Notes under the pieces: model-generated
What the model saw: only the letters and a program-made list of their open reading frames with translations
Database searches by the model: none
What the model was told of the DNA's origin: nothing
Shown here: positions 1 to 41,572 of the stretch, one piece after another
Numbering within the stretch: the stretch's first letter is position 1
Layout of the letters: the number at the start of each line of letters is the position of its first letter
Virus record (IMG/VR): IMGVR_UViG_3300032242_001495
Span: 1-41,572 of that record
DNA from: a virus
Length of the DNA: 41,572 bases
Direction: 5' to 3' (one strand)
Made by a program: the position numbers and the translations under genes

Positions 1-1011
1 ATAACTTCCATTATTCGCACTTCTGGAACTGGCGCGGCTGGTACAACAGACACTTATACAATTACTTACACAGATGCGTCCACAACCACTTTTAACGTTG
101 TCAATGGTGCTAACGGAACGAATGGCACTAATGGCACTAACGGCACTAACGGAACGAACGGACAAGGTTATACAAGCAAAGGTAACTATTCAGGGTCAGT
201 AACTTACCAACCTTACGATACGGTTTATTACAACGGTAACACTTATGTTTGTACTGCTACGACAACAAACAATGCGCCTAACTTTACGGCGTACTGGAAT
301 AAATTTGCAGTCGGTTTAACTCCACAGGGAGCGTATGCAAGTGTTAATACTTACAACGCTAATGATGTTGTTTCGTACAACGGTAGTAGTTATGTTTGTT
401 TCTCGGATTTAACAACTGGCAAAGTTCCAACCAACTCAACCTACTGGGGCATCATTGCTAACAAGGGTGACACAGGCGCAACAGGGCCGACAGGCCCACA
501 GGGTACAACTTACTTTCAGGCACTAACCTCTGCTACGACTGGAAACAACAGCGCAGTACTCGCTCCGATGTTTCCGTCAGGTTCAACAACTTTAACTTTA
601 GCGGCTAACACTTCATATCATTTTGAGGCGTTTTACTATCTAACAAAAGCCGCATCAACAGCATCAGCACAATGGCAAGTTGGTTTCAACTTTAATAACG
701 CACCAACTAATTTGTATTGGTATGCTACTTTAAGTTCTAACAACGCATCTACTGGAACGCAAACAGGTTCAACTACTAATACCACCACAACAATCTCAAT
801 CGGTACGGCTGGCTTAACGGCAGGTGGCGCATTGATTCGTGTGGTTGGACATTTCTACACAAGCGGAACAACAACATCTTTACAGCCAACATTTGGTCAA
901 AGTTCCGCACCATCGGGTGCAGGTACGCCAACAATGAACGCAGGTAGTTATTTCCGTGTCGAACCATTAAGCACTTCGTACCCAATTGCAACTGGCACAT
1001 GGAGCGTCTAG
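1..1011 (+). CDS. Collagen-like fibre protein, C-terminal part (5' end missing)
   Basis: The frame is open from base 1 to the TAG at 1009-1011, and no start is needed because the gene enters from outside the window. In order it encodes a stretch common in phage fibres (R-T-S-G-T-G-A-A-G, then T-D-T-Y-T-I-T-Y-T-D), an N-G-T collagen-like run (about 112-165), two similar modules of about 45 residues with Y-x-x-x-D-x-V-x-Y-N-G-x-x-Y-V-C and a closing Y-W (about 175-310 and 330-460), a short G-x-T/G-P collagen stretch (472-510), and a Ser/Thr-rich beta domain that probably trimerises. The two modules resemble the carbohydrate-binding family 5/12 (chitin-binding type 3) fold. This is very probably the other half of the gene starting at 41283. 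It probably binds host surface sugar; its place among head genes leaves open a head fibre rather than a tail fibre. Confidence 0.8.
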   Translation: MTSIIRTSGTGAAGTTDTYTITYTDASTTTFNVVNGANGTNGTNGTNGTNGTNGQGYTSKGNYSGSVTYQPYDTVYYNGNTYVCTATTTNNAPNFTAYWNKFAVGLTPQGAYASVNTYNANDVVSYNGSSYVCFSDLTTGKVPTNSTYWGIIANKGDTGATGPTGPQGTTYFQALTSATTGNNSAVLAPMFPSGSTTLTLAANTSYHFEAFYYLTKAASTASAQWQVGFNFNNAPTNLYWYATLSSNNASTGTQTGSTTNTTTTISIGTAGLTAGGALIRVVGHFYTSGTTTSLQPTFGQSSAPSGAGTPTMNAGSYFRVEPLSTSYPIATGTWSV

Positions 1012-1084
1012 TGCCAGCCACTGAACACAAAGCCCAGCACCCCATCTGGATAGAAAACTGCGACCAATGCAACAAGGAGCAAAA

Positions 1085-2407
1085 ATGGCAACAGTAGACA
1101 ACACGACGACGTACGCCGAAATCGTGAAGTACGACGAACAAACGGACGGCACACTGCTGGTCTACGGTAAAGCGACCGACGACACACTCGACTCGGACCA
1201 GCAAGTATGCGACCCGAATTGGCTCTCAACCGCCATGCCTGAGTGGTTCAAGTACGGCAACATTCGCGAACAGCACTCGTCCATCGCAGCGGGTGTGGCG
1301 ACTGAGTACGAAGCCAAAGGCGACGGACACTACATCACCGCGCACGTGGTCGACCCGAACTCCGTCAAGAAAGTCAAGTCTAAAGTGCTAAAGGGCTTCT
1401 CTATCGGTATCCGCGCACCGCGTGTCGTAAAAGATAATAAAGCAATCGGCGGTAGGATAGTTGATGGAACAATCGTAGAAGTCAGTCTCGTTGACCGACC
1501 TGCGAATCCATCGTGTACTTTAGTGATGGCGAAGGCTATCGGAACGGAAGTAGTGCAAGTGTCGGAATACTCCGAGAACAGCGCAAGCGGTTTAATCGCT
1601 TCGTCCAAAAAGTACGCTAGCGAAATCAATAAGTTCGACCAAGGCGCGTTCGACACCGCTCGTCGCGCATTGGCAACCCTCATACAGGTCGAAGCAGGAG
1701 AACTGGCTGAGGGCGAAGACGAAACCCATTCACTCTCCTGCCTACTAATGGCTGTTCATGCGTTGTTTGAATGGCACGAAGGAGAAGCCATGAGTGGCGA
1801 AACCGAGCCTATCGCAAATCCCGAAGGCGAAGAAAAAGCAGACGGTCCAGAAATGTGCGACAAATGTCACGAACCGATGGACAAATGTAACTGCGATAGC
1901 GAAAAATCCGAAGACATTGAGATGTGCAACAAGTGTCACGAATCAATGGACAAGTGCAAGTGCGACAGCGCAAAGTCGGACAGCATCGGCAAGTGTCTAG
2001 AATGCGGTTGTCATCAACCAGCAGAAGACCACGGACGCACTGACGTCACCACAGCCGAAATCGTTTCAAACGACAAGGCAATCACAGTTTCCGACGCCCT
2101 GCGAGAAATCGTAATGGACGCGGTAAAATCGTTACTCCCCGTCACCGAAAAAACAGGTGGCGATGATGTCGAGACAAAGGCAGACGAATCTGAACGCATT
2201 GAGGCGTTAGAATCGGAACTTGCGCAGGTCAAGGCTCTCGCTGTACCTAACGGTCCACGCCGTATGGGTGTGGTGAGTAGCAATCCAGTGAACGAATCTT
2301 TGACTAAAGCGTCTTACTACCGACGCAAGGCAGAGGGAACACTGGACAAGGCACTAGCGGACGGTTACCGTCAACTGGCTGTCGACCTCGAAAAATCCGA
2401 ATCCTAA
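1085..2407 (+). CDS. Prohead protease with long Cys-rich / scaffold-like C-terminus
   Basis: The start at 1085 is preferred over the in-frame ATG at 1067 because AAGGAG lies about 6 bases upstream of it. Residues 1-165 match the HK97-type (U35) capsid maturation protease: a beta-rich start, L-K-G-F-S-I-G (about 105-111) and V-E-V-S-L-V-D-R-P-A-N-P. This family cleaves scaffold and capsid N-terminal parts during head maturation. The remaining 275 residues are unusual: a helical segment, two near-identical 23-residue Cys-rich units plus a degenerate third (CxxC and CxC patterns that could bind zinc), then a helical, charged end with K-R-rich tail resembling a scaffold domain. It sits directly before the capsid gene, which fits a protease-scaffold fusion. 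Protease call is strong; the role of the Cys-rich part is unknown. Confidence 0.85.
   Translation: MATVDNTTTYAEIVKYDEQTDGTLLVYGKATDDTLDSDQQVCDPNWLSTAMPEWFKYGNIREQHSSIAAGVATEYEAKGDGHYITAHVVDPNSVKKVKSKVLKGFSIGIRAPRVVKDNKAIGGRIVDGTIVEVSLVDRPANPSCTLVMAKAIGTEVVQVSEYSENSASGLIASSKKYASEINKFDQGAFDTARRALATLIQVEAGELAEGEDETHSLSCLLMAVHALFEWHEGEAMSGETEPIANPEGEEKADGPEMCDKCHEPMDKCNCDSEKSEDIEMCNKCHESMDKCKCDSAKSDSIGKCLECGCHQPAEDHGRTDVTTAEIVSNDKAITVSDALREIVMDAVKSLLPVTEKTGGDDVETKADESERIEALESELAQVKALAVPNGPRRMGVVSSNPVNESLTKASYYRRKAEGTLDKALADGYRQLAVDLEKSES
1853..1990 (+). repeat. Tandem 69-bp coding repeat, Cys-rich units in the protease gene
   Basis: Two adjacent 69-bp units (1853-1921 and 1922-1990) encode M-C-x-K-C-H-E-x-M-D-K-C-x-C-D followed by a Lys/Ser/Asp spacer. 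A third partial unit (K-C-L-E-C-G-C) follows. The units differ at several silent positions, so the duplication is old and the protein sequence is being kept. Confidence 0.85.
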
Positions 2408-2428
2408 CAACAGAAAGAGGTACTCAGC

Positions 2429-4123
2429 ATGGCTGAAGCCCCTAAGGTTGCCGACCTATACGGCGACTTACCATCGAAAGATGCTGCTGCTCGACATGAA
2501 GAATACTTGTCCGCTCTGAACAAGTCTGCTTCTTCGCCAATCAGCGTCATGTCAATGGCTGGCGGTGCGCCCGTAGTAGCACCACAGTCAGCAACTGAAG
2601 CGATTGAGTCAGTATTGAGCAACGCATCAGTTACAAAGTCAATGTCACCAGACGCTCTCGCTTCTTTGAACTCTGCGCTTGACGCACAGCGCGCACAGGG
2701 CGACATCGTTAAGGACTTGACTCTTACAAGCCCACTAACAAACGGTCTTGTTGCCTTCGACCTTGAAGCACCAGCGAAGTTGCTGACACCACGTCCAACT
2801 CCACTGCGCAACAAAATCGTTCGCAAGAAGGGCATTGGCACAAGCCACCGCATCAAGGTCATCAGTGGTTACACTGGTACTGGCACTGGTGGCGTAGGCA
2901 ATACCTTCCCTGGAATTACCGACTCAACCACAACTCAGTTTGGTTCAATCAACTACTTACGTGGTCCAAAAATCACGTACGCTGGTTACGACCAAGCAGT
3001 GAACTACAAGCAGTTCTCACTGTCTGACGCTGTTCCGTTCTCGGCACAGTTCCAAGGTCAGGGCTACCAAGACATTCGCCAGTTGTCACAGACAAGCGTA
3101 CTTTACGCTTCGATGTTGATGGAAGAGCGCATGCTTCTTATGGGTCGCGGTACTGACACTGGCTTCAGTGGCGTACTCGCTGCACCAACCGTTACCCTCA
3201 CAACCGCAGCAGCGGGTACAGGTCAGACTGGTCTAGGCGCAGCGACTTACTACGTTTACGCAACCAGCGACGCTGGCGCGTTTGGTGAGTCTGCACTTTC
3301 AACCGTAGCATCACAGGCTGTTTCTGCTGGTGGCGTTCTCACCATCACAGTGAACAACGTTGCAGGCGCACTTGGCACAAAGATTTACGTCGGTACTGCA
3401 ACAGGCGCAGCGAACGCTAAATACGTCGGTCGTATTGTTAGTCTGTCTGGTACGCTTCAGGGCAGTGCTTCACTTGTAACCACAGGTGACAACCTAGTGT
3501 TCAACACCACTGGTTCAACCGCCGACCTAGTAACCACAAACCAAGCAGCAGGAACTCAGTTGTCAGCGTACGCTACTGGCTACGACGGCATCTTGGCTAC
3601 TGTTCTTGGTTCTAACTCAGGTTACATCAACGAAATCAACAGCACACTCAGCACCAGCAATCCAGGGGTTGAGTTCCAGAAGGTCTTCTCGGCTCTATAC
3701 GACAACGTAAAGGCTGACCCAGACGAGATTCTTCTCAATGGTGCAGACCGTCGCCAGTTGTCAGACGCAATCAAGTCAGGCTCAACCGCCAACTACCGTC
3801 TGAACATCTCGCAGGACGAAATCGGTGGCGTAACTCTTGGTGACGTTGTAACTGGTCTACAGAACGAAGTAACAGGCAAGGGTGTTTCACTAACCGTTCA
3901 CCCATGGCTACCTGCTGGCGTTGCTCCAGTGCTTTCATACACACTGCCAATCCCAGACACAAACGTTTCTGACGTTTGGGCTGTTTACAATACGCAGGAC
4001 TACATGGCTATTGAATGGCCAGTAACCCAGTTCGCTTACGAGACCTCTACATACTGGAACGGTACGTTCATGTGCCAAGCCCCAGCATGGAACGGTGTCG
4101 TTTCGGGTATCATTTCCGCATAG
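2429..4123 (+). CDS. Major capsid protein (HK97 fold) with inserted beta domain
   Basis: This 564-residue protein follows the protease and is preceded by GAAAGAGG. The first ~110 residues are helical and Ala/Ser-rich, like a scaffold (delta) segment. The core runs from about residue 110 (L-T-P-R-P-T-P-L-R-N-K-I) through the E-M-L-L-M-G-R-G-type helix near 230. About residues 245-375 are a Thr/Ser/Gly/Ala-rich insertion with a fibronectin or Ig-like look. The core resumes to the end with F-Q-K-V-F-S-A-L-Y-D-N-V, L-N-G-A-D-R-R-Q-L and V-T-V-H-P-W-like segments, ending in a beta strand typical of this family. Usual length is 300-400, and the insertion explains the excess. The inserted domain probably lies on the capsid surface. 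Confidence 0.88.
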   Translation: MAEAPKVADLYGDLPSKDAAARHEEYLSALNKSASSPISVMSMAGGAPVVAPQSATEAIESVLSNASVTKSMSPDALASLNSALDAQRAQGDIVKDLTLTSPLTNGLVAFDLEAPAKLLTPRPTPLRNKIVRKKGIGTSHRIKVISGYTGTGTGGVGNTFPGITDSTTTQFGSINYLRGPKITYAGYDQAVNYKQFSLSDAVPFSAQFQGQGYQDIRQLSQTSVLYASMLMEERMLLMGRGTDTGFSGVLAAPTVTLTTAAAGTGQTGLGAATYYVYATSDAGAFGESALSTVASQAVSAGGVLTITVNNVAGALGTKIYVGTATGAANAKYVGRIVSLSGTLQGSASLVTTGDNLVFNTTGSTADLVTTNQAAGTQLSAYATGYDGILATVLGSNSGYINEINSTLSTSNPGVEFQKVFSALYDNVKADPDEILLNGADRRQLSDAIKSGSTANYRLNISQDEIGGVTLGDVVTGLQNEVTGKGVSLTVHPWLPAGVAPVLSYTLPIPDTNVSDVWAVYNTQDYMAIEWPVTQFAYETSTYWNGTFMCQAPAWNGVVSGIISA

Positions 4124-4135
4124 TGATTGCAGGTT

Positions 4136-4178
4136 GCGACTCTCACGCGTGCTTCATTACGACGCGCGTGAGAGTCGC
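4136..4178 (+). terminator. Strong hairpin after the capsid gene
   Basis: A perfect 14-bp stem (4136-4149 with 4165-4178) closes a 15-base loop, 13 bases after the capsid stop. No T-run follows (CTCCCTAATAAA). It could act as a partial terminator or protect the 3' end of the capsid transcript, which is often the most abundant late message. Confidence 0.65.
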
Positions 4179-4204
4179 TCCCTAATAAATGAAGAGAAGG
4201 ACAA

Positions 4205-4513
4205 ATGGCTAAGTTTTTTGCTAGTGACCGCAGAGCGGTGGAAGTGCAGGTTGAAGGTGTCCGAACTGGAACAACGCGGACTTATCGCGCTGACAAAAAA
4301 GGATTTTACGAAGTCAACAACGCAGCCGACGCGAAATCATTCAAAGAGTCGGGCATGGTCGAAGCAAGCCTTATGGGTACGACCGATTCAGGCGTGGGTT
4401 TCCTTTGTAATGCGTGTGGGTTCGGGTCTTGGTTCAGAGTCTGCGGTCGGTGCGGACATGAAATCGGAGACGTAGAGTGCGAGTCAACGACACAAGAATC
4501 GTCGAGTTCTTAA
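4205..4513 (+). CDS. Small head-region protein with C-terminal zinc ribbon
   Basis: The ATG at 4205 follows GAGAAGGA. The 102-residue product starts with a positively charged segment, has a K-G-F-Y-E-V-N-N strand-like centre, and then C-N-A-C ... C-G-R-C (about residues 69-84), a four-Cys zinc-ribbon arrangement, followed by a Ser/Thr tail. It lies between the capsid and connector genes, so it may be a head completion or decoration protein, but I do not recognise the family. Confidence 0.7.
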   Translation: MAKFFASDRRAVEVQVEGVRTGTTRTYRADKKGFYEVNNAADAKSFKESGMVEASLMGTTDSGVGFLCNACGFGSWFRVCGRCGHEIGDVECESTTQESSSS

Positions 4514-4524
4514 TATTTTTATAC

Positions 4525-4554
4525 TTTGCGTTTCATGCGAATGAAGAGCGCAAA
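4525..4554 (+). other. Intergenic nested hairpin with GCGA tetraloop
   Basis: TTTGCG (4525-4530) pairs with CGCAAA (4549-4554), and inside it TTCAT (4532-4536) pairs with ATGAA (4541-4545) around a GCGA loop of the GNRA class. It sits in the 60-base gap between the zinc-ribbon gene and the GTG start at 4574. Probable RNA structure; function unknown. Confidence 0.55.
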
Positions 4555-4573
4555 TCTCGAAAGGTCGTAAAGC

Positions 4574-5473
4574 GTGAGCATTCTAACAGGTAACACCACA
4601 CGCCAGTTCTCTACGCCGTATCTCACGGTAGACGAATACAAGCAAGCCCCAACCGCTATCGACTATAACAACCTAGTGGTCGCTTCAGCCGACCCTGCGG
4701 TTCAAGACGCCGAACTCGCGAACGTAATCGCGCGAGCGTCCTCGTGGATTGACACCTACTGCAACCAAATCATCGGCGCAACACAAGAGACCGAGCAACA
4801 GCGCAGTCGTTTGCGCTCAGACGGCATGCTAATTGTGCACCCTCGTTATTTCCCTGTCGTAGCGTTAACCGCGTTTTCGTTTGGTGTTGACCCAAACGGA
4901 TTAGTTAACTATCCAGACCCCTCACTAGGCTGGATTGAAGACCAGTCAATCGTGTTGCCGTACACTTCCGCGAACTTGAGTTACTCGAGCCAAGGACCGT
5001 TGCAGTTCGGCATGCCAGCCATTCCGCGCTCTGGCGTGTACTGTCGCTACACTTACGTATCTGGCTACGCTAATACTTTAATCAACGCAACAGTTTCCAG
5101 CGGCGCAACTTCAATCACGGTCGCCGACGCGACTGGCATTACGGCTGGCACACGTCTAACGATTTTTAACGGACTGAGCACTGAAACAGTCACGGTTGCT
5201 AGTACTTACTCTTTTGGCTCAACCACTGTCCCTCTCGTGACCGCGACCGCATACGCGCACGCGAGCGGAATCTCCATTTCGTCGTTACCGCCAGCCGTCA
5301 AGGAAGCGGCTATCCTTGCGACGACCGCTTTCATCAAGGTTCGTGGCGATACTTCACTCGTAATGGACGTAATCAGCACTCCGATGTCACAAGGGACACA
5401 AGAAAAGCAAGGCATCGCTAACGACCTTGGTATTGCGCGCGAGTTACTCATGCCGTTCCGCAGGATTCGCTAA
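4574..5473 (+). CDS. Head-tail connector / adaptor protein with inserted beta domain
   Basis: This gene starts with GTG at 4574, and AAAGG (4560-4564) is the likely ribosome site. Residues 1-100 are helical with the D-E-Y-K...A-R-A-S-S-W-I-D-T-Y-C pattern of phage head-tail adaptors (gp6 or gp15 types). A middle beta segment follows. About residues 173-238 form an added Thr/Ser/Val-rich domain (S-I-T-V-A-D-A-T-G-I-T-A-G, then A-H-A-S-G) that recurs in the minor tail protein at 10708. The C-terminal helix resumes the adaptor fold (A-V-K-E-A-A-I-L-A-T-T-A-F-I-K). Position right after the capsid module supports a neck role. Stop and next start overlap as TAATG. Confidence 0.72.
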   Translation: MSILTGNTTRQFSTPYLTVDEYKQAPTAIDYNNLVVASADPAVQDAELANVIARASSWIDTYCNQIIGATQETEQQRSRLRSDGMLIVHPRYFPVVALTAFSFGVDPNGLVNYPDPSLGWIEDQSIVLPYTSANLSYSSQGPLQFGMPAIPRSGVYCRYTYVSGYANTLINATVSSGATSITVADATGITAGTRLTIFNGLSTETVTVASTYSFGSTTVPLVTATAYAHASGISISSLPPAVKEAAILATTAFIKVRGDTSLVMDVISTPMSQGTQEKQGIANDLGIARELLMPFRRIR

Positions 5474-5958
5474 TGTCCCGTTCCCAATTACGCTCTCAGT
5501 TGTACACGTTTTTAGACGAAGCCAACATTACCGACTTGATTCAAGTTCACTCGTCTTTTCCGAATCGCATTGATTTTCAACGTAACGCGGTTGCAGGTCA
5601 AAAATCGCGCGCGGTAGTAGTCATTTTCATCGAATCCGAACGCGAATCTCGTCTTGCGTTTGGTGGAGCGACCAGCGGTAAAAAGCGAATTGACTACAAC
5701 GTTGCTGTTCAGGTCTACCACCACTCGCTTTGGGACGACGGCGAAAAAGTGATGGCAGATTTTGACAAGATGCTTGACGGACTAAAAGACCGACTACGCA
5801 GTGACCATCGCTTTGGCGATACAACTGGCACTCTCATTTGGCAGGGTGCTGAACCACAAATCGAAGTCTCGTACGGTTTGCCGAAGAAAATCAACGGCGG
5901 AGCGACCGAAACGTGGGCTTCAGTTAGGTTTGCTGTTACGCAGATGTTGAATGCGTAA
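5473..5958 (+). CDS. Probable tail terminator / neck protein
   Basis: A 161-residue protein that overlaps its upstream neighbour by one base, so translation is probably coupled. It has an N-terminal helix (R-S-Q-L-Y-T-F-L-D-E-A), a beta strand with R-A-V-V-V-I-F-I, a K-K-R-I-D-Y-N-V-A-V-Q-V-Y strand and a C-terminal V-R-F-A-V-T-Q strand, the alpha-beta pattern of tail terminators and related neck proteins. Position between connector and the gp10-like gene agrees. Assignment is by pattern and gene order, so it could instead be a stopper. Confidence 0.6.
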   Translation: MSRSQLRSQLYTFLDEANITDLIQVHSSFPNRIDFQRNAVAGQKSRAVVVIFIESERESRLAFGGATSGKKRIDYNVAVQVYHHSLWDDGEKVMADFDKMLDGLKDRLRSDHRFGDTTGTLIWQGAEPQIEVSYGLPKKINGGATETWASVRFAVTQMLNA

Positions 5959-5970
5959 CCGCGCTAAGCC

Positions 5971-6009
5971 GACCGACCCTCTAGTCAGCCTTCCACTAGG
6001 GGGTCGGTC
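5971..6009 (+). promoter_or_regulatory. Hairpin holding the likely ribosome site of the next gene
   Basis: A 14-bp stem with one G-T pair (5971-5984 with 5996-6009) encloses an 11-base loop and ends two bases before the ATG at 6012. The only Shine-Dalgarno-like sequence for that ATG (AGGGGG, 5998-6003) lies in the right arm. The fold could hide the ribosome site, lowering translation or coupling it to ribosomes finishing the upstream gene. Confidence 0.6.
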
Positions 6010-6011
6010 TC

Positions 6012-6476
6012 ATGCCTAGCATGGTAGGTGGCGAATTTCTTGGCGTTAAAGAAGTCCAAGCCACATTATCCAAAATAACGGCTAAAATGGACATGGCGAT
6101 GCGCTTGTCCGCTCAACGCATGGGCGCGGAAGCCGAACGCGAAATCAAAAAGACCATTTTGCCTACCCATAACGACGGTTCGATTCGTAGCGATGGTCGA
6201 ACAACTGACGCTGAAATTGGCGGTCCGCCGATGACTCGCACGGGCGCACTGCGCGCTGGTATCAAACACAGCGAACCTTTGCGTTTGGGCTTTGCTGATT
6301 ACGTCGTTCAAGTTGGACCAACCGAAATCTACGGTCGAGCCGTTGAACTTGGCGCACCCAACTGGCAAGAAGGCGTCAAATACCCTTACGTCAAAATCGC
6401 TGCTGAGAGACTTAAAGAGTCAGGCAAATTATACGAAATCCACAAAGGCGTCATCGACGCCACACTAAAATGGTAA
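6012..6476 (+). CDS. HK97 gp10-like tail completion / neck protein
   Basis: The 154-residue product has the features of the HK97 gp10 family: an early basic helix (R-L-S-A-Q-R-M-G-A-E-A-E-R-E-I-K-K), P-M-T-R-T-G-A-L-R near the middle, V-G-P-T-E-I-Y-G-R-A-V-E-L-G and a final Y-P-Y-V-K-I-A-A-E-R helix. These proteins join tail to head. A second ATG three codons in (6021) is possible, but no better ribosome site supports it. Gene order (connector, terminator, gp10-like, tail tube) is typical. Confidence 0.78.
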   Translation: MPSMVGGEFLGVKEVQATLSKITAKMDMAMRLSAQRMGAEAEREIKKTILPTHNDGSIRSDGRTTDAEIGGPPMTRTGALRAGIKHSEPLRLGFADYVVQVGPTEIYGRAVELGAPNWQEGVKYPYVKIAAERLKESGKLYEIHKGVIDATLKW

Positions 6477-6488
6477 AGGAAAACCGAA

Positions 6489-6710
6489 ATGGCAAAATAT
6501 AAAGTGACCAGCCCCGACACGCGAATCTATCCTTCGTTAGGACTAGTAGTTGAACCTGACACTGTGGTAGACTTGGACCAGTCGGTTGAAGCGTACGGTC
6601 TCGAGTTAATCGAAGAACCCGCGCCGAAAACGAGCGTGAAGGCAAAAACTACAGACCCTGAACCTGTAGACACCAACACCGCAGACGCGGTCGACTCACA
6701 AGGAGCGTAG
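6489..6710 (+). CDS. Small hypothetical tail-region protein
   Basis: A 73-residue protein preceded by AAAGGAAA. The first half forms short strands (A-K-Y-K-V-T-S, L-V-V-E-P-D-T-V-V-D-L), and the second half is acidic, Thr/Pro/Ala-rich and probably disordered. It sits three bases before the tail tube gene. Small proteins of this kind often precede tail tube genes in siphoviruses, but I cannot give a function. Confidence 0.6.
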   Translation: MAKYKVTSPDTRIYPSLGLVVEPDTVVDLDQSVEAYGLELIEEPAPKTSVKAKTTDPEPVDTNTADAVDSQGA

Positions 6711-6713
6711 AGC

Positions 6714-7901
6714 ATGGCTCTCCCAAGGTATAAATCCTTTATCGGCGTAGGAAAAGAAACCGCACACAGCGCAGGCGCAAATCCTACAGCCGCAACACCA
6801 ACCGACTACTTACCTATTACAAGCATTACGCCGTTTGATAACATCAAGTATCTTGAAGATAAAAACTGGCGTGGGTCAATGGTCGAGGACTACGACATCA
6901 TTCAGGGTAACATCTTCTCTGAGTTCGAGTTTGGCGGCGACGTTTTTGCTGATACCATCGGTTACGTCGTTGGTGGCGTACTTGGCGATATCACCACAAC
7001 TGGCGCATCAGCCCCTTACACTCACGCCATCTCGTTGAAAAACAGCGGTAACGGTCAAGCGTCGTCTTACACCCTAACCGACTACAACGCCGTGAACGCT
7101 CGTCAGTTCGCTGGTGTTCAGTTCCACGAATTGGACTTCAAGTTCTCAGCCGACGGTCTACTTGAATACACCGCTAAAGGCACTGGCTTCCAGTCTGCAG
7201 TTAGCGCGACCATCACTACAGCCACAGGTTCAGCAGGCACAGTTACTTACACTGCGCCGAACAACTTCTACGTTGGTCAGGTTGTTTCTATCACGGGCAA
7301 CAGTCAGTCTGCACTGAACTTGTCTAGCCAGACCATCGTTAGCGCGTCAACTACACAGTTCACCATTACCAACGCTGCTACTGGCACTGGCACTGGCGGA
7401 ACTGCAACTGTAGTCACTCCAACCAACTCGTACACGTCAGTAACCGCCGTCCCTGTTTGGTCGGGCGTAACTACACTGGCTGGTTCAACCTCAACTGCAC
7501 TGCAGGACGGTAGCCTTTCAATCAAGCGCACTGCAACTCCGATTTTCACCATTGACGGAAACCAGAACCCATACCAGATTTTCCAAGGTCCTATAATGGT
7601 TGAAGGTACGTTGACTTGGGTAGTTGAAGATGACAGCATTCTGCTGAACTACTTGAATAACACCAAGCCGTCACTAGATATCGACTTTAAGTCACCAGTC
7701 ACTGGTACAACGGTTACCGAAATCAAACTGCACATGACCAAGTGTGCGTTTACAGTCGGCAAGATTGAGCGCACTAAGGACTACGTAGAAGTAACCACTT
7801 CGTTCAAGGCTCTGGGCAACACCACAGATCAAGGAGCGTCAGGCGGTTACTCACCCGTTAAGATTACTCTGGTAAACGCAAAACCATCTAGCACATACTA
7901 A
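6714..7901 (+). CDS. Major tail (tube) protein with inserted beta domain
   Basis: This 395-residue protein follows AGGAGCGTAGAGC. Its ends match siphoviral tail tube proteins: an early beta region (Y-K-S-F-I-G-V-G-K-E-T, later G-D-V-F-A-D-T-I-G), then I-M-V-E-G-T-L-T-W-V and a late K-I-E-R-T-K-D-Y-V-E-V-T-T strand. Residues about 160-245 are a Thr/Ser/Gly-rich insert (N-N-F-Y-V-G-Q-V-V-S-I-T-G) resembling the add-on domains that decorate phage tail tubes. The tail chaperone and tape measure genes follow directly, as expected. Confidence 0.85.
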   Translation: MALPRYKSFIGVGKETAHSAGANPTAATPTDYLPITSITPFDNIKYLEDKNWRGSMVEDYDIIQGNIFSEFEFGGDVFADTIGYVVGGVLGDITTTGASAPYTHAISLKNSGNGQASSYTLTDYNAVNARQFAGVQFHELDFKFSADGLLEYTAKGTGFQSAVSATITTATGSAGTVTYTAPNNFYVGQVVSITGNSQSALNLSSQTIVSASTTQFTITNAATGTGTGGTATVVTPTNSYTSVTAVPVWSGVTTLAGSTSTALQDGSLSIKRTATPIFTIDGNQNPYQIFQGPIMVEGTLTWVVEDDSILLNYLNNTKPSLDIDFKSPVTGTTVTEIKLHMTKCAFTVGKIERTKDYVEVTTSFKALGNTTDQGASGGYSPVKITLVNAKPSSTY

Positions 7902-7920
7902 CACGGAAGGAAGGCACTAA

Positions 7921-8289
7921 ATGTCAGAACAAGTTAATATCACAGGGGGCTGGGTCAAGTTACGCTCAGCCGACGTTGTTCCTGAGCGACTTCGTCGTCC
8001 ACTCATTGAGCGCACCGCACAGGGCGCGCAGATGATGGCGAACATGGATGAAGAATCAGCGGACAGTAACGTTATTAGGTTTTGGAACGAATACAACGAC
8101 TTGCTTACCGTTGCGATGGTTTCGGAGTGGTCGTTTGGTGGCGAAGTTTCGCTTGATTCAATTCTGGACTTACCAGCAAAAGCGTATGATGACGTGCAGG
8201 CGTTGGTTGCTCCGTTTATCACACAACTATTACCGAATTTCGAGCCTGATGCCGACCCAAAAGTAATTACCGAGAACTCCGACGTTTAG
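7921..8289 (+). CDS. Tail assembly chaperone, short (zero-frame) product
   Basis: The ATG at 7921 follows GGAAGGAAGG. The 122-residue product lies between the tail tube and tape measure genes, where siphoviruses keep the gpG-like chaperone. It has an R-R-P-L-I-E-R-T-A-Q-G helix and an acidic C-terminal region. It ends at the TAG at 8287-8289, 24 bases after a slippery heptamer that would let some ribosomes make the longer product. Chaperones of this kind coat the tape measure protein during tail assembly and are absent from the virion. Confidence 0.8.
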   Translation: MSEQVNITGGWVKLRSADVVPERLRRPLIERTAQGAQMMANMDEESADSNVIRFWNEYNDLLTVAMVSEWSFGGEVSLDSILDLPAKAYDDVQALVAPFITQLLPNFEPDADPKVITENSDV

Positions 8290-8483
8290 AATGGGTTCTG
8301 AAAGGCGGACAACCCGACGAGCGTTATCCGCAAACGTCATACTTCAGAGACTACATGATAGCGTCGCAGTTCGGCTGGACTAAAGACCAAATCGACCAAC
8401 AGCCTGCGGTTTGGTTAGACTGGATGCTAGAAATACATCAGGTCGTTGAAACCGTAAAGGCTGAAGCAGGACAGGGATTGTAA
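7921..8483 (+). CDS. Tail assembly chaperone, long product by -1 frameshift
   Basis: Reading C-CCA-AAA at 8256-8262 and slipping back one base puts ribosomes in a frame open from 8250 to the TAA at 8481-8483. This adds 73 residues after P-K: first S-N-Y-R-E-L-R-R-L-E-W, then a segment with W-T-K-D-Q-I and W-L-D-W-M-L-E-I-H-Q, and a final helix. The second frame has no start codon of its own at the right place, and its W-rich helical content matches gpT-like extensions. Its TAA overlaps the tape measure ATG. Coordinates span the whole shifted gene. Confidence 0.82.
8256..8262 (+). promoter_or_regulatory. Programmed -1 frameshift site (CCCAAAA)
   Basis: This is a perfect X-XXY-YYZ heptamer in the reading frame of the 7921 gene (C CCA AAA). 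Both tRNAs can re-pair after slipping back (CCA to CCC, AAA to AAA). The -1 frame opens only a few bases upstream and continues to the tape measure gene, as expected for tail chaperone frameshifting. Confidence 0.85.
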
Positions 8484-10708
8484 TGGCAGGAATGGGAGAT
8501 TTTCTTCCGCCAGTTGTTTTTGAACTTCGTGCGGTAACGGGTCAGTTTCAAGCGAAAATGGCGGAAGCCAAGGGCGAATTAACTGCTCTTGAAGCGACTG
8601 GTGCATCTTCGGGTGCGCGTTTTGCTACTGCCCTGAAGTTCGGTCTAATTGGTGGCGCGGTTGCTCTCGGTGCTATTTCCGCTATTGCGGTCCACGAAGC
8701 CAACAAACTACAAGAAGCACAAACTCGCTTAAAAACCGCACTTGAAGCACAACATCGTCCAACCGAGCGCATTATGGGCGCGGTTGAAGCCCTTTCGGTC
8801 AATTATCGCAGTTTGGGTTTTGGGGCTGACGACGTTACTGACGCGTACGGTCGTTTGGAGATAGCGTTACAAGACCCGACTAAAGCGATGAAGTTGATGG
8901 GCGTCACTGCCGATTACGCACGATTCAAGCATATGGACCTTGCTTCGGCGGCTCGCATTATGGCTCGTGCTTCTCAAGGTTCAGCCCGTGCGTTTAAAGA
9001 ACTCGGTATCTCGATGGATACGAGCATTAAAGACCCGACTGCTCGCGCGAACAAGGCTTTTGCGGAACTAACTAAACGACTTGGTGGTCAGGCTCAGGCG
9101 TACACCAAGACGTTTGCTGGCACACTTCAAGTTCTGAAAACCAAACTACAGGCAGCATTCGAAACGCTTGGCACAAAGTTGCTACCCGCACTTCAAAGTT
9201 TTGGCGAATGGTTAAACAACGTTGTACTGCCTGCGTTACAAGGTTTCATCGACGGATTAACTGGAAAAAACGGCTTAGCCAAAGGGTTTAGCGACAGCGC
9301 AAGATACGCATTCAATTTCGGCAAAGTGATTATTGGCGTATTCAAAATCGCATGGCAGTTTAAGGATTTATTGCTTTTTATCGGCGGTCTGCTTGTCACA
9401 ATGTGGATTGGGTCAAAAATCTACGCTGGTATTCAGGCTATCGTTAGCGCACTGAAAATCGTGCGTGGAGCGTTTGTTGCAACCGAAGCAGCAGCCGACG
9501 CGGTGGTTGTTGCGGAAGCAGCAGCGACTGGCGGATTCTCACTTGTCGCTGCTGGTATTGCAGCGACCGCAGCGATTGCGCTTGTTGGCGGAATTGCTTA
9601 CGCTGTCACCAAGGGCATAGGGACGACTGACACTGGTGGCGACGGAAAAGTCAAAGTGCCAACTGGTTTGGGCGGTCTTCCTGCCGATTACAAACCTAAA
9701 CCCCCGCCAGACCTCAGTGGGGGTGGGGGTGATGGTAGTGGCGGAGACAAAAACACTCCGCGAACAAAGGCTGCTGACGCGTTAAAAGCGTTAAAACAAC
9801 AAATCGCTGACTACAAGAAAAACGTTCGCGACAACTTGACCGCTGGCTCTGACGTAGTCTCGTTACAACAAACTGCTCGCGCTCAGGCTGACGAACTTTA
9901 TCAAAAAATGCAGTCTGACGCCCGCGCGCGCGTATCCGCGTTAGGCGGTACAAGCGAACAGGCAGACGCAGTGGCGTCAAATATTAAAAAGCCAGTAGCC
10001 CAAAGCATCGTTTCCGCCATGAAGGGCAAAGTCAGCAAGTTAAAAACGTTCTACGCTTTGTTGCGTCGTCTCATGAAGAAGGGACTTCACAATTCGGTTT
10101 TACAACAGTTAATTGCAGCAGGTCCTGACGGCGGTATTAGCGCAGCGCAAGAAATCCTTGGTCTCGGCGTTGAAAAAATCAACTCGCAAGACTACCAAAT
10201 CGGAGCGTGGGCTGCTAAGATTTCAAATCTTGGCGCAAAACTTGAGTATGGTTCAGCGTTAAAAACCGCGACAGACAACGCTTTAGCCGAAGCCCGTTGG
10301 AATGCAACGCATATTGTTAAAGCGGTAAAGCAAGCATCAACCGATATTATCACTTCCACTGACCAAACCACTCAGGCAGCGAAAAAGCACGCCACTACTG
10401 CACACAACGACCACAAGCACCTAGCAACCAAGTCGGATTTCAGGTTTTACGAATGGAACAAACTAGGTAACATAGCGGAACAAAACGCAAAATCGGCGCG
10501 TTTGCTTCAGTGGATAAAAGACCACGCCAATCCTGTGACTCCAATCGTAACTCCAACTCCCACGCCAACCACATCACAGTCGTCTTTCACTATCAAGTTA
10601 AGCGTGGGCGGTAAAGAACTATCTACCGTGATACAAGACGCCATCGTACAGTACGAACGCCGTAATGGTAGCAACGGCACAAATCATCGGCATGGCGCAG
10701 TGGTATAA
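8483..10708 (+). CDS. Tape measure protein
   Basis: The largest helical tail protein here (741 residues), overlapping the chaperone stop by one base. It begins with the R-A-V-T-G-Q-F-Q-A-K-M-A-E-A helix typical of tape measures. It has hydrophobic segments near residues 50-70, about 295-320 and about 350-380, a Gly/Pro-rich linker (about 408-430), and long charged Lys/Ala/Gln helices. Tape measures set tail length and enter the host envelope. The length would fit a tail of roughly 110 nm by the usual 1.5 angstrom per helical residue, which is only a rule-of-thumb inference. No lytic transglycosylase or peptidase motif is seen. Confidence 0.88.
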   Translation: MAGMGDFLPPVVFELRAVTGQFQAKMAEAKGELTALEATGASSGARFATALKFGLIGGAVALGAISAIAVHEANKLQEAQTRLKTALEAQHRPTERIMGAVEALSVNYRSLGFGADDVTDAYGRLEIALQDPTKAMKLMGVTADYARFKHMDLASAARIMARASQGSARAFKELGISMDTSIKDPTARANKAFAELTKRLGGQAQAYTKTFAGTLQVLKTKLQAAFETLGTKLLPALQSFGEWLNNVVLPALQGFIDGLTGKNGLAKGFSDSARYAFNFGKVIIGVFKIAWQFKDLLLFIGGLLVTMWIGSKIYAGIQAIVSALKIVRGAFVATEAAADAVVVAEAAATGGFSLVAAGIAATAAIALVGGIAYAVTKGIGTTDTGGDGKVKVPTGLGGLPADYKPKPPPDLSGGGGDGSGGDKNTPRTKAADALKALKQQIADYKKNVRDNLTAGSDVVSLQQTARAQADELYQKMQSDARARVSALGGTSEQADAVASNIKKPVAQSIVSAMKGKVSKLKTFYALLRRLMKKGLHNSVLQQLIAAGPDGGISAAQEILGLGVEKINSQDYQIGAWAAKISNLGAKLEYGSALKTATDNALAEARWNATHIVKAVKQASTDIITSTDQTTQAAKKHATTAHNDHKHLATKSDFRFYEWNKLGNIAEQNAKSARLLQWIKDHANPVTPIVTPTPTPTTSQSSFTIKLSVGGKELSTVIQDAIVQYERRNGSNGTNHRHGAVV

Positions 10709-13700
10709 TGGTAGCGCGTGATTTTCCGTACGTGGGGCTGTCGTACCGACCCACGCTAAACCCCAACTCCCCCATGTACCTCGATTACGTGTGTAAGTCG
10801 GACGCTGCCTTAAACGCAGCCCCACTTCCAACACACTTTTTCCCTACAACGTTACAAGCACCAGTGCCGTTGAGCCAAAAGACTTATTCGTTTAGAACAC
10901 AACGCGGTCGTTCGTATGAACTTGGTTCGCTTGAAGCAGGTTTGTTAGACGTTCAAGTTGACAACTCCGACGGAACGTTCGACCCAGTATCGAATCCGCA
11001 GAACACTACAGTGTACGCGCCTATCACGTTGATGACCGCTTACCCCAAAACAGGCAACATTTTAAATGACACAAACACCGCAGTAGCGCGCGACTCTAAT
11101 GCGCCTAACGGACCAGACCAATATCGTATCGCGGTGTCCGCAAATGACGGCAATTTTGAGTCTGGTATCTCTACACTGAACTGGTACAAACCTGCTTGGC
11201 TATCAAACACAGCCACGCCTACATATCCGTTGACAACAGTTGACCCGACTCATTACGTTATTGGCTCACAGTCTTTACAGTTGGTCGGTCCTGCTTCGGG
11301 CGCACAGTGCTTTTACGCTCTCGACGTACCAACCATCGCAGGACAACAGATGACGTTCAGCGCGTACGTGCGCGGACCTTCAGTCAGTGGTTCAGTGACA
11401 GAAATGTCCGTGTTTGATGGCGGACTTGCGCGTAACTTAACGCCTAGGACATCTCCAACTGTACAAACGTACTTGACGACAGGCACTTCGTTCGTGCGTT
11501 ACAGCCTGACGTGGACGCCGAACGGAAGCAAAGCCACTATTTCGTTCACTGTGGCTGGCGCAAATCAAACCATTCAAATTGACGGTTGTCAGTTGGAGTT
11601 TGGTTCAGCACCGACCACTTACACATCTACAGGTCCTGAAATCAATTACTTGTTTAACGGTTTTGTTGAGCGTTACCCCGAAACATACCAAGCACCAAAC
11701 CGCGGTGAGTCTTTGATGTCTTCTGTTGATGTGGTGGCGCAGTTGTCTAATCTGAACGTCAAAACGCCGTTTTACCAGCGCGTTATTAACTTGCCGTTGA
11801 CAAATCGAACTACTGACACTGGTCAATATCCGTGTTTAGTTCCGCTTTACTATTATCCGCTTGATGAACCGTCAGGCTCAACTTACAGCGTAAACCAAAG
11901 CGCGTATGGTCAACCAAACTTAGTGCCGTATGTAAAAGAGACTTCGTCAATCGCGTGGGGCGTTAGCACTACCGACTTGCTCGGAATTGAAAATCCGCCC
12001 GTTTTAGCCCCCGCGCAGGTGTCTGGTTCGTACGCTTATTTGTACACAGATGAAGTAAACGACCTCTCATCTCAGTACCCGCCGATTTTTACGGGTATGG
12101 TGAAGTGGTTGGCTGACTCTGGTTGGCTAATGCGGGTTCAGTACTCCGACGGAACTATTGTTTCTTTGAACATTTCGGCGGGTGGCGTTTTGTCGCTTGC
12201 GACTACAAACGGAACGATGACTCGCAATAGCGGACCAAACATCACGCTAACCAGCGGACAGTGGTACATGTTCAGTCTTCAACAGCACCATTCTACGTAC
12301 GGCACAGAGATGAACTACTATCTCAATCTGTACAACGGCGACGGCGTCACTTATTCGTTCACGCTAAACGATTACAGTCTTACGGGAGTTACAACTACAA
12401 CCGCTCCTGAGATAAAGCAGTTCAGCATCGGCGGATTCACGGGTTTCATGTCGCAGTTTACCGTTTGTCGCACACCAGACGAAGTATCATCTCCGCCAGC
12501 GTTTAATTTTGACACGAACGGCTATTTCCCTGAATTAGACACGTTAACCGCGTTAGCGAAAAACTCGGTTAAGGGCGAAACCACGGGTAACAGATTCGCT
12601 TCGATTTTGAGTCAGTACGCGGGTTTAACAAATATCCCGTACGCCGTTGACCTTGGCTCAACTACCGTGACCACCATGAACTTCAATAACACCAAATTAA
12701 TCGACCAGTTGCAACGCTTAGTGGACACTGAGGGTGGCGAGTTTTACGTGGACGGTCAGGGTTTCATTACAATGCGAAGCCGAACACGTCGACTCAAAAA
12801 CGTTACACCCAAATACGTGTTCGGTGAAAACACGGCGTCTGGCGAAATCCCATTTGACGCCGACAAAATGGTTCTGTCTTTTGACCCGTCTTACATTATT
12901 AATCAAGTGGAGATTGACCGTGACGGAGCGTCCCCTTACATAGCGTATGACACAGCCAGCCAACGGGTCTATTTTCCTCGTTCGTTTACTCGCGCTACTT
13001 ATACTCAAAGCGAAGCCGATACGCATGACATGGCGAACTACATTTTGTCGCGCTACAAAAATCCGCACGCCCGCGTTGAACAAATCGTTTTAACACCAGC
13101 GCGCAACCCTTCCGCGTGGAGTTCGTGCTTAGGCGTAGAAATCGGCGATTTGGTTACCGTTAAGCGCAGACCGCTTGGAGCAAGTGCTATTTCGGTTGAT
13201 TGTTTTGTTGACCGAATTGAGCACCAGTTTGACGCACAAACCGCGGACTGGATTACAACGCTCAGTTTATCGCCCGCCATTTTCAAGTATTGGGTTTTAG
13301 ATAACTCGGCTTGTTCGATTTTGGACGCGTACGACACGACATCGTTGTCGCTGGGCGTAGTTTCCACGTCGCCCACCATAAACAGGCTCTTTTTAGACGT
13401 TCAGTCCGAAACCGTAAACACGTTGCGCGCTGACCTTGCGATTGGGCAACTGTTGTCCGTACAAGACAACACGGGTGCTTGGCAGACTTGCGGAGTTGTC
13501 GGTATTGACGGCACATCTGGCACTACACAAAACGTTTCTGTGATGGCGGTAGCGGACAGTGGTATGAAATTGAACACTGCGTTGTCTGTGTCTGCTACGT
13601 CCGTGTCTTTGAGCAAAGCGTCACCCGCAGGTATTACCGCCATTTTGATTGACCAAGAGTGGATGCAGGTCAATTCGGGCGCAGGCACTTCAACGCTGTC

Positions 13701-13878
13701 TGTCACACGCGGAACTCCGCTCACCTCAACTTACCCGTCACCCCTCACCCTAGCAAGTCACGCGTCAGGCGTTAGCGTTTACTATCGCGTAAACACTGGA
13801 TTGTCTGGCTCGTTTAATGACAACTTTGCGGTAACCGACGGCGTAGGCGTACAAGGCACAACAAGAATAGGATACTAG
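10708..13878 (+). CDS. Large minor tail protein (tail tip / hub)
   Basis: A 1056-residue protein overlapping the tape measure stop by one base. The start has Y-E-L-G-S-L-E-A-G and the V-D-N-S-D-G-T-F-D-P motif common in minor tail proteins next to the tape measure gene in actinophages. Residues about 140-310 look like a carbohydrate-binding jelly roll (F-S-A-Y-V-R-G, then I-Q-I-D-G-C-Q-L-E). A second concanavalin-like region follows (about 390-590). About 620-870 carries a hub-like part (T-E-G-G-E-F-Y-V-D-G-Q-G, V-E-I-G-D-L-V-T-V). The last 100 residues repeat the add-on beta domain also seen in the connector. It probably joins distal tail assembly with host recognition. Domain borders are estimates. 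Confidence 0.75.
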   Translation: MVARDFPYVGLSYRPTLNPNSPMYLDYVCKSDAALNAAPLPTHFFPTTLQAPVPLSQKTYSFRTQRGRSYELGSLEAGLLDVQVDNSDGTFDPVSNPQNTTVYAPITLMTAYPKTGNILNDTNTAVARDSNAPNGPDQYRIAVSANDGNFESGISTLNWYKPAWLSNTATPTYPLTTVDPTHYVIGSQSLQLVGPASGAQCFYALDVPTIAGQQMTFSAYVRGPSVSGSVTEMSVFDGGLARNLTPRTSPTVQTYLTTGTSFVRYSLTWTPNGSKATISFTVAGANQTIQIDGCQLEFGSAPTTYTSTGPEINYLFNGFVERYPETYQAPNRGESLMSSVDVVAQLSNLNVKTPFYQRVINLPLTNRTTDTGQYPCLVPLYYYPLDEPSGSTYSVNQSAYGQPNLVPYVKETSSIAWGVSTTDLLGIENPPVLAPAQVSGSYAYLYTDEVNDLSSQYPPIFTGMVKWLADSGWLMRVQYSDGTIVSLNISAGGVLSLATTNGTMTRNSGPNITLTSGQWYMFSLQQHHSTYGTEMNYYLNLYNGDGVTYSFTLNDYSLTGVTTTTAPEIKQFSIGGFTGFMSQFTVCRTPDEVSSPPAFNFDTNGYFPELDTLTALAKNSVKGETTGNRFASILSQYAGLTNIPYAVDLGSTTVTTMNFNNTKLIDQLQRLVDTEGGEFYVDGQGFITMRSRTRRLKNVTPKYVFGENTASGEIPFDADKMVLSFDPSYIINQVEIDRDGASPYIAYDTASQRVYFPRSFTRATYTQSEADTHDMANYILSRYKNPHARVEQIVLTPARNPSAWSSCLGVEIGDLVTVKRRPLGASAISVDCFVDRIEHQFDAQTADWITTLSLSPAIFKYWVLDNSACSILDAYDTTSLSLGVVSTSPTINRLFLDVQSETVNTLRADLAIGQLLSVQDNTGAWQTCGVVGIDGTSGTTQNVSVMAVADSGMKLNTALSVSATSVSLSKASPAGITAILIDQEWMQVNSGAGTSTLSVTRGTPLTSTYPSPLTLASHASGVSVYYRVNTGLSGSFNDNFAVTDGVGVQGTTRIGY

Positions 13879-14409
13879 ATGATAGTCCCAACAACACGAA
13901 CTTTCGTGGCTGGTGAAGTCGAAACGGCTTCTATTATGAACAACAGCGTTACGGCGTTGGGCAACTTCGTGTTGGCTCGTCCGTTAGCGATTTTACGTCA
14001 AACCACGACTCAGTCGTTGCCCACTGGCACAGCAACCGCGTTGACGTTCGACACCGAGGACATTGACCGCGACAACGGACACTCAACGTCCGTAAATCCG
14101 TCACGTTACACCAGCCAAACCGCGGGCTATTACTACGTCACTGCACACGGTTCGTTTGCTGGTAACGCCACTGGTGTCCGCAACATAGCAGCCTACGTGA
14201 ACGGAACGCAAAGCACTTCGCTCATGGCTACCACGTCATCGACTTTGACGGCGGGAACTACAGCACATTTGTCATTTTCGGGCATTGTCTACTTGAACGT
14301 AAGCGACTACCTCGAAATCTTTGCCACTCAAACTTCGGGCGGTGCGTTGAGCACGTCCGTAACTGCACCTCATCAAGCCTTCCTTAGCGTGGTGTGGGTG
14401 TCCTCATGA
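13879..14409 (+). CDS. Jelly-roll tail protein, probable receptor-binding or tip protein
   Basis: The ATG immediately follows the stop of the minor tail gene. The 176-residue product begins with a short R-T-F-V-A-G-E-V segment found at the start of many actinophage tail proteins. It then has a C1q/TNF-like beta jelly-roll pattern: L-T-F-D-T-E-D-I-D-R-D, S-R-Y-T-S-Q-T-A-G-Y-Y-Y-V-T-A, I-A-A-Y-V-N-G-T-Q and Y-L-E-I-F-A-T-Q. Such trimers often tip phage fibres and bind host glycans. Fold call is by pattern only. Confidence 0.68.
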   Translation: MIVPTTRTFVAGEVETASIMNNSVTALGNFVLARPLAILRQTTTQSLPTGTATALTFDTEDIDRDNGHSTSVNPSRYTSQTAGYYYVTAHGSFAGNATGVRNIAAYVNGTQSTSLMATTSSTLTAGTTAHLSFSGIVYLNVSDYLEIFATQTSGGALSTSVTAPHQAFLSVVWVSS

Positions 14410-14714
14410 ACCTATCTGATTTTGGTAACTGGTCTCAGATTGCGAGCATCGTTGTTCCCGCTGTGGGAACTGTTTGGGCGGTGTGGCGTAAAATGGACCG
14501 CGCCCAAGTCGAGGCGCGCTTTGAAATGCTTCGCATCTCTGATAAACTTGACTTTATTGAAAAGCAGTTCGGACCAAATGGCGGGGGAATCCGTCAAGCG
14601 GTCAACGAACTAACCGACAAAATGAGCAAAATTGAAGAACGGCAAATCGGAATAGGCGACAAGGTCGCTGAGTTGTCGGGTAAGTTCACACAGCACATCA
14701 TCGAACAGGAGTAA
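14406..14714 (+). CDS. Membrane-anchored coiled-coil protein, lysis region
   Basis: The ATG at 14406 overlaps the upstream stop as ATGA; the GTG at 14394 would add four residues and is less likely. The 102-residue product has one hydrophobic segment near the N-terminus (I-A-S-I-V-V-P-A-V-G-T-V-W-A-V-W, about 11-26), and the rest is charged helix with heptad spacing (A-V-N-E-L-T-D-K-M-S-K-I-E-E-R). It resembles XhlA-like lysis accessory proteins, which anchor at the membrane and help holins. It lies just before the endolysin-like gene. A tail-associated role cannot be excluded. Confidence 0.6.
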   Translation: MNLSDFGNWSQIASIVVPAVGTVWAVWRKMDRAQVEARFEMLRISDKLDFIEKQFGPNGGGIRQAVNELTDKMSKIEERQIGIGDKVAELSGKFTQHIIEQE

Positions 14715-14716
14715 GA

Positions 14717-15133
14717 ATGTCAGTCAGTCACCTCACGGGCGCGCAAGCCTACGCCCAAATGAAATACTTAATGGACCACCATCGCTCGGGCGTACAGGGG
14801 CGTTGCCACGCGACCTGCCAGAACTCATGGGGTTTGCCAGTCAAATACGCCAGCGCGATTGACGCGTGGAATCACGTTCCGAAAGACGCTCGCCACACTG
14901 ACCCAAGCAAAGCCCCGATTGGTGCTCCGCACTTTTTTGAGGGCGGACTGTATGGACACGTGGTCTTGCAGTCTGACAAGAAGGGTATCGTCATCTCAAC
15001 TGACGCTCCCGTTGCTGACTTTGTTGGCGAAGTGCCGTTAAATTGGTTCGTCACGCACTGGGGCAAGAAGTACCTCGGCTGGGCGTCCGTCTACAACGAC
15101 ACCATACTACAACTTCCAACGATGCCGAAGTAG
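14717..15133 (+). CDS. Endolysin-like cysteine peptidase / amidase (CHAP or NlpC/P60 type)
   Basis: The ATG at 14717 follows AGGAGTAAG. The 138-residue protein has a G-R-C-H-A-T-C-Q-N-S-W-G motif (Cys 30 and 34), A-P-I-G-A-P-H-F-F and Y-G-H-V-V-L-Q (His about 80), and a closing W-A-S-V-Y-N-D strand. This Cys...His order with the H-V-V-L strand matches CHAP/NlpC-like cell-wall peptidases used as actinophage lysins. No separate cell-wall-binding domain is present. Position between a membrane protein and a holin supports lysis. Which Cys is catalytic cannot be told by eye. Confidence 0.68.
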   Translation: MSVSHLTGAQAYAQMKYLMDHHRSGVQGRCHATCQNSWGLPVKYASAIDAWNHVPKDARHTDPSKAPIGAPHFFEGGLYGHVVLQSDKKGIVISTDAPVADFVGEVPLNWFVTHWGKKYLGWASVYNDTILQLPTMPK

Positions 15134-15139
15134 GTCGCC

Positions 15140-15403
15140 GTGTTCTCATTCGATAAGTTACCTTCGTCAGTAAAGCACGTTATCATCGCATTTGCCAGCG
15201 CGTTTGGCTACGAACTCATCAACGCTGTCAACAGCGCGGGTGGCGTAACTGGACTTCACTGGTGGACGGTGCTGACCAACGCCATCAACGCTGGCGCGGT
15301 TTCGGCGGCTGGTATCGCCGTCGTGTTCTGGCTTACCCCTATCACCCACGAATACGGAGTGGGCGGTCCGCACAGCCACAAGGACGTTCCGCCAAGTGCC
15401 TAA
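15140..15403 (+). CDS. Holin, two membrane segments
   Basis: It starts with GTG at 15140. The 87-residue product has two hydrophobic segments (V-I-I-A-F-A-S-A-F-G-Y-E-L-I, about 13-30, and A-G-A-V-S-A-A-G-I-A-V-V-F-W-L, about 50-66) separated by a short turn, with a hydrophilic, His/Pro-containing tail. Size, topology and the position after the endolysin-like gene fit a class II holin that opens the cytoplasmic membrane at lysis. Confidence 0.75.
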   Translation: MFSFDKLPSSVKHVIIAFASAFGYELINAVNSAGGVTGLHWWTVLTNAINAGAVSAAGIAVVFWLTPITHEYGVGGPHSHKDVPPSA

Positions 15404-15593
15404 AGCGGGGTGCGCTTTGGATAAACTCAAAGCATCTCTGTCTGAAGAGGACACCGAAGCCCTGCTCAAGTTACTCGGCTCGGAGTTTACCGCCCGAGTT
15501 GTCTCAACACTCATCAGCGAGGAATTACAAGTGGATATTGGCGCGCAAACCATTAGCAAACATCGGTCTGATGCTTGTAGGTGTCGCTGGTGA
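15396..15593 (+). CDS. Small putative DNA-binding protein
   Basis: It starts with GTG at 15396, overlapping the holin gene by 8 bases. The 65-residue product has an acidic helix (L-S-E-E-D-T-E-A-L-L-K-L-L) and ends with I-G-A-Q-T-I-S-K-H-R-S-D-A-C-R-C-R-W. The T-I-S-K-H-R...C-x-C end resembles the recognition helix of small phage helix-turn-helix proteins. Its stop overlaps the next start as GTGA, so translation is probably coupled. Target and role are unknown. Confidence 0.55.
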   Translation: MPKAGCALDKLKASLSEEDTEALLKLLGSEFTARVVSTLISEELQVDIGAQTISKHRSDACRCRW

Positions 15594-16792
15594 GCAAGTT
15601 CAGCGACCGCGTCGAACAGTTGCTACAGCCTGCAGAAATTCGTAGCCTGCCGACTCTCGCGTCCTTGTCCAAGCCTTCCGCGGTATCTGAGCCAAACGGC
15701 TGGGTCGCGGGGGTGGTGCTAGAAGGCAACTCGGGCAGTATCACAACCAAGCCACGGGAGACCCCCGTTGGGAACTGGGACAACGAACTACGCGACTGGG
15801 GTTTCGACCCTGCCGTCTACGAAGTGATTGAACCTGTTCGCATCTCCACATGGCAGACCTACGACGAACGCCAACTGTGGGCGTACAAAGCACAGATTCG
15901 CACACGCACCTCGGGGTTGTCCGCCAGCGAAATCGAAGCCCTGACTCAGCCACTCAAGCGCGACCGTCGCAAAGCCAAGCCACGACCTACTGGTAACTCC
16001 GCTTTCGTTGTTCCTATTGGCGACTGGCAAATCGGCAAGCCAGATGGCGACGGGCTTGAAGGTACGATTGCTCGAATTGAACACTCAATCGAAGCGGTAG
16101 CCCATCGAGTTGAACATTTGCGCTCATCTGGCTACGACCTCGGACATCTGGTCGTGCTTTCGGCTGGTGATTTAGGTGAAGGCTGTAACGGTCACTACGA
16201 GCAACAGGCGTTTGGCGTCGAGTTAGACCGACGTGACCAGAACAAAATCGTGCGACGTCTCGCGCGCAACGCTTTGATGGATTGGTCGCAGTTGTTCGAC
16301 AAAGTCACGGTCGCTGCTGTTGGCGGAAATCACGGCGAAAATAGACGAGGTTCAAAATCGTTCACCACTGCAAATGACAACGATGACGTGGCGGTGTGGG
16401 AAACGGTAGCCGAGACTTTGTCTGCGATGCCTGACTTGTACGGTCACATTCAGTGGTTGCTACCGCGCGACGAATTAAGTGTTTCGCTTCAGGTTGGCAA
16501 CAAAATCGTCGGTTTAGCGCATGGGCATCAAGCGCGTAGTGGCGATATCGGCAAGTGGTGGGAAGGACAAGCCCTTGGCAATCGTGCTGTTGCTGATGCG
16601 GACATGCTCATCACTGGACATTTTCACCATTTCCGCATGGTTGAGGTCACGCAGGGTCGTTGGTGGCTACAAATCAATGCGCAAGATGGCGGTTCAGACT
16701 GGTACGCCGAAGCAACTGGTCGCCACAACGGAACAGGTCAGGTGACGTTCGTGCTGAACGACTCTGGCTGGTGTGAATTGGCAATTTTGTAA
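15590..16792 (+). CDS. Calcineurin-like metallophosphoesterase
   Basis: The GTG at 15590 is preferred (GTGA overlap with the previous stop); the GTG at 15581 would add three residues. Counting from 15590, the first ~140 residues are Pro/Trp-rich without a clear domain. The rest carries the metallophosphoesterase motifs in order: G-D-W-Q-I-G-K (about 140), S-A-G-D-L-G-E-G (about 187), V-G-G-N-H-G-E-N-R (about 244), A-H-G-H-Q (about 307) and T-G-H-F-H-H (about 340). These bind two metal ions. Relatives include Mre11/SbcD nucleases and phage phosphatases found after lysis genes in actinophages. The substrate is unknown. It is the last gene before the promoter at 16794. Confidence 0.85.
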   Translation: MSKFSDRVEQLLQPAEIRSLPTLASLSKPSAVSEPNGWVAGVVLEGNSGSITTKPRETPVGNWDNELRDWGFDPAVYEVIEPVRISTWQTYDERQLWAYKAQIRTRTSGLSASEIEALTQPLKRDRRKAKPRPTGNSAFVVPIGDWQIGKPDGDGLEGTIARIEHSIEAVAHRVEHLRSSGYDLGHLVVLSAGDLGEGCNGHYEQQAFGVELDRRDQNKIVRRLARNALMDWSQLFDKVTVAAVGGNHGENRRGSKSFTTANDNDDVAVWETVAETLSAMPDLYGHIQWLLPRDELSVSLQVGNKIVGLAHGHQARSGDIGKWWEGQALGNRAVADADMLITGHFHHFRMVEVTQGRWWLQINAQDGGSDWYAEATGRHNGTGQVTFVLNDSGWCELAIL

Positions 16793-16793
16793 G

Positions 16794-16822
16794 TTGACAA
16801 ACAGGCTAAGTCTGTGGTTGAC
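16794..16822 (+). promoter_or_regulatory. Promoter P1 for the HTH regulator
   Basis: TTGACA (16794-16799), a 17-base spacer and TTGACT (16817-16822) preceded by TG. It is the weakest of the seven strong family members: the -10 lacks the usual TA start, and its downstream part repeats TTGAC. It lies immediately after the phosphoesterase stop and 24 bases before the regulator ATG. Confidence 0.5.
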
Positions 16823-16845
16823 TAGAACAAACGAAAGGAGCACGA

Positions 16846-17082
16846 ATGGCTATCACAAACGAAGAGTTCGCTAGTCGCGTCGGCTGTCACTTTACCATGG
16901 CTTCACGCATGCGTAACGGTCACCGACTCCCTAGCGTCCGCACTCTCATCAAGATTTCAAGTGAGTTCGACCTGAAAATGGACGACTTGACCTCCGCTTA
17001 CTCGGCTGGTCCAGTCACCTTCAGTGAGTTCTTGCGCGAAAACGTGTTTGACGCCGTGTCGAACCCGAGCCTAGTCGCCTAG
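16846..17082 (+). CDS. HTH (XRE/Cro-like) transcriptional regulator
   Basis: The ATG follows GAAAGGAGCACGA. The 78-residue protein has a Cro/C1-type helix-turn-helix: E-E-F-A-S-R-V-G-C-H-F-T-M-A-S-R-M-R-N-G (about 6-25), then R-L-P-S-V-R-T-L-I-K-I-S (about 27-38). A short extra helix follows for dimerisation. It stands alone between promoter P1 and a strong terminator, so it is a one-gene transcript. It is the only clear regulator here and the natural candidate to bind the TTGAC-N5-GTCAA dyads over the early promoters. No integrase is present, so it more likely controls timing than lysogeny. Confidence 0.8.
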   Translation: MAITNEEFASRVGCHFTMASRMRNGHRLPSVRTLIKISSEFDLKMDDLTSAYSAGPVTFSEFLRENVFDAVSNPSLVA

Positions 17083-17100
17083 ACTAAGCCCCCCAAAACC

Positions 17101-17173
17101 GACCCCCATCGGATTCCGCGAGGCAGTTCCCACTCTCTCCTGCCTTTAGCGACGCGCCGATGGGGGTCTTTTT
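17101..17173 (+). terminator. Intrinsic terminator with extended branched stem
   Basis: A perfect 12-bp stem (17101-17112 with 17157-17168) is followed directly by TTTTT (17169-17173). The enclosed 44 bases fold further: CGCG (17117-17120) with CGCG (17153-17156) and AGGCAG (17121-17126) with CTGCCT (17140-17145). It ends the regulator transcript and separates it from promoter P2 12 bases downstream. Confidence 0.88.
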
Positions 17174-17184
17174 GTACCACCTAC

Positions 17185-17244
17185 TTGACAAGGTGTCACG
17201 GGATATGTTTTACTTGGAAGTACGGGGTCAGCACGGACCTCGTA
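17185..17244 (+). promoter_or_regulatory. Promoter P2 with leader hairpin
   Basis: TTGACA (17185-17190), 18 bases, TTTACT (17209-17214) preceded by TG. A TTGAC-N5-GTCAC near-dyad covers the -35 box. The leader folds into a 9-bp stem with one G-T pair (17221-17229 with 17236-17244), then a GAGAGAATCGAGAG purine tract leads to the ATG at 17263. Confidence 0.75.
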
Positions 17245-17262
17245 GAGAGAATCGAGAGAAAA

Positions 17263-17436
17263 ATGTGGTTAATTGAAAAAATCGTTGAGCAGTTAAAGGT
17301 CAGCGAAGAGGTTGCTAAGGGCGTTCTATACGAAATGAATTGTGGCTCGCTACGATTCAGCGAAGCAACAAACGCACAAATCCGCGCCGAAATCAAATAC
17401 TGCTATTCTGAGTACCTACGCAAGGTCGGTGCTTAA
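17263..17436 (+). CDS. Small hypothetical early protein
   Basis: The ATG at 17263 is chosen because it follows the leader hairpin and the GAGAGAAAA tract; upstream in-frame starts lie inside the promoter. The 57-residue product is mostly helical (W-L-I-E-K-I-V-E-Q-L-K-V-S-E-E-V-A) with a C-terminal Y-S-E-Y-L-R-K. Not recognised. First gene of the P2 operon, expected to be expressed early. Confidence 0.6.
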   Translation: MWLIEKIVEQLKVSEEVAKGVLYEMNCGSLRFSEATNAQIRAEIKYCYSEYLRKVGA

Positions 17437-17438
17437 TC

Positions 17439-17612
17439 ATGTTAGATTTTGACCGCAATCACGACAAGCCCTGCACCAAGTGTGGCGCAGAAATGCACTG
17501 GCTAGAAGTGTTTCCTAACGAAGTTTGCGTGGATTGTCACAGCAAAGCGTGGGACGCTGGCACAGTTCAAGTAGACACCGCATTCATTCAGACCATGGGA
17601 CAGGACGCTTAA
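17439..17612 (+). CDS. Small zinc-finger-like early protein
   Basis: It starts two bases after the previous stop. The 57-residue product contains C-T-K-C-G (about 13-17) and C-V-D-C-H (about 33-37), a CxxC...CxxC pattern for a zinc ribbon, and an otherwise polar end. Small zinc-ribbon proteins of this kind are common in actinophage early regions with unknown function. Spacing and reading-frame continuity in the operon support that it is real. Confidence 0.6.
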   Translation: MLDFDRNHDKPCTKCGAEMHWLEVFPNEVCVDCHSKAWDAGTVQVDTAFIQTMGQDA

Positions 17613-17614
17613 TC

Positions 17615-17908
17615 ATGAATGAAAAATTAATCAAATCAGCAGGTAAGCCAAGCATCGACGACCTTAACGACGCAATCGACTGGTTGTACATGATGTGGAA
17701 TGCGAACGCTATTCCAGACGGAACAGATGGTCTTAGCGACGACTTCGCAGGTCCAATTCTCCGCGTAATCAACATGCTAGTCACTACAGTCGAAGCGCGC
17801 GAGTTATCAGCGGCTATCGTCGAAGCGAAAAGAAAGTACGCCCGCGAACACAATATCTCATACAGCAAGGTCCGTTACACACCGCCATCAAAGAAAGAGA
17901 GCAAGTAA
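17615..17908 (+). CDS. Hypothetical early protein
   Basis: The ATG at 17615 is used: it lies two bases after the upstream stop and inside the AATCATGAA context shared with the gene before. The 97-residue product is helical (D-D-L-N-D-A-I-D-W-L-Y-M-M-W, then V-T-T-V-E-A-R-E-L-S-A-A-I-V-E-A-K) with a basic tail. Not recognised. Its stop overlaps the next start (TAATG). Confidence 0.6.
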   Translation: MNEKLIKSAGKPSIDDLNDAIDWLYMMWNANAIPDGTDGLSDDFAGPILRVINMLVTTVEARELSAAIVEAKRKYAREHNISYSKVRYTPPSKKESK

Positions 17909-18204
17909 TGAGCAAGAACACCAACACCTACAAAGACAAGACCACAATCAAAGCCACCAATTTAGACAAAGTCCGCTGGGCAGTTGAGCGCAAGCGTTCA
18001 TTCATTCACCCGTCAATGAGTGGCGTGCGCGAAGCGACTGGTTCGTACATCATCAAGTCGTACAACCAAGTCATCGCAATCTACAGCCCGACAATGGAAC
18101 GCTGGTACGTGGTGCAGGACAACTACACCGTGACCACAGCGCGCCACAAGTCGCTGGTGCTACAAACTATCTACGCGGGAGGTGAAATATTTTATCCGCT
18201 TTAA
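17908..18204 (+). CDS. Hypothetical basic early protein
   Basis: This 98-residue protein is coupled to the previous gene by a one-base overlap. It has a basic N-terminal half (V-R-W-A-V-E-R-K-R-S-F) and a beta-like second half (S-Y-I-I-K-S-Y-N-Q-V-I-A-I-Y-S, then W-Y-V-V-Q-D-N-Y-T-V). Not recognised. The end overlaps a possible ATT-initiated gene in the -1 frame at 18189. Confidence 0.6.
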   Translation: MSKNTNTYKDKTTIKATNLDKVRWAVERKRSFIHPSMSGVREATGSYIIKSYNQVIAIYSPTMERWYVVQDNYTVTTARHKSLVLQTIYAGGEIFYPL

Positions 18205-18302
18205 AGCGTCGCTGGTACGCGCGCAAATACAAGTCGGAATCGACCCCGATTTACGACGAACTAGTCAAGAAATACGGATTCAACCCACTAGGAAAGGAGT
18301 AA
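18189..18302 (+). CDS. Small basic protein with probable ATT start
   Basis: The frame opens after a stop at 18183 and ends at 18300-18302. It encodes about 37 residues with a convincing end: R-R-W-Y-A-R-K-Y-K-S-E-S-T-P-I-Y-D-E-L, then a K-K-Y-G-F-N-P-L-type close. There is no ATG, GTG or TTG, but an excellent ribosome site (GGAGGT, 18178-18183) sits five bases before ATT at 18189. The alternative is a frameshift fusion with the gene at 17908. The next gene's ribosome site (GGAAAGGAG) is its own 3' end. Real coding is likely; the start is uncertain. Confidence 0.45.
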   Translation: MLSALKRRWYARKYKSESTPIYDELVKKYGFNPLGKE

Positions 18303-18305
18303 GAC

Positions 18306-18455
18306 ATGTGGATTTCAGCAATCGGCGTTTTAGCCAGCGTGTTCATGATTTTTTTGGGCGGTTACGCTATCGGCTACAACGAAGGACGCGAGGACGAGCG
18401 CGGAACGGAACTAGCGCGCCGTCGTCACCCAGCCACCCGTCGCGCCCGTTCCTGA
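18306..18455 (+). CDS. Small single-pass membrane protein
   Basis: The ATG at 18306 follows a very strong ribosome site (GGAAAGGAG, 18291-18299). The 49-residue product has one membrane segment (I-S-A-I-G-V-L-A-S-V-F-M-I-F-L-G-G, about 3-19) and a basic, Arg-rich tail ending R-R-A-R-S, so the tail should face the cytoplasm. Function unknown; superinfection exclusion or host membrane interference are guesses. A longer frame over the same bases is a shadow. Confidence 0.65.
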   Translation: MWISAIGVLASVFMIFLGGYAIGYNEGREDERGTELARRRHPATRRARS

Positions 18456-18474
18456 CGGGTTCGACACGCTAAGA

Positions 18475-18540
18475 GGGGTCTGGTTTGACACGTGGTCAAG
18501 TAATGTGTTAGACTTGATGTATCGGGTTCAACCAGACCCC
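18475..18540 (+). repeat. Inverted repeat enclosing promoter P3
   Basis: GGGGTCTGGTT (18475-18485) is the exact complement of 18530-18540, with promoter P3 in the 44-base loop. Transcripts arriving from upstream could fold it and stall, whereas transcripts started at P3 carry only the right arm. Likely a transcription boundary. Confidence 0.6.
18485..18514 (+). promoter_or_regulatory. Promoter P3
   Basis: TTGACA (18485-18490), 18 bases, TAGACT (18509-18514) preceded by TG (ATGTGT). The dyad TTGAC-N5-GTCAA overlaps the -35 box exactly. The leader contains GAGAGAGAGAGT and AAGAA before the ATG at 18563. Strong family member. Confidence 0.8.
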
Positions 18541-18562
18541 CTAACGAGAGAGAGAGTAAGAA

Positions 18563-19171
18563 ATGAACAAGCACATCGTTCGTCACGAAGACGGAACAGT
18601 AAGCAAGCGCAACAGCGCAAACCGCACCTACCCATTCGCAATTGAAGTCGGACCAGACAATCTGGACATGGCAATCGCAGAGCGTATCGCTTTTGCGGAG
18701 AAGTCACTGGCTAGAGCGCAAGAAAAACTAGCACTGTTCATCGCTAGTGGCAAGAAGGTAAACGTCGTTAAGCGTAGTTTCGTTCGCGACGTTAATCCAG
18801 ACATCGATTACAAGGGCGACCCTTGCTACCACAACTTCGAGTTCAAATTCGCTGGTGATGGCGTCCACACTCCATGGTGCAACAGCAAGGGCGAATCGAC
18901 CGAAGGTTACCCTGAGGTGACCATCGTTTCGTACGAGGACAACTGCGCTAAAATCGAAGCGCGCTTGTACGCCGTAATTGATGCGTGCGAGCAAGAATTA
19001 GCAGAAGCACTAGCGTTGACACCCGAGACCATTAAGCACGTACAGCGCGGTTGGGGCATTATTACTTGGTGCGGTCGTGCGGACCTAGCCGTGAAGCAAC
19101 TGGACAAGTGGAACGCTCACTACGCCAACAGGGGCAACACCGTCCGAATCGTCTCGACCGAAACCCCGTAG
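18563..19171 (+). CDS. Hypothetical early protein, 202 aa
   Basis: Single-gene transcript from P3, ending just before a terminator hairpin at 19178. The product has an N-terminal polar segment, a helix (I-A-E-R-I-A-F-A-E-K-S-L-A-R-A-Q-E-K-L), a middle with scattered Cys/His (P-C-Y-H-N, P-W-C-N-S), a helix with C-E-Q-E-L-A-E-A-L, and a conserved-looking end (G-W-G-I-I-T-W-C-G-R-A-D-L-A). Proteins with such ends are frequent in actinophage early regions, without known function. Confidence 0.65.
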   Translation: MNKHIVRHEDGTVSKRNSANRTYPFAIEVGPDNLDMAIAERIAFAEKSLARAQEKLALFIASGKKVNVVKRSFVRDVNPDIDYKGDPCYHNFEFKFAGDGVHTPWCNSKGESTEGYPEVTIVSYEDNCAKIEARLYAVIDACEQELAEALALTPETIKHVQRGWGIITWCGRADLAVKQLDKWNAHYANRGNTVRIVSTETP

Positions 19172-19177
19172 GGAGCG

Positions 19178-19208
19178 AGGGGGCTGGGCTACGACACGCC
19201 AGTCCCCT
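19178..19208 (+). terminator. Hairpin terminator between P3 and P4 operons
   Basis: AGGGGGCTGG (19178-19187) pairs with 19199-19208 with one G-T pair, loop 11 bases. No T-run follows. It sits after the 18563 gene and directly before promoter P4, the same terminator-promoter arrangement seen at P5 and P7. Confidence 0.6.
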
Positions 19209-19217
19209 ACCCCCAAC

Positions 19218-19274
19218 TTGACAGCCGGTCAACCCATGTGTTAAACTGGTAATATACAGGGCGGGAAACCGCCC
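19218..19274 (+). promoter_or_regulatory. Promoter P4 with GNRA leader hairpin
   Basis: TTGACA (19218-19223), 18 bases, TAAACT (19242-19247) preceded by TG. Exact dyad TTGAC-N5-GTCAA at -35. The leader has a GGGCGG-GAAA-CCGCCC hairpin (19259-19274), a very stable GNRA tetraloop stem near the 5' end, then GAGGGAGTAAGAA before the ATG at 19294. Confidence 0.85.
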
Positions 19275-19293
19275 CCAACAGAGGGAGTAAGAA

Positions 19294-19509
19294 ATGGTTA
19301 AGGTAATCGAAGCAGTCACCACCCGCCCAATCACGATGGCGGTAACAAATCCAGTGACCAAAGTGCGTCAGGGCGCACGGTCATTTGACATGGGTACACA
19401 GGTCTACGCTATCAAGGCAGAAGACAACATGTACGAAATCCGCGTTGCAGGCACACTGTACACGCAACTTGTTTCAGACGCATCATTCACCGAATTGGCA
19501 GGTAAGTAA
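19294..19509 (+). CDS. Small hypothetical early protein
   Basis: First gene of the P4 operon, with a clear GAGGGAG ribosome site. The 71-residue product is beta-rich (V-I-E-A-V-T-T-R-P-I-T-M-A-V, then D-M-G-T-Q-V-Y-A-I-K-A, M-Y-E-I-R-V-A-G), like a small beta barrel. Not recognised. Confidence 0.6.
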   Translation: MVKVIEAVTTRPITMAVTNPVTKVRQGARSFDMGTQVYAIKAEDNMYEIRVAGTLYTQLVSDASFTELAGK

Positions 19510-19511
19510 TC

Positions 19512-20123
19512 ATGGCGACCAAAAATCAATTACTAGCAAAAGCAAGCAAGATGAACGTTCGAGTTGTAGAAGCCTTTGGTGGCGACTACTGTATCGAACT
19601 CGACGCAGTGAATCAAATATTCGCTGGGTACGGCACTAGCCACGGCATGACTGCCAGTGGTGAGTCGCCATTCGACGTATACAACGACGCGTGGTCATTA
19701 CTCAATTACTTGCGACCATGCGAAGGTTGTGACGATGACTGGTGCGGTCTTGACCGCGAGCAGACTAACGCCAAGTTGGGACGCTCAAATGACGTCGCGC
19801 TGGTAGTACCCGAGCGATTCTTTGAGGACCACTTTCAGCGTCAACTCGTTAATGACTCATTCACTTGCGTCAGCAAGGGTAACCGTCTTGCGGTGACCTT
19901 GTCATTTGCTGACGCGGAAGAGTTAATGAGTGACGCGCTGTACTACGCACTCGGCAACATGGACGACATGGACGACAACGGGCTGGTGACCAGCGCGCGG
20001 TACACGGTGCGAGCGTTAGTGCGACAAGGTCTGCACGACTACCACACACGCGACCACAGCGAAGTAAGACTAATCAACAAGTACCGTGCCGAAATGGGCA
20101 TGGCAGAACAGGAGAGCATCTAA
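19512..20123 (+). CDS. Hypothetical early protein, 203 aa
   Basis: It starts two bases after the previous stop and overlaps the next start by one base, so it is part of the P4 operon. It contains C-E-G-C-D-D-D-W-C (a possible metal site, about residues 73-81) and a C-terminal helical part with an acidic D-D-M-D-D-N stretch. Not recognised. Confidence 0.6.
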   Translation: MATKNQLLAKASKMNVRVVEAFGGDYCIELDAVNQIFAGYGTSHGMTASGESPFDVYNDAWSLLNYLRPCEGCDDDWCGLDREQTNAKLGRSNDVALVVPERFFEDHFQRQLVNDSFTCVSKGNRLAVTLSFADAEELMSDALYYALGNMDDMDDNGLVTSARYTVRALVRQGLHDYHTRDHSEVRLINKYRAEMGMAEQESI

Positions 20124-20428
20124 TGAGTTACAAATCACAAGCACTAGCACTAATGGCGCAGTTGGGCGCGGAGCACGCAGGCACGGAGTACTTTGACATC
20201 GAGCAGTGCTGGACCGTGGACTACGCACTACCTAAGGGCAAAGTGTGGGCGCGTCACGGCGAACACATGAGTTGGACACGTGAGTACACGCTGACCGACT
20301 GCTGGAAAGACCTAATCGACCTAGCGCGTGGTGGCGTGGTCGAATGCGAGAACACCTGCGACTGTCGCAACTGGGAGTACGACAACGACGAACCGTCCAT
20401 CTCCCAAATCACACATCAACTGGCGTAA
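20123..20428 (+). CDS. Hypothetical early protein, 101 aa
   Basis: Last gene of the P4 operon, coupled to its neighbour by TAATG. The acidic 101-residue product has several Trp residues and a C-E-N-T-C-D-C-R-N-W segment near the end that could bind a metal. The transcript is followed by a C-rich hairpin. Not recognised. Confidence 0.6.
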   Translation: MSYKSQALALMAQLGAEHAGTEYFDIEQCWTVDYALPKGKVWARHGEHMSWTREYTLTDCWKDLIDLARGGVVECENTCDCRNWEYDNDEPSISQITHQLA

Positions 20429-20440
20429 CCCCGACCCCGA

Positions 20441-20474
20441 CCCCCCCCCCCAAGTCGCTCCCTTGGCTTGGGGG
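20441..20474 (+). terminator. C11 tract and G/C-rich hairpin terminator
   Basis: An 11-base C run (20441-20451) leads into a stem CCCCCAAG (20447-20454) with CTTGGGGG (20467-20474). It closes the P4 operon before promoter P5. The homopolymer length should be treated with caution because such runs are prone to sequencing error. Confidence 0.55.
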
Positions 20475-20510
20475 TTCGGACGCCCCCGACACACGGGGCA
20501 GACCCCCGAC

Positions 20511-20570
20511 TTGACAGCCCGTCAAAGGGTGTGTTAAACTGGTTCTACAAGGGCAACACCGCCCTCGTAG
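20511..20570 (+). promoter_or_regulatory. Promoter P5 with leader hairpin (unknown protein + purB operon)
   Basis: TTGACA (20511-20516), 18 bases, TAAACT (20535-20540) preceded by TG. Exact TTGAC-N5-GTCAA dyad at -35. The leader folds CTACAAGGGC (20545-20554) with 20561-20570 (one mismatch, 6-base loop), then GCGAGAGAAATCGAGAG before the ATG at 20591. Confidence 0.85.
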
Positions 20571-20590
20571 CGAGAGAAATCGAGAGTAAA

Positions 20591-21265
20591 ATGAGCAGAG
20601 TAACAAAGACCAACAGCGTTGAAGGCGTAATGATGGTTGAAGGCGTACAGTACGACGTAAAAGTATCACTACAAAGAAGCCACGGACGTAGCGCACGCCG
20701 TAGCAAAGTCATGATTCACGCAAGCGAAATCGAATCACTAGTTTTCCCTGACGCTCCATACTGGGTATACGATGAAGACAAAGAGACCGCAGAATACAAA
20801 GCCAAGTACGCTACTTGGTACAAGGTTCAGGTCAAGACCGTAGCCAACTGGCGCGCATTCATCGCAGCAGCAGGTCGCGCAGGAATGACCGAGTTCAACT
20901 CGCTTGAACTTAAATGGAATGGTGACAATTTTGAGTTCACCGCACCGCAGACCGCAACCGATTGGTACGACATCAATGACTACGTGGTCCGCATCGCTCC
21001 AGTTGGCACATTTGAAGCCGAGCGCGTAGCAAGTGCAGACCGTAAGACTGAAGCAGACCGCAAGTTAACAACCGCAACCGACCTTGCGCTTGAAGCGTTT
21101 GCTAACACTCCTGAGATGTTTATCGCCCAAATCAATTTCGAGGACTCAACCTACTACTTCGGCAAAGCGAACAACGGCAAGGTCTACCAAGTCAGTTCAA
21201 GCGCGATGTTTGACGTTCGTTACGCGGTAAACCGCAGAGCAGACGCGGACGTGACTAATGCTTAA
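20591..21265 (+). CDS. Hypothetical early protein upstream of purB, 224 aa
   Basis: The ATG at 20591 follows the leader purine tract; in-frame starts farther upstream lie in the promoter. The 224-residue protein has a beta-rich start with M-M-V-E-G-V-Q-Y-D-V-K-V, a middle with W-Y-K-V-Q-V-K-T-V, and an end like a small beta domain (A-Q-I-N-F-E-D-S-T-Y-Y-F-G-K-A). Not recognised. It overlaps purB by 8 bases, so the two should be translated together. Confidence 0.6.
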   Translation: MSRVTKTNSVEGVMMVEGVQYDVKVSLQRSHGRSARRSKVMIHASEIESLVFPDAPYWVYDEDKETAEYKAKYATWYKVQVKTVANWRAFIAAAGRAGMTEFNSLELKWNGDNFEFTAPQTATDWYDINDYVVRIAPVGTFEAERVASADRKTEADRKLTTATDLALEAFANTPEMFIAQINFEDSTYYFGKANNGKVYQVSSSAMFDVRYAVNRRADADVTNA

Positions 21266-22550
21266 CCGATACGAGGACGACTTCATCGCTGAAGTCTGGT
21301 CCGACACAAGCAAAATCGCCCGCTGGGTCGAGGTCGAGTTGGCAGTGCTCAGTGCGCAGGTCGTAGAGGGAGTACTGCCAGACTCGGCTTGGAAGCAAGC
21401 GGTCAATCAGCCAGTGCCGACACCCGAGCAAGTACGCGAGCAAGAGCAGTACACCCGTCACGACGTAGTGGCGTTCCTTGACGCTTGGGGCGCGGAGTTC
21501 GCGCACCTAGGCATGACCAGCAGTGACTTGGTCGAGACCGCGCAGGCACTAGCCATTGAGCAGACCACGCGCTACATCGTCGCCCTCACAGTTGAACTGT
21601 CAACAGAGTTGCACCACCAAGCAACAAAGCACTGGCGCACGTACCGCGTCGGGCGCACCCACGGACAGCGAGGTACGGTGGACCTCTGGGGGCATAGGGT
21701 CGCAGACTTCATGCTTGCGCTCGACCGCGGTGCACTCCGCTTAATCAGCGCGCTGGCGGATTGCGCAGTCGCCAAGATTAGCGGACCGACTGGCACGTAC
21801 GCCGACATCAGTCGCGACGTCGAATGCGTGGTCGCCGAAGAACTTGGGCTACGACCAACACCAGTTGCCAGCCAGATTGTCATGCGTGACTCGCTGGTCC
21901 ATTGGGCGCACTGCCTATCGAATTTGGTGTCGGTGTGCGAAGCCATCGCGACCGAAATCCGCTTGTCCGCACACGGTAACGTGGGCGAGATTCGCGAGTC
22001 ATTCGGCTCACGGCAGAAGGGTTCAAGTGCTATGCCACACAAGCGCAACCCCATCACCGCCGAGCGGATTTGTGGAATGGCGAGACTAGCACGGACCTAC
22101 GCCACATCACTGGAGTCAACCGTGGTCCAGTGGCACGAGCGGGACATGGCGCACTCATCGATTGAGCGAGTGGTCCTGCCCGACTTGAGCCACGCGGTTT
22201 GCTTCGTACTGAGCGAGACCCGCAACTTGGTCGAGAGCATGAAGGTCAACACGCACATCATGTTCGAGCAGGTCATGGTCCACGATGACGTCTACAGCCA
22301 CCGTGTCCTAGCCGCTCTTATGCGGGCGGGGATTCCGCGGAAGCAGGCGCACGACGTGGTCCAAGAAGCGTCACGGGACGCCCACAAGACTTCCTTTGGG
22401 CGCGAAATACGGGCGAAGGTATCCAAAGCCCTTCCAGATACCTTCGTGGACTGGGAAGAGGTATTCTCGCTGGAGAGTTCCGTCCAAGGACTGAACTGGC
22501 TAGGCGAGATTTTGAAAGACACACAACACAACCAACTAGGAGAAAACTAA
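21258..22550 (+). CDS. purB: Adenylosuccinate lyase (PurB)
   Basis: A full-length, apparently active lyase of 430 residues, close to the usual bacterial length. It belongs to the fumarase/aspartase superfamily and removes fumarate from adenylosuccinate or SAICAR. Key parts: R-H-D-V-V-A-F (His68), T-S-S-D (87-90), R-T-H-G-Q (133-137, His135) and the signature S-S-A-M-P-H-K-R-N-P (256-265) on the flexible catalytic loop. It is expressed with a protein of unknown function from P5. In this phage, which carries a PurZ-like enzyme, its likely substrate is succino-2-amino-dAMP, giving dZMP. As I recall, known Z-genome phages leave this step to the host enzyme. It could also simply boost adenine nucleotide supply. 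Confidence 0.92.
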   Translation: MLNRYEDDFIAEVWSDTSKIARWVEVELAVLSAQVVEGVLPDSAWKQAVNQPVPTPEQVREQEQYTRHDVVAFLDAWGAEFAHLGMTSSDLVETAQALAIEQTTRYIVALTVELSTELHHQATKHWRTYRVGRTHGQRGTVDLWGHRVADFMLALDRGALRLISALADCAVAKISGPTGTYADISRDVECVVAEELGLRPTPVASQIVMRDSLVHWAHCLSNLVSVCEAIATEIRLSAHGNVGEIRESFGSRQKGSSAMPHKRNPITAERICGMARLARTYATSLESTVVQWHERDMAHSSIERVVLPDLSHAVCFVLSETRNLVESMKVNTHIMFEQVMVHDDVYSHRVLAALMRAGIPRKQAHDVVQEASRDAHKTSFGREIRAKVSKALPDTFVDWEEVFSLESSVQGLNWLGEILKDTQHNQLGEN

Positions 22551-22834
22551 TGTACGATAACGCCGACCGCGTAGAAGAGACCGACCACGCAGGGCAGATG
22601 GCGTTGACCGCTATCCGCTTGAAGAAGACTGGACAGGTCGTAGCCAAATACCCGTCAGTCGATGGAATGCGCACCGTCTACGGACTGCCACTGCCAGCCA
22701 GCACTTGGTTGTTGATTGACGTGCTACACGATTTTAGCAACTGGACCACCGCACGCTACCACAGCGAGGGCAACTGGATTGCAGACAAGAACGCTGTGGT
22801 TAAGCAGGCACTAATGTTGTTGGCGAACGAATGA
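22550..22834 (+). CDS. Hypothetical protein downstream of purB
   Basis: Start overlaps the purB stop (TAATG). The 94-residue product has an acidic N-terminus, beta-like middle (A-L-T-A-I-R-L-K-K-T-G-Q-V-V-A) and a W-rich stretch (N-W-T-T-A-R-Y-H). Not recognised. Next start overlaps as ATGA. Confidence 0.6.
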   Translation: MYDNADRVEETDHAGQMALTAIRLKKTGQVVAKYPSVDGMRTVYGLPLPASTWLLIDVLHDFSNWTTARYHSEGNWIADKNAVVKQALMLLANE

Positions 22835-23328
22835 GTTACCACATCAGGGACGAGCGTGGCGTAGCCATGTGTAAGACGACGTACCCCGACAATAACGACC
22901 GACTGTGCGTTCTATGCGAAATGTACGCCAACACGGACAAAGACCACCCGTGTGACGTGTACCAAGAGCAGAGCGGATTCGTCGCCAGATGCGAATGTGG
23001 CTGGAGTAGTCGAGTCAAACCAACTCCTAGTCACGCCGAATCTGAGTGCCGAGCGCACTGGCGCGAGACGCTAGGTGAACTAGTGGTCTCAAAGCCAAAG
23101 AAACCGAAACCCGAAGCCAAGACGAAAGTGTGCCACTGCGGTTGCACCGAGTTGACAGCAGGCGGACGGTTCAAAGCAGGACATGACGCCCGATGGCTAG
23201 CCAAACTACGGTTAGCCGTCAACACAGGCGAAATGTCCGAGCAAGAAGCCAAGCGTCAGGTTGGCGAAGTAAGCGAAAAACTGTTGCTGAAATTTCAGCA
23301 CGCACTACAAGGAAGAGTAGTATCGTAA
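22831..23328 (+). CDS. Cys-rich zinc-binding protein
   Basis: This 165-residue protein has two probable metal sites: C-V-L-C-E-M with D-H-P-C-D and then C-E-C-G-W (about 26-57), and C-H-C-G-C-T-E-L-T-A-G-G-R-F-K-A-G-H-D (about 106-124), a motif often seen in actinophage proteins of unknown role. A Lys-rich linker (K-P-K-K-P-K-P-E-A-K) separates them. It lies between purB and a nuclease gene in one overlapping operon, so a DNA-binding role is plausible but unproven. Confidence 0.62.
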   Translation: MSYHIRDERGVAMCKTTYPDNNDRLCVLCEMYANTDKDHPCDVYQEQSGFVARCECGWSSRVKPTPSHAESECRAHWRETLGELVVSKPKKPKPEAKTKVCHCGCTELTAGGRFKAGHDARWLAKLRLAVNTGEMSEQEAKRQVGEVSEKLLLKFQHALQGRVVS

Positions 23329-24194
23329 TGCCCATCATCTCATTTAGCGAATTGGACACATATCGACAGTGTCCGTTCAAGCACCAACTCGCGTACGGCG
23401 AACGCTGGGTCTCACCCGTAGACTCAGCAGCGCTGGACCGAGGTAAGCGAGTGCACACCGTCCTCGAAAACTGGTACGAAGCATTGAAGCGTGGAGACAA
23501 CACCACGATTGAACAGGTCGCACGCGAAAGCGAGGTCGTATTCGACCAGAATGGCGATTACCTAGACGACATCGGCGAACTCGTACACTGGATTGTGCAG
23601 GGCTACGGCGAACAGTACGGGCGAGACGAACAATGGAAAGTAGTCGAGGTCGAACACGACTTCGTGCTACCGCTACCCAAGCCCGACGGCAAGAACAGTA
23701 ATATCAAGTTGAAGGGCAAGATTGACTTACTGGTCAACTGGCGCGGACGCTTGTGGCTGGTCGACCACAAGACAGCAGCGCGACTACCGAGCGACAAAGA
23801 ACTCGACCTCGACGTCCAGTTCGGGCTGTATGCGTGGGCGATGCGTCAACTTGGCTACCCAATCCACGGCATGATTTACAACACGCTTCGCACACAACGC
23901 AACAAGGGCGAGATGGCGTTAACCGACCGATTCAGTCGGACACTCATCGCAAAGAGCGACGCCGAGTTAGACCGTCTCGCACTGGACGCGTACCAAGACG
24001 CATATCAAGCGTACGCTGGCATACGCAAATCAAACAAAACGCAGGTGGACCTACCGCGCCATTACAACACCGACACGTGCAGGTGGCGTTGCCCGTACAC
24101 CGAAGCGTGCTTGTTCGGAGCGAAAGACGGACGCGGTGGCTCGCGCGGTTACTTGATTGAGACGGGTTTCGTTCAAAACTTCACCCGACACTAA
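23328..24194 (+). CDS. Cas4/RecB-like PD-(D/E)XK nuclease with iron-sulfur cluster
   Basis: The ATG at 23328 (TAATG overlap) is the true start; the upstream in-frame extension overlaps another gene. The 288-residue protein starts S-F-S-E-L-D-T-Y-R-Q-C-P-F-K, then R-G-K-R-V-H-T-V-L-E-N. The nuclease core is L-K-G-K-I-D-L-L, followed by L-W-L-V-D-H-K-T-A and a helix with Q-F-G-L-Y-A-W-A. The end has C-R-W-R-C-P-Y-T-E-A-C. One N-terminal plus three C-terminal Cys is the 4Fe-4S arrangement of Cas4, AddB and RecB-family phage exonucleases. It probably works in recombination or DNA repair with the ATPase downstream. No CRISPR array is present. Confidence 0.85.
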   Translation: MPIISFSELDTYRQCPFKHQLAYGERWVSPVDSAALDRGKRVHTVLENWYEALKRGDNTTIEQVARESEVVFDQNGDYLDDIGELVHWIVQGYGEQYGRDEQWKVVEVEHDFVLPLPKPDGKNSNIKLKGKIDLLVNWRGRLWLVDHKTAARLPSDKELDLDVQFGLYAWAMRQLGYPIHGMIYNTLRTQRNKGEMALTDRFSRTLIAKSDAELDRLALDAYQDAYQAYAGIRKSNKTQVDLPRHYNTDTCRWRCPYTEACLFGAKDGRGGSRGYLIETGFVQNFTRH

Positions 24195-24195
24195 C

Positions 24196-24258
24196 TTGTC
24201 AGGCTGGCATTCTATGTGCTAGCCTTGTAGGACACCGAGCGCGACGGTCAACTCGCGC
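24196..24258 (+). promoter_or_regulatory. Promoter P6 with leader hairpin (Sak4/DUF669 operon)
   Basis: TTGTCA (24196-24201), 18 bases, TAGCCT (24220-24225) preceded by TG (ATGTGC). The -35 dyad is degraded. The leader has GCGCGA (24239-24244) paired with TCGCGC (24253-24258), then a purine/A-rich stretch and GGAAGG before the ATG at 24289. Confidence 0.7.
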
Positions 24259-24288
24259 AGAGAAAACAAACAACAGGAAGGCAAGCGA

Positions 24289-25119
24289 ATGGCAACTGCT
24301 AAGAAAGCGAGAGCAACACTCGCGGACCAGCGCGAAGTAGTGAAGATTCTTTACTACGGAGACGCAGGTTCAGGCAAAACAACTGCGATGTCAAGTGCAT
24401 CGCGTCTAGGTCCGATTCTCTACATTGACGCAGAGAGCGGACTAAAGCGAGGACCACTGGCTCGGCTCGGGATTCCGACCGACCAGATTGAACCGCATCA
24501 AACCATCACATTCGAATCGCTAGAGCAGGTCTACTTCGAGGTCAAAGCACGACTCGACGACGACCCAACTGCGATTTCGGCTGTGATTTTGGACTCAGTT
24601 ACCGAGATTCAAAAGATTCTGCTCGAGAACATCATCGGCAAAGCGGTCACCAAGGCGTCAAGCCGTGGCATGGACCGCGACCCGTTTCAGATTGACCGAG
24701 CAGATTGGGGCGTCGTAACCGAACAAATGCGACGACTCACACGACGATTCCGAGACCTGCCATGTCACGTGGCATTCGGAGCGTTACCTAAGCGCGAAGT
24801 AGATGACGACGGAAGTGTCACTTACTCGCCAGCGTTGACACCAGCATTCCAGACAGACCTCATGGGATACGTTGATGTCATCATTCACACCGAGGTTCGC
24901 GAAATCGGTGGCAAAGAGTTCCACATCGGTACATGTAAACCAGTTGGCAAGTTCACTGGCAAAGACCGATTTGGCATTTTGCCACAGACTCTCGTTGACC
25001 CAACACTGGACCGTGTTGTCGCATACGTAAATGGCGACCTCACAGCCGAAACCGATTCACGCCAAAAAGAAGCGCGTGAAGCATCACAACAGCGCGAAAC
25101 CGCGCAGGAAGAGAAATAA
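24289..25119 (+). CDS. Sak4-like RecA-fold ATPase (single-strand annealing / recombination)
   Basis: The 276-residue protein has an early Walker A (G-D-A-G-S-G-K-T-T, residues 24-32) and a Walker B-like strand (S-A-V-I-L-D-S-V-T-E, near 105), as in phage Sak4 and related AAA ATPases of the RecA core type. Later parts include R-F-R-D-L-P-C-H-V-A-F-G-A and a charged, Gln/Glu-rich tail. Sak4 proteins help single-strand annealing and often sit beside an SSB-like protein and an exonuclease, exactly the neighbours here. Confidence 0.8.
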   Translation: MATAKKARATLADQREVVKILYYGDAGSGKTTAMSSASRLGPILYIDAESGLKRGPLARLGIPTDQIEPHQTITFESLEQVYFEVKARLDDDPTAISAVILDSVTEIQKILLENIIGKAVTKASSRGMDRDPFQIDRADWGVVTEQMRRLTRRFRDLPCHVAFGALPKREVDDDGSVTYSPALTPAFQTDLMGYVDVIIHTEVREIGGKEFHIGTCKPVGKFTGKDRFGILPQTLVDPTLDRVVAYVNGDLTAETDSRQKEAREASQQRETAQEEK

Positions 25120-25120
25120 C

Positions 25121-25552
25121 ATGAAACTCAATAAGGTGATGGCGTCAGCCGTCGAAGAAGCATCAGGTGGTTCAGGCTTTGAACCGTTAGAAGAGGGTGT
25201 TTACACTGTGCGCTTGCGTGGTGTTGACGTCCGTGAAGGACAAAAAGGTCCGTACTGGGTTTGGGAGTTCGAGATTCCAGACGGTGAAGAGTTCGCAGGT
25301 CGTCGCTTCTGGTTGAACACCAGCCTGAGCGAAGCAGCACTGTGGAAGTTGAAGGAAGTGTTCGGTGCGTTCGGTGCTACACCAGCCACAGACACCGATG
25401 AACTGTTGGGCAAGCGTGTGCGCGCTGTTGTCATTCAGCGCACAATCCAAATGGGTGCACGTGCTGGTGAAGTAACCAACCAGATTGAGACAGTCAAGCC
25501 AGTTGGCGACGCAGACGTAGCCGACAGCAAGAAAGACGACTTCGCATTCTAA
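25121..25552 (+). CDS. DUF669-like single-strand DNA-binding protein
   Basis: The ATG at 25121 is right after the ATPase stop; the longer upstream frame is a shadow. The 143-residue protein has a short helical start, a beta core with V-Y-T-V-R-L-R-G-V-D-V-R-E-G-Q-K-G-P-Y-W-V-W-E-F-E-I-style alternation, and F-W-L-N-T-S-L-S. It ends in an acidic tail K-K-D-D-F-A-F. The DUF669 family pairs with Sak4-type ATPases in phages, and the acidic D-D-F-x-F end resembles SSB tails that recruit partners. The SSB role is inference. Confidence 0.72.
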   Translation: MKLNKVMASAVEEASGGSGFEPLEEGVYTVRLRGVDVREGQKGPYWVWEFEIPDGEEFAGRRFWLNTSLSEAALWKLKEVFGAFGATPATDTDELLGKRVRAVVIQRTIQMGARAGEVTNQIETVKPVGDADVADSKKDDFAF

Positions 25553-25568
25553 CCAACTAACCACTCGG

Positions 25569-25603
25569 ACGGTCGGCATGCTCATAACGGGTGTGCCGAC
25601 CGT
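25569..25603 (+). terminator. Hairpin after DUF669 gene
   Basis: A perfect 10-bp stem (25569-25578 with 25594-25603) with a 15-base loop, 17 bases after the stop. It is followed by TTAGAGAGAACTC before the next ATG, so it may double as a leader hairpin like those at the P-family promoters, although no matching promoter is clear upstream. Confidence 0.6.
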
Positions 25604-25624
25604 GCCGTCTTAGAGAGAACTCAA

Positions 25625-28024
25625 ATGCCAAACAAAGAACAAGCACTAGAACTATTTGACGCAGGTCTGCTCCCACTGCCAGCCCGAGGTAAAGCACCGA
25701 CGGTCTCATGGCGTGACGTAGCGCAGGACCGCCCATCGCGAGCAAAAATCGCCAGTTGGTTCGACAAAGACCGCAACATCTGGATAGCCACAGGCGAACC
25801 GAGCGGAATCGTCGTCATCGACTGCGACTCACGCGGTGGTGACGTTTATTGGCGCGAACGGCTAGGCGCAGAACTGCTAGACAACACCACATGTGTCAAG
25901 ACCAGCAAAGGCTACCACTACTGGCTACGCATTCCAGTTGGAGAGAGCATCAGGTCGTGGTCCAGCGGAATCGCACAGCGAGAAATGGGCATCTCATTCG
26001 ACATTCGCGGTGACGGTGGTGGCGTAATCGCTCCGCCGAGCGTACATGAGTCAGGTCATGTTTACACATTCGTGCGAGGGCTGGATTGCCTGCAGGACGC
26101 ACCGATAGCCAAGATTCAACAGACCGCAACCGACAGCGACACAGACCCAAACGGACCAAAAAGCCTGCTATCCAGCCTACTAAGTGACCCACCATCTGAG
26201 GGCGGTCGCGACGTGTGGATAACTCGAGTCGCAGGTCACCTAGCCAAAATCGTGCCGTACCGCGACGCCTATCTGTCGCTGTTGCACACCATTAACCGCG
26301 CGCTGCCTGAACCGCTGACCGAGGACGAAATCGAGAAGAAAATCGGCGTGTGGGACAAAGAGCACGCCAAGCCAGACGTACCGACAGCCGACTCAGGTTG
26401 GCTTATTGGTGACGGGCTTTGGCTCTACACCGAGACCGTAACTGAAAGCGGTGGAGTTCGCGTGTCTGGAACAGACCGCTGGTGCAACGCCGACCTCGAA
26501 GCGCGCGGTGTTATCGACGGACCGCTCGGTCGCACCTACGCCGTCACGCTCCATCGGTCCGACGGCGAGAGTCGCGACGACCTAATCAAGGGTTCAATGC
26601 TTGGACGCATGAACGACACACTCAGTTGGCTAGCCAAGCACGGCGTCTCCGTTGTAGCCCCAAAGAACGACAACCGTAGCCGCGTCGCTGTAGGCGCACG
26701 ATTGCTCCGCTATTTAGAGAGCCAACAGCCGACGCTGTACAAGGAAGTACCGCACCTTGGCTGGGTGGACGGTATCGGATTCGTCACGCATGAGGGCGTA
26801 ATCACGGCGTCTGGTATGAAAGCCCACGAAGGTGTGATGCCAAATCCAGCCCTGCAGAACCTTGCTCCGTTCGTGTACGGAATGGGCAACCCCGACCGCG
26901 CAGTGGAAGTCTTGCGCGAAGTGTTGACCTTCCACGACGAGACCGTGACCGCTGTATTCGGCGCGTGGTGGATAGCCACACTGCTCAAAGGTCAGTACAT
27001 GGGCGCAATCGGTCACTTCCCTTACTTCGCTATTGAAGCGTCCAGCGAGAGCGGTAAAACTCGAGGATTCTTTAGGCTAATGCTCAACTTGGCTGGCACA
27101 ACGCGATTCGGCGAGTGGACCAAGGCAGCAACACGCGACGCAATTGGCGCGCACCGAAACGGAATCGTTCACATTGACGACTCAAACCGACTAGACAACA
27201 TCGCAGACTTACTGCGCCAAGCAACTGGCGAAGGGTCTGAAGGCAAGAAGGCTGCAGACAACACAGGCACAGTTGATATCAAGTTGGTGTCACCAGTTTT
27301 AATCACGGGCGAATCGCTTGGCGAATTGGGCGGTGGCGAGAAAGCACAGCGCGACAGGCGCGTATTGCTAACTGACGTGCCAAGTCCAGTTGGACGCAAA
27401 AGCACGAAGGGCGACTACCCACAATGGGACGACGTTAAACGACTCGAGCGCGTTGAAGGCGATTTGAGTAAATACGCTGGTACGATGGTCATGCTAGCAC
27501 TTCAGCGTGAACACATGATTGGCGAAGTAACTGACCTTAGAACTGGACATGGTCGTCACCACGAAGTGCTAGCGATTCTTCGAAATGCTGCTAGGATTCT
27601 AGCGGACATCATCGACGACGAGAGTGTCGTGCGCCTAGTGGACGCATGGTGCGAAGGACAGCGCGATTTCGGCTCAGAGAACACGCTGGTAACGAAGTTA
27701 CTACCGTGGGCTATCATTGACGAGTTTGGGCAGATGATTGACCGCATGGGGGGCGAGCCACCAGCGTTCGTTGAGAATGGTCTGGTCTACCTACACCCTG
27801 ACCGCTTGGCTGCTGCTTGGCAGAAGGAATTGAGGAAGCGCGGTAAGAACGACCGCCTAGATAGTCCCGAAGCCATCAGAGCGCAGCTCCGTGCCCTCGG
27901 AATAACTGGGTCGGTGTTCAAGCGCACTGGAGTCGGCAGAGACGCTCCGAAAGCCCGTTACGTGGCTCTAGACGGTACTTGGTCAGAGCGCGTCATCGAA
28001 ATCGCAAACAACGGTTGGGAGTAA
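25625..28024 (+). CDS. Primase-polymerase / helicase (PrimPol + DUF927-like ATPase)
   Basis: A 799-residue replication protein. Residues 1-145 form a Prim-Pol domain of the archaeo-eukaryotic primase family: V-V-I-D-C-D-S-R (D66, D68), T-S-K-G-Y-H-Y-W (H98), S-F-D-I-R-G (D126). About 260-390 is a DUF927-type region. The ATPase follows with E-A-S-S-E-S-G-K-T-R (Walker A, 472-479), then a helicase-like part ending D-R-R-V-L-L-T-D-V. The C-terminal ~180 residues look like a DNA-binding tail. It should prime and unwind DNA. PrimPol proteins are known from the Z-genome cyanophage S-2L. It starts the replication block after the hairpin at 25569. Confidence 0.85.
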   Translation: MPNKEQALELFDAGLLPLPARGKAPTVSWRDVAQDRPSRAKIASWFDKDRNIWIATGEPSGIVVIDCDSRGGDVYWRERLGAELLDNTTCVKTSKGYHYWLRIPVGESIRSWSSGIAQREMGISFDIRGDGGGVIAPPSVHESGHVYTFVRGLDCLQDAPIAKIQQTATDSDTDPNGPKSLLSSLLSDPPSEGGRDVWITRVAGHLAKIVPYRDAYLSLLHTINRALPEPLTEDEIEKKIGVWDKEHAKPDVPTADSGWLIGDGLWLYTETVTESGGVRVSGTDRWCNADLEARGVIDGPLGRTYAVTLHRSDGESRDDLIKGSMLGRMNDTLSWLAKHGVSVVAPKNDNRSRVAVGARLLRYLESQQPTLYKEVPHLGWVDGIGFVTHEGVITASGMKAHEGVMPNPALQNLAPFVYGMGNPDRAVEVLREVLTFHDETVTAVFGAWWIATLLKGQYMGAIGHFPYFAIEASSESGKTRGFFRLMLNLAGTTRFGEWTKAATRDAIGAHRNGIVHIDDSNRLDNIADLLRQATGEGSEGKKAADNTGTVDIKLVSPVLITGESLGELGGGEKAQRDRRVLLTDVPSPVGRKSTKGDYPQWDDVKRLERVEGDLSKYAGTMVMLALQREHMIGEVTDLRTGHGRHHEVLAILRNAARILADIIDDESVVRLVDAWCEGQRDFGSENTLVTKLLPWAIIDEFGQMIDRMGGEPPAFVENGLVYLHPDRLAAAWQKELRKRGKNDRLDSPEAIRAQLRALGITGSVFKRTGVGRDAPKARYVALDGTWSERVIEIANNGWE

Positions 28025-28026
28025 CC

Positions 28027-28302
28027 ATGGTAAGAGACCTATTCATGTACGCAGGGCTGTTCACAGCGGGATTGACGGTTGGGGGGTTCGTGTCGGTCTG
28101 GGTTGTAGCCCCCAAACCGCCTGAGCCGAAAAAGGCTAAGGTGACGGTGACCGTGTCCAAAATCTGCACCCACGCTCTGGTCGAGTACAAAAACGACCAC
28201 CCAATCATCACATTCAGCCCGTGCTCATGTGAGACAGAGGGCGTGGCACAGGGTGAGACACAAATCGAACAAGACAAGGAGTCAAGCGGTGTCTCGGATT
28301 AG
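28027..28302 (+). CDS. Small membrane-anchored protein
   Basis: The ATG at 28027 is used, two bases after the primase stop; the longer frame to 27979 overlaps the primase. The 91-residue product has one membrane segment near the start (L-F-M-Y-A-G-L-F-T-A-G-L-T-V-G-G-F-V, about 5-22), then V-S-V-W, a Pro/Lys stretch, a short beta region with two or three Cys and an acidic tail. It could be a small lipoprotein-like or anchored phage protein. Function unknown. The gene's 3' half lies inside the iteron-like cluster. Confidence 0.55.
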   Translation: MVRDLFMYAGLFTAGLTVGGFVSVWVVAPKPPEPKKAKVTVTVSKICTHALVEYKNDHPIITFSPCSCETEGVAQGETQIEQDKESSGVSD

Positions 28303-28470
28303 AAGCCTATGTGCCACAATTAGTGCCACAGGGGGGTTGAGACACACAGAACCCCGTCGTTTGGGGAAGAAGGACCTTGTGTCTCGGTGTCTCATATTTT
28401 GGAATAGAATTAATTACGTGTGCGCGCATGCGCGCCTAAACCTACTCGTTCTCTCGGAAGGGTGAGACAC
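28231..28470 (+). other. Iteron-like repeat cluster, candidate replication origin
   Basis: Within 240 bases the 7-mer GAGACAC or its complement GTGTCTC occurs six times: 28255-28261, 28289-28295, 28339-28345, 28379-28385, 28387-28393 and 28464-28470, plus a near copy at 28231. GTGCCAC or GTGGCAC occurs three more times (28243, 28311, 28323). An A/T-rich stretch follows (28394-28417), then the perfect palindrome GCGCGCATGCGCGC (28422-28435). The cluster lies between the primase and polymerase genes and partly in non-coding DNA, as many phage origins do. A regulatory operator array is the alternative. Confidence 0.6.
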
Positions 28471-30315
28471 ATGAAGATAGATAAACCAACCGAAGTGCTA
28501 CCAGATGTTACAGGACTGGTCGTCGCCGTGGATACTGAGACCAGCGGTCTACACGTTGATGATGGCGCGACCGTGTCAGTAGTTAGTGTGGCGTGGCGAG
28601 AAGAAGGCACACAGCCACGACTAGAAGCAGGCATTGTCGGATTTGCGTTCCCGTTCGACCAAGGACGCTTCGCTGAAAAGACAGGCACAACCGCCAGCCC
28701 GTTCGACGAGGACATCAACCTCGACCGAGACGAGTGGGCGCACCTGATGTTCTGGCTCAGTAAGCAACAGTTAGTGTTCCACAATGCCAAGTTCGACCTG
28801 CACATGCTAGCCGAAGGCACGCGTGAATGGGGTGGCGTGGACCTAGTGGCACAGACCATCTGGGACACCCAAATCACACATCAACTGTTCGAACCGCTGT
28901 TGACCAGTGGACTCAAACCGACCTGCGCACGACTGTTCGGCGAACACGTGGCGCAAGAGCAACACGACGTCCAAACCGCGCTACGCAAGCAGGGTACAGG
29001 GCTGACCAAACGGTACGACCTATTGGACTGGTCAGTTGTCGGACCGTACGCAACACAAGACGCGATGCTGACCTACCGCCTAGCCGAATGGCAGTGGCGC
29101 AGACTTGAGACCGACGACCAGCACCTAGCCGTACTAGCGGACCGCGAAGTCGAACTAATGAAGGTCCTATACAAAATGGAAAAGCGCGGTATCGGATTCG
29201 ACGCCAAGCGAGCCGAAAAATCGGCGGACATCTTGCGCGCGCTCAAGGTCGAACTCGAAAACGAATTGCCGTTCAAGCCGACCATTCCAGCGGCTAAAGC
29301 CTACTATTATGGCGAACTGGGTCTGATACCGAGCAAAGTCGGCGCAAGCGGGTCACCAAGCCTAGACAATGAGACCGTGACCAAACTAGCCAAGAAGGAC
29401 GTGCCACACGCGAAAACGTACCTACGCTGGACTGAAGTGAAAAGCGCGCTAGAGAAATGGTACGGCAACTGGGGCAAACTGGTTGGACAAGATGGGCGAC
29501 TACGCACGAACTTCAGGCAGACCAAAGTAGTTAGTGGTCGGTTGAGTGTAGAGCGTGTGCAGTTGCAGGCGATTCCGCACGACTACCAACTGAAACAACT
29601 GTTCGGCGATGGAGTTGAAGGCGTGCGTGCGTTCTTCCAACCGAAAGGCAACCACCAGTTGTGGGAGATTGATATTAGCCAAGCCGAGATTCGCGTAGCC
29701 ACAGCGGTGTCTAACTGCGTGCCAATGCGCGAGCGATTAATGCGTGGCGAGGACGCACACGACGCGACCACAATGTTGGTATTTGGCATTACTAAAGACA
29801 GCCCTGATTGGGAGCAGTACCGCTCAGTCGGCAAGCGACTCACGTTTGGTATGTTGTACGGCGCGGGAGTGCGCACTACACGCGAGCAAATCAAAATGCA
29901 CACTGGCGTTGATGCGAGTGAGGGCGAAGTGCGCAAATGGGTGGACCAGTACCGCAGTGCGTTCCCCGAGTTCGTGCGCGCTGCAAAGTACGCAGACCAA
30001 GCAGTGCAGAAGCGTGGATACGTGAAACTGATTAGTGGACGCTTGCGTCACTGGGGTCTCGATGAGCAAAGTCATAAAGCGTTTAACGCAGTCATTCAAG
30101 GTGGAGTGGCGGAAGCGATGAAAATGGCGATGGTCGAAGTTGAACGTCAATTCCCTGATTTGTTGCTGTTACAGATTCATGATTCGATGGTGTTGGAAGT
30201 TCCAAACAAGAACGCGGAGCAAGTTGTCCAGCAAGTGCGTGATGTGCTAGTGGGCGTGTTTGAGTCGCTGTTCAACATCGAGTTCAAGGCGGACTATAAA
30301 CAATGGGCAAAATGA
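28471..30315 (+). CDS. Family A DNA polymerase with 3'-5' exonuclease (DpoZ candidate)
   Basis: The ATG at 28471 is chosen over the GTG at 28420 because GGAAGGG precedes it at good spacing. The 614-residue enzyme has an exonuclease start (V-A-V-D-T-E-T, D21 and E23), then the polymerase motifs: A, E-I-D-I-S-Q-A-E-I-R (D401); B, R451-x3-K455-x3-F459-x3-Y463; C, Q-I-H-D-S (H570, D571, S572). Most family members have H-D-E in motif C. No 5'-3' exonuclease domain is present, as usual in phages. Its presence with purZ and mazZ suggests the polymerase that works with dZTP (DpoZ in known Z phages). Its gene stop overlaps the next start. Confidence 0.85.
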   Translation: MKIDKPTEVLPDVTGLVVAVDTETSGLHVDDGATVSVVSVAWREEGTQPRLEAGIVGFAFPFDQGRFAEKTGTTASPFDEDINLDRDEWAHLMFWLSKQQLVFHNAKFDLHMLAEGTREWGGVDLVAQTIWDTQITHQLFEPLLTSGLKPTCARLFGEHVAQEQHDVQTALRKQGTGLTKRYDLLDWSVVGPYATQDAMLTYRLAEWQWRRLETDDQHLAVLADREVELMKVLYKMEKRGIGFDAKRAEKSADILRALKVELENELPFKPTIPAAKAYYYGELGLIPSKVGASGSPSLDNETVTKLAKKDVPHAKTYLRWTEVKSALEKWYGNWGKLVGQDGRLRTNFRQTKVVSGRLSVERVQLQAIPHDYQLKQLFGDGVEGVRAFFQPKGNHQLWEIDISQAEIRVATAVSNCVPMRERLMRGEDAHDATTMLVFGITKDSPDWEQYRSVGKRLTFGMLYGAGVRTTREQIKMHTGVDASEGEVRKWVDQYRSAFPEFVRAAKYADQAVQKRGYVKLISGRLRHWGLDEQSHKAFNAVIQGGVAEAMKMAMVEVERQFPDLLLLQIHDSMVLEVPNKNAEQVVQQVRDVLVGVFESLFNIEFKADYKQWAK

Positions 30316-30719
30316 AGAATCTGCACGTGGTCAGCATTGACCCTGCAGACAAGCACGTGGGCGTGTGTTTTTGGCTAGGTGGCTCAATCATCGAAGCAAA
30401 AACGATTACGCCGATTCAGATGTGCGAAATCATCGAAGTCACTCAATTCGACGCCGTTGTGATTGAAGAGTTCAGGCTCTACCCATGGATGGCGCAAAAC
30501 CTCGGATTTAATGATATGAAAACGAGCCAAATGATTGGCGCATTGAAGTTCTTGGCTAATCGCATCGGGTCGCCAGTGCATATGCAACCTGCGAGCATAA
30601 AGAAGCCAGCGTTCGCTCGCATGAAGGCAGAGGGATTTGAGATGCCTAAGGGAACGCAACACGCGAAAGACGCCGTCGCCCACGGGTTTTGGTGGCACTA
30701 CGGGTCGAAAACCCCGTAA
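30303..30719 (+). CDS. RuvC-like Holliday junction resolvase
   Basis: The RNase H-fold acidic motifs of RuvC-type nucleases are in order: V-S-I-D-P-A-D-K-H-V-G-V (Asp about 13), A-V-V-I-E-E-F (Glu about 55-56) and H-A-K-D-A-V-A-H-G (Asp about 123). The length (138) fits small phage resolvases. It probably cuts branched DNA before packaging. The ATG at 30312, overlapping the polymerase stop as ATGA, is an equally possible start three codons in. It ends in a terminator hairpin. Confidence 0.75.
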   Translation: MGKMKNLHVVSIDPADKHVGVCFWLGGSIIEAKTITPIQMCEIIEVTQFDAVVIEEFRLYPWMAQNLGFNDMKTSQMIGALKFLANRIGSPVHMQPASIKKPAFARMKAEGFEMPKGTQHAKDAVAHGFWWHYGSKTP

Positions 30720-30727
30720 CGACGGGG
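30712..30727 (+). terminator. Short hairpin terminator at the end of the replication block
   Basis: CCCCGT (30712-30717) pairs with ACGGGG (30722-30727) around AACG. It is preceded by AAAA and followed by CTTCTGGG, and overlaps the resolvase stop codon. Promoter P7 follows 26 bases later. Confidence 0.6.
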
Positions 30728-30752
30728 CTTCTGGGCGTCGGCGTGTCCCGAC

Positions 30753-30811
30753 TTGACGCTGGGGCAAGCCATGTGTTAAACTGGTTTTACGAAGTCAAAC
30801 GGGGCTTCGTA
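30753..30811 (+). promoter_or_regulatory. Promoter P7 with leader hairpin
   Basis: TTGACG (30753-30758), 18 bases, TAAACT (30777-30782) preceded by TG (ATGTGT). The dyad is degraded to TTGAC-N5-GGCAA. The leader has TACGAAG (30788-30794) paired with CTTCGTA (30805-30811), then GAGAGAGAGAAGG before the ATG at 30834. Drives the modification operon. Confidence 0.82.
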
Positions 30812-30833
30812 GAGAGAGAGAAGGCAACTAATC

Positions 30834-31679
30834 ATGGCGAATCGTACAGACGCACACGCACCAGCAAGCGCACAGTTCGACCCGAACGCATACAACTGTT
30901 GGGGCGTATTCGACCTCAATGAAGAAATAAACCACCGCGCACGCGCTCAGATGGTAAACCAACTGGTGTGGCAGATGGGCTACAAAGTCGGCGCACACGG
31001 CTCAGGTCAGTGCGGACATTGTGGCGTTCGCATTCGCTACGCAGCACTAATGGTGCGCGATGATGTGCAGGAGTTCATCTGGGTTGGCGAGCAGTGCCTA
31101 GACAATCGCTTCTCAATCGAGACCGCATCAGACTTTCAGCGTCTACGCAAAGAAGCCAAGTTGCACGCAGAGCGCGCGACCAAGGCAGAACGCCTAGCAA
31201 CCTTCTTGAATGATTACCCAGAAATGGCGAAATTGGAAGGGTACGCTGGCGACCACGCAATCCTAGACGACCTACACCGCTCACTTAACGCACACGCTGT
31301 CTTGAGCGAGAAGCAGATTGCGCTTGCAGTTAAGTTGATGGCGCAGGCAGATGAGAACCGCATCAAGAAGGCAGACCGCGACGCAGACCGCGAAGCACTG
31401 CTAGCGTCAGGCGTACGCGCACCCGAAGGTCGCGTTGACGTAGTCGGCACTGTGGTCGGCTTGAAGTGGACCGAAGATTACGGCTACGGCTCAACGCTGA
31501 AAATGACAGTAAAGACCGACGCTGGCTGGCTAGTGTGGGTATCAGTGCCGTCCAGCATTGACCCAGAGCGTGGCGACCGCGTAGCGTTCACCGCGTCAGT
31601 CACACCAAGCGACACCGACGTGCTGTTCTCATTCGGCAAGCGTCCGACCAAAGCCAAGGTACTGGAGCAGGCATCATGA
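30834..31679 (+). CDS. Zinc / OB-like protein of unknown function
   Basis: The 281-residue protein has an N-terminal metal site (C-G-H-C-G-V-R then E-Q-C, about 60-90), a charged middle helix rich in Lys/Arg/Glu, and a C-terminal OB-like beta region (V-D-V-V-G-T-V-V-G-L-K-W, G-S-T-L-K-M-T-V-K-T, G-D-R-V-A-F-T-A-S-V). Proteins with this layout occur in many actinophages. Nucleic-acid binding is plausible from the fold pattern only. First gene of the P7 operon. Confidence 0.65.
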   Translation: MANRTDAHAPASAQFDPNAYNCWGVFDLNEEINHRARAQMVNQLVWQMGYKVGAHGSGQCGHCGVRIRYAALMVRDDVQEFIWVGEQCLDNRFSIETASDFQRLRKEAKLHAERATKAERLATFLNDYPEMAKLEGYAGDHAILDDLHRSLNAHAVLSEKQIALAVKLMAQADENRIKKADRDADREALLASGVRAPEGRVDVVGTVVGLKWTEDYGYGSTLKMTVKTDAGWLVWVSVPSSIDPERGDRVAFTASVTPSDTDVLFSFGKRPTKAKVLEQAS

Positions 31680-31834
31680 CCTGCCCAGACTGCCAGCACA
31701 CGGGCACGGATTTTGCGGAGCAACGGCACAAGCAAGCGTGCGGACTGACCTGCACATTCGTGGAACTGAACTGCCCGAAATGCCACTACATTGTGGACGC
31801 TCGCGTGGAGCACGTGAAAGGGTGTAAAGCGTGA
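31676..31834 (+). CDS. Small zinc-ribbon protein
   Basis: A 52-residue product coupled to both neighbours (ATGA at 31676, GTGA at 31831). It contains C-P-D-C-Q-H near its start, a central C-x3-C, and C-P-K-C-H followed by H-V-K-G-C near its end: seven Cys in 52 residues, so one or two zinc sites are likely. Function unknown; its position before the Mom-like gene makes a partner role possible. Confidence 0.6.
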   Translation: MTCPDCQHTGTDFAEQRHKQACGLTCTFVELNCPKCHYIVDARVEHVKGCKA

Positions 31835-32496
31835 GCAAACCCGAATACGCAGTCGCGCCGATTGACAGCAAGGACACCTACCCGTACCTGCTTGAAATCC
31901 ACTACGCCAAACGCATACCAGCAATCGCCTACGCATTCGGGCTGTTCTGTGATGGCGAACTGGTCGGCGTGTGCACATTCGGAAGCCCAGCATCGTCCAC
32001 GCTCCAGAAAGGGCTATGTGGACCAGCGCACGCGGACAAAGTACTTGAACTCAACAGGCTGTGCTTGAAGTACAACCGCCCGAACGAAGCGTCCATATTG
32101 GTGGGAGCGTCGCTCAAACGACTGCCCAAGCCGACCGTCGTAGTGAGTTTCGCTGACACGTCGCACAACCACACGGGCGTCGTATACCAAGCGACCAACT
32201 TCATCTACACGGGGCTGACGGTGGCGCGCACGGAATGGGCAGTGAAGGGCTTGGAGCACCTACACAGCCGAGCACTCGGACACATAGCCAAGAAACTCGA
32301 GGGAGACCAGAAAGACCTAGAGAAAATCAAAATGTTATACGGCGACCGCTTCTATTACCGATCCCGTCCGCGCAAGCACAGATACGTGGCGATAATGGCG
32401 TCAAAAACAGACAAGCGGACACTGCTAAAGGCACTCAAATACGAGCCACAGCCGTACCCAAATCAGAACTTGACTGACCTGCAAGTCGTAGGTTAG
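31831..32496 (+). CDS. Mom-like GNAT-fold DNA modification protein
   Basis: It starts with GTG at 31831. The 221-residue protein has the pattern of the Mom family (GNAT superfamily), which in phage Mu adds a methylcarbamoyl group to the exocyclic amine of DNA adenine: E-I-H-Y-A-K-R-I-P, F-G-L-F-C-D-G-E-L-V-G-V, F-G-S-P-A, E-L-N-R-L-C-L, N-E-A-S, V-V-V-S-F-A-D, Y-Q-A-T-N-F-I-Y-T-G and a basic R-P-R-K-H-R-Y segment near the end. Its gene ends 32 bases before purZ and contains the purZ promoter candidate. In a Z genome the target amine could be on 2-aminoadenine. Modification activity is inferred from family resemblance. Confidence 0.72.
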   Translation: MSKPEYAVAPIDSKDTYPYLLEIHYAKRIPAIAYAFGLFCDGELVGVCTFGSPASSTLQKGLCGPAHADKVLELNRLCLKYNRPNEASILVGASLKRLPKPTVVVSFADTSHNHTGVVYQATNFIYTGLTVARTEWAVKGLEHLHSRALGHIAKKLEGDQKDLEKIKMLYGDRFYYRSRPRKHRYVAIMASKTDKRTLLKALKYEPQPYPNQNLTDLQVVG

Positions 32497-32499
32497 AGT
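32470..32499 (+). promoter_or_regulatory. Candidate promoter P8 for purZ
   Basis: TTGACT (32470-32475), 18 bases, TAGAGT (32494-32499). It has the spacing of the other family members but lacks the TG before the -10 box and an intact dyad. It lies in the end of the Mom-like gene, with -10 over its stop codon. A short leader leads to GGAAGG (32513-32518) and the purZ ATG. Confidence 0.45.
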
Positions 32500-32528
32500 A
32501 GAAATCCAAACAGGAAGGTAAGAAACAC

Positions 32529-33566
32529 ATGTCGAAAGTCAGTGTAGTAGTCGGAGGTCAATTCGGCTCAGAAGGTAAGGGCGCAGTCGCTGGACACCTA
32601 AGTCAGGGCGACGATTACAGCGTCATCGGAGTTCGCGTAGCAGGACCAAATGCTGGTCACACCGTCTACGGAAACGGACCAGACGGCGAGGACAACTACG
32701 CGTGGAAACTGCGCACTGTTCCAGTCACAGCCGTAACAAATCCGCTCAGTACGCTCATCATCGCAGCGGGGTCAGAGATTGACTTTGACGTCTTGCGAAG
32801 CGAAATAGACGCGCTGGACAAAGCGGGGTACAACGCAAGCGACCGACTGTTCATCGACCGCGAAGCAACCGTAATCGACGACAAGCACATCAGGATTGAG
32901 CAGACCAACACAATGCACGAACGCCTAGGCTCAACAGCCAAGGGAATCGGAGCAGCGAGAGCAGCGCGCATTATGCGGACCGCTGAACTGTACGGTGGCG
33001 ACGTCGATACAACCGAAATGCTGAACGACAGCCTGAACAGCCCGTTCAACCACATCATCATCGAAGGCACACAAGGCTACGGGCTAGGGTCGCACGCTGG
33101 CTACTACCCATTCTGCACCAGTAGCGACTGCCGAGCCATCGACTTCCTAGCCATGGCAGGAATAAGCCCGTGGCACGCAGAAGTGACCGAACTGGACGTT
33201 TGGGTAGTCGCACGCACTCACCCGATTCGCGTGGCAGGAAATAGCGGTCCTTTGCTCGGAGAGACCAATTGGGAGCAACTAGGGCTACCAGAGGAACGGA
33301 CAACCGTCACCAATAAAGTACGCCGAGTCGGAAAGTTCGACCCTGAACTGGTCGCCGAAGCGGTTCGTGCTAATGGTGGCGCACCTACGGCGCGACTCGC
33401 GCTGACCATGTTTGACTACGTGTTTCCGCATCTCGCGGGTGCTACAATTGTAACGCAAGAAGATGAAGAAGTCGTGTCTTACATTAAAACTATTCAGCAT
33501 ATGACAGGAGCAAGCGTCGCCCTAGTCGGAACAAGCCCGACCACCATGGCGGCTCTTAATTGGTAA
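32529..33566 (+). CDS. purZ: PurZ: N6-succino-2-amino-2'-deoxyadenylate synthase (PurA-like)
   Basis: A 345-residue adenylosuccinate synthetase-like enzyme, much shorter than bacterial PurA (about 430). The P-loop is G-G-Q-F-G-S-E-G-K-G with Ser14 where PurA has its catalytic Asp. As I recall, this Asp-to-Ser change marks PurZ, which joins dGMP and aspartate to make the precursor of 2-aminoadenine deoxynucleotide. Retained: N-A-G-H-T (His44), G-S-T-A-K-G (134-139), E-G-T-Q-G (179-183), Y-P-F-C-T-S-S-D (193-200), R-T-H-P-I-R-V (229-235) and R-R-V-G-K-F-D-P (265-272). It heads an overlapping operon with mazZ and dut. Plain PurA activity on IMP is the alternative, but the Ser14 substitution argues against it. 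Confidence 0.88.
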   Translation: MSKVSVVVGGQFGSEGKGAVAGHLSQGDDYSVIGVRVAGPNAGHTVYGNGPDGEDNYAWKLRTVPVTAVTNPLSTLIIAAGSEIDFDVLRSEIDALDKAGYNASDRLFIDREATVIDDKHIRIEQTNTMHERLGSTAKGIGAARAARIMRTAELYGGDVDTTEMLNDSLNSPFNHIIIEGTQGYGLGSHAGYYPFCTSSDCRAIDFLAMAGISPWHAEVTELDVWVVARTHPIRVAGNSGPLLGETNWEQLGLPEERTTVTNKVRRVGKFDPELVAEAVRANGGAPTARLALTMFDYVFPHLAGATIVTQEDEEVVSYIKTIQHMTGASVALVGTSPTTMAALNW

Positions 33567-33793
33567 TGAGCATAGCATTTCACTGTGATGGACCAGAGTG
33601 CCGAGAGCGCGTGTTCATTAATGAGCCAGATGTTCGGGCATGGCTGGTCCTTACAGATGAAGATGGTGCAGATTTTCATTTCTGCACAGGTTGGCACATG
33701 ACGCGCTGGGGTGCGAGCATGTACGAACCAGAGCAAGAGCAAGAACCCGAGCAAGAAAACGAAAGAGAGGAAGAAGACGATGAGTCTGACTGA
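33566..33793 (+). CDS. Small Cys-rich acidic protein downstream of purZ
   Basis: The ATG at 33566 overlaps the purZ stop (TAATG); the TTG at 33560 is less likely. The 75-residue product has C-D-G-P-E-C (about 8-13), F-C-T-G-W-H (about 41-46) and a long Glu-rich tail. It may bind one zinc. Similar small proteins are common in actinophages. Unknown function. Confidence 0.6.
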   Translation: MSIAFHCDGPECRERVFINEPDVRAWLVLTDEDGADFHFCTGWHMTRWGASMYEPEQEQEPEQENEREEEDDESD

Positions 33794-33866
33794 AATAATG
33801 CCACTCACTGCGCCGAGATTCCCAGACGTGGATGACGACACAGTGTTCGACGGAGAACAGGAATAG
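33780..33866 (+). CDS. Very small acidic protein (28 aa)
   Basis: An ATG at 33780, 14 bases before the end of the previous gene, opens 28 codons to the TAG at 33864-33866, with Pro/Asp-rich content. It has GAAGAAGACG as a weak ribosome site. The gap before mazZ is otherwise unused. It could be a translation-coupling leader for mazZ. Low confidence that the peptide itself matters. Confidence 0.35.
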   Translation: MSLTEIMPLTAPRFPDVDDDTVFDGEQE

Positions 33867-33869
33867 GAA

Positions 33870-34223
33870 ATGATGGAAGGCACAGAGAAAAAAACCGCAA
33901 GACAACTGCGACTCGACGAGTTCGCAGAATGGTGGATAGCAACTTCTGAAGAAGCACTCGACACGATGATGCCGAAAGTGCGAGAGTACGGAAGCACCGA
34001 CCTACAAATCGTAGGCGAAGCCATGATGAAGATGATGCCACAACTCGAAGGCAAAGTCACACCAGCAGAGTTGGGTATCGCGTTTTACCTGCTCGGCAAA
34101 GTCGGTCGTGTAATCGGCGGTTACGTTGACGGACACGCGCCAAGCGACGACACTTGGTACGACATTGAAGTGTACGCAAAGATGGCGCGACGTACGCGTG
34201 AGACAGGGGGCATGTTCCCATGA
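33870..34223 (+). CDS. mazZ: MazZ-like MazG-type nucleotide pyrophosphohydrolase
   Basis: The 117-residue helical protein has the K-V-R-E-Y-G-S-T-D-L stretch (36-45) that MazG-like proteins carry as K-x2-x-Y-G-x2-D-L, a helix with L-G-K-V-G-R-V-I-G-G (74-83) and D-D-T-W-Y-D-I-E-V-Y-A-K-M (93-105), the acidic metal-binding end. MazZ in known Z phages turns dGTP into dGMP, the PurZ substrate, and this gene shares the purZ operon. Start at 33870; a second ATG one codon in is possible. The stop overlaps the next start as ATGA. Family call is by motif and context; nucleotide preference is inferred. Confidence 0.78.
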   Translation: MMEGTEKKTARQLRLDEFAEWWIATSEEALDTMMPKVREYGSTDLQIVGEAMMKMMPQLEGKVTPAELGIAFYLLGKVGRVIGGYVDGHAPSDDTWYDIEVYAKMARRTRETGGMFP

Positions 34224-34630
34224 TGATTTACCTCGCAGGACCAATCGACAACGCAAATATGGCGTGCTTTGAGCAACGCCGACAAATCAAGGACACATTA
34301 AAAACGCTTGACCACGTTGTGTTCGACCCAGCAAGCGCGTGGACCGTGCCGATTAATGCTGAGTTAGACGGCAGATTGCAGGACCTAAACGAAAAAGTCG
34401 TTTTGGCGTGTGACATGGTTGTGGCGTTTTTAGTGCCGAACGTGCTGTCAATCGGCACAGTCATGGAAATCGTCTACGCACACGACATCGGCACGCCAGT
34501 CGTTGTTCATATGCCAGACATCAACCCGAGTTGGGCGTTAGCGTCGCTAGAATCAGTGGTCATTACGCACACTGATACTGAACTAATTGAAGCAGTGCAG
34601 GACGTGATACCGAGAAAAAAACTGTGGTGA
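34220..34630 (+). CDS. Nucleoside 2-deoxyribosyltransferase-like protein
   Basis: The 136-residue protein has the family start Y-L-A-G-P-I-D, a middle helix (E-K-V-V-L-A-C-D-M-V-V-A-F-L) and I-G-T-V-M-E-I-V-Y-A-H with Glu83 at the place of the catalytic Glu. The family breaks or exchanges N-glycosidic bonds of deoxynucleosides or deoxynucleotides (Rcl/DNPH1 acts on dNMPs). It is translationally coupled to mazZ, so it probably acts on the same nucleotide pool. A dAMP- or host-nucleotide-clearing role, in place of DatZ, is speculation. Overlaps the next start as GTGA. Confidence 0.72.
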   Translation: MMIYLAGPIDNANMACFEQRRQIKDTLKTLDHVVFDPASAWTVPINAELDGRLQDLNEKVVLACDMVVAFLVPNVLSIGTVMEIVYAHDIGTPVVVHMPDINPSWALASLESVVITHTDTELIEAVQDVIPRKKLW

Positions 34631-34710
34631 CCGCCCAACAAGCGGTCGCACTGGTGGCGTTAGCGAACCTACTAGCCGTCATACTTTGGATAAACAGGAG
34701 TGGAAAATGA
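34627..34710 (+). CDS. Tiny membrane peptide (27 aa)
   Basis: A GTG start at 34627 overlaps the previous stop (GTGA), and the stop overlaps the next ATG (ATGA at 34707). The peptide is mostly one hydrophobic helix (A-L-V-A-L-A-N-L-L-A-V-I-L-W-I) with a basic end. Coupling on both sides supports translation. Function unknown. Confidence 0.5.
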   Translation: MTAQQAVALVALANLLAVILWINRSGK

Positions 34711-34817
34711 GAGAAGAAATCGAGATTTCGCTGTGTAAGCGACATCACTACAAGGGCGTAGCCCTAGCAATCAACTGCCATGAGTGCAGAGCAGAAGCAG
34801 ATGAGGACCAAGAATGA
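34707..34817 (+). CDS. Tiny Cys/His protein (36 aa)
   Basis: ATGA overlaps at both ends (34707 and 34814) place it firmly in the operon. It has C-K-R-H-H-Y and C-H-E-C, which could bind one zinc, and an acidic end. Function unknown. Confidence 0.5.
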   Translation: MREEIEISLCKRHHYKGVALAINCHECRAEADEDQE

Positions 34818-35230
34818 GTGAGATTCTGTACAAAGGCACAGCACCAACACGTGGCTACCACGACGACGCTGGATTCGACTTGTACGTAAATGGCGACTGG
34901 ACCATCAACCCGCAAGAGTTCGTAGACATCGACCTCAACTGTGCGGTGGCGTTTCCGACTGGCATGTGGGGCTTGCTCACTGGACGGTCGAGCACACTAC
35001 GCAAGCGAGGGCTTTTAGTGGCGCAGGGCGTGATTGACACAGGCTACACAGGACCGCTGTTCGCTGGCGTGTGGAATCTGACAAACGAACCCGTTGTTGT
35101 AACTCATGGAGACCGAATCGCACAGTTGATTCCAATGTACAACGTGGCGCAACTGACTAGTATGATTGAAGCGGTCGAGTTTCCCGAGACACAACGGGGT
35201 GGTAATGGATTCGGCTCAACAGGCACATAG
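34814..35230 (+). CDS. dut: dUTPase (trimeric)
   Basis: All five trimeric dUTPase motifs are present: D-A-G-F-D-L (18-23), G-R-S-S (57-60), G-V-I-D-T-G-Y-T-G (72-80), G-D-R-I-A-Q-L-I (99-106) and R-G-G-N-G-F-G-S-T-G (128-137). Length 138 is normal. It makes dUMP and keeps uracil out of DNA. It is the last nucleotide gene of the operon beginning at purZ. Confidence 0.95.
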   Translation: MSEILYKGTAPTRGYHDDAGFDLYVNGDWTINPQEFVDIDLNCAVAFPTGMWGLLTGRSSTLRKRGLLVAQGVIDTGYTGPLFAGVWNLTNEPVVVTHGDRIAQLIPMYNVAQLTSMIEAVEFPETQRGGNGFGSTGT

Positions 35231-35573
35231 CCAACAAGACAATAACTTTCTGAATGTAGCGATTTGTCACATAGCCGACTTGCGCGAGCAGTTGGACAGT
35301 CTCATACTGAAGCCAGACAACCGTGTTGACGTGTTGATGCTGGACCACGCGATTGAGATTGACCTGCTCGCGCAAAGTTGGTACACGCACGCACGACAGC
35401 ACGCACGACGCAAAAAAATTCGAACAAACGACACATTCAAAGCACTCGAGTGGATAGCGCGCATAGCACTGGAGACCAGCGACTTACATGACGCGATAGT
35501 GGACGCAGTGATTGATTTGCTGTACCGCATACGCAAGTCGCTTGACACGTTGTCTCATACGCTGATTTACTAG
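35205..35573 (+). CDS. Hypothetical protein between dut and terminase
   Basis: The ATG at 35205 follows GGGGTGG and overlaps the dut end by 26 bases; a longer frame from 35166 is less likely. The 122-residue product is helical (I-A-D-L-R-E-Q-L-D-S-L-I, then A-R-Q-H-A-R-R-K-K-I-R, E-W-I-A-R-I-A-L-E-T). It has no HD-domain signature, so it is not an evident DatZ. Unknown; could belong to packaging because it precedes the terminase. Confidence 0.55.
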   Translation: MDSAQQAHSQQDNNFLNVAICHIADLREQLDSLILKPDNRVDVLMLDHAIEIDLLAQSWYTHARQHARRKKIRTNDTFKALEWIARIALETSDLHDAIVDAVIDLLYRIRKSLDTLSHTLIY

Positions 35574-35580
35574 GACCAAC

Positions 35581-36078
35581 ATGAATAACAAACAACGCGC
35601 TGAAAACGCCGAACCGCGAGCGATGAAAGCGATGGCTCTGCGGATTGACGGCTATTCGTACAAGCAAATCGCGGAAGAACTTGGCTACGCAACCGACTCC
35701 GCAGCGTGCGCTGCCGTGCGCAAAATCATCAACTCGACCAAGCGCGAAATGAGTGAAGAACTCAAAGCACTGGAGACCGCTAGGCTAGACGAAGCACTGG
35801 TCATCGCGTGGGAAATCGCACGCAACCCGAAATCCGCTTCACTCACGAAACTGGCTGCGCTAGACCGCGTCATCAAACTGCAAGAGCGACGAACCAAATA
35901 CTACGGGCTGGACCAACCAGACAAACACGAACATATCGTCAGGAGCGAACTTGACAACGAAATCGAGCGACTCATGGCAGAATTGGGACACGTCATCGAA
36001 GAAAATACTGCTCGAGAAACTGCAGGACAAAATGCAGAGTCTCGAGTGGGAACAGACGCTGACCAAACGACGACCTGA
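35581..36078 (+). CDS. Small terminase subunit (probable)
   Basis: The 165-residue protein lies directly before the large terminase. It has an early helix-turn-helix (G-Y-S-Y-K-Q-I-A-E-E-L-G-Y, about 24-36), a long coiled-coil-like helix (E-E-L-K-A-L-E-T-A-R-L-D-E-A-L) and an R-V-I-K-L-Q-E-R-R-T-K-Y-Y-G-L-D segment common in TerS-like proteins. TerS binds the packaging site. Its 3' end overlaps the TerL gene. Role by position plus pattern. Confidence 0.75.
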   Translation: MNNKQRAENAEPRAMKAMALRIDGYSYKQIAEELGYATDSAACAAVRKIINSTKREMSEELKALETARLDEALVIAWEIARNPKSASLTKLAALDRVIKLQERRTKYYGLDQPDKHEHIVRSELDNEIERLMAELGHVIEENTARETAGQNAESRVGTDADQTTT

Positions 36079-37393
36079 GCAAATCGAACCCGAAGGCAAC
36101 TGGAACATCTGGCTGATTAAATCTGGACGTGGCTGGGGCAAAACGTGGACGGGCGCAATCACGCTCATCGACTGGGCGCGCACTAACGCAGGCGAATACG
36201 CTGTGGTGGCGTACAAATACGCGGACGCACGTGACATCTGCGCCGAAGGACCATCAGGCATTCTGCGCCTACTGCCCAAGAGTTGGCTCATCTCGTACAA
36301 CCGCTCACTAGGCGAAATATTCATACGCTGTGCCGACGGCGTGAGCGTGAGCAAGATTCACCTCATCGCTGCCGACAGCCCCGACACAGCCCGCGGTCTC
36401 AACCTCAGTGGGGCGTGGTGCGACGAAGTTGTGAAGTGGCGTTACATTGAGTCGTGGACCGAAGGCTTAGTGCCAGCCGTTCGTATCGGCGAACACCCGC
36501 GTATCGTCGTGACCACAACACCGAAAAGCACACCACTGGTGAAAATGCTCGTCAAGCGCGTACGCGACGAGGACGGCACGCACTACATGACCAGCGGTTC
36601 AACATTCGAGAACTCCGCCAACCTCAGCGAGACCGCACTACTCGAACTGCGCGCTCGATACGAAGGCACACGAATTGGTCGGCAGGAGTTGTACGGCGAA
36701 CTGCTTGAGGACATCGAGGGCGCACTGTGGCGACAATCAGACCTCGACCGCGACCGAGTAAACGAAGTGCCAACCCGTTACTCACGCGTGGTCGTCGCTG
36801 TTGACCCAGCGGCTACCGCTAATGAAGAGAGCGACGAGACAGGCATCGTGGTCGCAGGCAAAGACCCACAAGGACACGGCTACGTCATCGCCGACTACAC
36901 GTGTAAACAGTCACCACTTGAGTGGGCGAAGCGCGTAGTTGAAGCCTACGACGCACACGAAGCGGACGCTGTGGTGGTGGAAGTCAACAACGGTGGCGAC
37001 ATGATTCCGACGCTACTGCGACAAGTGCGCCCGAGCCTGCCCATTCGCGAAGTTCGTGCGACCCGTGGCAAAAAACTACGAGCCGAACCAATCGCAGCGA
37101 TGTACGAGCAAGGGCGCATTCATCACGTCGGGTTCTTTGAGCAACTCGAGGAACAAATGACATCGTGGACACCTGACGACCCTAAATCGCCCGACCGCGT
37201 TGATGCGATGGTTTGGGCGTTGACAGACCTCATGGTAGGCTCTAGCATAACGGGCTACTTGAGTCTGTTGGCTACTTGGTGCGACACCTGCAACTTGCCG
37301 ATGCCAAAAACAACACCCGTCTGCACGTCTTGTGGTGGTAAACTTGAATCACCTGAGTCTGACCAGCATGTTCTAACAACTATAGGAGCGTAA
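35951..37393 (+). CDS. terL: Large terminase subunit
   Basis: It has the ATPase and nuclease motifs of phage terminases: K-S-G-R-G-W-G-K-T (Walker A, residues 57-65), G-A-W-C-D-E-V (Walker B), V-V-A-V-D-P-A-A (first nuclease Asp), A-V-V-V-E-V-N-N-G-G-D-M and P-D-R-V-D-A-M-V-W-A (last nuclease Asp). The last ~40 residues add C-D-T-C ... C-T-S-C-G, a zinc ribbon not usual in TerL. Two starts are possible: TTG at 35951 with AGGAG upstream, or ATG at 36032; the first is used here. It powers DNA packaging into the prohead through the portal. Confidence 0.9.
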   Translation: MTTKSSDSWQNWDTSSKKILLEKLQDKMQSLEWEQTLTKRRPEQIEPEGNWNIWLIKSGRGWGKTWTGAITLIDWARTNAGEYAVVAYKYADARDICAEGPSGILRLLPKSWLISYNRSLGEIFIRCADGVSVSKIHLIAADSPDTARGLNLSGAWCDEVVKWRYIESWTEGLVPAVRIGEHPRIVVTTTPKSTPLVKMLVKRVRDEDGTHYMTSGSTFENSANLSETALLELRARYEGTRIGRQELYGELLEDIEGALWRQSDLDRDRVNEVPTRYSRVVVAVDPAATANEESDETGIVVAGKDPQGHGYVIADYTCKQSPLEWAKRVVEAYDAHEADAVVVEVNNGGDMIPTLLRQVRPSLPIREVRATRGKKLRAEPIAAMYEQGRIHHVGFFEQLEEQMTSWTPDDPKSPDRVDAMVWALTDLMVGSSITGYLSLLATWCDTCNLPMPKTTPVCTSCGGKLESPESDQHVLTTIGA

Positions 37394-39247
37394 GTGGCTA
37401 TATTGCCTTGGAAGCGCAACATCGAAAAATCCGCGCCGTTACTGCCTGCAGGAGCGCAAGTACAACAGTTCTCGCCCGAGGAATTGGCTGGTATAGCGAA
37501 CCAACTTTACGGGGCTGGCGCATTTGAAGCACTTGCCCGTCAAGCGTATTTGCCTAGTGTGCCGTTTGGACCGAGCAGTCCACTCACGCCGTCAGCCATC
37601 AACCCTGTTGGCGACGACGGACGACCAGACCCACGACGCTGGGAATATCCAGTCGCGTGGAACATTTTTGTCACCGAACAGCGCGCAGTCTCATGGAAGA
37701 CCCTGCGCGCAGCGAGTGACCAAATTGACATTATACGCCGTTGCGTTGAGGTCATTAAGAACAAAGTCAGCGGAATGAACTGGGACATCACGTTCACCGA
37801 ATCAGCGTCCGACAGTATTTCGGCAAGTGGCGGAAAAGACCACCTGCGAGCGATGCAGGAAGCACGCGACAAGTTTACGCCCGACATCGCACGCTTGCGC
37901 GAGTTCTGGCAAACACCCGACCGAATCAACGGCTTGTCATTCAAAGATTGGTTGGTGATGGCGTTAGAAGAGAACATCGTCCTTGACGCTTTGTCCATCT
38001 ACCCGCATCCAGACATGAAGGGCGACCTGCACTCGCTCGAAATCCTAGACGGTTCAACTATCAAGCCCTTGCTAGATGACCGCGGTATGCGACCGCAACA
38101 GCCCTTCCCCGCCTATCAGCAAATCCTGTACGGATTCCCACGCGGTGAGTTCCTAGCGAACAACGAAGACACTGGACAAGACGGCAACTACAACGCCGAC
38201 GAATTAATTTATTTGGTGCGCAACCGAAGGACCTTCACGCCATACGGCTACAGTGCAGTCGAGCGTGCGCTTCCATTGGCGGACATTTACCTGCGTCGCC
38301 AGCAGTGGCTACGCGCTGAGTTCACCGACGGCGTCATGCCAGACTTGATGTTTTTAGCGAACGAAGTATTCGGCTCAAACCCCGATTTGCTACGCGCTTG
38401 GGAGAACGTGTTCAACGACGATTTGGCTGGACAGACCGAACAGCGCAAACGCGCTCGTATCATTCCAGACGGCTTAGTCCCACATGAGATGAGCGGTCAT
38501 TCGGAGAAGTTCGCACCACATCTCGACGAGTACCTCATCAAAGGCATTTGTGGACACTTCGGCGTGATGCCTTCCGAAATCGGCTTCACCCCCTCATCTG
38601 GACTAGGTGGCGCAGGTCATCAAAAGGGCGAAGCAGAATCGGGCGGACAGATTGGTCTCGACCCGTTGATTGCTTGGTTAGAACACATGCTGTCAGACAT
38701 CTCGTACAAGTACCTCGGCATGCCACGCGAGTTGTGTTTCCAGTTTGATGGCGGTCGTGCTTCTGACACCGAATCCGCAGCGAAACGTCGCGATACTGAA
38801 CTTAAGAACGGCACGCGCTCAATCAACGAAGCGCGAGCCGAGTTGGGTCTGCCGTTGCTGGACGCCCCCGAAGCAGACAGCCCGATGTTGGTCACTGCTG
38901 GCGGTTTGTTCTTTGTCACGCCCGACGGTCTCGAAAACGCCAGTGCCCCACAAGGGCAAGAAAGCCCCACGGGAGACACGGGAGACGCTGAGGGGGCTAA
39001 CACACCCCCGAAGGACGGGAACGCCTCGGAGACCCCACCGAAGCCCTCGGAGACCCCATCTGACCAACCGTCCCCCAAGGACGAAGTCAAAGCGTTCCTC
39101 AAGTGGGCAAAGAAAGGCAACTTCGAACGCGAGTTCGAGTTCGCCAGCCTTGACCCCGTGACCGCCAGCGCGTTCAACCGAGCAGCCCTAACAAACGACC
39201 AAGAGATGGTGAAGTCGCTCGCTGACGTGGTGCTAAAAAAAGCATAG
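37394..39247 (+). CDS. Portal protein, possibly extended by -1 frameshift
   Basis: It starts with GTG immediately after the terminase stop. The 617-residue protein has the portal core: helical R-A-A-S-D-Q-I-D-I-I-R-R-C-V-E-V-I-K-N, G-M-N-W-D-I-T, a mid region with E-N-I-V-L-D-A-L-S-I-Y, Y-L-V-R-N-R-R-T-F-T-P-Y-G-Y-S-A-V-E-R, and a later helix with D-T-E-S-A-A-K-R-R-D-T. A long Pro/Thr/Glu linker (about 510-565) precedes a helical end. Its last codons run over an A7 slippery site (39235-39241), so some ribosomes may continue into the MuF-like gene. Confidence 0.88.
   Translation: MAILPWKRNIEKSAPLLPAGAQVQQFSPEELAGIANQLYGAGAFEALARQAYLPSVPFGPSSPLTPSAINPVGDDGRPDPRRWEYPVAWNIFVTEQRAVSWKTLRAASDQIDIIRRCVEVIKNKVSGMNWDITFTESASDSISASGGKDHLRAMQEARDKFTPDIARLREFWQTPDRINGLSFKDWLVMALEENIVLDALSIYPHPDMKGDLHSLEILDGSTIKPLLDDRGMRPQQPFPAYQQILYGFPRGEFLANNEDTGQDGNYNADELIYLVRNRRTFTPYGYSAVERALPLADIYLRRQQWLRAEFTDGVMPDLMFLANEVFGSNPDLLRAWENVFNDDLAGQTEQRKRARIIPDGLVPHEMSGHSEKFAPHLDEYLIKGICGHFGVMPSEIGFTPSSGLGGAGHQKGEAESGGQIGLDPLIAWLEHMLSDISYKYLGMPRELCFQFDGGRASDTESAAKRRDTELKNGTRSINEARAELGLPLLDAPEADSPMLVTAGGLFFVTPDGLENASAPQGQESPTGDTGDAEGANTPPKDGNASETPPKPSETPSDQPSPKDEVKAFLKWAKKGNFEREFEFASLDPVTASAFNRAALTNDQEMVKSLADVVLKKA
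39235..39241 (+). promoter_or_regulatory. Candidate -1 frameshift site (A AAA AAA) joining portal and MuF
   Basis: In the portal frame the bases read CTA-AAA-AAA-GCA-TAG, a perfect X-XXY-YYZ heptamer one codon before the stop. Slipping back one base enters the MuF frame, which is open from 39226 and has no ATG, GTG or TTG until 39334. A homopolymer sequencing error would give the same picture. Confidence 0.55.
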
Positions 39248-39333
39248 CGCGAGTCAGGGCGCACGATAGCCAAACCGACCTCAAACTCGCAACCCGAAAC
39301 TCAGTCATTCTCTCATCTGCCCTGAGCGCAAGC

Positions 39334-40044
39334 GTGCACAACGTCGACCAACTGGCTGAGCGTTGGGTGTCACACGACCCCGTACGCAAGAAATCCGCCG
39401 AAACCGACAGCATCGTTGAATGGATTCGAGTCAACGCCAGTATCGACCCCAAGCCACTAGAAGCAGCCCTGCGTTTGGTCTACGGCGACGGCTACGTGCT
39501 TGGCGCGGACATCGCTAAAGAATTGCTCACGGGCGAAGTGCTAACCGACTGGAACTCGTGGACCGCAGGCAACCGAGCAGCGTCGCTGTTGGTTGACCAG
39601 CCAAATGGTCTGCGCGGTCTGTTGGCTCGCAGTAGCGTCACTATCGCAGACATGAACACCACTACTTTGAACCAACTTGGCTCAACGCTGGCTCGTTCAC
39701 TTGACGCTGGACACAACGCACAGCAGACAGCAAAAGCAATTCGCGATGACTTGGCTAATCCGTCGCGCGCGCTCATGATTGCAGTCACCGAAACACGTCG
39801 CGCAGTGTCGGCGTCCTCAATGGACCAGTACAAAGAAGCGGGCGTTGAACAGGTCGAATGGCTGACCGCCGACCCTTGCGATGTTTGCTCACAAAATGAA
39901 GCCGAGTCACCTATCGACCTTGGCAGTACATTCTCAAGCGACGACCAGTACCCACCAGCCCACCCCAACTGTCGCTGTGCGATTGCTCCAGTGGTCAGTT
40001 CTCAGTTGACTGGACCTCTGGCTGATTATCTGAGTGGCGATTAA
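39334..40044 (+). CDS. MuF-like minor head protein
   Basis: The C-terminal part is a clear MuF domain: V-T-E-T-R-R-A-V-S, then D-P-C-D-V-C-S-Q-N-E and P-P-A-H-P-N-C-R-C. MuF proteins bind the portal and are ejected or help head assembly. The frame extends upstream to 39226 without a stop, and its content (L-K-L-A-T-R-N-S-V-I-L) reads as natural protein, but no standard start exists before the GTG at 39334, which has no good ribosome site. It may be made mainly as a portal-MuF fusion by frameshifting at 39235-39241; such fusions are known as single genes in other actinophages. Confidence 0.8.
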   Translation: MHNVDQLAERWVSHDPVRKKSAETDSIVEWIRVNASIDPKPLEAALRLVYGDGYVLGADIAKELLTGEVLTDWNSWTAGNRAASLLVDQPNGLRGLLARSSVTIADMNTTTLNQLGSTLARSLDAGHNAQQTAKAIRDDLANPSRALMIAVTETRRAVSASSMDQYKEAGVEQVEWLTADPCDVCSQNEAESPIDLGSTFSSDDQYPPAHPNCRCAIAPVVSSQLTGPLADYLSGD

Positions 40045-40052
40045 GGATTTCC

Positions 40053-40622
40053 GTGTCGAATAGCCCTACAACCAGAAAAGATGCTAGACTAACAACCATG
40101 ACTAACAAAGCAAACAAGGCAGACTTGCTGAAGTTTTTAAACACACCGCTCGACCAAGCCGATTTGTCCATCTTGAACAAAGAGTTTGATGAGGATTTGC
40201 ACCCACGTGACGACAACGGTCGTTTCGGCTCGGGCGGAAGTGGCAGTGGTGGGGGTAGTGGTAGTTCAAACACCAGCGAAGTTAGTCCCGATGCTGACCA
40301 AGCCCAAGTGTCTTCCGAAATCAACGACATTCAAGGAACAGCAGACAGCGTTCAAAGCGATTTGGAAGACCTTGAAACCTCCGAAGCCGAAGAAGCCATG
40401 CAACATGTTTCAGATGCGATGCGTCAACTGGACTACGCGGACAACGCGTCAAGTCTAACGCAAGCACAAGACCACTTAGAGCGCGCCGTTACGAGTTTCA
40501 ACAGTGCTTACGAATCAGCGCGTTCAGGCGGACACGATTCAGTAGCCAACGACATTCGAGACATGCGAGATTCTACCAGCGCACTGGCTGATTACATCGC
40601 CTACGGCGAATACGACAACTAA
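40053..40622 (+). CDS. Gly-rich helical head protein
   Basis: The GTG at 40053 has AAGGA at 40043-40047; the ATG at 40098 is an alternative. The 189-residue product has H-P-R-D-D-N-G-R-F-G-S-G (about 50-61), a motif found at the ends or links of phage head proteins that invites processing or flexible tethering, then a Gly/Ser linker. A long helical end follows (A-D-S-V-Q-S-D-L-E-D-L-E-T, then A-M-R-Q-L-D-Y-A). Likely an internal head or scaffold-associated protein. Not confidently recognised. Confidence 0.6.
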   Translation: MSNSPTTRKDARLTTMTNKANKADLLKFLNTPLDQADLSILNKEFDEDLHPRDDNGRFGSGGSGSGGGSGSSNTSEVSPDADQAQVSSEINDIQGTADSVQSDLEDLETSEAEEAMQHVSDAMRQLDYADNASSLTQAQDHLERAVTSFNSAYESARSGGHDSVANDIRDMRDSTSALADYIAYGEYDN

Positions 40623-40656
40623 CCAAGCAAGATAACTACTCGAAAGGTAAGAACCA

Positions 40657-40938
40657 ATGGCTCTTGTCCACACCAACAGTTTGGTCACCACGACTCCGCG
40701 ACCAATCATTCAAATCCCAGCAGGCATTAAAGGCAATATCGCTGCGCAGATTTACAACAACACAGGCGCGACCATTTATCTAGGCGACACTTCTGTCGGC
40801 ACAACTGGCGCGACCATCGGCAACGCAATTGCTAACGGCGCATCACTTCAGTTGTGGCTCGGCGCGAGCGACATCGTCTACGCTGTTTGTGCTACTTCGC
40901 CAGCAGGTTACATCTCGGTACTGTACGCAGGAGTCTAA
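40657..40938 (+). CDS. Small beta-rich structural protein
   Basis: The ATG follows GAAAGGTAAGAACC. The 93-residue product is beta-rich (I-I-Q-I-P-A-G-I-K-G-N, A-T-I-Y-L-G-D-T-S-V, A-S-D-I-V-Y-A-V-C-A) and Thr/Gly/Ala-rich, like a head decoration or fibre-base protein. It is adjacent to the next gene (stop 40938, ATG 40939). Confidence 0.65.
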   Translation: MALVHTNSLVTTTPRPIIQIPAGIKGNIAAQIYNNTGATIYLGDTSVGTTGATIGNAIANGASLQLWLGASDIVYAVCATSPAGYISVLYAGV

Positions 40939-41286
40939 ATGTCCTACCCAGCAGTGTACACGTTTGAGGTCTCGCAGAATGAGACCGTTAAACGCACGCT
41001 TACGTGGACCACAAACGGCACGGCTGTCGACTTGACTGGCTACACGGCTAAAATGCAGGTCAAGTGGGCGACCACTGACGCCAATGCGTTAATCACGCTG
41101 ACCGACACAAGTGGCATTACACTAGGCGGTTCGGCTGGCACTATCGCTATCACAATCCCGTACGCCACCATGCAGACCATTCCCGCTGGCTACGCGGTTT
41201 ACGACTTACAACTCACATCTAGCGGTGGCGAAGTAACTCCGCTTATTGCGGGCGATTTCAAGATTCGACATGAGGTAACTAGTTGA
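40939..41286 (+). CDS. Fibre-base / adaptor protein (BppU N-terminal-like)
   Basis: The 115-residue product has [13 protein letters not shown] and a later [13 protein letters not shown] strand, then I-A-G-D-F-K-I, a pattern typical of small proteins encoded before fibres in phages (baseplate upper protein N-terminal-like). It probably attaches the fibre to the virion. The stop overlaps the TTG start of the fibre gene. Confidence 0.68.
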
Positions 41287-41572
41287 GCGACGTAACTATC
41301 GTTGAACAGAACCCTGTTGTTACGGTTAACGGCAACAACATCACCGTAGCGTTTGCGACTCAAGGTCCGCAAGGCATAAAGGGCGATACTGGTACTCAGG
41401 GCATTCAGGGCGTTAAGGGTGACACAGGTGCTACTGGAACAAAAGGCGATACTGGAGCACAAGGTATCCAAGGTGTTAAGGGTGACACTGGTTCTCAAGG
41501 TATTCAGGGCGTAAAAGGCGATACAGGTGCAACTGGCGCAACTGGCGCAACTGGCAACGGCATTTCCAGCAT
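41283..41572 (+). CDS. Collagen-like fibre protein, N-terminal part (runs off the end)
   Basis: It starts with TTG at 41283, overlapping the previous stop. The N-terminus has [15 protein letters not shown], a short virion-attachment segment seen in many phage fibres, then more than 15 G-x-y collagen-like triplets ([13 protein letters not shown]), and ends G-N-G-I-S-S. The open frame reaches the window edge. It very probably continues at 1-1011: the motif G-I-(S/T)-S-I is split between the two edges. Joining the edges exactly as given shifts the frame, but a two-base overlap of AT restores it. Confidence 0.78.

Follow-up and report, generated by a model that had tools for sequence, protein, structure and literature searches.

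The window analysed here, all 41,572 nucleotides of the virus record IMGVR_UViG_3300032242_001495, contains look-alike putative promoters, each with the same dyad over its −35 box, at the start of nearly every predicted operon of an actinobacterial virus. All features described lie on the plus strand. One copy (16794–16823; 26.3 bits with a matrix built from other phages) precedes the gene of a 78-residue helix-turn-helix (HTH) protein (16846–17082) and carries the operator TTGAC-AAACA-GGCTA (16794–16808), whose right half GGCTA also occurs in two relatives (L095:19427 and L012:2624). The first-pass annotation had read a 17-base spacer in this copy, but an 18-base reading with the extended −10 TGTGG-TTGACT fits better. 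The HTH gene appears to be a separate unit, since it is followed at 17103–17174 by a terminator-like repeat (a direct reading of the sequence) in which the inverted arms CCCCCATCGG...CCGATGGGGG precede TCTTTTT. Promoter copies also precede a small-gene operon at 17263–18472 (17185–17214; operator TTGAC-AAGGT-GTCAC, 17185–17199; −10 TTTACT; 31.7 bits) and a gene at 18563–19171 (18485–18514; operator TTGAC-ACGTG-GTCAA, 18485–18499; 33.2 bits; orthologous copies L011:68 and L012:16441). Two more precede the operon 19294–20428 (19218–19247; operator TTGAC-AGCCG-GTCAA, 19218–19232; 32.4 bits) and the operon 20591–24194, which encodes a PurB-like lyase and an exonuclease (20511–20540; operator TTGAC-AGCCC-GTCAA, 20511–20525; 32.4 bits; orthologue L011:803). 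The copies at 18485, 19218, and 20511 share TTGACA, 18 bases and TARACT, with TGTGT just 5′ of the −10. Exact TTGAC-N5-GTCAA dyads over the −35, which the first-pass annotation had counted as "several", do exist and number three.

The copy at 30753–30782, before the operon 30834–32496, has −35 TTGACG and operator TTGAC-GCTGG-GGCAA (30753–30767; 32.2 bits). A weaker promoter at 32470–32499 (TTGAC-TGACC-TGCAA; 20.2 bits) lies ahead of purZ (32529), as had been proposed. The late region had been described as lacking copies; however, one was missed at 35542–35571 (TTGAC-ACGTT-GTCTC; −10 TTTACT; 20.4 bits), before a terminase small-subunit-like gene (35581) and packaging and structural genes, and its orthologue L011:17051 has the operator TTGAC-CCAGT-GGCAC. 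We considered a simple model in which late promoters escape control, as the right half is missing near 43–44 kb in Korra, Preamble, and Wayne, but dropped it because this L011 late copy carries a fair operator (GGCAC). The weak copy at 24196–24225 (TTGTC-AGGCT-GGCAT; TTGTCA...TAGCCT), before a Sak4-like gene (24289) and the replication operon, scores 11.5 bits, a level at which about 0.4 chance occurrences are expected and which does not exceed shuffled sequence. We nevertheless count it as a site because of synteny alone, a related promoter preceding the same gene at L012:8571 and L010:239.

The scoring matrix was built from 83 sites on 25 other contigs; the window and its close relatives did not contribute. 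The sites of the first-pass annotation were the top-ranked ones in the window (five at 32–33 bits, 16794 at 26, and 32470 at 20), whereas among 100 dinucleotide shuffles of the window the best site reached 18.0 and the maxima averaged 8.3. Generic scans of the window for sigma-70 promoters (seven found against 8.6 expected) and for terminators showed no excess over shuffles; the latter scan omits the 17103–17174 repeat because its loop is long. The dyad alone, allowing up to two mismatches, was found 24 times in the whole window against 23 expected. The non-random element is the joint module of promoter and dyad, not either part alone. The lack of an excess in the generic promoter scan shows why promoter scans of single genomes miss such modules. 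As judged from sequence, the copies resemble sigma-70-type actinobacterial promoters, with −35 TTGACA, a spacer of 17–18 bases, −10 TAnnnT with an upstream TG, and a leader or start codon at the predicted +1. Independent support for the promoter reading comes from 43 sites in relatives at which the predicted +1 is an ATG.

The window had no megablast match among isolated phages. IMG/VR does not contain the exact module of the window with TGTGTTAAACT, and relatives were therefore sought by protein; the PurB-like lyase, used as a single query against IMG/VR, returned nothing, and the relatives there were found through alignment of the prim-pol. The first-pass annotation had held that its proposal would fail if the dyad were not conserved in related phages. 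This check came out in favour of the proposal: the dyad is kept at the same offset in relatives of about 77% identity, and at the conserved offset also in phages of Arthrobacter, Microbacterium, Curtobacterium, and Streptomyces. A palindromic site thus recurs at several promoters and is conserved in relatives, and at orthologous promoters the two halves are kept while the N5 has changed.

The left half of the dyad coincides with the −35 consensus, and the sites could therefore be ordinary host-sigma promoters whose second half-site reflects a spacer preference of the actinobacterial RNA polymerase, with no regulator involved. We examined the right half at 109 sites from 35 loci, picked blind to it. 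The sequence G-N-C-A-[ACT] was present in 95 of them (87%) against a background of 1.6%; it lies at one fixed point, exactly 10 bases from the module start, and is almost absent elsewhere nearby. Since this offset holds for 17- and 18-base spacers alike, the right half is registered to the −35. In Hiyaavirus both halves change together, giving TTGCG-N5-CGCAA (CTTGCG-N5-CGCAAG) over a −35 that departs from the consensus; the distance to the −10 is unchanged. The HTH-bearing loci yielded 172 matrix matches in 903 kb and none in the reversed sequence, and no matches were found in Ghobes or in the control actinophages Min1, ArV1, and phiC31; the last three contain so few TTGAC sites that rates could not be matched, and they serve as zero-match controls only. 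With a strict module pattern, 84,980 genomes of bacteria and archaea gave 16 matches and the Actinobacteria among them no match, whereas a far smaller viral set gave 27, mostly in these phages. The explanation without a regulator is strongly disfavoured and very improbable; as the sequences read, the dyad is no by-product of the −35 box. The association has exceptions: three HTH-bearing loci (L065, L071, and L076) had no matrix matches, and 10 of the 28 loci without a visible HTH gene have sites (24 matches), probably because many such loci are truncated.

An XRE-type HTH gene of 78–98 residues accompanies the dyad and sits after the lysis genes where these are annotated. The protein at 16846 matches the HTH_3/XRE family (Pfam PF01381, E 1.5e-7; 31.7 bits, above the cut-off of 23); the alignment covers profile positions 10–55, the first profile helix lying outside it, and the recognition helix is predicted at about residues 16–24. 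Its AlphaFold2 model (pLDDT 85.6) has five helices; Foldseek matches it to P22 c2, C proteins, and ImmR, all with E above 0.1. Homologues occur in about 50 of 90 loci, and under a strict pattern an operator of the family lies at the HTH gene's own promoter in 23 of 35 loci. The outer half-site base follows the residue that immediately precedes the recognition helix: Ser goes with C or T, and His, Asp, or Thr with A (Fisher p 8e-5, post hoc and uncorrected for descent; L050 and L067 are exceptions). The 16846 protein is therefore a good candidate ligand. The dyads could instead be true operators of another protein, belonging either to the host, as a regulator, or to the phage, such as the leftward second HTH protein that Korravirus phages encode. 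Against this stand the counts for the strict module pattern, with no match in Actinobacteria and most of the viral matches in these phages. The post-lysis HTH protein is the one common to these phages, commonly has an operator upstream, and has the helix that tracks the outer base, and we regard a different ligand as unlikely.

We consider it probable that the sites and the 16846 protein constitute a Cro-like, self-limiting repressor regulon of early genes. The main sigma factor of the host would read the −35 TTGACA and the extended −10 TGTG(T/G)TAnACT across a 17–18-base spacer, and transcription would start seven bases past the −10. The 15-bp palindrome TTGNC-N5-GNCAA at each promoter, whose left half is the −35 box, would be bound by a dimer of the XRE-type protein, thereby blocking sigma region 4. 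Expressed from a promoter that itself belongs to this family, the protein might build up and then silence the early and middle operons as well as itself, and the poorer operators at 32470 and 35542 would be repressed less. The same protein might instead bind the sites to activate transcription or to redirect RNA polymerase to phage promoters, which could fit the poor −35 of several copies and of all Hiyaavirus copies. XRE activators, however, usually bind upstream of the −35, as lambda CI does at OR2, whereas the dyad spans it (about −36 to −22), at the seat of sigma region 4, and the strongest copies have near-consensus promoters; activation thus seems rather improbable.

The cluster A mycobacteriophage repressor of the L5 gp71 type likewise combines a single phage HTH protein with many dispersed sites in an actinophage, and its site contains TGTCAAG, covering a −35. 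The sites studied here are also scattered over the genome and might serve elongation control or DNA handling, as the cluster A stoperators do. However, among sites picked by −35 and −10 only, the half-site is present in 87% of those with a following gene start versus 27% of those without, and we find this explanation extremely improbable. Stoperators are 13-mers without symmetry that lie in short intergenic spaces, many outside promoters, and a 183-residue monomer with two domains binds them in lysogenic immunity (PMC9283540). The window system is no member of that class: its sites are palindromic and located at promoters, its protein has 78 residues with a single HTH domain (78–98 across the group), and no lysogeny genes were seen among the genes scanned.

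The proposed repressor regulon is closer to the Cro, 434, and P22 XRE repressors in its small XRE fold, a palindrome of about 15 bp over the promoter, and the proposed self-repression. Unlike in those systems, neither an integrase nor a divergent repressor/cro pair was found among the scanned early and middle genes of the window, nor is one annotated in Korra, Preamble, Wayne, or Goodman, and the operators are single, with one at each of up to nine or more operons, the packaging genes among them. Goodman is described as lytic (PMC7302621). Short repeats before actinophage genes are also known from clusters EC, EG, EI, and K (SAS/ESAS) of Microbacterium phages and mycobacteriophages; they differ in sequence from the window sites and are mostly without known function, although in cluster K an ESAS may contain a promoter together with an inverted repeat (PMC11373665). 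The accessible portions of PMC5513430 and PMC7302621 report no repeated intergenic motifs for clusters AK and EJ or for Theresita. Likewise, the Arthrobacter and Microbacterium phage literature, as far as its text was available, describes neither such a regulon nor promoters or regulators for these groups, and a search for the motif or for a promoter study of cluster AK returned nothing relevant. Because the site is kept in phages of several host genera and is paired with a gene for a small DNA-binding protein, it is very probably part of a previously unreported phage-wide off-switch.

To our knowledge, the ordering of gene expression in lytic actinophages is poorly understood. The present analysis offers a defined regulon, predicted transcription starts, a named candidate regulator, and a putative specificity code, which could be tested in the isolated phages Korra, Wayne, Goodman, and Galactica. 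A wider reading, which we hold at a little under an even chance, is that a group of lytic actinophages, mostly with genes for 2-aminoadenine (Z) genomes, inherits one regulon in which a tiny XRE protein silences nearly every operon, including packaging genes, through an operator derived from the −35 box. Co-evolution of operator and recognition helix would have produced at least three specificities (TTGNC-N5-GNCAA, TTGAC-N5-GNCAC, and TTGCG-N5-CGCAA), and the repressor would read Z-substituted DNA. Published work has examined Wayne as a phage whose DNA contains Z (PMC12884076), and work on its regulon would therefore also address the reading of 2-aminoadenine DNA by a repressor and by RNA polymerase.

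As a minor claim based on single-sequence folds, hairpins might form at the 5′ ends of several leaders; covariation analysis on a MAFFT alignment gave no usable result, as the hairpins slide in the alignment. The predicted hairpin TACGGGGTC-AGCACG-GACCTCGTA (17221–17244; −13.7 kcal/mol, z −4.7) begins at the predicted +1, and GGGCGG-GAAA-CCGCCC (19259–19274; −14.5 kcal/mol, z −3.0) lies just 3′ of the predicted +1 at 19254. Two others, ACAAGGGCAACACCGCCCTCGT (20547–20568; −9.4 kcal/mol, z −2.3) and ACGAAGTCAAACGGGGCTTCGT (30789–30810; −10.2 kcal/mol, z −3.1), are likewise predicted at the +1 of their promoters.

The promoter-like repeats listed in the first-pass annotation, built from a TTGACA -35 box, an 18-base spacer, and an extended -10 element, with a dyad of the type TTGAC-N5-GTCAA whose left half is the -35 box itself, are present in the window sequence. 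By the window sequence alone, they do not stand out: where 8.6 sites were expected, a sigma-70 scan gave 7, and the dyad, allowing two mismatches at most, occurred 24 times against an expectation of 23. The deciding test is an external matrix. We gathered 80 IMG/VR loci via a prim-pol alignment, among them three close relatives (L010–L012) with DNA ~77% identical to the window across the replication genes. The matrix was trained on 83 sites drawn from 25 loci that did not include the window, L010–L012, or locus L095, and was then used to scan the window. The top-scoring sites, named by their start coordinates, were 18485 (33.2 bits), 20511 and 19218 (32.4 bits each), 30753 (32.2 bits), 17185 (31.7 bits), 16794 (26.3 bits), 35542 (20.4 bits), and 32470 (20.2 bits), compared with a top score of 18.0 and a mean maximum of 8.3 in 100 dinucleotide shuffles. 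Seven of the eight sites first proposed were thereby confirmed; the eighth, 24196, scored at chance level (11.5 bits, 0.4 expected at 11 or more) and is supported only by synteny, a family promoter being found ahead of the same gene at L012:8571 and L010:239. The spacer at 16794, initially read as 17 bases, actually has 18 as in the other sites, and the claim that the late region has no such promoter is wrong because 35542, overlooked in the first pass, lies just upstream of a terminase small-subunit-like gene at 35581. Its orthologue, L011:17051, precedes a gene 68% identical.

The promoter module is conserved among these phages and associated with the HTH gene (16846–17082, plus strand), which encodes a 78-residue XRE/HTH_3 protein. 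A search for the strict module pattern gave 27 viral stretches, mostly from these phages. Across 84,980 bacterial and archaeal genomes, it gave 16 stretches and no actinobacterial one; therefore, the module is not a host promoter type. HTH-bearing loci contained 172 matrix matches in 903 kb and none in the same sequences reversed, and loci in which no HTH gene was seen contained 24 in 550 kb, spread over 10 of 28 loci. No matrix match was found in Ghobes, Min1, ArV1, or phiC31. PurZ was found on the available sequence in 35 of the 51 HTH-bearing loci. Repeats have been described for other clusters in the literature on Microbacterium phages and Arthrobacter cluster AK (PMC5513430, PMC7302621); within this open literature, nothing like the module is reported for AK, EJ, or Theresita, and to that extent it is unreported.

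Four lines of evidence lead us to call the dyad a putative operator. When sites were selected blind to the dyad (TTGAC and a loose -10 separated by 17 or 18 bases, with a start codon behind), the half-site G-N-C-A-[ACT] was present in 95 of 109, at the single distance of 10 bases into the module and against a base-frequency expectation of 1.6%, although the sites are not all independent, three Korravirus genomes being among their sources. The half-site was present in 27% of sites with no start codon behind them and in 0 of 38 with eight scrambled -35 words. Its distance to the -35 box is fixed under both spacer lengths, and it is thus no feature of the -10 element. In Galactica and Hiyaa (Hiyaavirus), a palindrome CTTGCG-N5-CGCAAG occupies the same offset from the extended -10 in 16–17 copies in ~48 kb (for example, Galactica L002:11866 and L002:44284, and Hiyaa L008:11081), where the -35 is no longer consensus; such symmetry retained without a consensus -35 is what a dimeric protein site would predict. 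Finally, orthologous promoters keep the halves while the middle varies, as in AAACA, AGCGA, and ACGGT between TTG(A/C)C and GGCTA at the HTH gene.

We infer that the HTH protein is the ligand of the dyad. In annotated relatives, an HTH gene is found at the same position behind the lysis genes, and of 90 loci covered by a profile search, about 50 had a homologue; a 23-sequence alignment has six invariant residues (S20, R21, R23, G25, R27, and P29). The window protein matches Pfam HTH_3, and its predicted model has five helices (pLDDT 85.6). The top Foldseek matches were the XRE proteins C.BclI, ImmR, P22 c2, and HigA, with good local TM-scores and E-values above 0.1. The HTH_3 match begins at position 10 of the profile, and no helix precedes the HTH in the model, so the protein seems to lack the customary first XRE helix. 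Of 35 loci, 23 have a strict-pattern operator upstream of the HTH gene, and the ATG there often coincides with the predicted +1; for Korra, TTGCG-TCGTT-AGCAA, outside the strict pattern, was recognized by eye. In the window, the gene forms its own unit, with promoter 16794, a terminator-like repeat at 17103–17174, and the next promoter ten bases further on. The outer half-site base tracks the residue immediately preceding the recognition helix: where this is Ser (Goodman, Theresita, L068, L074, L076, L082, and L018), the base is mostly C or T, and where it is His, Asp, or Thr, nearly all have A. By locus majority, A was found in 1 of 8 versus 22 of 24 loci (Fisher p 8e-5, with post hoc grouping, ties dropped, and descent uncorrected). 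Grouped in this way, the correlation is a pointer and not a test; L050 and L067 are exceptions.

The operator, at about -36 to -22, would overlap the contact of sigma region 4 with the -35 box, so a bound dimer should exclude RNA polymerase; on this ground, the HTH protein is probably a repressor. Made early from its own promoter, it would go on to restrict its own gene as well as the early and middle operons. The proposed mode of action is like that of Cro/P22-type repressors, and the dispersed sites are like those of the cluster A repressor. A stoperator system was rejected because a stoperator is an asymmetric site to which a two-domain monomer binds (PMC9283540). Cro-like shut-off would fit better than an immunity repressor because no lysogeny genes are known in these phages. 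Weaker operators at purZ (TGCAA) and the packaging operon (GTCTC) might allow less repression; we stop short of proposing late escape as a general feature because the L011 packaging promoter has the half-site GGCAC. Near the right end of the Korravirus genomes (L001:43283, L006:42949, and L007:43947), a consensus promoter TTGACA-18-TAGAAT without the second half-site lies upstream of an HNH gene leading into the packaging genes, and it may escape the repressor.

The window and its close relatives (L011 and L012 copies) share a short G+C-rich hairpin that starts at or close to the predicted +1, a few bases away at most, at 17221–17244 (promoter 17185, z -4.7), 18521–18541 (18485, weak), 19254–19275 (19218, z -3.0), 20547–20568 (20511, z -2.3), and 30789–30810 (30753, z -3.1). 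The hairpin sequence varies between copies, and a GAGAG-type ribosome site comes after it. We suggest that these hairpins may protect mRNA 5' ends, but a plain-alignment covariation test failed. In other phages, many copies are leaderless; at 43 sites of relatives, the predicted +1 falls exactly on the ATG (for example, L009:23049, L009:23834, L005:24802, and L016:4257).

The 41.6-kb window, an IMG/VR virus record (53% G+C), had no megablast match to isolated phages. Its PurZ and prim-pol (best-hit identities 48–57% and 34–37%) have kin in Korravirus (Arthrobacter), Goodman and Theresita (Microbacterium), Parvaparticeps (Curtobacterium), and Hiyaavirus (Streptomyces), and Korra shares its gene order of structural, lysis, HTH, and replication genes. 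The window also encodes a family A DNA polymerase, a Sak4-like protein, and an exonuclease. The Z-genome gene set (21258–22550, 32529–34630, and 34814–35230) is fuller than first listed, with a PurB-like lyase (21258–22550) and a PurZ-like 2-amino-adenylosuccinate synthetase (32529–33566); DUF5664-like, NDT-like, and Dut-like proteins were also recognized by eye, types described in phage Wayne (PMC12884076). Collagen-like Gly-X-Y coding repeats occupy both ends (1–560 and 41290–41572), which look as if a circularly permuted genome had been opened within a tail-fibre gene.

Follow-up and report, generated by a model that had tools for sequence, protein, structure and literature searches.

The biosynthesis of 2-aminoadenine (Z) described for phages phiVC8, SH-Ab 15497, S-2L, Ghobes, and Wayne involves PurZ, DpoZ, DutZ, DmtZ, DatZ, MazZ, and DUF5664; of these, DmtZ and DutZ have been described as pool-shaping enzymes in PurZ0-type phages (PMC12884076). 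Published accounts leave the second step, conversion of N6-succino-2-amino-dAMP (dSMP) to dZMP, to the host: it was assigned to host enzymes in the 2026 paper on Ghobes and Wayne, in which PurB or a lyase is never mentioned (PMC12884076), and bacterial PurB has been named for it (PMC12783734). No assay of a phage PurB was found in the openly readable papers searched. However, an adenylosuccinate lyase is annotated in the GenBank Z phages Hiyaa, Galactica, Keanu, Spocter, Ghobes (gene 36), Sapo, Frizzle, and Archimedes. The earlier note on this DNA stated that described Z phages rely on the host for this step, which agrees with the published accounts, but its suggestion of novelty falls to these annotations; phage PurB was apparently overlooked in openly readable papers, yet annotated in sequenced isolates.

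The DNA analyzed here (the window, meaning the whole stretch of 41,572 nucleotides) also encodes a lyase of its own. The gene is real and makes functional sense, and a route with a phage-supplied lyase would be a variant of the Z pathway already known. The PurBs of the eight actinophages belong to the same family as that of the window, with 35 to 37% identity in the aligned part, and purZ is present in the same genomes. In Ghobes, purB heads a helicase/nuclease/RecA/primase-polymerase module much as it does in the window, whereas the Ghobes-type protein, unlike the window's, is without most of the C-terminal domain. The features of the window are as follows.

20505..20577, plus strand: copy of the promoter-like repeat (TTGACA-18-TAAACT, extended -10), ahead of the purB-overlapping gene
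20591..21265, plus strand: uncharacterized gene without a Pfam match; its stop overlaps the purB start
21258..22550, plus strand: purB, adenylosuccinate-lyase-type protein, intact ORF from ATG to stop, 430 aa
22550..22834, plus strand: uncharacterized gene without a Pfam match; its start overlaps the purB stop
23310..24194, plus strand: PD-(D/E)XK (Cas4/RecB-like) nuclease, in the replication module downstream of purB
24289..25119, plus strand: Sak4/RecA-like protein, same replication module
25625..28024, plus strand: primase-polymerase (Prim-Pol)
28420..30315, plus strand: DpoZ-like family A DNA polymerase (NF038381, 332.5 bits; cut-off, 350)
30747..30819, plus strand: copy of the promoter-like repeat, ahead of gene 30834, the gene for a Mom-like protein, and purZ
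32529..33566, plus strand: purZ, succino-2-amino-deoxyadenylate synthase (NF038379, 344.5; cut-off, 300)
33870..34223, plus strand: conserved purZ-linked protein with no assigned function; in compact operons, its homologue is encoded between purZ and purB
34220..34630, plus strand: nucleoside deoxyribosyltransferase-family protein, DmtZ-like
34814..35230, plus strand: dUTPase-family protein, DutZ-like

From the described Z set, the window therefore has PurZ, a DpoZ-like polymerase, and DmtZ-like and DutZ-like proteins, so that the PurZ0-type set is present by family. Judged from these assignments, the window virus carries the gene set for swapping adenine with Z. PurZ passes its model and has the motif GGQFGSEGKG, in which the diagnostic Ser replaces the Asp of PurA; the polymerase misses the cut-off of NF038381, though this was the best-scoring of all models. 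purB lies upstream of purZ with 9,981 bp between the two genes, the 10 kb given in the earlier note. A 73-nt promoter-like repeat, with the core TTGACA/TTGACG-18-TAAACT/TAGACT, has four copies in the window (at 18479, 19212, 20505, and 30747); the third is followed by one overlapping gene and then purB, and the fourth by two genes and then purZ. The claim that purB and purZ stand under separate copies of one promoter family thus holds at the level of sequence matches, by which the repeats are candidate promoters. The gene at 20591..21265 and purB are probably cotranscribed, given their overlap. All four copies (18479-30819) stand before early-region genes.

We put the probability at roughly 80% that the product of the window gene is an active lyase of the PurB type with which the phage carries out step two of Z synthesis. 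In this scheme, PurZ would join aspartate and dGMP to form dSMP, the phage lyase would split dSMP into dZMP and fumarate, and host kinases would convert dZMP to dZTP for use by the DpoZ-like polymerase. By the chemistry of the family, the Ser256/257 loop of the lyase would take the succinyl C-beta proton, His135 would protonate N6, and fumarate would be released. Flux would then pass through the phage gene rather than that of the host. Such a role is by far the best reading of the genomic pattern, in which the lyases track purZ, often within the same operon. If carriage of a lyase gene proves common among Z phages, this step could be a bottleneck during infection, Z synthesis could rely on the host less than has been supposed, and the phages may offer a ready enzyme set for cell-free or engineered production of Z-DNA.

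Scanning viral contigs with the single sequences of the window PurB and PurZ returned no relatives, and a megablast of the window against phages matched nothing; alignment queries recovered relatives where the single-sequence scans gave none. Only 104 PurB relatives turned up when 2.9 million viral contigs were scanned with a degenerate pattern. The co-occurrence that the earlier note proposed to look for was found in both directions. First, a PF00206 lyase was present in 38 of 80 purZ-bearing IMG/VR contigs. Second, purZ with the Ser motif was present in 38 of the best 80 of the 104 PurB contigs. Another 10 of these 80, all in the wider clade of the window, have no purZ and end 0.9 to 5.2 kb past purB, whereas clade members that are long enough have purZ 5.6 to 7.3 kb after purB; the remainder mostly encode PurBs that do not belong to the Z clade, and their contigs are large or very short. 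L011 and L012, whose PurBs are closest to that of the window (60 to 62% identical), both have purZ (70 to 73%) and share the gene order of the window, namely, purB, nuclease, Sak4, primase-polymerase, and dpoZ. Close relatives carrying purB without purZ, which would have counted against the proposal, were therefore not seen, the negatives in the closest groups being truncated contigs.

In GenBank phages, tblastn matched 38 records for PurB-like proteins and 198 for PurZ-like proteins. Setting aside probable contaminants and unannotated assemblies left 11 actinophage PurB records, five from Streptomyces phages (Hiyaa twice, Galactica, Keanu, and Spocter) and six from Gordonia phages (Ghobes twice, Frizzle, Sapo, and Archimedes twice). 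A PurZ-type synthetase gene, annotated as "PurA-like," was present in 11 out of 11. Ghobes and Archimedes occur as IMG/VR records too. The records of Listeria, Enterococcus, and Staphylococcus "phages" were rejected as probable contamination because the neighbors are bacterial chromosome genes (for instance, the Listeria record has a purE-purK-purB-purC-type run), and so was Microcystis phage MaAM05, whose PurB has a bacterial-looking neighborhood and groups with that of Vampirovibrio. Most GenBank purZ phages, e.g., the complete Arthrobacter ones, have no purB, which means that host PurB is sufficient for many.

The arrangement of the genes bears on whether purB is instead an auxiliary metabolic gene for purine supply in general, raising AMP (and IMP, via SAICAR cleavage) during infection, its company with purZ reflecting a shared need for nucleotides. 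This is consistent with active-site residues that are those of bifunctional PurB, and several large viral contigs pair PurB with PurA-type synthetases. However, in 26 contigs purB lies within about 350 bp of purZ. In 16 of them, purZ is followed by a small conserved gene and then by purB, usually with a dUTPase-family gene next; in eight, purB and purZ form a divergent pair 100 to 134 bp apart; and in two, the order is dpoZ-purB-purZ. Furthermore, tblastn with actinobacterial PurC and PurD found neither purC nor purD in the purZ loci examined, a result that counts against a package of general purine genes, and no other purine-synthesis gene was seen among the window proteins scanned. A general purine role is therefore unlikely, though it is the most probable of the alternatives.

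The protein itself is a full-length lyase with all catalytic motifs, as the earlier note had described it. It scored 111.5 bits against PF00206 (cut-off, 27) and 323.7 bits over most of TIGR00928 (purB), narrowly missing the cut-off of 326.2, for which reason we file it as PurB type rather than as a proven adenylosuccinate lyase; the C-terminal ADSL_C domain (PF10397) scored 30.0 bits, slightly below the cut-off of 32.7. The solved structures closest in sequence are the PurBs of Thermotoga maritima, Bacillus anthracis, Bacillus subtilis, and Staphylococcus aureus. An AlphaFold model (pLDDT 93.7, pTM 0.91) had B. anthracis PurB (2PFM) as its top match in the PDB (TM 0.92), with TM 0.86 to 1C3C and 2X75, and the predicted fold is that of the aspartase/fumarase superfamily, PurB type. 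Of the AMP contacts and catalytic residues described for S. aureus PurB (PMC2917274), the set R4, Y5, H68, D69, H141, Q212, S262, K268, E275, S306, and R310 is complete in the window protein, which has R4, Y5, H68, D69, S88, K262, N264, E269, S300, and R304, together with H135 (S. aureus His141), Q206 (Gln212), and S256/S257 (Ser262/263). S89 corresponds to Thr95 of S. aureus and is Ser in most sampled cellular PurBs. Thus, the window PurB shares the fold, the catalytic His/Ser/Lys/Glu set, and the phosphate and base contacts with cellular PurBs of the Thermotoga/Bacillus type (TIGR00928; 1C3U, 2PFM, and 2X75), to which it is approximately 31 to 44% identical. It differs from them in being phage encoded and linked with purZ rather than with purA, purC, or purD, in being a few residues shorter near residue 78, and in its diverged C-terminal part.

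The lyase superfamily also includes argininosuccinate lyase, aspartase, and pcaB, and the enzyme might act on a different succinylated or fumarate-yielding substrate unrelated to Z. The narrow miss of the curated PurB cut-off and the loss of much of the C-terminal domain in part of the Z-phage group would fit such an activity. Against it, the PurB-specific contacts to the purine nucleotide (R4/Y5, D69, H135, Q206, S300, and R304) are kept and purB is linked with purZ, which makes a substrate of this kind quite improbable.

The origin of the gene was examined in a quick IQ-TREE tree of 116 PurBs, in which 45 purZ-linked PurBs, two members from truncated contigs, and four actinobacterial cellular PurBs were set off from the other cellular and viral PurBs by a fully supported branch (SH-aLRT). 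Constraining the 47 Z-phage rows to one clade gave a higher likelihood (p-AU 0.864), a group picked after the first tree had been seen and in a tree with long branches, and the result is tentatively compatible with a single origin of the Z-phage PurBs. Their nearest cellular kin is the actinobacterial housekeeping PurB. For instance, one close cellular relative (L207) sits in a purA-purD-purB-purC run and another (L209) has purD nearby; prophage or paralogue status was rejected for both because this context is one of housekeeping purine genes, which points to a host-type purB as the likely source of the phage gene. The gene was probably recruited from a cellular PurB and then kept within Z phages. 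Across 14 pairs of phage purB relatives, dN/dS was 0.04 to 0.23, which means that the compared genes are under purifying selection; for the window gene, the one available comparison was with a distant relative (dS ~2, dN 0.33). That purB is a recent passenger or a decaying, functionless copy of a host gene is very hard to believe given this selection in other pairs of the group, an intact ORF within a replication module conserved in relatives 60 to 62% identical, and a search that found no near-identical host copy.

Returning to a lyase that serves Z synthesis, the earlier note raised a preference for the Z precursor and a comparison of the pocket with cellular PurB. This comparison gave one enriched loop change, and no feature of the sequence amounts to proof of a dedicated lyase. 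The residues that contact the ligand do not differ from those of ordinary PurB, so the sequence permits cleavage of adenylosuccinate or SAICAR just as well. One position stood out: Ala183 (S. aureus numbering), whose carbonyl holds the base-contacting Gln212 in S. aureus PurB, is Pro in 61 of 66 purZ-linked PurBs compared to 12 of 80 cellular ones. However, Pro also occurs in two of the close actinobacterial cellular PurBs, and the tree offers only three or four independent contrasts with no consistent direction. It was therefore dropped as a Z-specific mark, being found in actinobacterial and other cellular PurBs and inseparable from kinship. The C-terminal part is where the Z-phage PurBs have diverged most, and in about two-thirds of them, the window's not included, the catalytic loop has GSSSM in place of GSSAM. 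These differences count as leads and no more. It is conceivable, though we would sooner doubt it than accept it, that this lineage is a specialized dSMP lyase in which activity on SAICAR and adenylosuccinate is relaxed or lost and which makes the route from dGMP to dZMP complete without host PurB. The Ghobes-type and compact-operon PurBs are about 360 to 377 aa long, with most of the C-terminal domain missing (e.g., L003, 12064-13197; L009, 1351-2448; L010, 1246-2343; and L105).

Some further observations were made on the genes around purZ and purB. Seven contigs of 62 to 427 kb (L288, L292, L293, L295, L300, L301, and L303) encode PurB together with a PurA-like protein in which the P-loop sequence is GSSGKG or GSCGKG rather than GDEGKG or GSEGKG, possibly another synthetase subtype by this motif. 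Directly upstream of purZ in the window (31831-32496) is a Mom-like DNA modification protein (PF25680, 131 bits), of which tblastn found none in other purZ loci and a search run without a positive control found none in 50 other purZ records. Mom targets the N6 of adenine, and in the window phage the target would therefore have to be Z or residual A. The protein at 33870-34223 belongs to a family of ~100 to 150 aa, usually encoded directly 3′ of purZ, with the invariant residues W21 W22, K36, Y40, E67, G76 K77, R80, D94, and D98. It has a confidently predicted four-helix fold (pLDDT 90) with no Pfam match and no significant fold match in the PDB; a MazG-like assignment was dropped because Pfam support was absent and the fold match was not significant. 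It may be a further Z-pathway protein. Finally, the DmtZ-like (34220-34630) and DutZ-like (34814) proteins are separate in the window, as they are in Ghobes, whereas several other purZ loci have a fusion of the two.

Follow-up and report, generated by a model that had tools for sequence, protein, structure and literature searches.

Where does this phage begin to copy its DNA? The window, an IMG/VR virus contig of 41.6 kb analysed over its whole length, carries a cluster of short repeats that the original prediction took for a replication origin lying between primase and polymerase genes. The placement is correct: a PrimPol/PriCT-1/putative helicase replication protein, our proposed initiator, is encoded at 25625..28024 on the + strand (PF09250, E 1e-22; PF08708, E 3e-7; phrog_5177, E 7e-119), and a DpoZ-like family A DNA polymerase, PolA, at 28471..30315 on the same strand (PF00476; NF038381 DpoZ, 332 bits against a cut-off of 350). 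Upstream are genes for a PurB-like lyase (21258-22550), a Cas4-type exonuclease (23193-24194), a Sak4/RecA-like protein (24289-25119) and a DUF669-like protein (25031-25552); downstream are genes for a Mom-like DNA modification protein (31831-32496) and PurZ (32529-33566, score above the NCBIfam cut-off), followed by TerS-like and TerL-like genes at 35581 and 35951, assigned by size and order and about 7 kb from the cluster. With PurZ above its cut-off, a polymerase that narrowly misses that for DpoZ and a gene for a PurB-like lyase, adenine is probably replaced by 2-aminoadenine in this phage. That the Mom-like gene lies close to PurZ brings two DNA modification systems together in an unusual way.

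The repeats themselves are largely as described. Six exact copies of GAGACAC lie in both orientations within a span of 216 bp: at 28255..28261 (+), 28289..28295 (-), 28339..28345 (+), as a pair 8 bp apart at 28379..28385 and 28387..28393 (both -), and at 28464..28470 (+), where the repeat abuts the polymerase start codon. Three GTGCCAC-type repeats are present as GTGNCAC, namely a palindrome-like GTGGCAC at 28243..28249 (GTGCCAC on the - strand) and two copies of GTGCCAC at 28311..28317 and 28323..28329 (both +), and a degenerate GAGACAG with one mismatch stands at 28231..28237 (+). The expectation of about one GAGACAC per 8 kb needed correction: shuffles give 7.9 copies per window, or about one per 5.3 kb. 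A count of the word over the genome had been proposed as a check, and it cuts both ways, since the total of 8 is ordinary and the clustering is not; with the total at chance level, the clustering alone carries the signal. GAGACAC is the top 7-mer for clustering across the whole window (6 in 240 bp), and in 60 dinucleotide shuffles any 7-mer peaks at 3-4 copies per 240 bp. Only two copies, both in coding sequence, lie outside the cluster, rarer than expected given 7.9 for the window. Short repeats are therefore clustered beyond chance in a non-coding region, as in iteron origins. The block also holds 18 GTG/CAC words, about twice the mean of 8.9 and a number attained by 1.1% of windows, and every complete GAGACAC and GTGNCAC repeat contains GTG on one or both strands. 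GC skew, a further check that had been suggested, does not mark the block: the cumulative curve has its minimum at ~16.0 kb and its maximum at ~35.4 kb and shows no clear switch. Close to that minimum, in the intergenic gap at 16.8-17.2 kb, an inverted repeat followed by a T-run (17096-17173) looks like a transcription terminator.

We compared the block with its counterparts in two close relatives, L002 and L003, whose polymerases are 78-83% identical to that of the window; a search for further close relatives of the block returned these two only. Absence of the repeats from such relatives had been named as evidence against an origin, and the repeats are there, in the same places and with the same spacing. 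The alignment of the 242-bp block across the three phages is gapless except for one base missing at the last repeat of L002. The repeats at 28243, 28255, 28339, 28379 and 28387 are the same in all three phages. The repeat at 28289 is the same in L003 and has one change in L002; that at 28464 is kept in L003 and has its last base changed in L002; that at 28323 is GTGCCAC in L003 and GTGTCAC in L002; that at 28311 is GTGTCAC in L002 and partly lost in L003; and the degenerate copy at 28231 is kept in L002. Within the ten repeats the three phages agree at 89% of positions, within the spacers at 35% (Fisher p 5e-14), so that repeats and spacing are both kept, as is typical of iteron origins, in the two relatives available and apart from the base missing in L002.

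The limits of the conserved unit are sharp. From PrimPol to the first repeat the window, L002 and L003 show no sequence relationship, and gene content there is wholly different in L002 and L003; because the block is intact despite these differences, the conserved unit starts at the first repeat, and it ends at the polymerase start. In the window and L003 the block lies beside PrimPol, and in L002 it stays beside the polymerase, with extra genes placing it 1.3 kb from PrimPol. In the relative's contig L038 (IMGVR_UViG_3300028392_000269, 7400-8930) an insertion of small genes, ~1.3 kb in all, separates PrimPol from the block; by eye, one of them resembles a gene of PAPS-reductase type. Although the window has one open frame across the block, and L002 almost one, we rejected a coding reading: differences fall evenly over codon positions, are mostly non-synonymous and show no codon periodicity, so the fixed spacing is not owed to translation. 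The putative origin at 28229..28470 (neither strand assigned) is thus an ungapped, non-coding block that holds the densest 7-mer cluster of the window, and it is made up of iteron-like repeats, an A/T-rich stretch and an alternating purine-pyrimidine tract.

This last element replaces one that had been proposed. A 14-bp palindrome, GCGCGCATGCGCGC, is indeed present at 28422-28435, but its palindromy is not kept in L002 or L003, and we rejected it as a functional unit; it results from a longer purine-pyrimidine alternation of 21 nt, a Z-DNA-prone type of sequence, at 28415..28435 (strand not assigned). Here the purine-pyrimidine pattern is the same at 21/21 positions in the three phages and all 6 variable positions are transitions, whereas the spacers carry 98 transversions and 86 transitions. 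Alternating runs of at least 20 occur somewhere in 33 of 200 shuffled windows; because long runs are this common, only the place and the conservation of the tract count. The A/T-rich stretch was also correctly noted, at 28394..28416 (strand not assigned). It is partly conserved, reaches 77% A+T over 30 nt and is a candidate unwinding element or promoter -10 region, but the likely 2-aminoadenine genome would strengthen those pairs. If 2-aminoadenine is present, the stretch is not weakly paired, which makes an ordinary melting element doubtful and draws most interest to what the alternating tract may do. Such tracts occur in other phage lineages too, and need not be an adaptation to 2-aminoadenine.

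Relatives of the PrimPol protein occur in 159 phage records, mostly of actinophages. Among the named phages that we fetched, gene order is largely alike (RecA-like, hypothetical, PrimPol, gap), with a non-coding gap usually following PrimPol. In 8 of 12 it is in this gap that a 7-mer clusters most densely within the fetched stretch, and the word changes: GGGTAAC in Hiyaa, Galactica and Keanu, AGTTACA/CTGTAAC (GTTACA) in Moki and Oxynfrius, TGCTAAA in Milani, GACACAC in Olihed and ATACACC in Streptomyces phage Stuff. Long alternating runs also occur in Stuff (21 nt) and Rasovi (18 nt). Among the same 12 phages, Pumancara, Parvaparticeps and Ghobes had no obvious cluster after PrimPol, and that of Rasovi is weak at 7 nt. 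The Hiyaavirus, Korravirus, Goodmanvirus and Stuff gaps thus share with the window their gene order, a repeated 7-mer and in some cases an alternating tract, and differ in a repeat word particular to each genus; their records carry no origin annotation. Clusters lie beside PrimPol in most named relatives examined, and in the Hiyaaviruses the cluster does not lead directly into a polymerase gene. A word that changes while its place stays the same is the pattern to be expected of an origin recognised by a locally encoded initiator.

GAGACAC itself clusters in other phages. Scanning for a double-repeat pattern yielded three unrelated high-GC contigs with 9-12 copies each, all of which have a 20-22-nt alternating tract, a feature absent from the search criteria. 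Further scans enlarged this set to a second lineage, unrelated to the window (L042, L061, L071, L082, L087, L088, L103, L108, L110, L113-L115), with GAGACAC clusters, mostly of 8-12 copies, around an alternating tract and followed by the terminase gene region. A primase-helicase (phrog_21086) was found in seven of these contigs, and the cluster, one per genome, is downstream of its 3' end in 7/7, at distances of ~0.2, 0.2, 0.5, 0.6, 0.8, 1.1 and 3.4 kb (6/7 within 1.1 kb); the seven contigs are related and so are not seven independent cases. In L061 a PrimPol (PF09250) ends 52 bp ahead of the cluster. A primase-helicase precedes the cluster, then, in two unrelated lineages. In five further, unrelated phages (L094, L097, L104, L106, L111) the clusters lie within O-like/HTH_36 replication initiator genes, a homologue of which is found in Labrenzia phage vB_LagS-V1.

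Mere matches to the word prove little, since a control word, CACAGAG, has more of them in viral contigs than GAGACAC (109 vs 40). The surroundings differ: an alternating run of at least 18 lies near the cluster at 0/108 CACAGAG loci and at 7/38 GAGACAC loci. Matches in L052, L075, L085 and L089 were tandem repeats or coding sequence and were discarded, and a scan of a genome collection gave 3 matches, at or below the estimated chance level. Clusters in L092 (10102-10436), L109 (7468-7580) and L095 (1717-1796) stand beside terminase genes, the replication genes being off the contig. A Bacteroidales MAG has two near-identical copies on two contigs (L117, 4722-4818; L118, 929-1030), each combining GAGACAC and an A/T-rich stretch with an alternating GTATATACACGTGTGTATA tract and GTGTCTC in two or three copies.

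We consider it likely that 28229-28470 is the replication origin of this phage; comparison supports this reading well, through the repeats kept in relatives and the clusters of other words at the same spot in other phages, although it does not prove it. The main competitor is an operator or promoter of the polymerase operon, in which a phage or host regulator would control PolA and later genes and the A/T-rich element would be the -10 region. In its favour, the start codon of PolA comes directly after the final repeat, L002 keeps the block next to PolA, a -10-like word (TAGAAT/TAAAAT) is kept at 28405-28410, and the fixed spacing would suit a regulated promoter too. However, a consensus promoter scan found none, and ten sites over 240 bp with an added alternating tract exceed the needs of a simple operator. 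Nor are there scattered stoperators: with 6 of 8 exact copies in one block and the other two in coding sequence, the pattern is not that of an actinophage stoperator system, whose repressor sites are dispersed over the genome. Some clusters elsewhere are not followed by a polymerase gene: none comes directly after that of the Hiyaaviruses, and the terminase region comes after those of the second lineage. We therefore regard an operator as unlikely, although an autoregulated origin would fit both readings, and one that controls PolA as well is quite possible.

That terminase genes adjoin the GAGACAC clusters of the second lineage, L092 and L109 would suit a DNA packaging (pac/cos) site bound by the small terminase, a reading made extremely improbable by the distance of ~7 kb to the terminase genes in the window, by the position of the cluster between PrimPol and PolA, and by its location inside the initiator gene in the O-like/HTH_36 phages. 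The sole neighbour that the examined contexts share is a replication initiator or primase-helicase rather than a polymerase or terminase, which favours an origin over both a polymerase-operon operator and a packaging site. A structured RNA or large DNA stem-loop, either a pRN1-type origin or a polymerase-leader RNA element, would explain the inverted copies by pairing, and pRN1-type origins are indeed stem-loops downstream of a PrimPol-helicase gene (PMC4234260). Copies in opposite orientation can pair, and the consensus fold of the three sequences has 57 pairs, but only 1/57 changes on both sides, the covariation term is unfavourable (+3.5), and paired positions are mostly invariant repeats and so uninformative on pairing. 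Lineages with other words show iterons rather than one stem-loop. Finding no covariation, we rejected a conserved RNA fold and hold a stem-loop of either kind to be very unlikely.

Returning to the origin, we infer that the block works as one, which protein binds it, and how melting and priming would come about. The PrimPol-helicase encoded just upstream would bind the GAGACAC repeats, and perhaps GTGNCAC too, through its C-terminal domain, and assemble on repeats in both orientations. The adjoining A/T-rich and alternating segments would take up the strain and open or shift to a non-B form; the helicase part would then widen the bubble, the PrimPol/PriCT-1 part would prime on the GTG-containing template that every complete repeat offers, and the polymerase encoded next door would extend the primers. 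A 120-residue structural model of the PrimPol C-terminus, of low confidence (pLDDT 60), gives a hint only that it resembles winged-helix origin binders: VIA-align matched the model to the winged-helix domains of SaPIBov1 Rep and ORC/Cdc6 at Z 5.6-6.7 (<8). A 544-residue model reached pLDDT 34. Foldseek with the C-terminal model returned no significant match, and a sequence search of solved structures no match.

In phage lambda the iterons lie inside the O gene. The block shares with lambda O-type origins its iterons beside an A/T-rich stretch, and GAGACAC clusters do lie in the O-like/HTH_36 genes of other phages, but the repeats of the window are intergenic. A search for an HTH_36 protein (PF13730) drew a blank in the window and in relatives; the check for O-like PHROG families covered the ten genes nearest the block. 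Another likeness is to the SaPI Rep and SCCmec Cch2 helicases, which recognise iterons just downstream of their own genes: there too the short repeats are intergenic and just downstream of a replicative helicase gene, the C-terminal domain of the helicase binds them, and priming by CCPol-MP within the iterons has been reported (PMC7581432). The window differs in having primase and putative helicase as one PrimPol protein, whose binding is our proposal, and in its repeat word, dual orientation and added 21-nt alternating tract. In pRN1 a stem-loop that is essential to the origin is found downstream of orf904, the gene of the PrimPol-helicase, and its describers extend the idea of a downstream origin to some phages (PMC4234260); ORF904 and NrS-1 PrimPol prime at GTG (PMC8718748). 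ORF904, a PrimPol-SF3 helicase, and our locus share a Prim-Pol protein, a downstream non-coding element and GTG/CAC words, but the pRN1 element is a 100-nt stem-loop with no iterons (PMC4234260), while in the window short repeats are conserved at fixed distances and covariation lends a stem-loop no support.

An iteron origin downstream of an initiator helicase is thus of a known kind, that of SaPI Rep and SCCmec Cch2; what is apparently new is the conserved alternating tract and a GAGACAC word common to unrelated initiators. Our literature search found no origin described for these actinophages, nor any phage origin said to include an alternating tract. More tentatively, there may be a class of origin, spread across unrelated phage lineages with unrelated initiators, in which GAGACAC boxes in two orientations lie around or beside a conserved ~20-nt alternating tract that acts as a supercoil-driven opener, instead of or together with an A/T-rich element. 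Such an opener, if true, would suit genomes with 2-aminoadenine in place of adenine.

We know of no mapped origin for most PrimPol phages, and the comparison yields a simple prediction for laboratory phages of the Korravirus and Hiyaavirus groups, that a 7-mer repeated in the gap downstream of PrimPol marks the origin. For phages presumed to carry 2-aminoadenine the locus poses the question of how an origin opens when its A:T-type pairs have three hydrogen bonds, and whether the alternating tract does this. The matched sets of initiator and repeat word would also allow study of how an initiator changes its recognition sequence.

Follow-up and report, generated by a model that had tools for sequence, protein, structure and literature searches.

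A Mom-family gene beside purZ in a probable Z-DNA phage, and the predicted modification of 2-aminoadenine

A member of the Mom family of DNA modification genes lies directly upstream of purZ in a phage whose DNA very probably contains 2-aminoadenine (Z). In phage Mu, Mom adds a carbamoylmethyl group to adenine; the mechanism was reportedly addressed by Karambelkar et al. 2020. In the phage described here the substrate is predicted to be Z, and a second modification layer on Z-DNA is our best working hypothesis. It draws on family membership, conserved residues, protein fold, the genes of the Z pathway, the order of the genes and the lack of mom in close relatives, all of which are matters of observation. 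Z-DNA is usually regarded as the final outcome of base replacement, one that already blocks adenine-reading nucleases. If the hypothesis is true, a single phage combines base replacement with a further layer of post-replicative hypermodification, and it must be asked whether Mom chemistry tolerates the 2-amino group. Neither a hypermodified Z nor the occurrence of Mom together with 2-aminoadenine and PurZ was found described in the open-licence PMC literature, and the paper on the PurZ0-type Z module makes no mention of Mom (PMC12884076).

The DNA analysed, referred to as the window, has 41,572 bases and is a whole IMG/VR record. It has no exact terminal repeat longer than 10 bases, so it may be a fragment. 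The features discussed are the following.

28420..30315, + strand: dpoZ-like family A DNA polymerase gene, 631 aa (NF038381 DpoZ, 332.5 bits, cut-off 350)
31676..31834, + strand: zinc-ribbon ORF, 52 aa (matches to Pfam zinc-ribbon models below cut-off only)
31831..32496, + strand: mom, 221 aa, GTG start, predicted Mom-family GNAT-fold DNA modification enzyme
32529..33566, + strand: purZ, PurZ0 type, 345 aa (NF038379, 344.5 bits, cut-off 300)
33870..34223, + strand: helical protein, 117 aa (all-alpha model, pLDDT 87)
34220..34630, + strand: dmtZ candidate, nucleoside deoxyribosyltransferase family, 136 aa (PF05014, 36.5 bits, cut-off 28.8)
34814..35230, + strand: dutZ candidate, dUTPase family, 138 aa (PF00692, E 1.5e-25)

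The Mom-family protein

A preliminary description of this DNA had proposed that the gene just upstream of purZ is Mom-like, and the HMM search bears this out. The ORF matches the Pfam Mom model PF25680 with 131 bits (E 5.8e-38, cut-off 27.1) over model positions 2-201 of 202, and PHROG 1384, 'Mom-like DNA modification protein', with an E value of 1.2e-54. No ordinary N-acetyltransferase family, the alternative that the description had named, appeared among the Pfam or NCBIfam matches; the sole NCBIfam match was to the XF1762 family and was sub-threshold (29.6 bits, cut-off 50). The closest in-frame stop on the 5' side is at 31825, and there are no alternative starts between it and the GTG. A tblastn search with the ORF returned 275 related phage records, each with less than 60% identity, including Escherichia phages Mu and D108. 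Identity between the window Mom and Mu Mom is 28%.

The structure of the protein was modelled with AlphaFold2 from an alignment of 37 Moms, comprising that of the window, that of a second record with both PurZ and Mom (L182, see below) and 35 further viral contig sequences. The model has a mean pLDDT of 88.9 and a pTM of 0.79. In a Foldseek search of the PDB its top matches were both chains of 8bv8 (E 2.6e-11 and 4.8e-11), with TM scores by query length of 0.69 and 0.65, followed by other acetyltransferases at E 2e-5 or weaker. A sequence search of the PDB gave 8bv8 as the sole significant match, at 2e-7 with the window Mom alone and at 2e-69 with a profile including Mu. The title of this entry is 'phage Mu protein Mom inactive mutant S124A'. 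It reads NSEARAIS where Mu has NSESRAIS, and the column of the mutated serine is that of S88 in the window Mom. The same serine is S114 in the 231-aa annotation of Mu Mom; a longer Mu frame of 241 aa would explain the numbering 124.

Among the key residues of Mu Mom, the serine mutated in 8bv8 is thus conserved: S88 and 34 more positions are invariant across the 37 aligned Moms. The invariant residues present in the window protein include H24, Y25, R28, E73, N75, R76, S88, D109, N123 and F124. With Mu Mom the protein shares the family model, the fold, the mutated serine, the motifs HYxxR, ELNR and YQAxNF, and the other invariant residues. The genes differ in their setting, since mom of Mu belongs to a late operon at the end of the genome whereas that of the window is inside the purZ cluster, and the proteins would differ in substrate base, adenine in Mu and, as predicted, Z in the window. 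The clearest change specific to the window is F50, where the other 35 Moms and L182 have Tyr and Mu has Trp. A search for signs of adaptation of Mom to Z, as residues that the window shares with L182 and that are rare in other Moms, yielded one position in a non-conserved column. The window gene is a real, well-supported member of the Mom family, and a chance resemblance is excluded, as it is for purZ.

The Z cassette

The next gene after mom is purZ, which starts after 32 bases. Here too the preliminary description stands, in that purZ is adjacent to the Mom-like gene; its product scores above the family cut-off. The gene belongs to a complete-looking Z pathway of the PurZ0 type. The protein has the motif GSEGKG, in which Ser replaces the catalytic Asp of PurA (Asp13 position). 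It is 57% identical to the PurZ of Galactica, 54% to that of Hiyaa and 49% to those of Ghobes and Wayne, as against 29-34% for six phages of the phiVC8/S-2L type, and is therefore assigned to the PurZ0 type. A scan of the window for purZ by exact peptide patterns found nothing; the patterns were probably too narrow.

The PurZ0-type Z module has been described recently (PMC12884076). In the accessible part of that account, dutZ is present in 98 of 98 PurZ0 genomes, with dmtZ as well in 85, and the products of the two genes remove dATP and dAMP; Tyr6, Asp12, Pro57, Asn77, Glu103 and Trp124 are given as functional residues of DmtZ (PMC12884076). The dmtZ candidate of the window keeps all seven residues that match Y6, D12, P57, N77, G99, E103 and W124 of the Ghobes protein. 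The dutZ candidate is 54% identical to Zanella gp57 and 50% identical to Ghobes gp55 and to the C-terminal domain of Wayne, and the polymerase is nearest to those of Ghobes (34%) and Wayne (33%) among 11 compared. Ghobes (Gordonia), Wayne (Arthrobacter), Galactica (Streptomyces) and Zanella (Microbacterium) share with the window PurZ0, a DpoZ-like PolA and dutZ; dmtZ is a separate gene in Ghobes, as in the window, and is fused in Wayne and Galactica. All four differ from the window in being without Mom. The presence of this module, with purZ, a DpoZ-like polymerase, dmtZ with intact residues and dutZ, makes it very probable that the genome is a Z genome.

The small helical protein encoded at 33870-34223 is an unnamed but constant component of the PurZ0 Z cassette. 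Homologues are present at all 80 PurZ0 loci collected; among six named PurZ0 phages that were searched, five have one and Wayne does not. A fold search against the PDB gave no significant match. An assignment as a MazG-like pyrophosphohydrolase gained no significant support from it, the S-2L MazG-like enzyme coming at rank 14 (E 7), and by Pfam the protein is not DUF5664. Another ORF, at 30303-30719 (138 aa), has PHROG matches that include a weak one to Holliday junction resolvase, and homologous ORFs in 29 of the 80 PurZ0 loci. Scans for sigma-70 promoters and terminators gave no excess over shuffled sequences.

Mom and PurZ in other phages

The pairing of Mom with PurZ is rare. None of 12 named PurZ phages matched PF25680, in a search that does match Mu and Roseobacter phage CRP-902, and tblastn found no Mom at any of the 80 PurZ0 loci. 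Four alignment scans, taking the best 80 of each, yielded 280 PurZ loci (240 contigs, 228 distinct purZ cores), one of which, L182, had Mom by HMM. Whole PurZ contigs, chosen as longer than the locus sequence, were without Mom above the cut-off in three sets (0 of 43, 0 of 50 and 0 of 50); one sub-threshold match of 11 bits occurred in the set of 43. In the reverse direction, PurZ was absent from 149 Mom loci (80 plus 69 new, the best of 509 and 589 relatives) and from 18 whole Mom contigs. Among the matches listed, the Moms closest to that of the window are 58-60% identical and lie in contigs without detectable PurZ. Members of its Mom branch occur near primase genes in 6 of 80 loci, again without detected PurZ. 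A conserved linkage of the two genes was sought in named phages, PurZ loci and Mom loci, and was not found. Uniqueness of the pair is not proven, as the collections may omit records very near the window.

L182 (IMGVR_UViG_3300033696_000004, 119,931 bases) is the only other record found with both genes. Its PurZ is 58% identical to that of phiVC8, hence of the other PurZ type, and Mom is located about 8 kb downstream. The phage is T4-like, with a gp5-type lysozyme, a family B polymerase and an anaerobic ribonucleotide reductase; no PolA was found in it and no match to DatZ or MazZ, one DatZ search having been run without a positive control. On these grounds L182 was not accepted as a further, independent case of Mom in a Z phage. 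It has PurZ outside a recognisable Z cassette, its Z status is doubtful, and the window is the sole convincing Z phage of the two. A quick tree was built from 75 Moms, with 9 of 83 Mom ORFs excluded because of their length. In it the window Mom pairs with that of L003 (SH-aLRT 85) and the L182 Mom falls in another part, which indicates that Mom met PurZ at least twice. At 8929-10987 of L182 the phiVC8-type PurZ gene is located beside an ORF that, judged by eye from a cysteine motif, resembles radical-SAM proteins.

The window differs from its two nearest relatives in the space before purZ. The nearest, L096 (IMGVR 3300028392_000269), has a polymerase 83% and a primase 87% identical to those of the window; in L097 (IMGVR 3300032285_001914) the polymerase is 77% and TerL 83% identical. 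Both have the same cassette of purZ, a small ORF, the homologue of 33870-34223, dmtZ and dutZ, and both are without Mom. In L096 a zinc-ribbon ORF alone is found directly before purZ, homologous to the zinc-ribbon ORF of the window (43%, E 5e-9). In L097 this place is taken by an N6/N4 DNA methyltransferase gene at 8789-9709 (PF01555, E 6e-56; type II methyltransferase by PADLOC), followed by a small ORF. On a Z genome this enzyme could yield either N6-methyl-Z or N4-methyl-C. Three genomes thus have three contents in this space, two of which are DNA modification genes, and this suggests that Z phages of this group, represented by three contigs only, gain a second modification by gene exchange. 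Since the two nearest relatives lack Mom and have other contents before purZ, Mom appears to be an addition to a Z phage that can be exchanged for other genes. A DNA methyltransferase beside purZ is not a general rule, and was ruled out as such across 74 PurZ0 loci: a methyltransferase motif within 3.5 kb upstream of purZ was present in three ORFs and confirmed by Pfam in L097 alone. These 74 of the 80 loci include L096 and L097; six with purZ near a contig edge were left out.

The stop codon of the zinc-ribbon ORF overlaps the GTG start of mom by 4 bases (GTGA), and mom is therefore placed exactly between this ORF and purZ. In Mu a small zinc-binding ORF, com, is likewise found directly 5' of mom, but the similarity of the window ORF to Com is not significant (a match of 20 aa, with E 0.017 when three sequences were searched). 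It resembles Com in size and place; we nonetheless do not propose it as a Com homologue, given this lack of significance and the homologue in L096, which has no mom. Translational control of the Com type is a Mu feature and is not common to all Mom family members; of 72 regions upstream of Moms, 10 pass a loose cysteine filter, Mu among them. At L109 (9650-9979) and related loci a small ORF, in the representative 109 aa with several cysteines, is found 21-33 bases before purZ; such ORFs form a cluster of 36 among the 74 PurZ0 loci. Small putative zinc proteins thus recur directly before purZ0, in the window, in L096 and in the L109 cluster.

A doubly modified base and its alternatives

In the proposed explanation the phage would make Z-DNA with PurZ0, a DpoZ-type polymerase, DmtZ and DutZ, and would have acquired mom between the zinc-ribbon gene and purZ. 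Mom would then modify Z in replicated DNA, most likely by carbamoylmethylation of the exposed N6 amine, the reaction of Mu Mom on adenine, and the product would be N6-carbamoylmethyl-2-aminoadenine at a subset of sites. The doubly modified base would serve as a second layer of protection from host nucleases. We infer the presence of Z in the genome, an active Mom, N6 of Z as its target and an anti-restriction benefit. Taken as a whole, the explanation has in our judgement an even chance of being correct. The more specific statement, that N6-carbamoylmethyl-2-aminoadenine is in the phage DNA and that second-layer modification genes are exchanged in the space before purZ in this phage group, falls a little short of that.

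A doubly modified base made by the action of Mom on Z is plausible. The target of Mom in Mu is given as N6 of adenine in the accessible text of two papers (PMC7824862, PMC8281217), and since the N6 amine is present in Z, its carbamoylmethylation is chemically plausible. N6 modification of Z also has a precedent, because Escherichia coli methyltransferases act on 2-aminoadenine in vitro, at an efficiency at least tenfold lower, and 6-methyl-2-aminoadenine confers endonuclease resistance (PMC8342488). The methyltransferase gene of L097 also speaks for the explanation, as a different modification gene exchanged into the space before purZ. By analogy with these enzymes, the 2-amino group may lower the activity of Mom. 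According to the same source, full replacement of adenine by Z already largely blocks adenine-reading restriction enzymes (PMC8342488), which leaves no obvious gain from Mom on Z-DNA. Also against the explanation are the near absence of Mom from other PurZ phages, without conserved linkage, the DpoZ match just under the cut-off, and the lack of a convincing Z-adaptive change of residue.

Some of these observations would suit a mom that is an acquired passenger, active on adenine-containing DNA in its source phages, with little or no activity on Z-DNA and intact because it is young. The closest Moms come from contigs without detectable PurZ, PurZ was found at none of the 149 Mom loci, mom is missing from both L096 and L097, and the window protein has F50 where the other Moms have an invariant Tyr, apart from the Trp of Mu. 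A passenger would sit less well with an intact frame of 221 aa in which all invariant residues are kept, with the overlap between mom and the zinc-ribbon ORF within the purZ cluster, and with a next relative just 60% identical, so that it was not freshly copied from any sampled mom. We regard it as rather unlikely. It is unlikely, too, that Z replacement is incomplete and that Mom modifies leftover adenines, so that Z and Mom-modified adenine would occur side by side with no doubly modified base. The polymerase score just under the DpoZ cut-off and the action of Mom on adenine in Mu would agree with this, but dmtZ and dutZ, whose products reportedly remove dATP and dAMP in the accessible account (PMC12884076), are both present with conserved residues.

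The target of Mom could also be host DNA or another nucleic acid; the enzyme might, for example, mark or damage adenine-containing host DNA and spare Z-DNA. The position of mom in a replication and nucleotide cluster beside purZ, unlike the late genome end of Mu, would fit such a role, as the enzyme's synthesis may fall in a period when host DNA persists. The role stated for Mu Mom is protection of phage DNA (PMC6483171, from the text accessible), and Moms of the same branch are near primase genes at loci without detected PurZ, which argues against it, and we consider it improbable. It is very improbable that this is no Z phage at all and that mom acts on ordinary adenine: PurZ scores above its cut-off with Ser at the Asp13 position, and dmtZ, dutZ and the DpoZ-like polymerase are of the PurZ0 type found in the named PurZ0 phages.

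Follow-up and report, generated by a model that had tools for sequence, protein, structure and literature searches.

The Z-cluster of phages S-2L, phiVC8 and SH-Ab 15497 consists of datZ, mazZ and purZ; enzymes leading from dSMP to dZMP and on to dZTP were not found on the genomes of Z-cluster phages, where host enzymes serve (PMC8342488). A further class of phages with 2-aminoadenine (Z) in their DNA is defined by the synthetase PurZ0: in the genomes of that set dutZ is always present and dmtZ is present in most, the substrates that DutZ hydrolyses are dATP and dGTP, and DmtZ both cleaves dAMP and acts as a transferase of deoxyribose 5-phosphate onto Z (PMC12884076). This set of Z-synthesis enzymes is already known, having been described recently. 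Here we analysed a 41,572-base record of an uncultured virus (the window; 52.9% GC), which is a virus of bacteria and a divergent, uncultured addition to the PurZ0 class. Neither a terminal repeat nor a tRNA was found in the record, and megablast of positions 17000-37393 against a phage collection returned no nucleotide relatives. All window genes discussed below lie on the plus strand. Judging from their sequences, it is very probable that adenine in the DNA of this phage is replaced by Z through the PurZ0 route; this assessment covers the Z genome by that route only, and the three roles that we infer beyond it, for a PurB-like lyase acting on dSMP, for an unnamed protein and for a Mom-family enzyme acting on Z, stand outside it.

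The purZ0 gene (32529-33566) starts with ATG and encodes a 345-residue 2-amino-adenylosuccinate synthetase of the PurZ0 type, as assigned by profile, PDB match and phylogeny. The protein begins MSKVSVVVGGQFGSEGKGAV and, as the original prediction had it, carries a GSEGKG motif with Ser14 at the position of Asp13 in PurA. It matched the Adenylsucc_synt profile (PF00709, 3e-39) and PHROG 1211 (2.6e-86). In a phmmer search of the PDB, the top match was 7vf6 (1e-82), followed by the archaeal-type PurA structures 5k7x and 2d7u (about 4e-44) and, lower, by PurZ of phiVC8 (2e-29) and then of S-2L (1e-20); 7VF6 is the PurZ0 of Gordonia phage Archimedes (PMC12884076). Identity reached 57% with the protein of Streptomyces phage Galactica and 48-49% with those of Korra and Wayne. 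In a tree of 73 sequences, obtained like our other trees with a quick method and with S-2L on a long branch, the window protein fell within a phage PurZ0 clade of 44 rows together with Archimedes PurZ0 (SH-aLRT 100). PurA (SH-aLRT 98), the PurZ group of S-2L, phiVC8 and SH-Ab (100) and Ser-type proteins encoded on chromosomes all lay outside this clade; a grouping with IMP-using PurA, which would have spoken against Z synthesis, was absent. Asp296 of the window protein, a residue of the GTP site, occupies the column of the Asp in the TKLD motif of E. coli PurA and GTSP337 that of the PurA motif STGP, and both hold for Archimedes PurZ0; the PurZ of phiVC8, S-2L and SH-Ab have Asn or Gln in place of the TKLD Asp. 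These residues are consistent with the use of GTP by the enzyme. Tong et al. (2023) reportedly found GTP to be the phosphate donor of PurZ0 and ATP that of PurZ. One sentence in PMC12884076 reverses this phosphate-donor preference of PurZ0 and PurZ, and the introduction of the same paper assigns ATP to PurZ.

The Ser residue was correctly read, but it cannot carry the argument by itself: GSEGKG is also found in a chromosomal bacterial family and, because the GSE motif recurs at about 300 loci in genomes of bacteria and archaea, Ser14 was rejected as a stand-alone proof. The chromosomal proteins are encoded in an operon seen in diverse bacteria and one haloarchaeon (loci L145-L221, for example L147 6364-10153, L199 5956-10346 and L172 5845-10003). 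This operon combines an exonuclease-type RNase_H_2 protein, the PurZ-like protein with GSEGKG and a dCTP deaminase/dUTPase-like protein with apparent membrane segments at its end, and both neighbours of the PurZ-like gene are present in 46 of 80 loci. An ordinary PurA was also encoded in all eight genomes checked. PADLOC gave only weak partial matches to this operon, for which a role in defence is one possibility. That such a Ser-type family exists among unrelated neighbours demonstrates other uses of the fold, and it could be argued that the PurZ-like enzyme of the window and its partners merely skew nucleotide pools, by dATP starvation, in a phage whose DNA is of the usual kind or contains Z in part only. 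We consider this improbable, as the gene belongs to the PurZ0 clade and occurs together with DutZ, DmtZ and a cognate polymerase of the DpoZ-1 clade.

These partners are encoded around purZ0. As predicted, a PolA-type DNA polymerase with a 3'-5' exonuclease domain is present (28420-30315; PF00476, 3.4e-48; PF01612, 8.8e-10). It clusters with 31 other polymerases of PurZ0 phages (SH-aLRT 100), apart from eight polymerases of non-Z phages and from the DpoZ of phiVC8 and SH-Ab (DpoZ-2), a position that makes it, from its sequence, a member of the DpoZ-1 clade. A Prim-Pol primase/polymerase is encoded at 25625-28024 (PF09250, 1e-22; PHROG 5177, 6.6e-119). In PurZ0 records of 32-43 kb that have Prim-Pol (L074, L079, L082, L083, L085, L014, L021 and L039), no match to the PolA family was found, which suggests that some PurZ0 phages may, like S-2L, be without DpoZ; absences in virus records hinge on the completeness of those records, and these may be incomplete.

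On the other side of purZ0, the gene at 34220-34630 encodes a DmtZ-like protein of the NDT superfamily (PF05014, 5.9e-9), predicted to be a dAMP hydrolase and deoxyribose-phosphate transferase, and its start overlaps the preceding gene (33870-34223) by four bases. Its residues Y4, D10, P37, N57, G79, E83 and W105 align with Y6, D12, P57, N77, G99, E103 and W124 of Ghobes DmtZ, so that the catalytic Tyr, Asn and Glu are all present; its phage matches come only from Arthrobacter, Gordonia and Streptomyces records. The dUTPase-fold protein encoded at 34814-35230 (PF00692, 1.5e-25) had been listed as dut, and it is indeed a dUTPase-fold gene on the same strand; its top phage matches are proteins of PurZ0 phages (52-59%), it is 50% identical to Ghobes DutZ, and we assign it as a DutZ-like protein, predicted to be a dATP/dGTP/dUTP pyrophosphohydrolase. 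Moreover, the DmtZ-DutZ fusion of Wayne aligns end to end across 34226-35224 of the window (2.5e-39). In two other records the GenBank label 'deoxyuridine triphosphatase' is attached to genes that are DmtZ (NDT-fold) by alignment (L002 42692-43177 and L007 42375-42812), the true DutZ being a second gene, gp55. In L142, a contig assigned by binning to a Verrucomicrobia MAG, there is a complete PurZ0 cassette plus PurB, which may mean that hosts of PurZ0 phages extend beyond Actinomycetota or may be a binning error. All together, the PurZ0 clade, DmtZ, DutZ and the DpoZ-1-clade polymerase lend good support to the replacement of adenine by 2-aminoadenine that was originally predicted. The original prediction overlooked DmtZ and also a PurB-like and a Mom-family gene, which are the most unusual of the parts.

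The PurB-like gene (21258-22550) encodes an adenylosuccinate lyase homologue (PF00206, 7e-32; PDB 1c3u, 6e-71) predicted to convert dSMP to dZMP. The signature of the fumarase/aspartase superfamily is present as SSAMPHKRNP, together with the catalytic His and Ser, and H68, H135, S256/S257, K262 and N264 are invariant among phage PurBs. The window protein is 37% identical to the PurB of Galactica. A PurB match was obtained in 29 of the 50 records searched; with S-2L and one marginal match (8.6e-5) left out, PurB is encoded in 28 of 49 PurZ0 records. One group of soil records (L057, L060, L063, L070) has it flanked by the unnamed gene on one side and dmtZ/dutZ on the other. A small tree placed the window protein in a phage group of five rows (SH-aLRT 98) and apart from the nine PurBs of cellular origin (96); it did not support a common origin for the phage PurBs as a whole (55). 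That both enzymes of the branch from IMP to AMP are encoded could suggest that the phage simply carries ordinary PurA and PurB as auxiliary purine genes that boost AMP supply. The exchange of Asp13 for Ser, the short archaeal-type length of the synthetase and its fully supported grouping with PurZ0 and not PurA make this very unlikely. Under the PurZ0 reading, the phage would with PurB encode for itself a step that has until now been credited to host enzymes. The phage gene itself is known, because the name PurB-like is already in use for some of these genes in GenBank; PurB is absent from the text of PMC12884076, and no description of its role in the pathway was found in the literature searched. 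Encoded by over half of the PurZ0 records examined, the lyase is an under-described part of the pathway.

Between purZ and the next conserved gene, the ORF call gave a small Cys-rich ORF of 77 residues (33560-33793), and a similar ORF of 86 residues occupies this place in the relative L009. The gene that follows (33870-34223) encodes a 117-residue protein that had been called MazG-like and taken for MazZ. Its link to purZ is tight. Among 251 PurZ relatives in IMG/VR, the best 80 were kept as loci (top-scoring relatives, the Arthrobacter group excluded), and the family lies directly after purZ in all 80; conversely, purZ is present in 72 of the 73 loci found through the family, the remaining locus being cut at a contig end. 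In the phage collection the family is restricted to Microbacterium, Gordonia, Streptomyces, Micrococcus and Curtobacterium phages, annotated as hypothetical protein in all rows listed. Wayne is without it and has in the same slot a protein that PMC12884076 names DUF5664.

In 51 sequences of this family, K36, Y40, G49, E67, K77, R80, D94, D98 and Y102 are invariant, and the AlphaFold2 model of the window protein consists of four helices (pLDDT 94). For the all-alpha NTP-PPase/MazG superfamily one would look for an EExxE...ExxD metal motif or a structural match to MazG; the family has four helices with invariant E67, D94 and D98, and the searches do not bear out a MazZ. Foldseek returned the family itself and, outside it, only weak matches to DUF6378/Nmad1-like phage proteins (E 0.05 and above), sequence and fold searches of the PDB gave nothing significant, and Pfam and PHROG yielded no usable match for any of the 51 members. 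Comparison by hhalign with S-2L MazZ, Wayne DUF5664 and the DUF5664-DUF550 MazZ of SH-Ab 15497, each entered as a single sequence, detected no similarity, although a remote homology may escape such a comparison. Searches with tblastn for S-2L MazZ, SH-Ab MazZ, Wayne DUF5664 and phiVC8 MazZ-2 found no match in the window, and three DatZ queries gave none better than E 0.4. The MazG-like/MazZ label was therefore dropped on the sequence, profile and PDB searches in favour of an unnamed four-helix family. With neither a MazZ beside purZ nor a DatZ detected, the purZ-mazZ-datZ system of S-2L and phiVC8 that had been invoked gives way to the PurZ0 system of Wayne, Ghobes, Archimedes and Galactica. 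PADLOC returned no matches for the window PurZ or the unnamed protein. Because of its position in the locus and its acidic invariants, we propose that the latter is an enzyme of the dNTP pool that stands in for DUF5664. A family without a name, yet next after purZ in all related loci that were checked, is a second under-described part of the PurZ0 pathway.

Upstream of purZ0, the gene at 31831-32496 encodes a 221-residue protein of the Mom DNA modification family (PF25680, 5.8e-38, 131 bits against a cutoff of 27.1; PHROG 1384, 'Mom-like DNA modification protein', 1.2e-54). It is about 28% identical to Mom of phage Mu and aligns with its motifs HYxxR, ELNR and SFADxxxxxGVVYQAxNF, and the positions conserved in 80 relatives are intact. 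The gene ends 32 bp before the start of purZ, with a purine-rich ribosome-binding site in the gap. A small Cys/His-rich, zinc-finger-like ORF of 52 residues (31676-31834, from the ORF call) overlaps the mom start by four bases. This is reminiscent of the Com-mom arrangement in phage Mu; the likeness may be coincidental, because the nearest relative of the window, L008 (73% PurZ identity), has a similar ORF without Mom. In L008 a longer Cys-rich ORF lies immediately 5' of purZ, with neither Mom nor an N6_N4 methyltransferase upstream, and relative to it the window mom is a clean insertion. As the genes on both sides match the flanks of the same point in L008, an assembly chimera appears unlikely. 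In L009 (70% PurZ identity) the slot of Mom is occupied by an N6_N4 DNA methyltransferase (PF01555, 6e-56; 8789-9709). Such a methyltransferase next to purZ was found in one of 49 PurZ0 records and was rejected as a general feature.

Mom of Mu makes N6-carbamoylmethyladenine. Since adenine in the window phage would be replaced by Z, the likely substrate of its Mom would be the N6 of Z, and we tentatively envisage a doubly modified purine, with Z throughout the genome and a fraction of it modified at N6, a base not described before. N6-carbamoylmethyl-2-aminoadenine would be a possible, equally tentative example. Were Mom active, a second, Mom-type layer would be stacked on the Z-synthesis operon, and the presence of the gene within the purZ operon suggests that one base may be protected in two independent ways at once. 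We give about an even chance to another explanation in which the Z genome stands and the Mom-like protein acts on adenine left over where substitution is incomplete or on host DNA, or is a recent, idle passenger. The pairing is a singleton: a search that recovered the window's own copy as a positive control gave no Mom in the 49 other PurZ0 records, and the flanks of the 80 Mom loci closest to the window's, up to 6 kb a side with many short contigs, showed no purZ. These counts speak against Mom being a regular component of PurZ0 phages and led us to reject that idea; because the pairing was seen in the window record only, it may be a chance acquisition. Around the nearest Mom relatives (58%), the contigs showed no gene for PurZ0, maz, DmtZ or PurB, and all characterised Mom enzymes act, to our knowledge, on adenine. 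On the other hand, mom is packed closely into the operon, has a ribosome-binding site of its own and encodes every residue conserved in the family, and full substitution by Z would leave scant adenine for it. A pairing of Mom with PurZ or with 2-aminoadenine in phages was not found in the literature searched.

While the gene identities, clade memberships, catalytic residues and synteny were read directly from the genes, a pathway may be proposed by assigning each reaction from published homologues. DutZ, and perhaps also the unnamed 33870-34223 protein, would convert dATP and dGTP to dAMP and dGMP; PurZ0 would make dSMP from dGMP and aspartate, with GTP as the probable phosphate donor; the PurB-like lyase would turn dSMP into dZMP, and host kinases would raise dZMP to dZTP. 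DmtZ would destroy dAMP and salvage the Z base into dZMP. The DpoZ-1-type PolA would then place Z opposite T, giving a ZTGC genome, and the Mom-family enzyme might modify a fraction of the purines in the finished DNA, likely at N6 of Z.

Compared with described systems, the window is closest in content to the PurZ0 phages, namely Ghobes and Archimedes of Gordonia, Galactica and Hiyaa of Streptomyces, Wayne of Arthrobacter and Goodman of Microbacterium (PMC12884076): it likewise has purZ0, DutZ, a DpoZ-1-clade PolA and PrimPol in the same order, and the gene order is common to the window, Ghobes, Archimedes, Galactica and the 80 IMG/VR loci. DmtZ is shared with Ghobes, Archimedes, Wayne and Galactica, PurB with Ghobes, Archimedes and Galactica, and the unnamed family with all of these PurZ0 phages except Wayne. 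The window differs from them in a PurZ that is just 48-62% identical to theirs and in having Mom in the purZ operon; its DmtZ and DutZ are encoded by separate genes, whereas they are fused in Wayne and Galactica. With the Z-cluster of S-2L, phiVC8 and SH-Ab 15497 (PMC8342488) it shares Ser at the position of PurA Asp13 and the same pathway logic, but its PurZ and its polymerase belong to other clades, and DatZ and MazZ were not found in it. Finally, the window Mom belongs to the same Pfam family as Mom of phage Mu and has the HYxxR, ELNR and SFAD...GVVYQAxNF motifs; unlike in Mu, it adjoins a Z-genome synthetase, and its purine target would be Z, not A.
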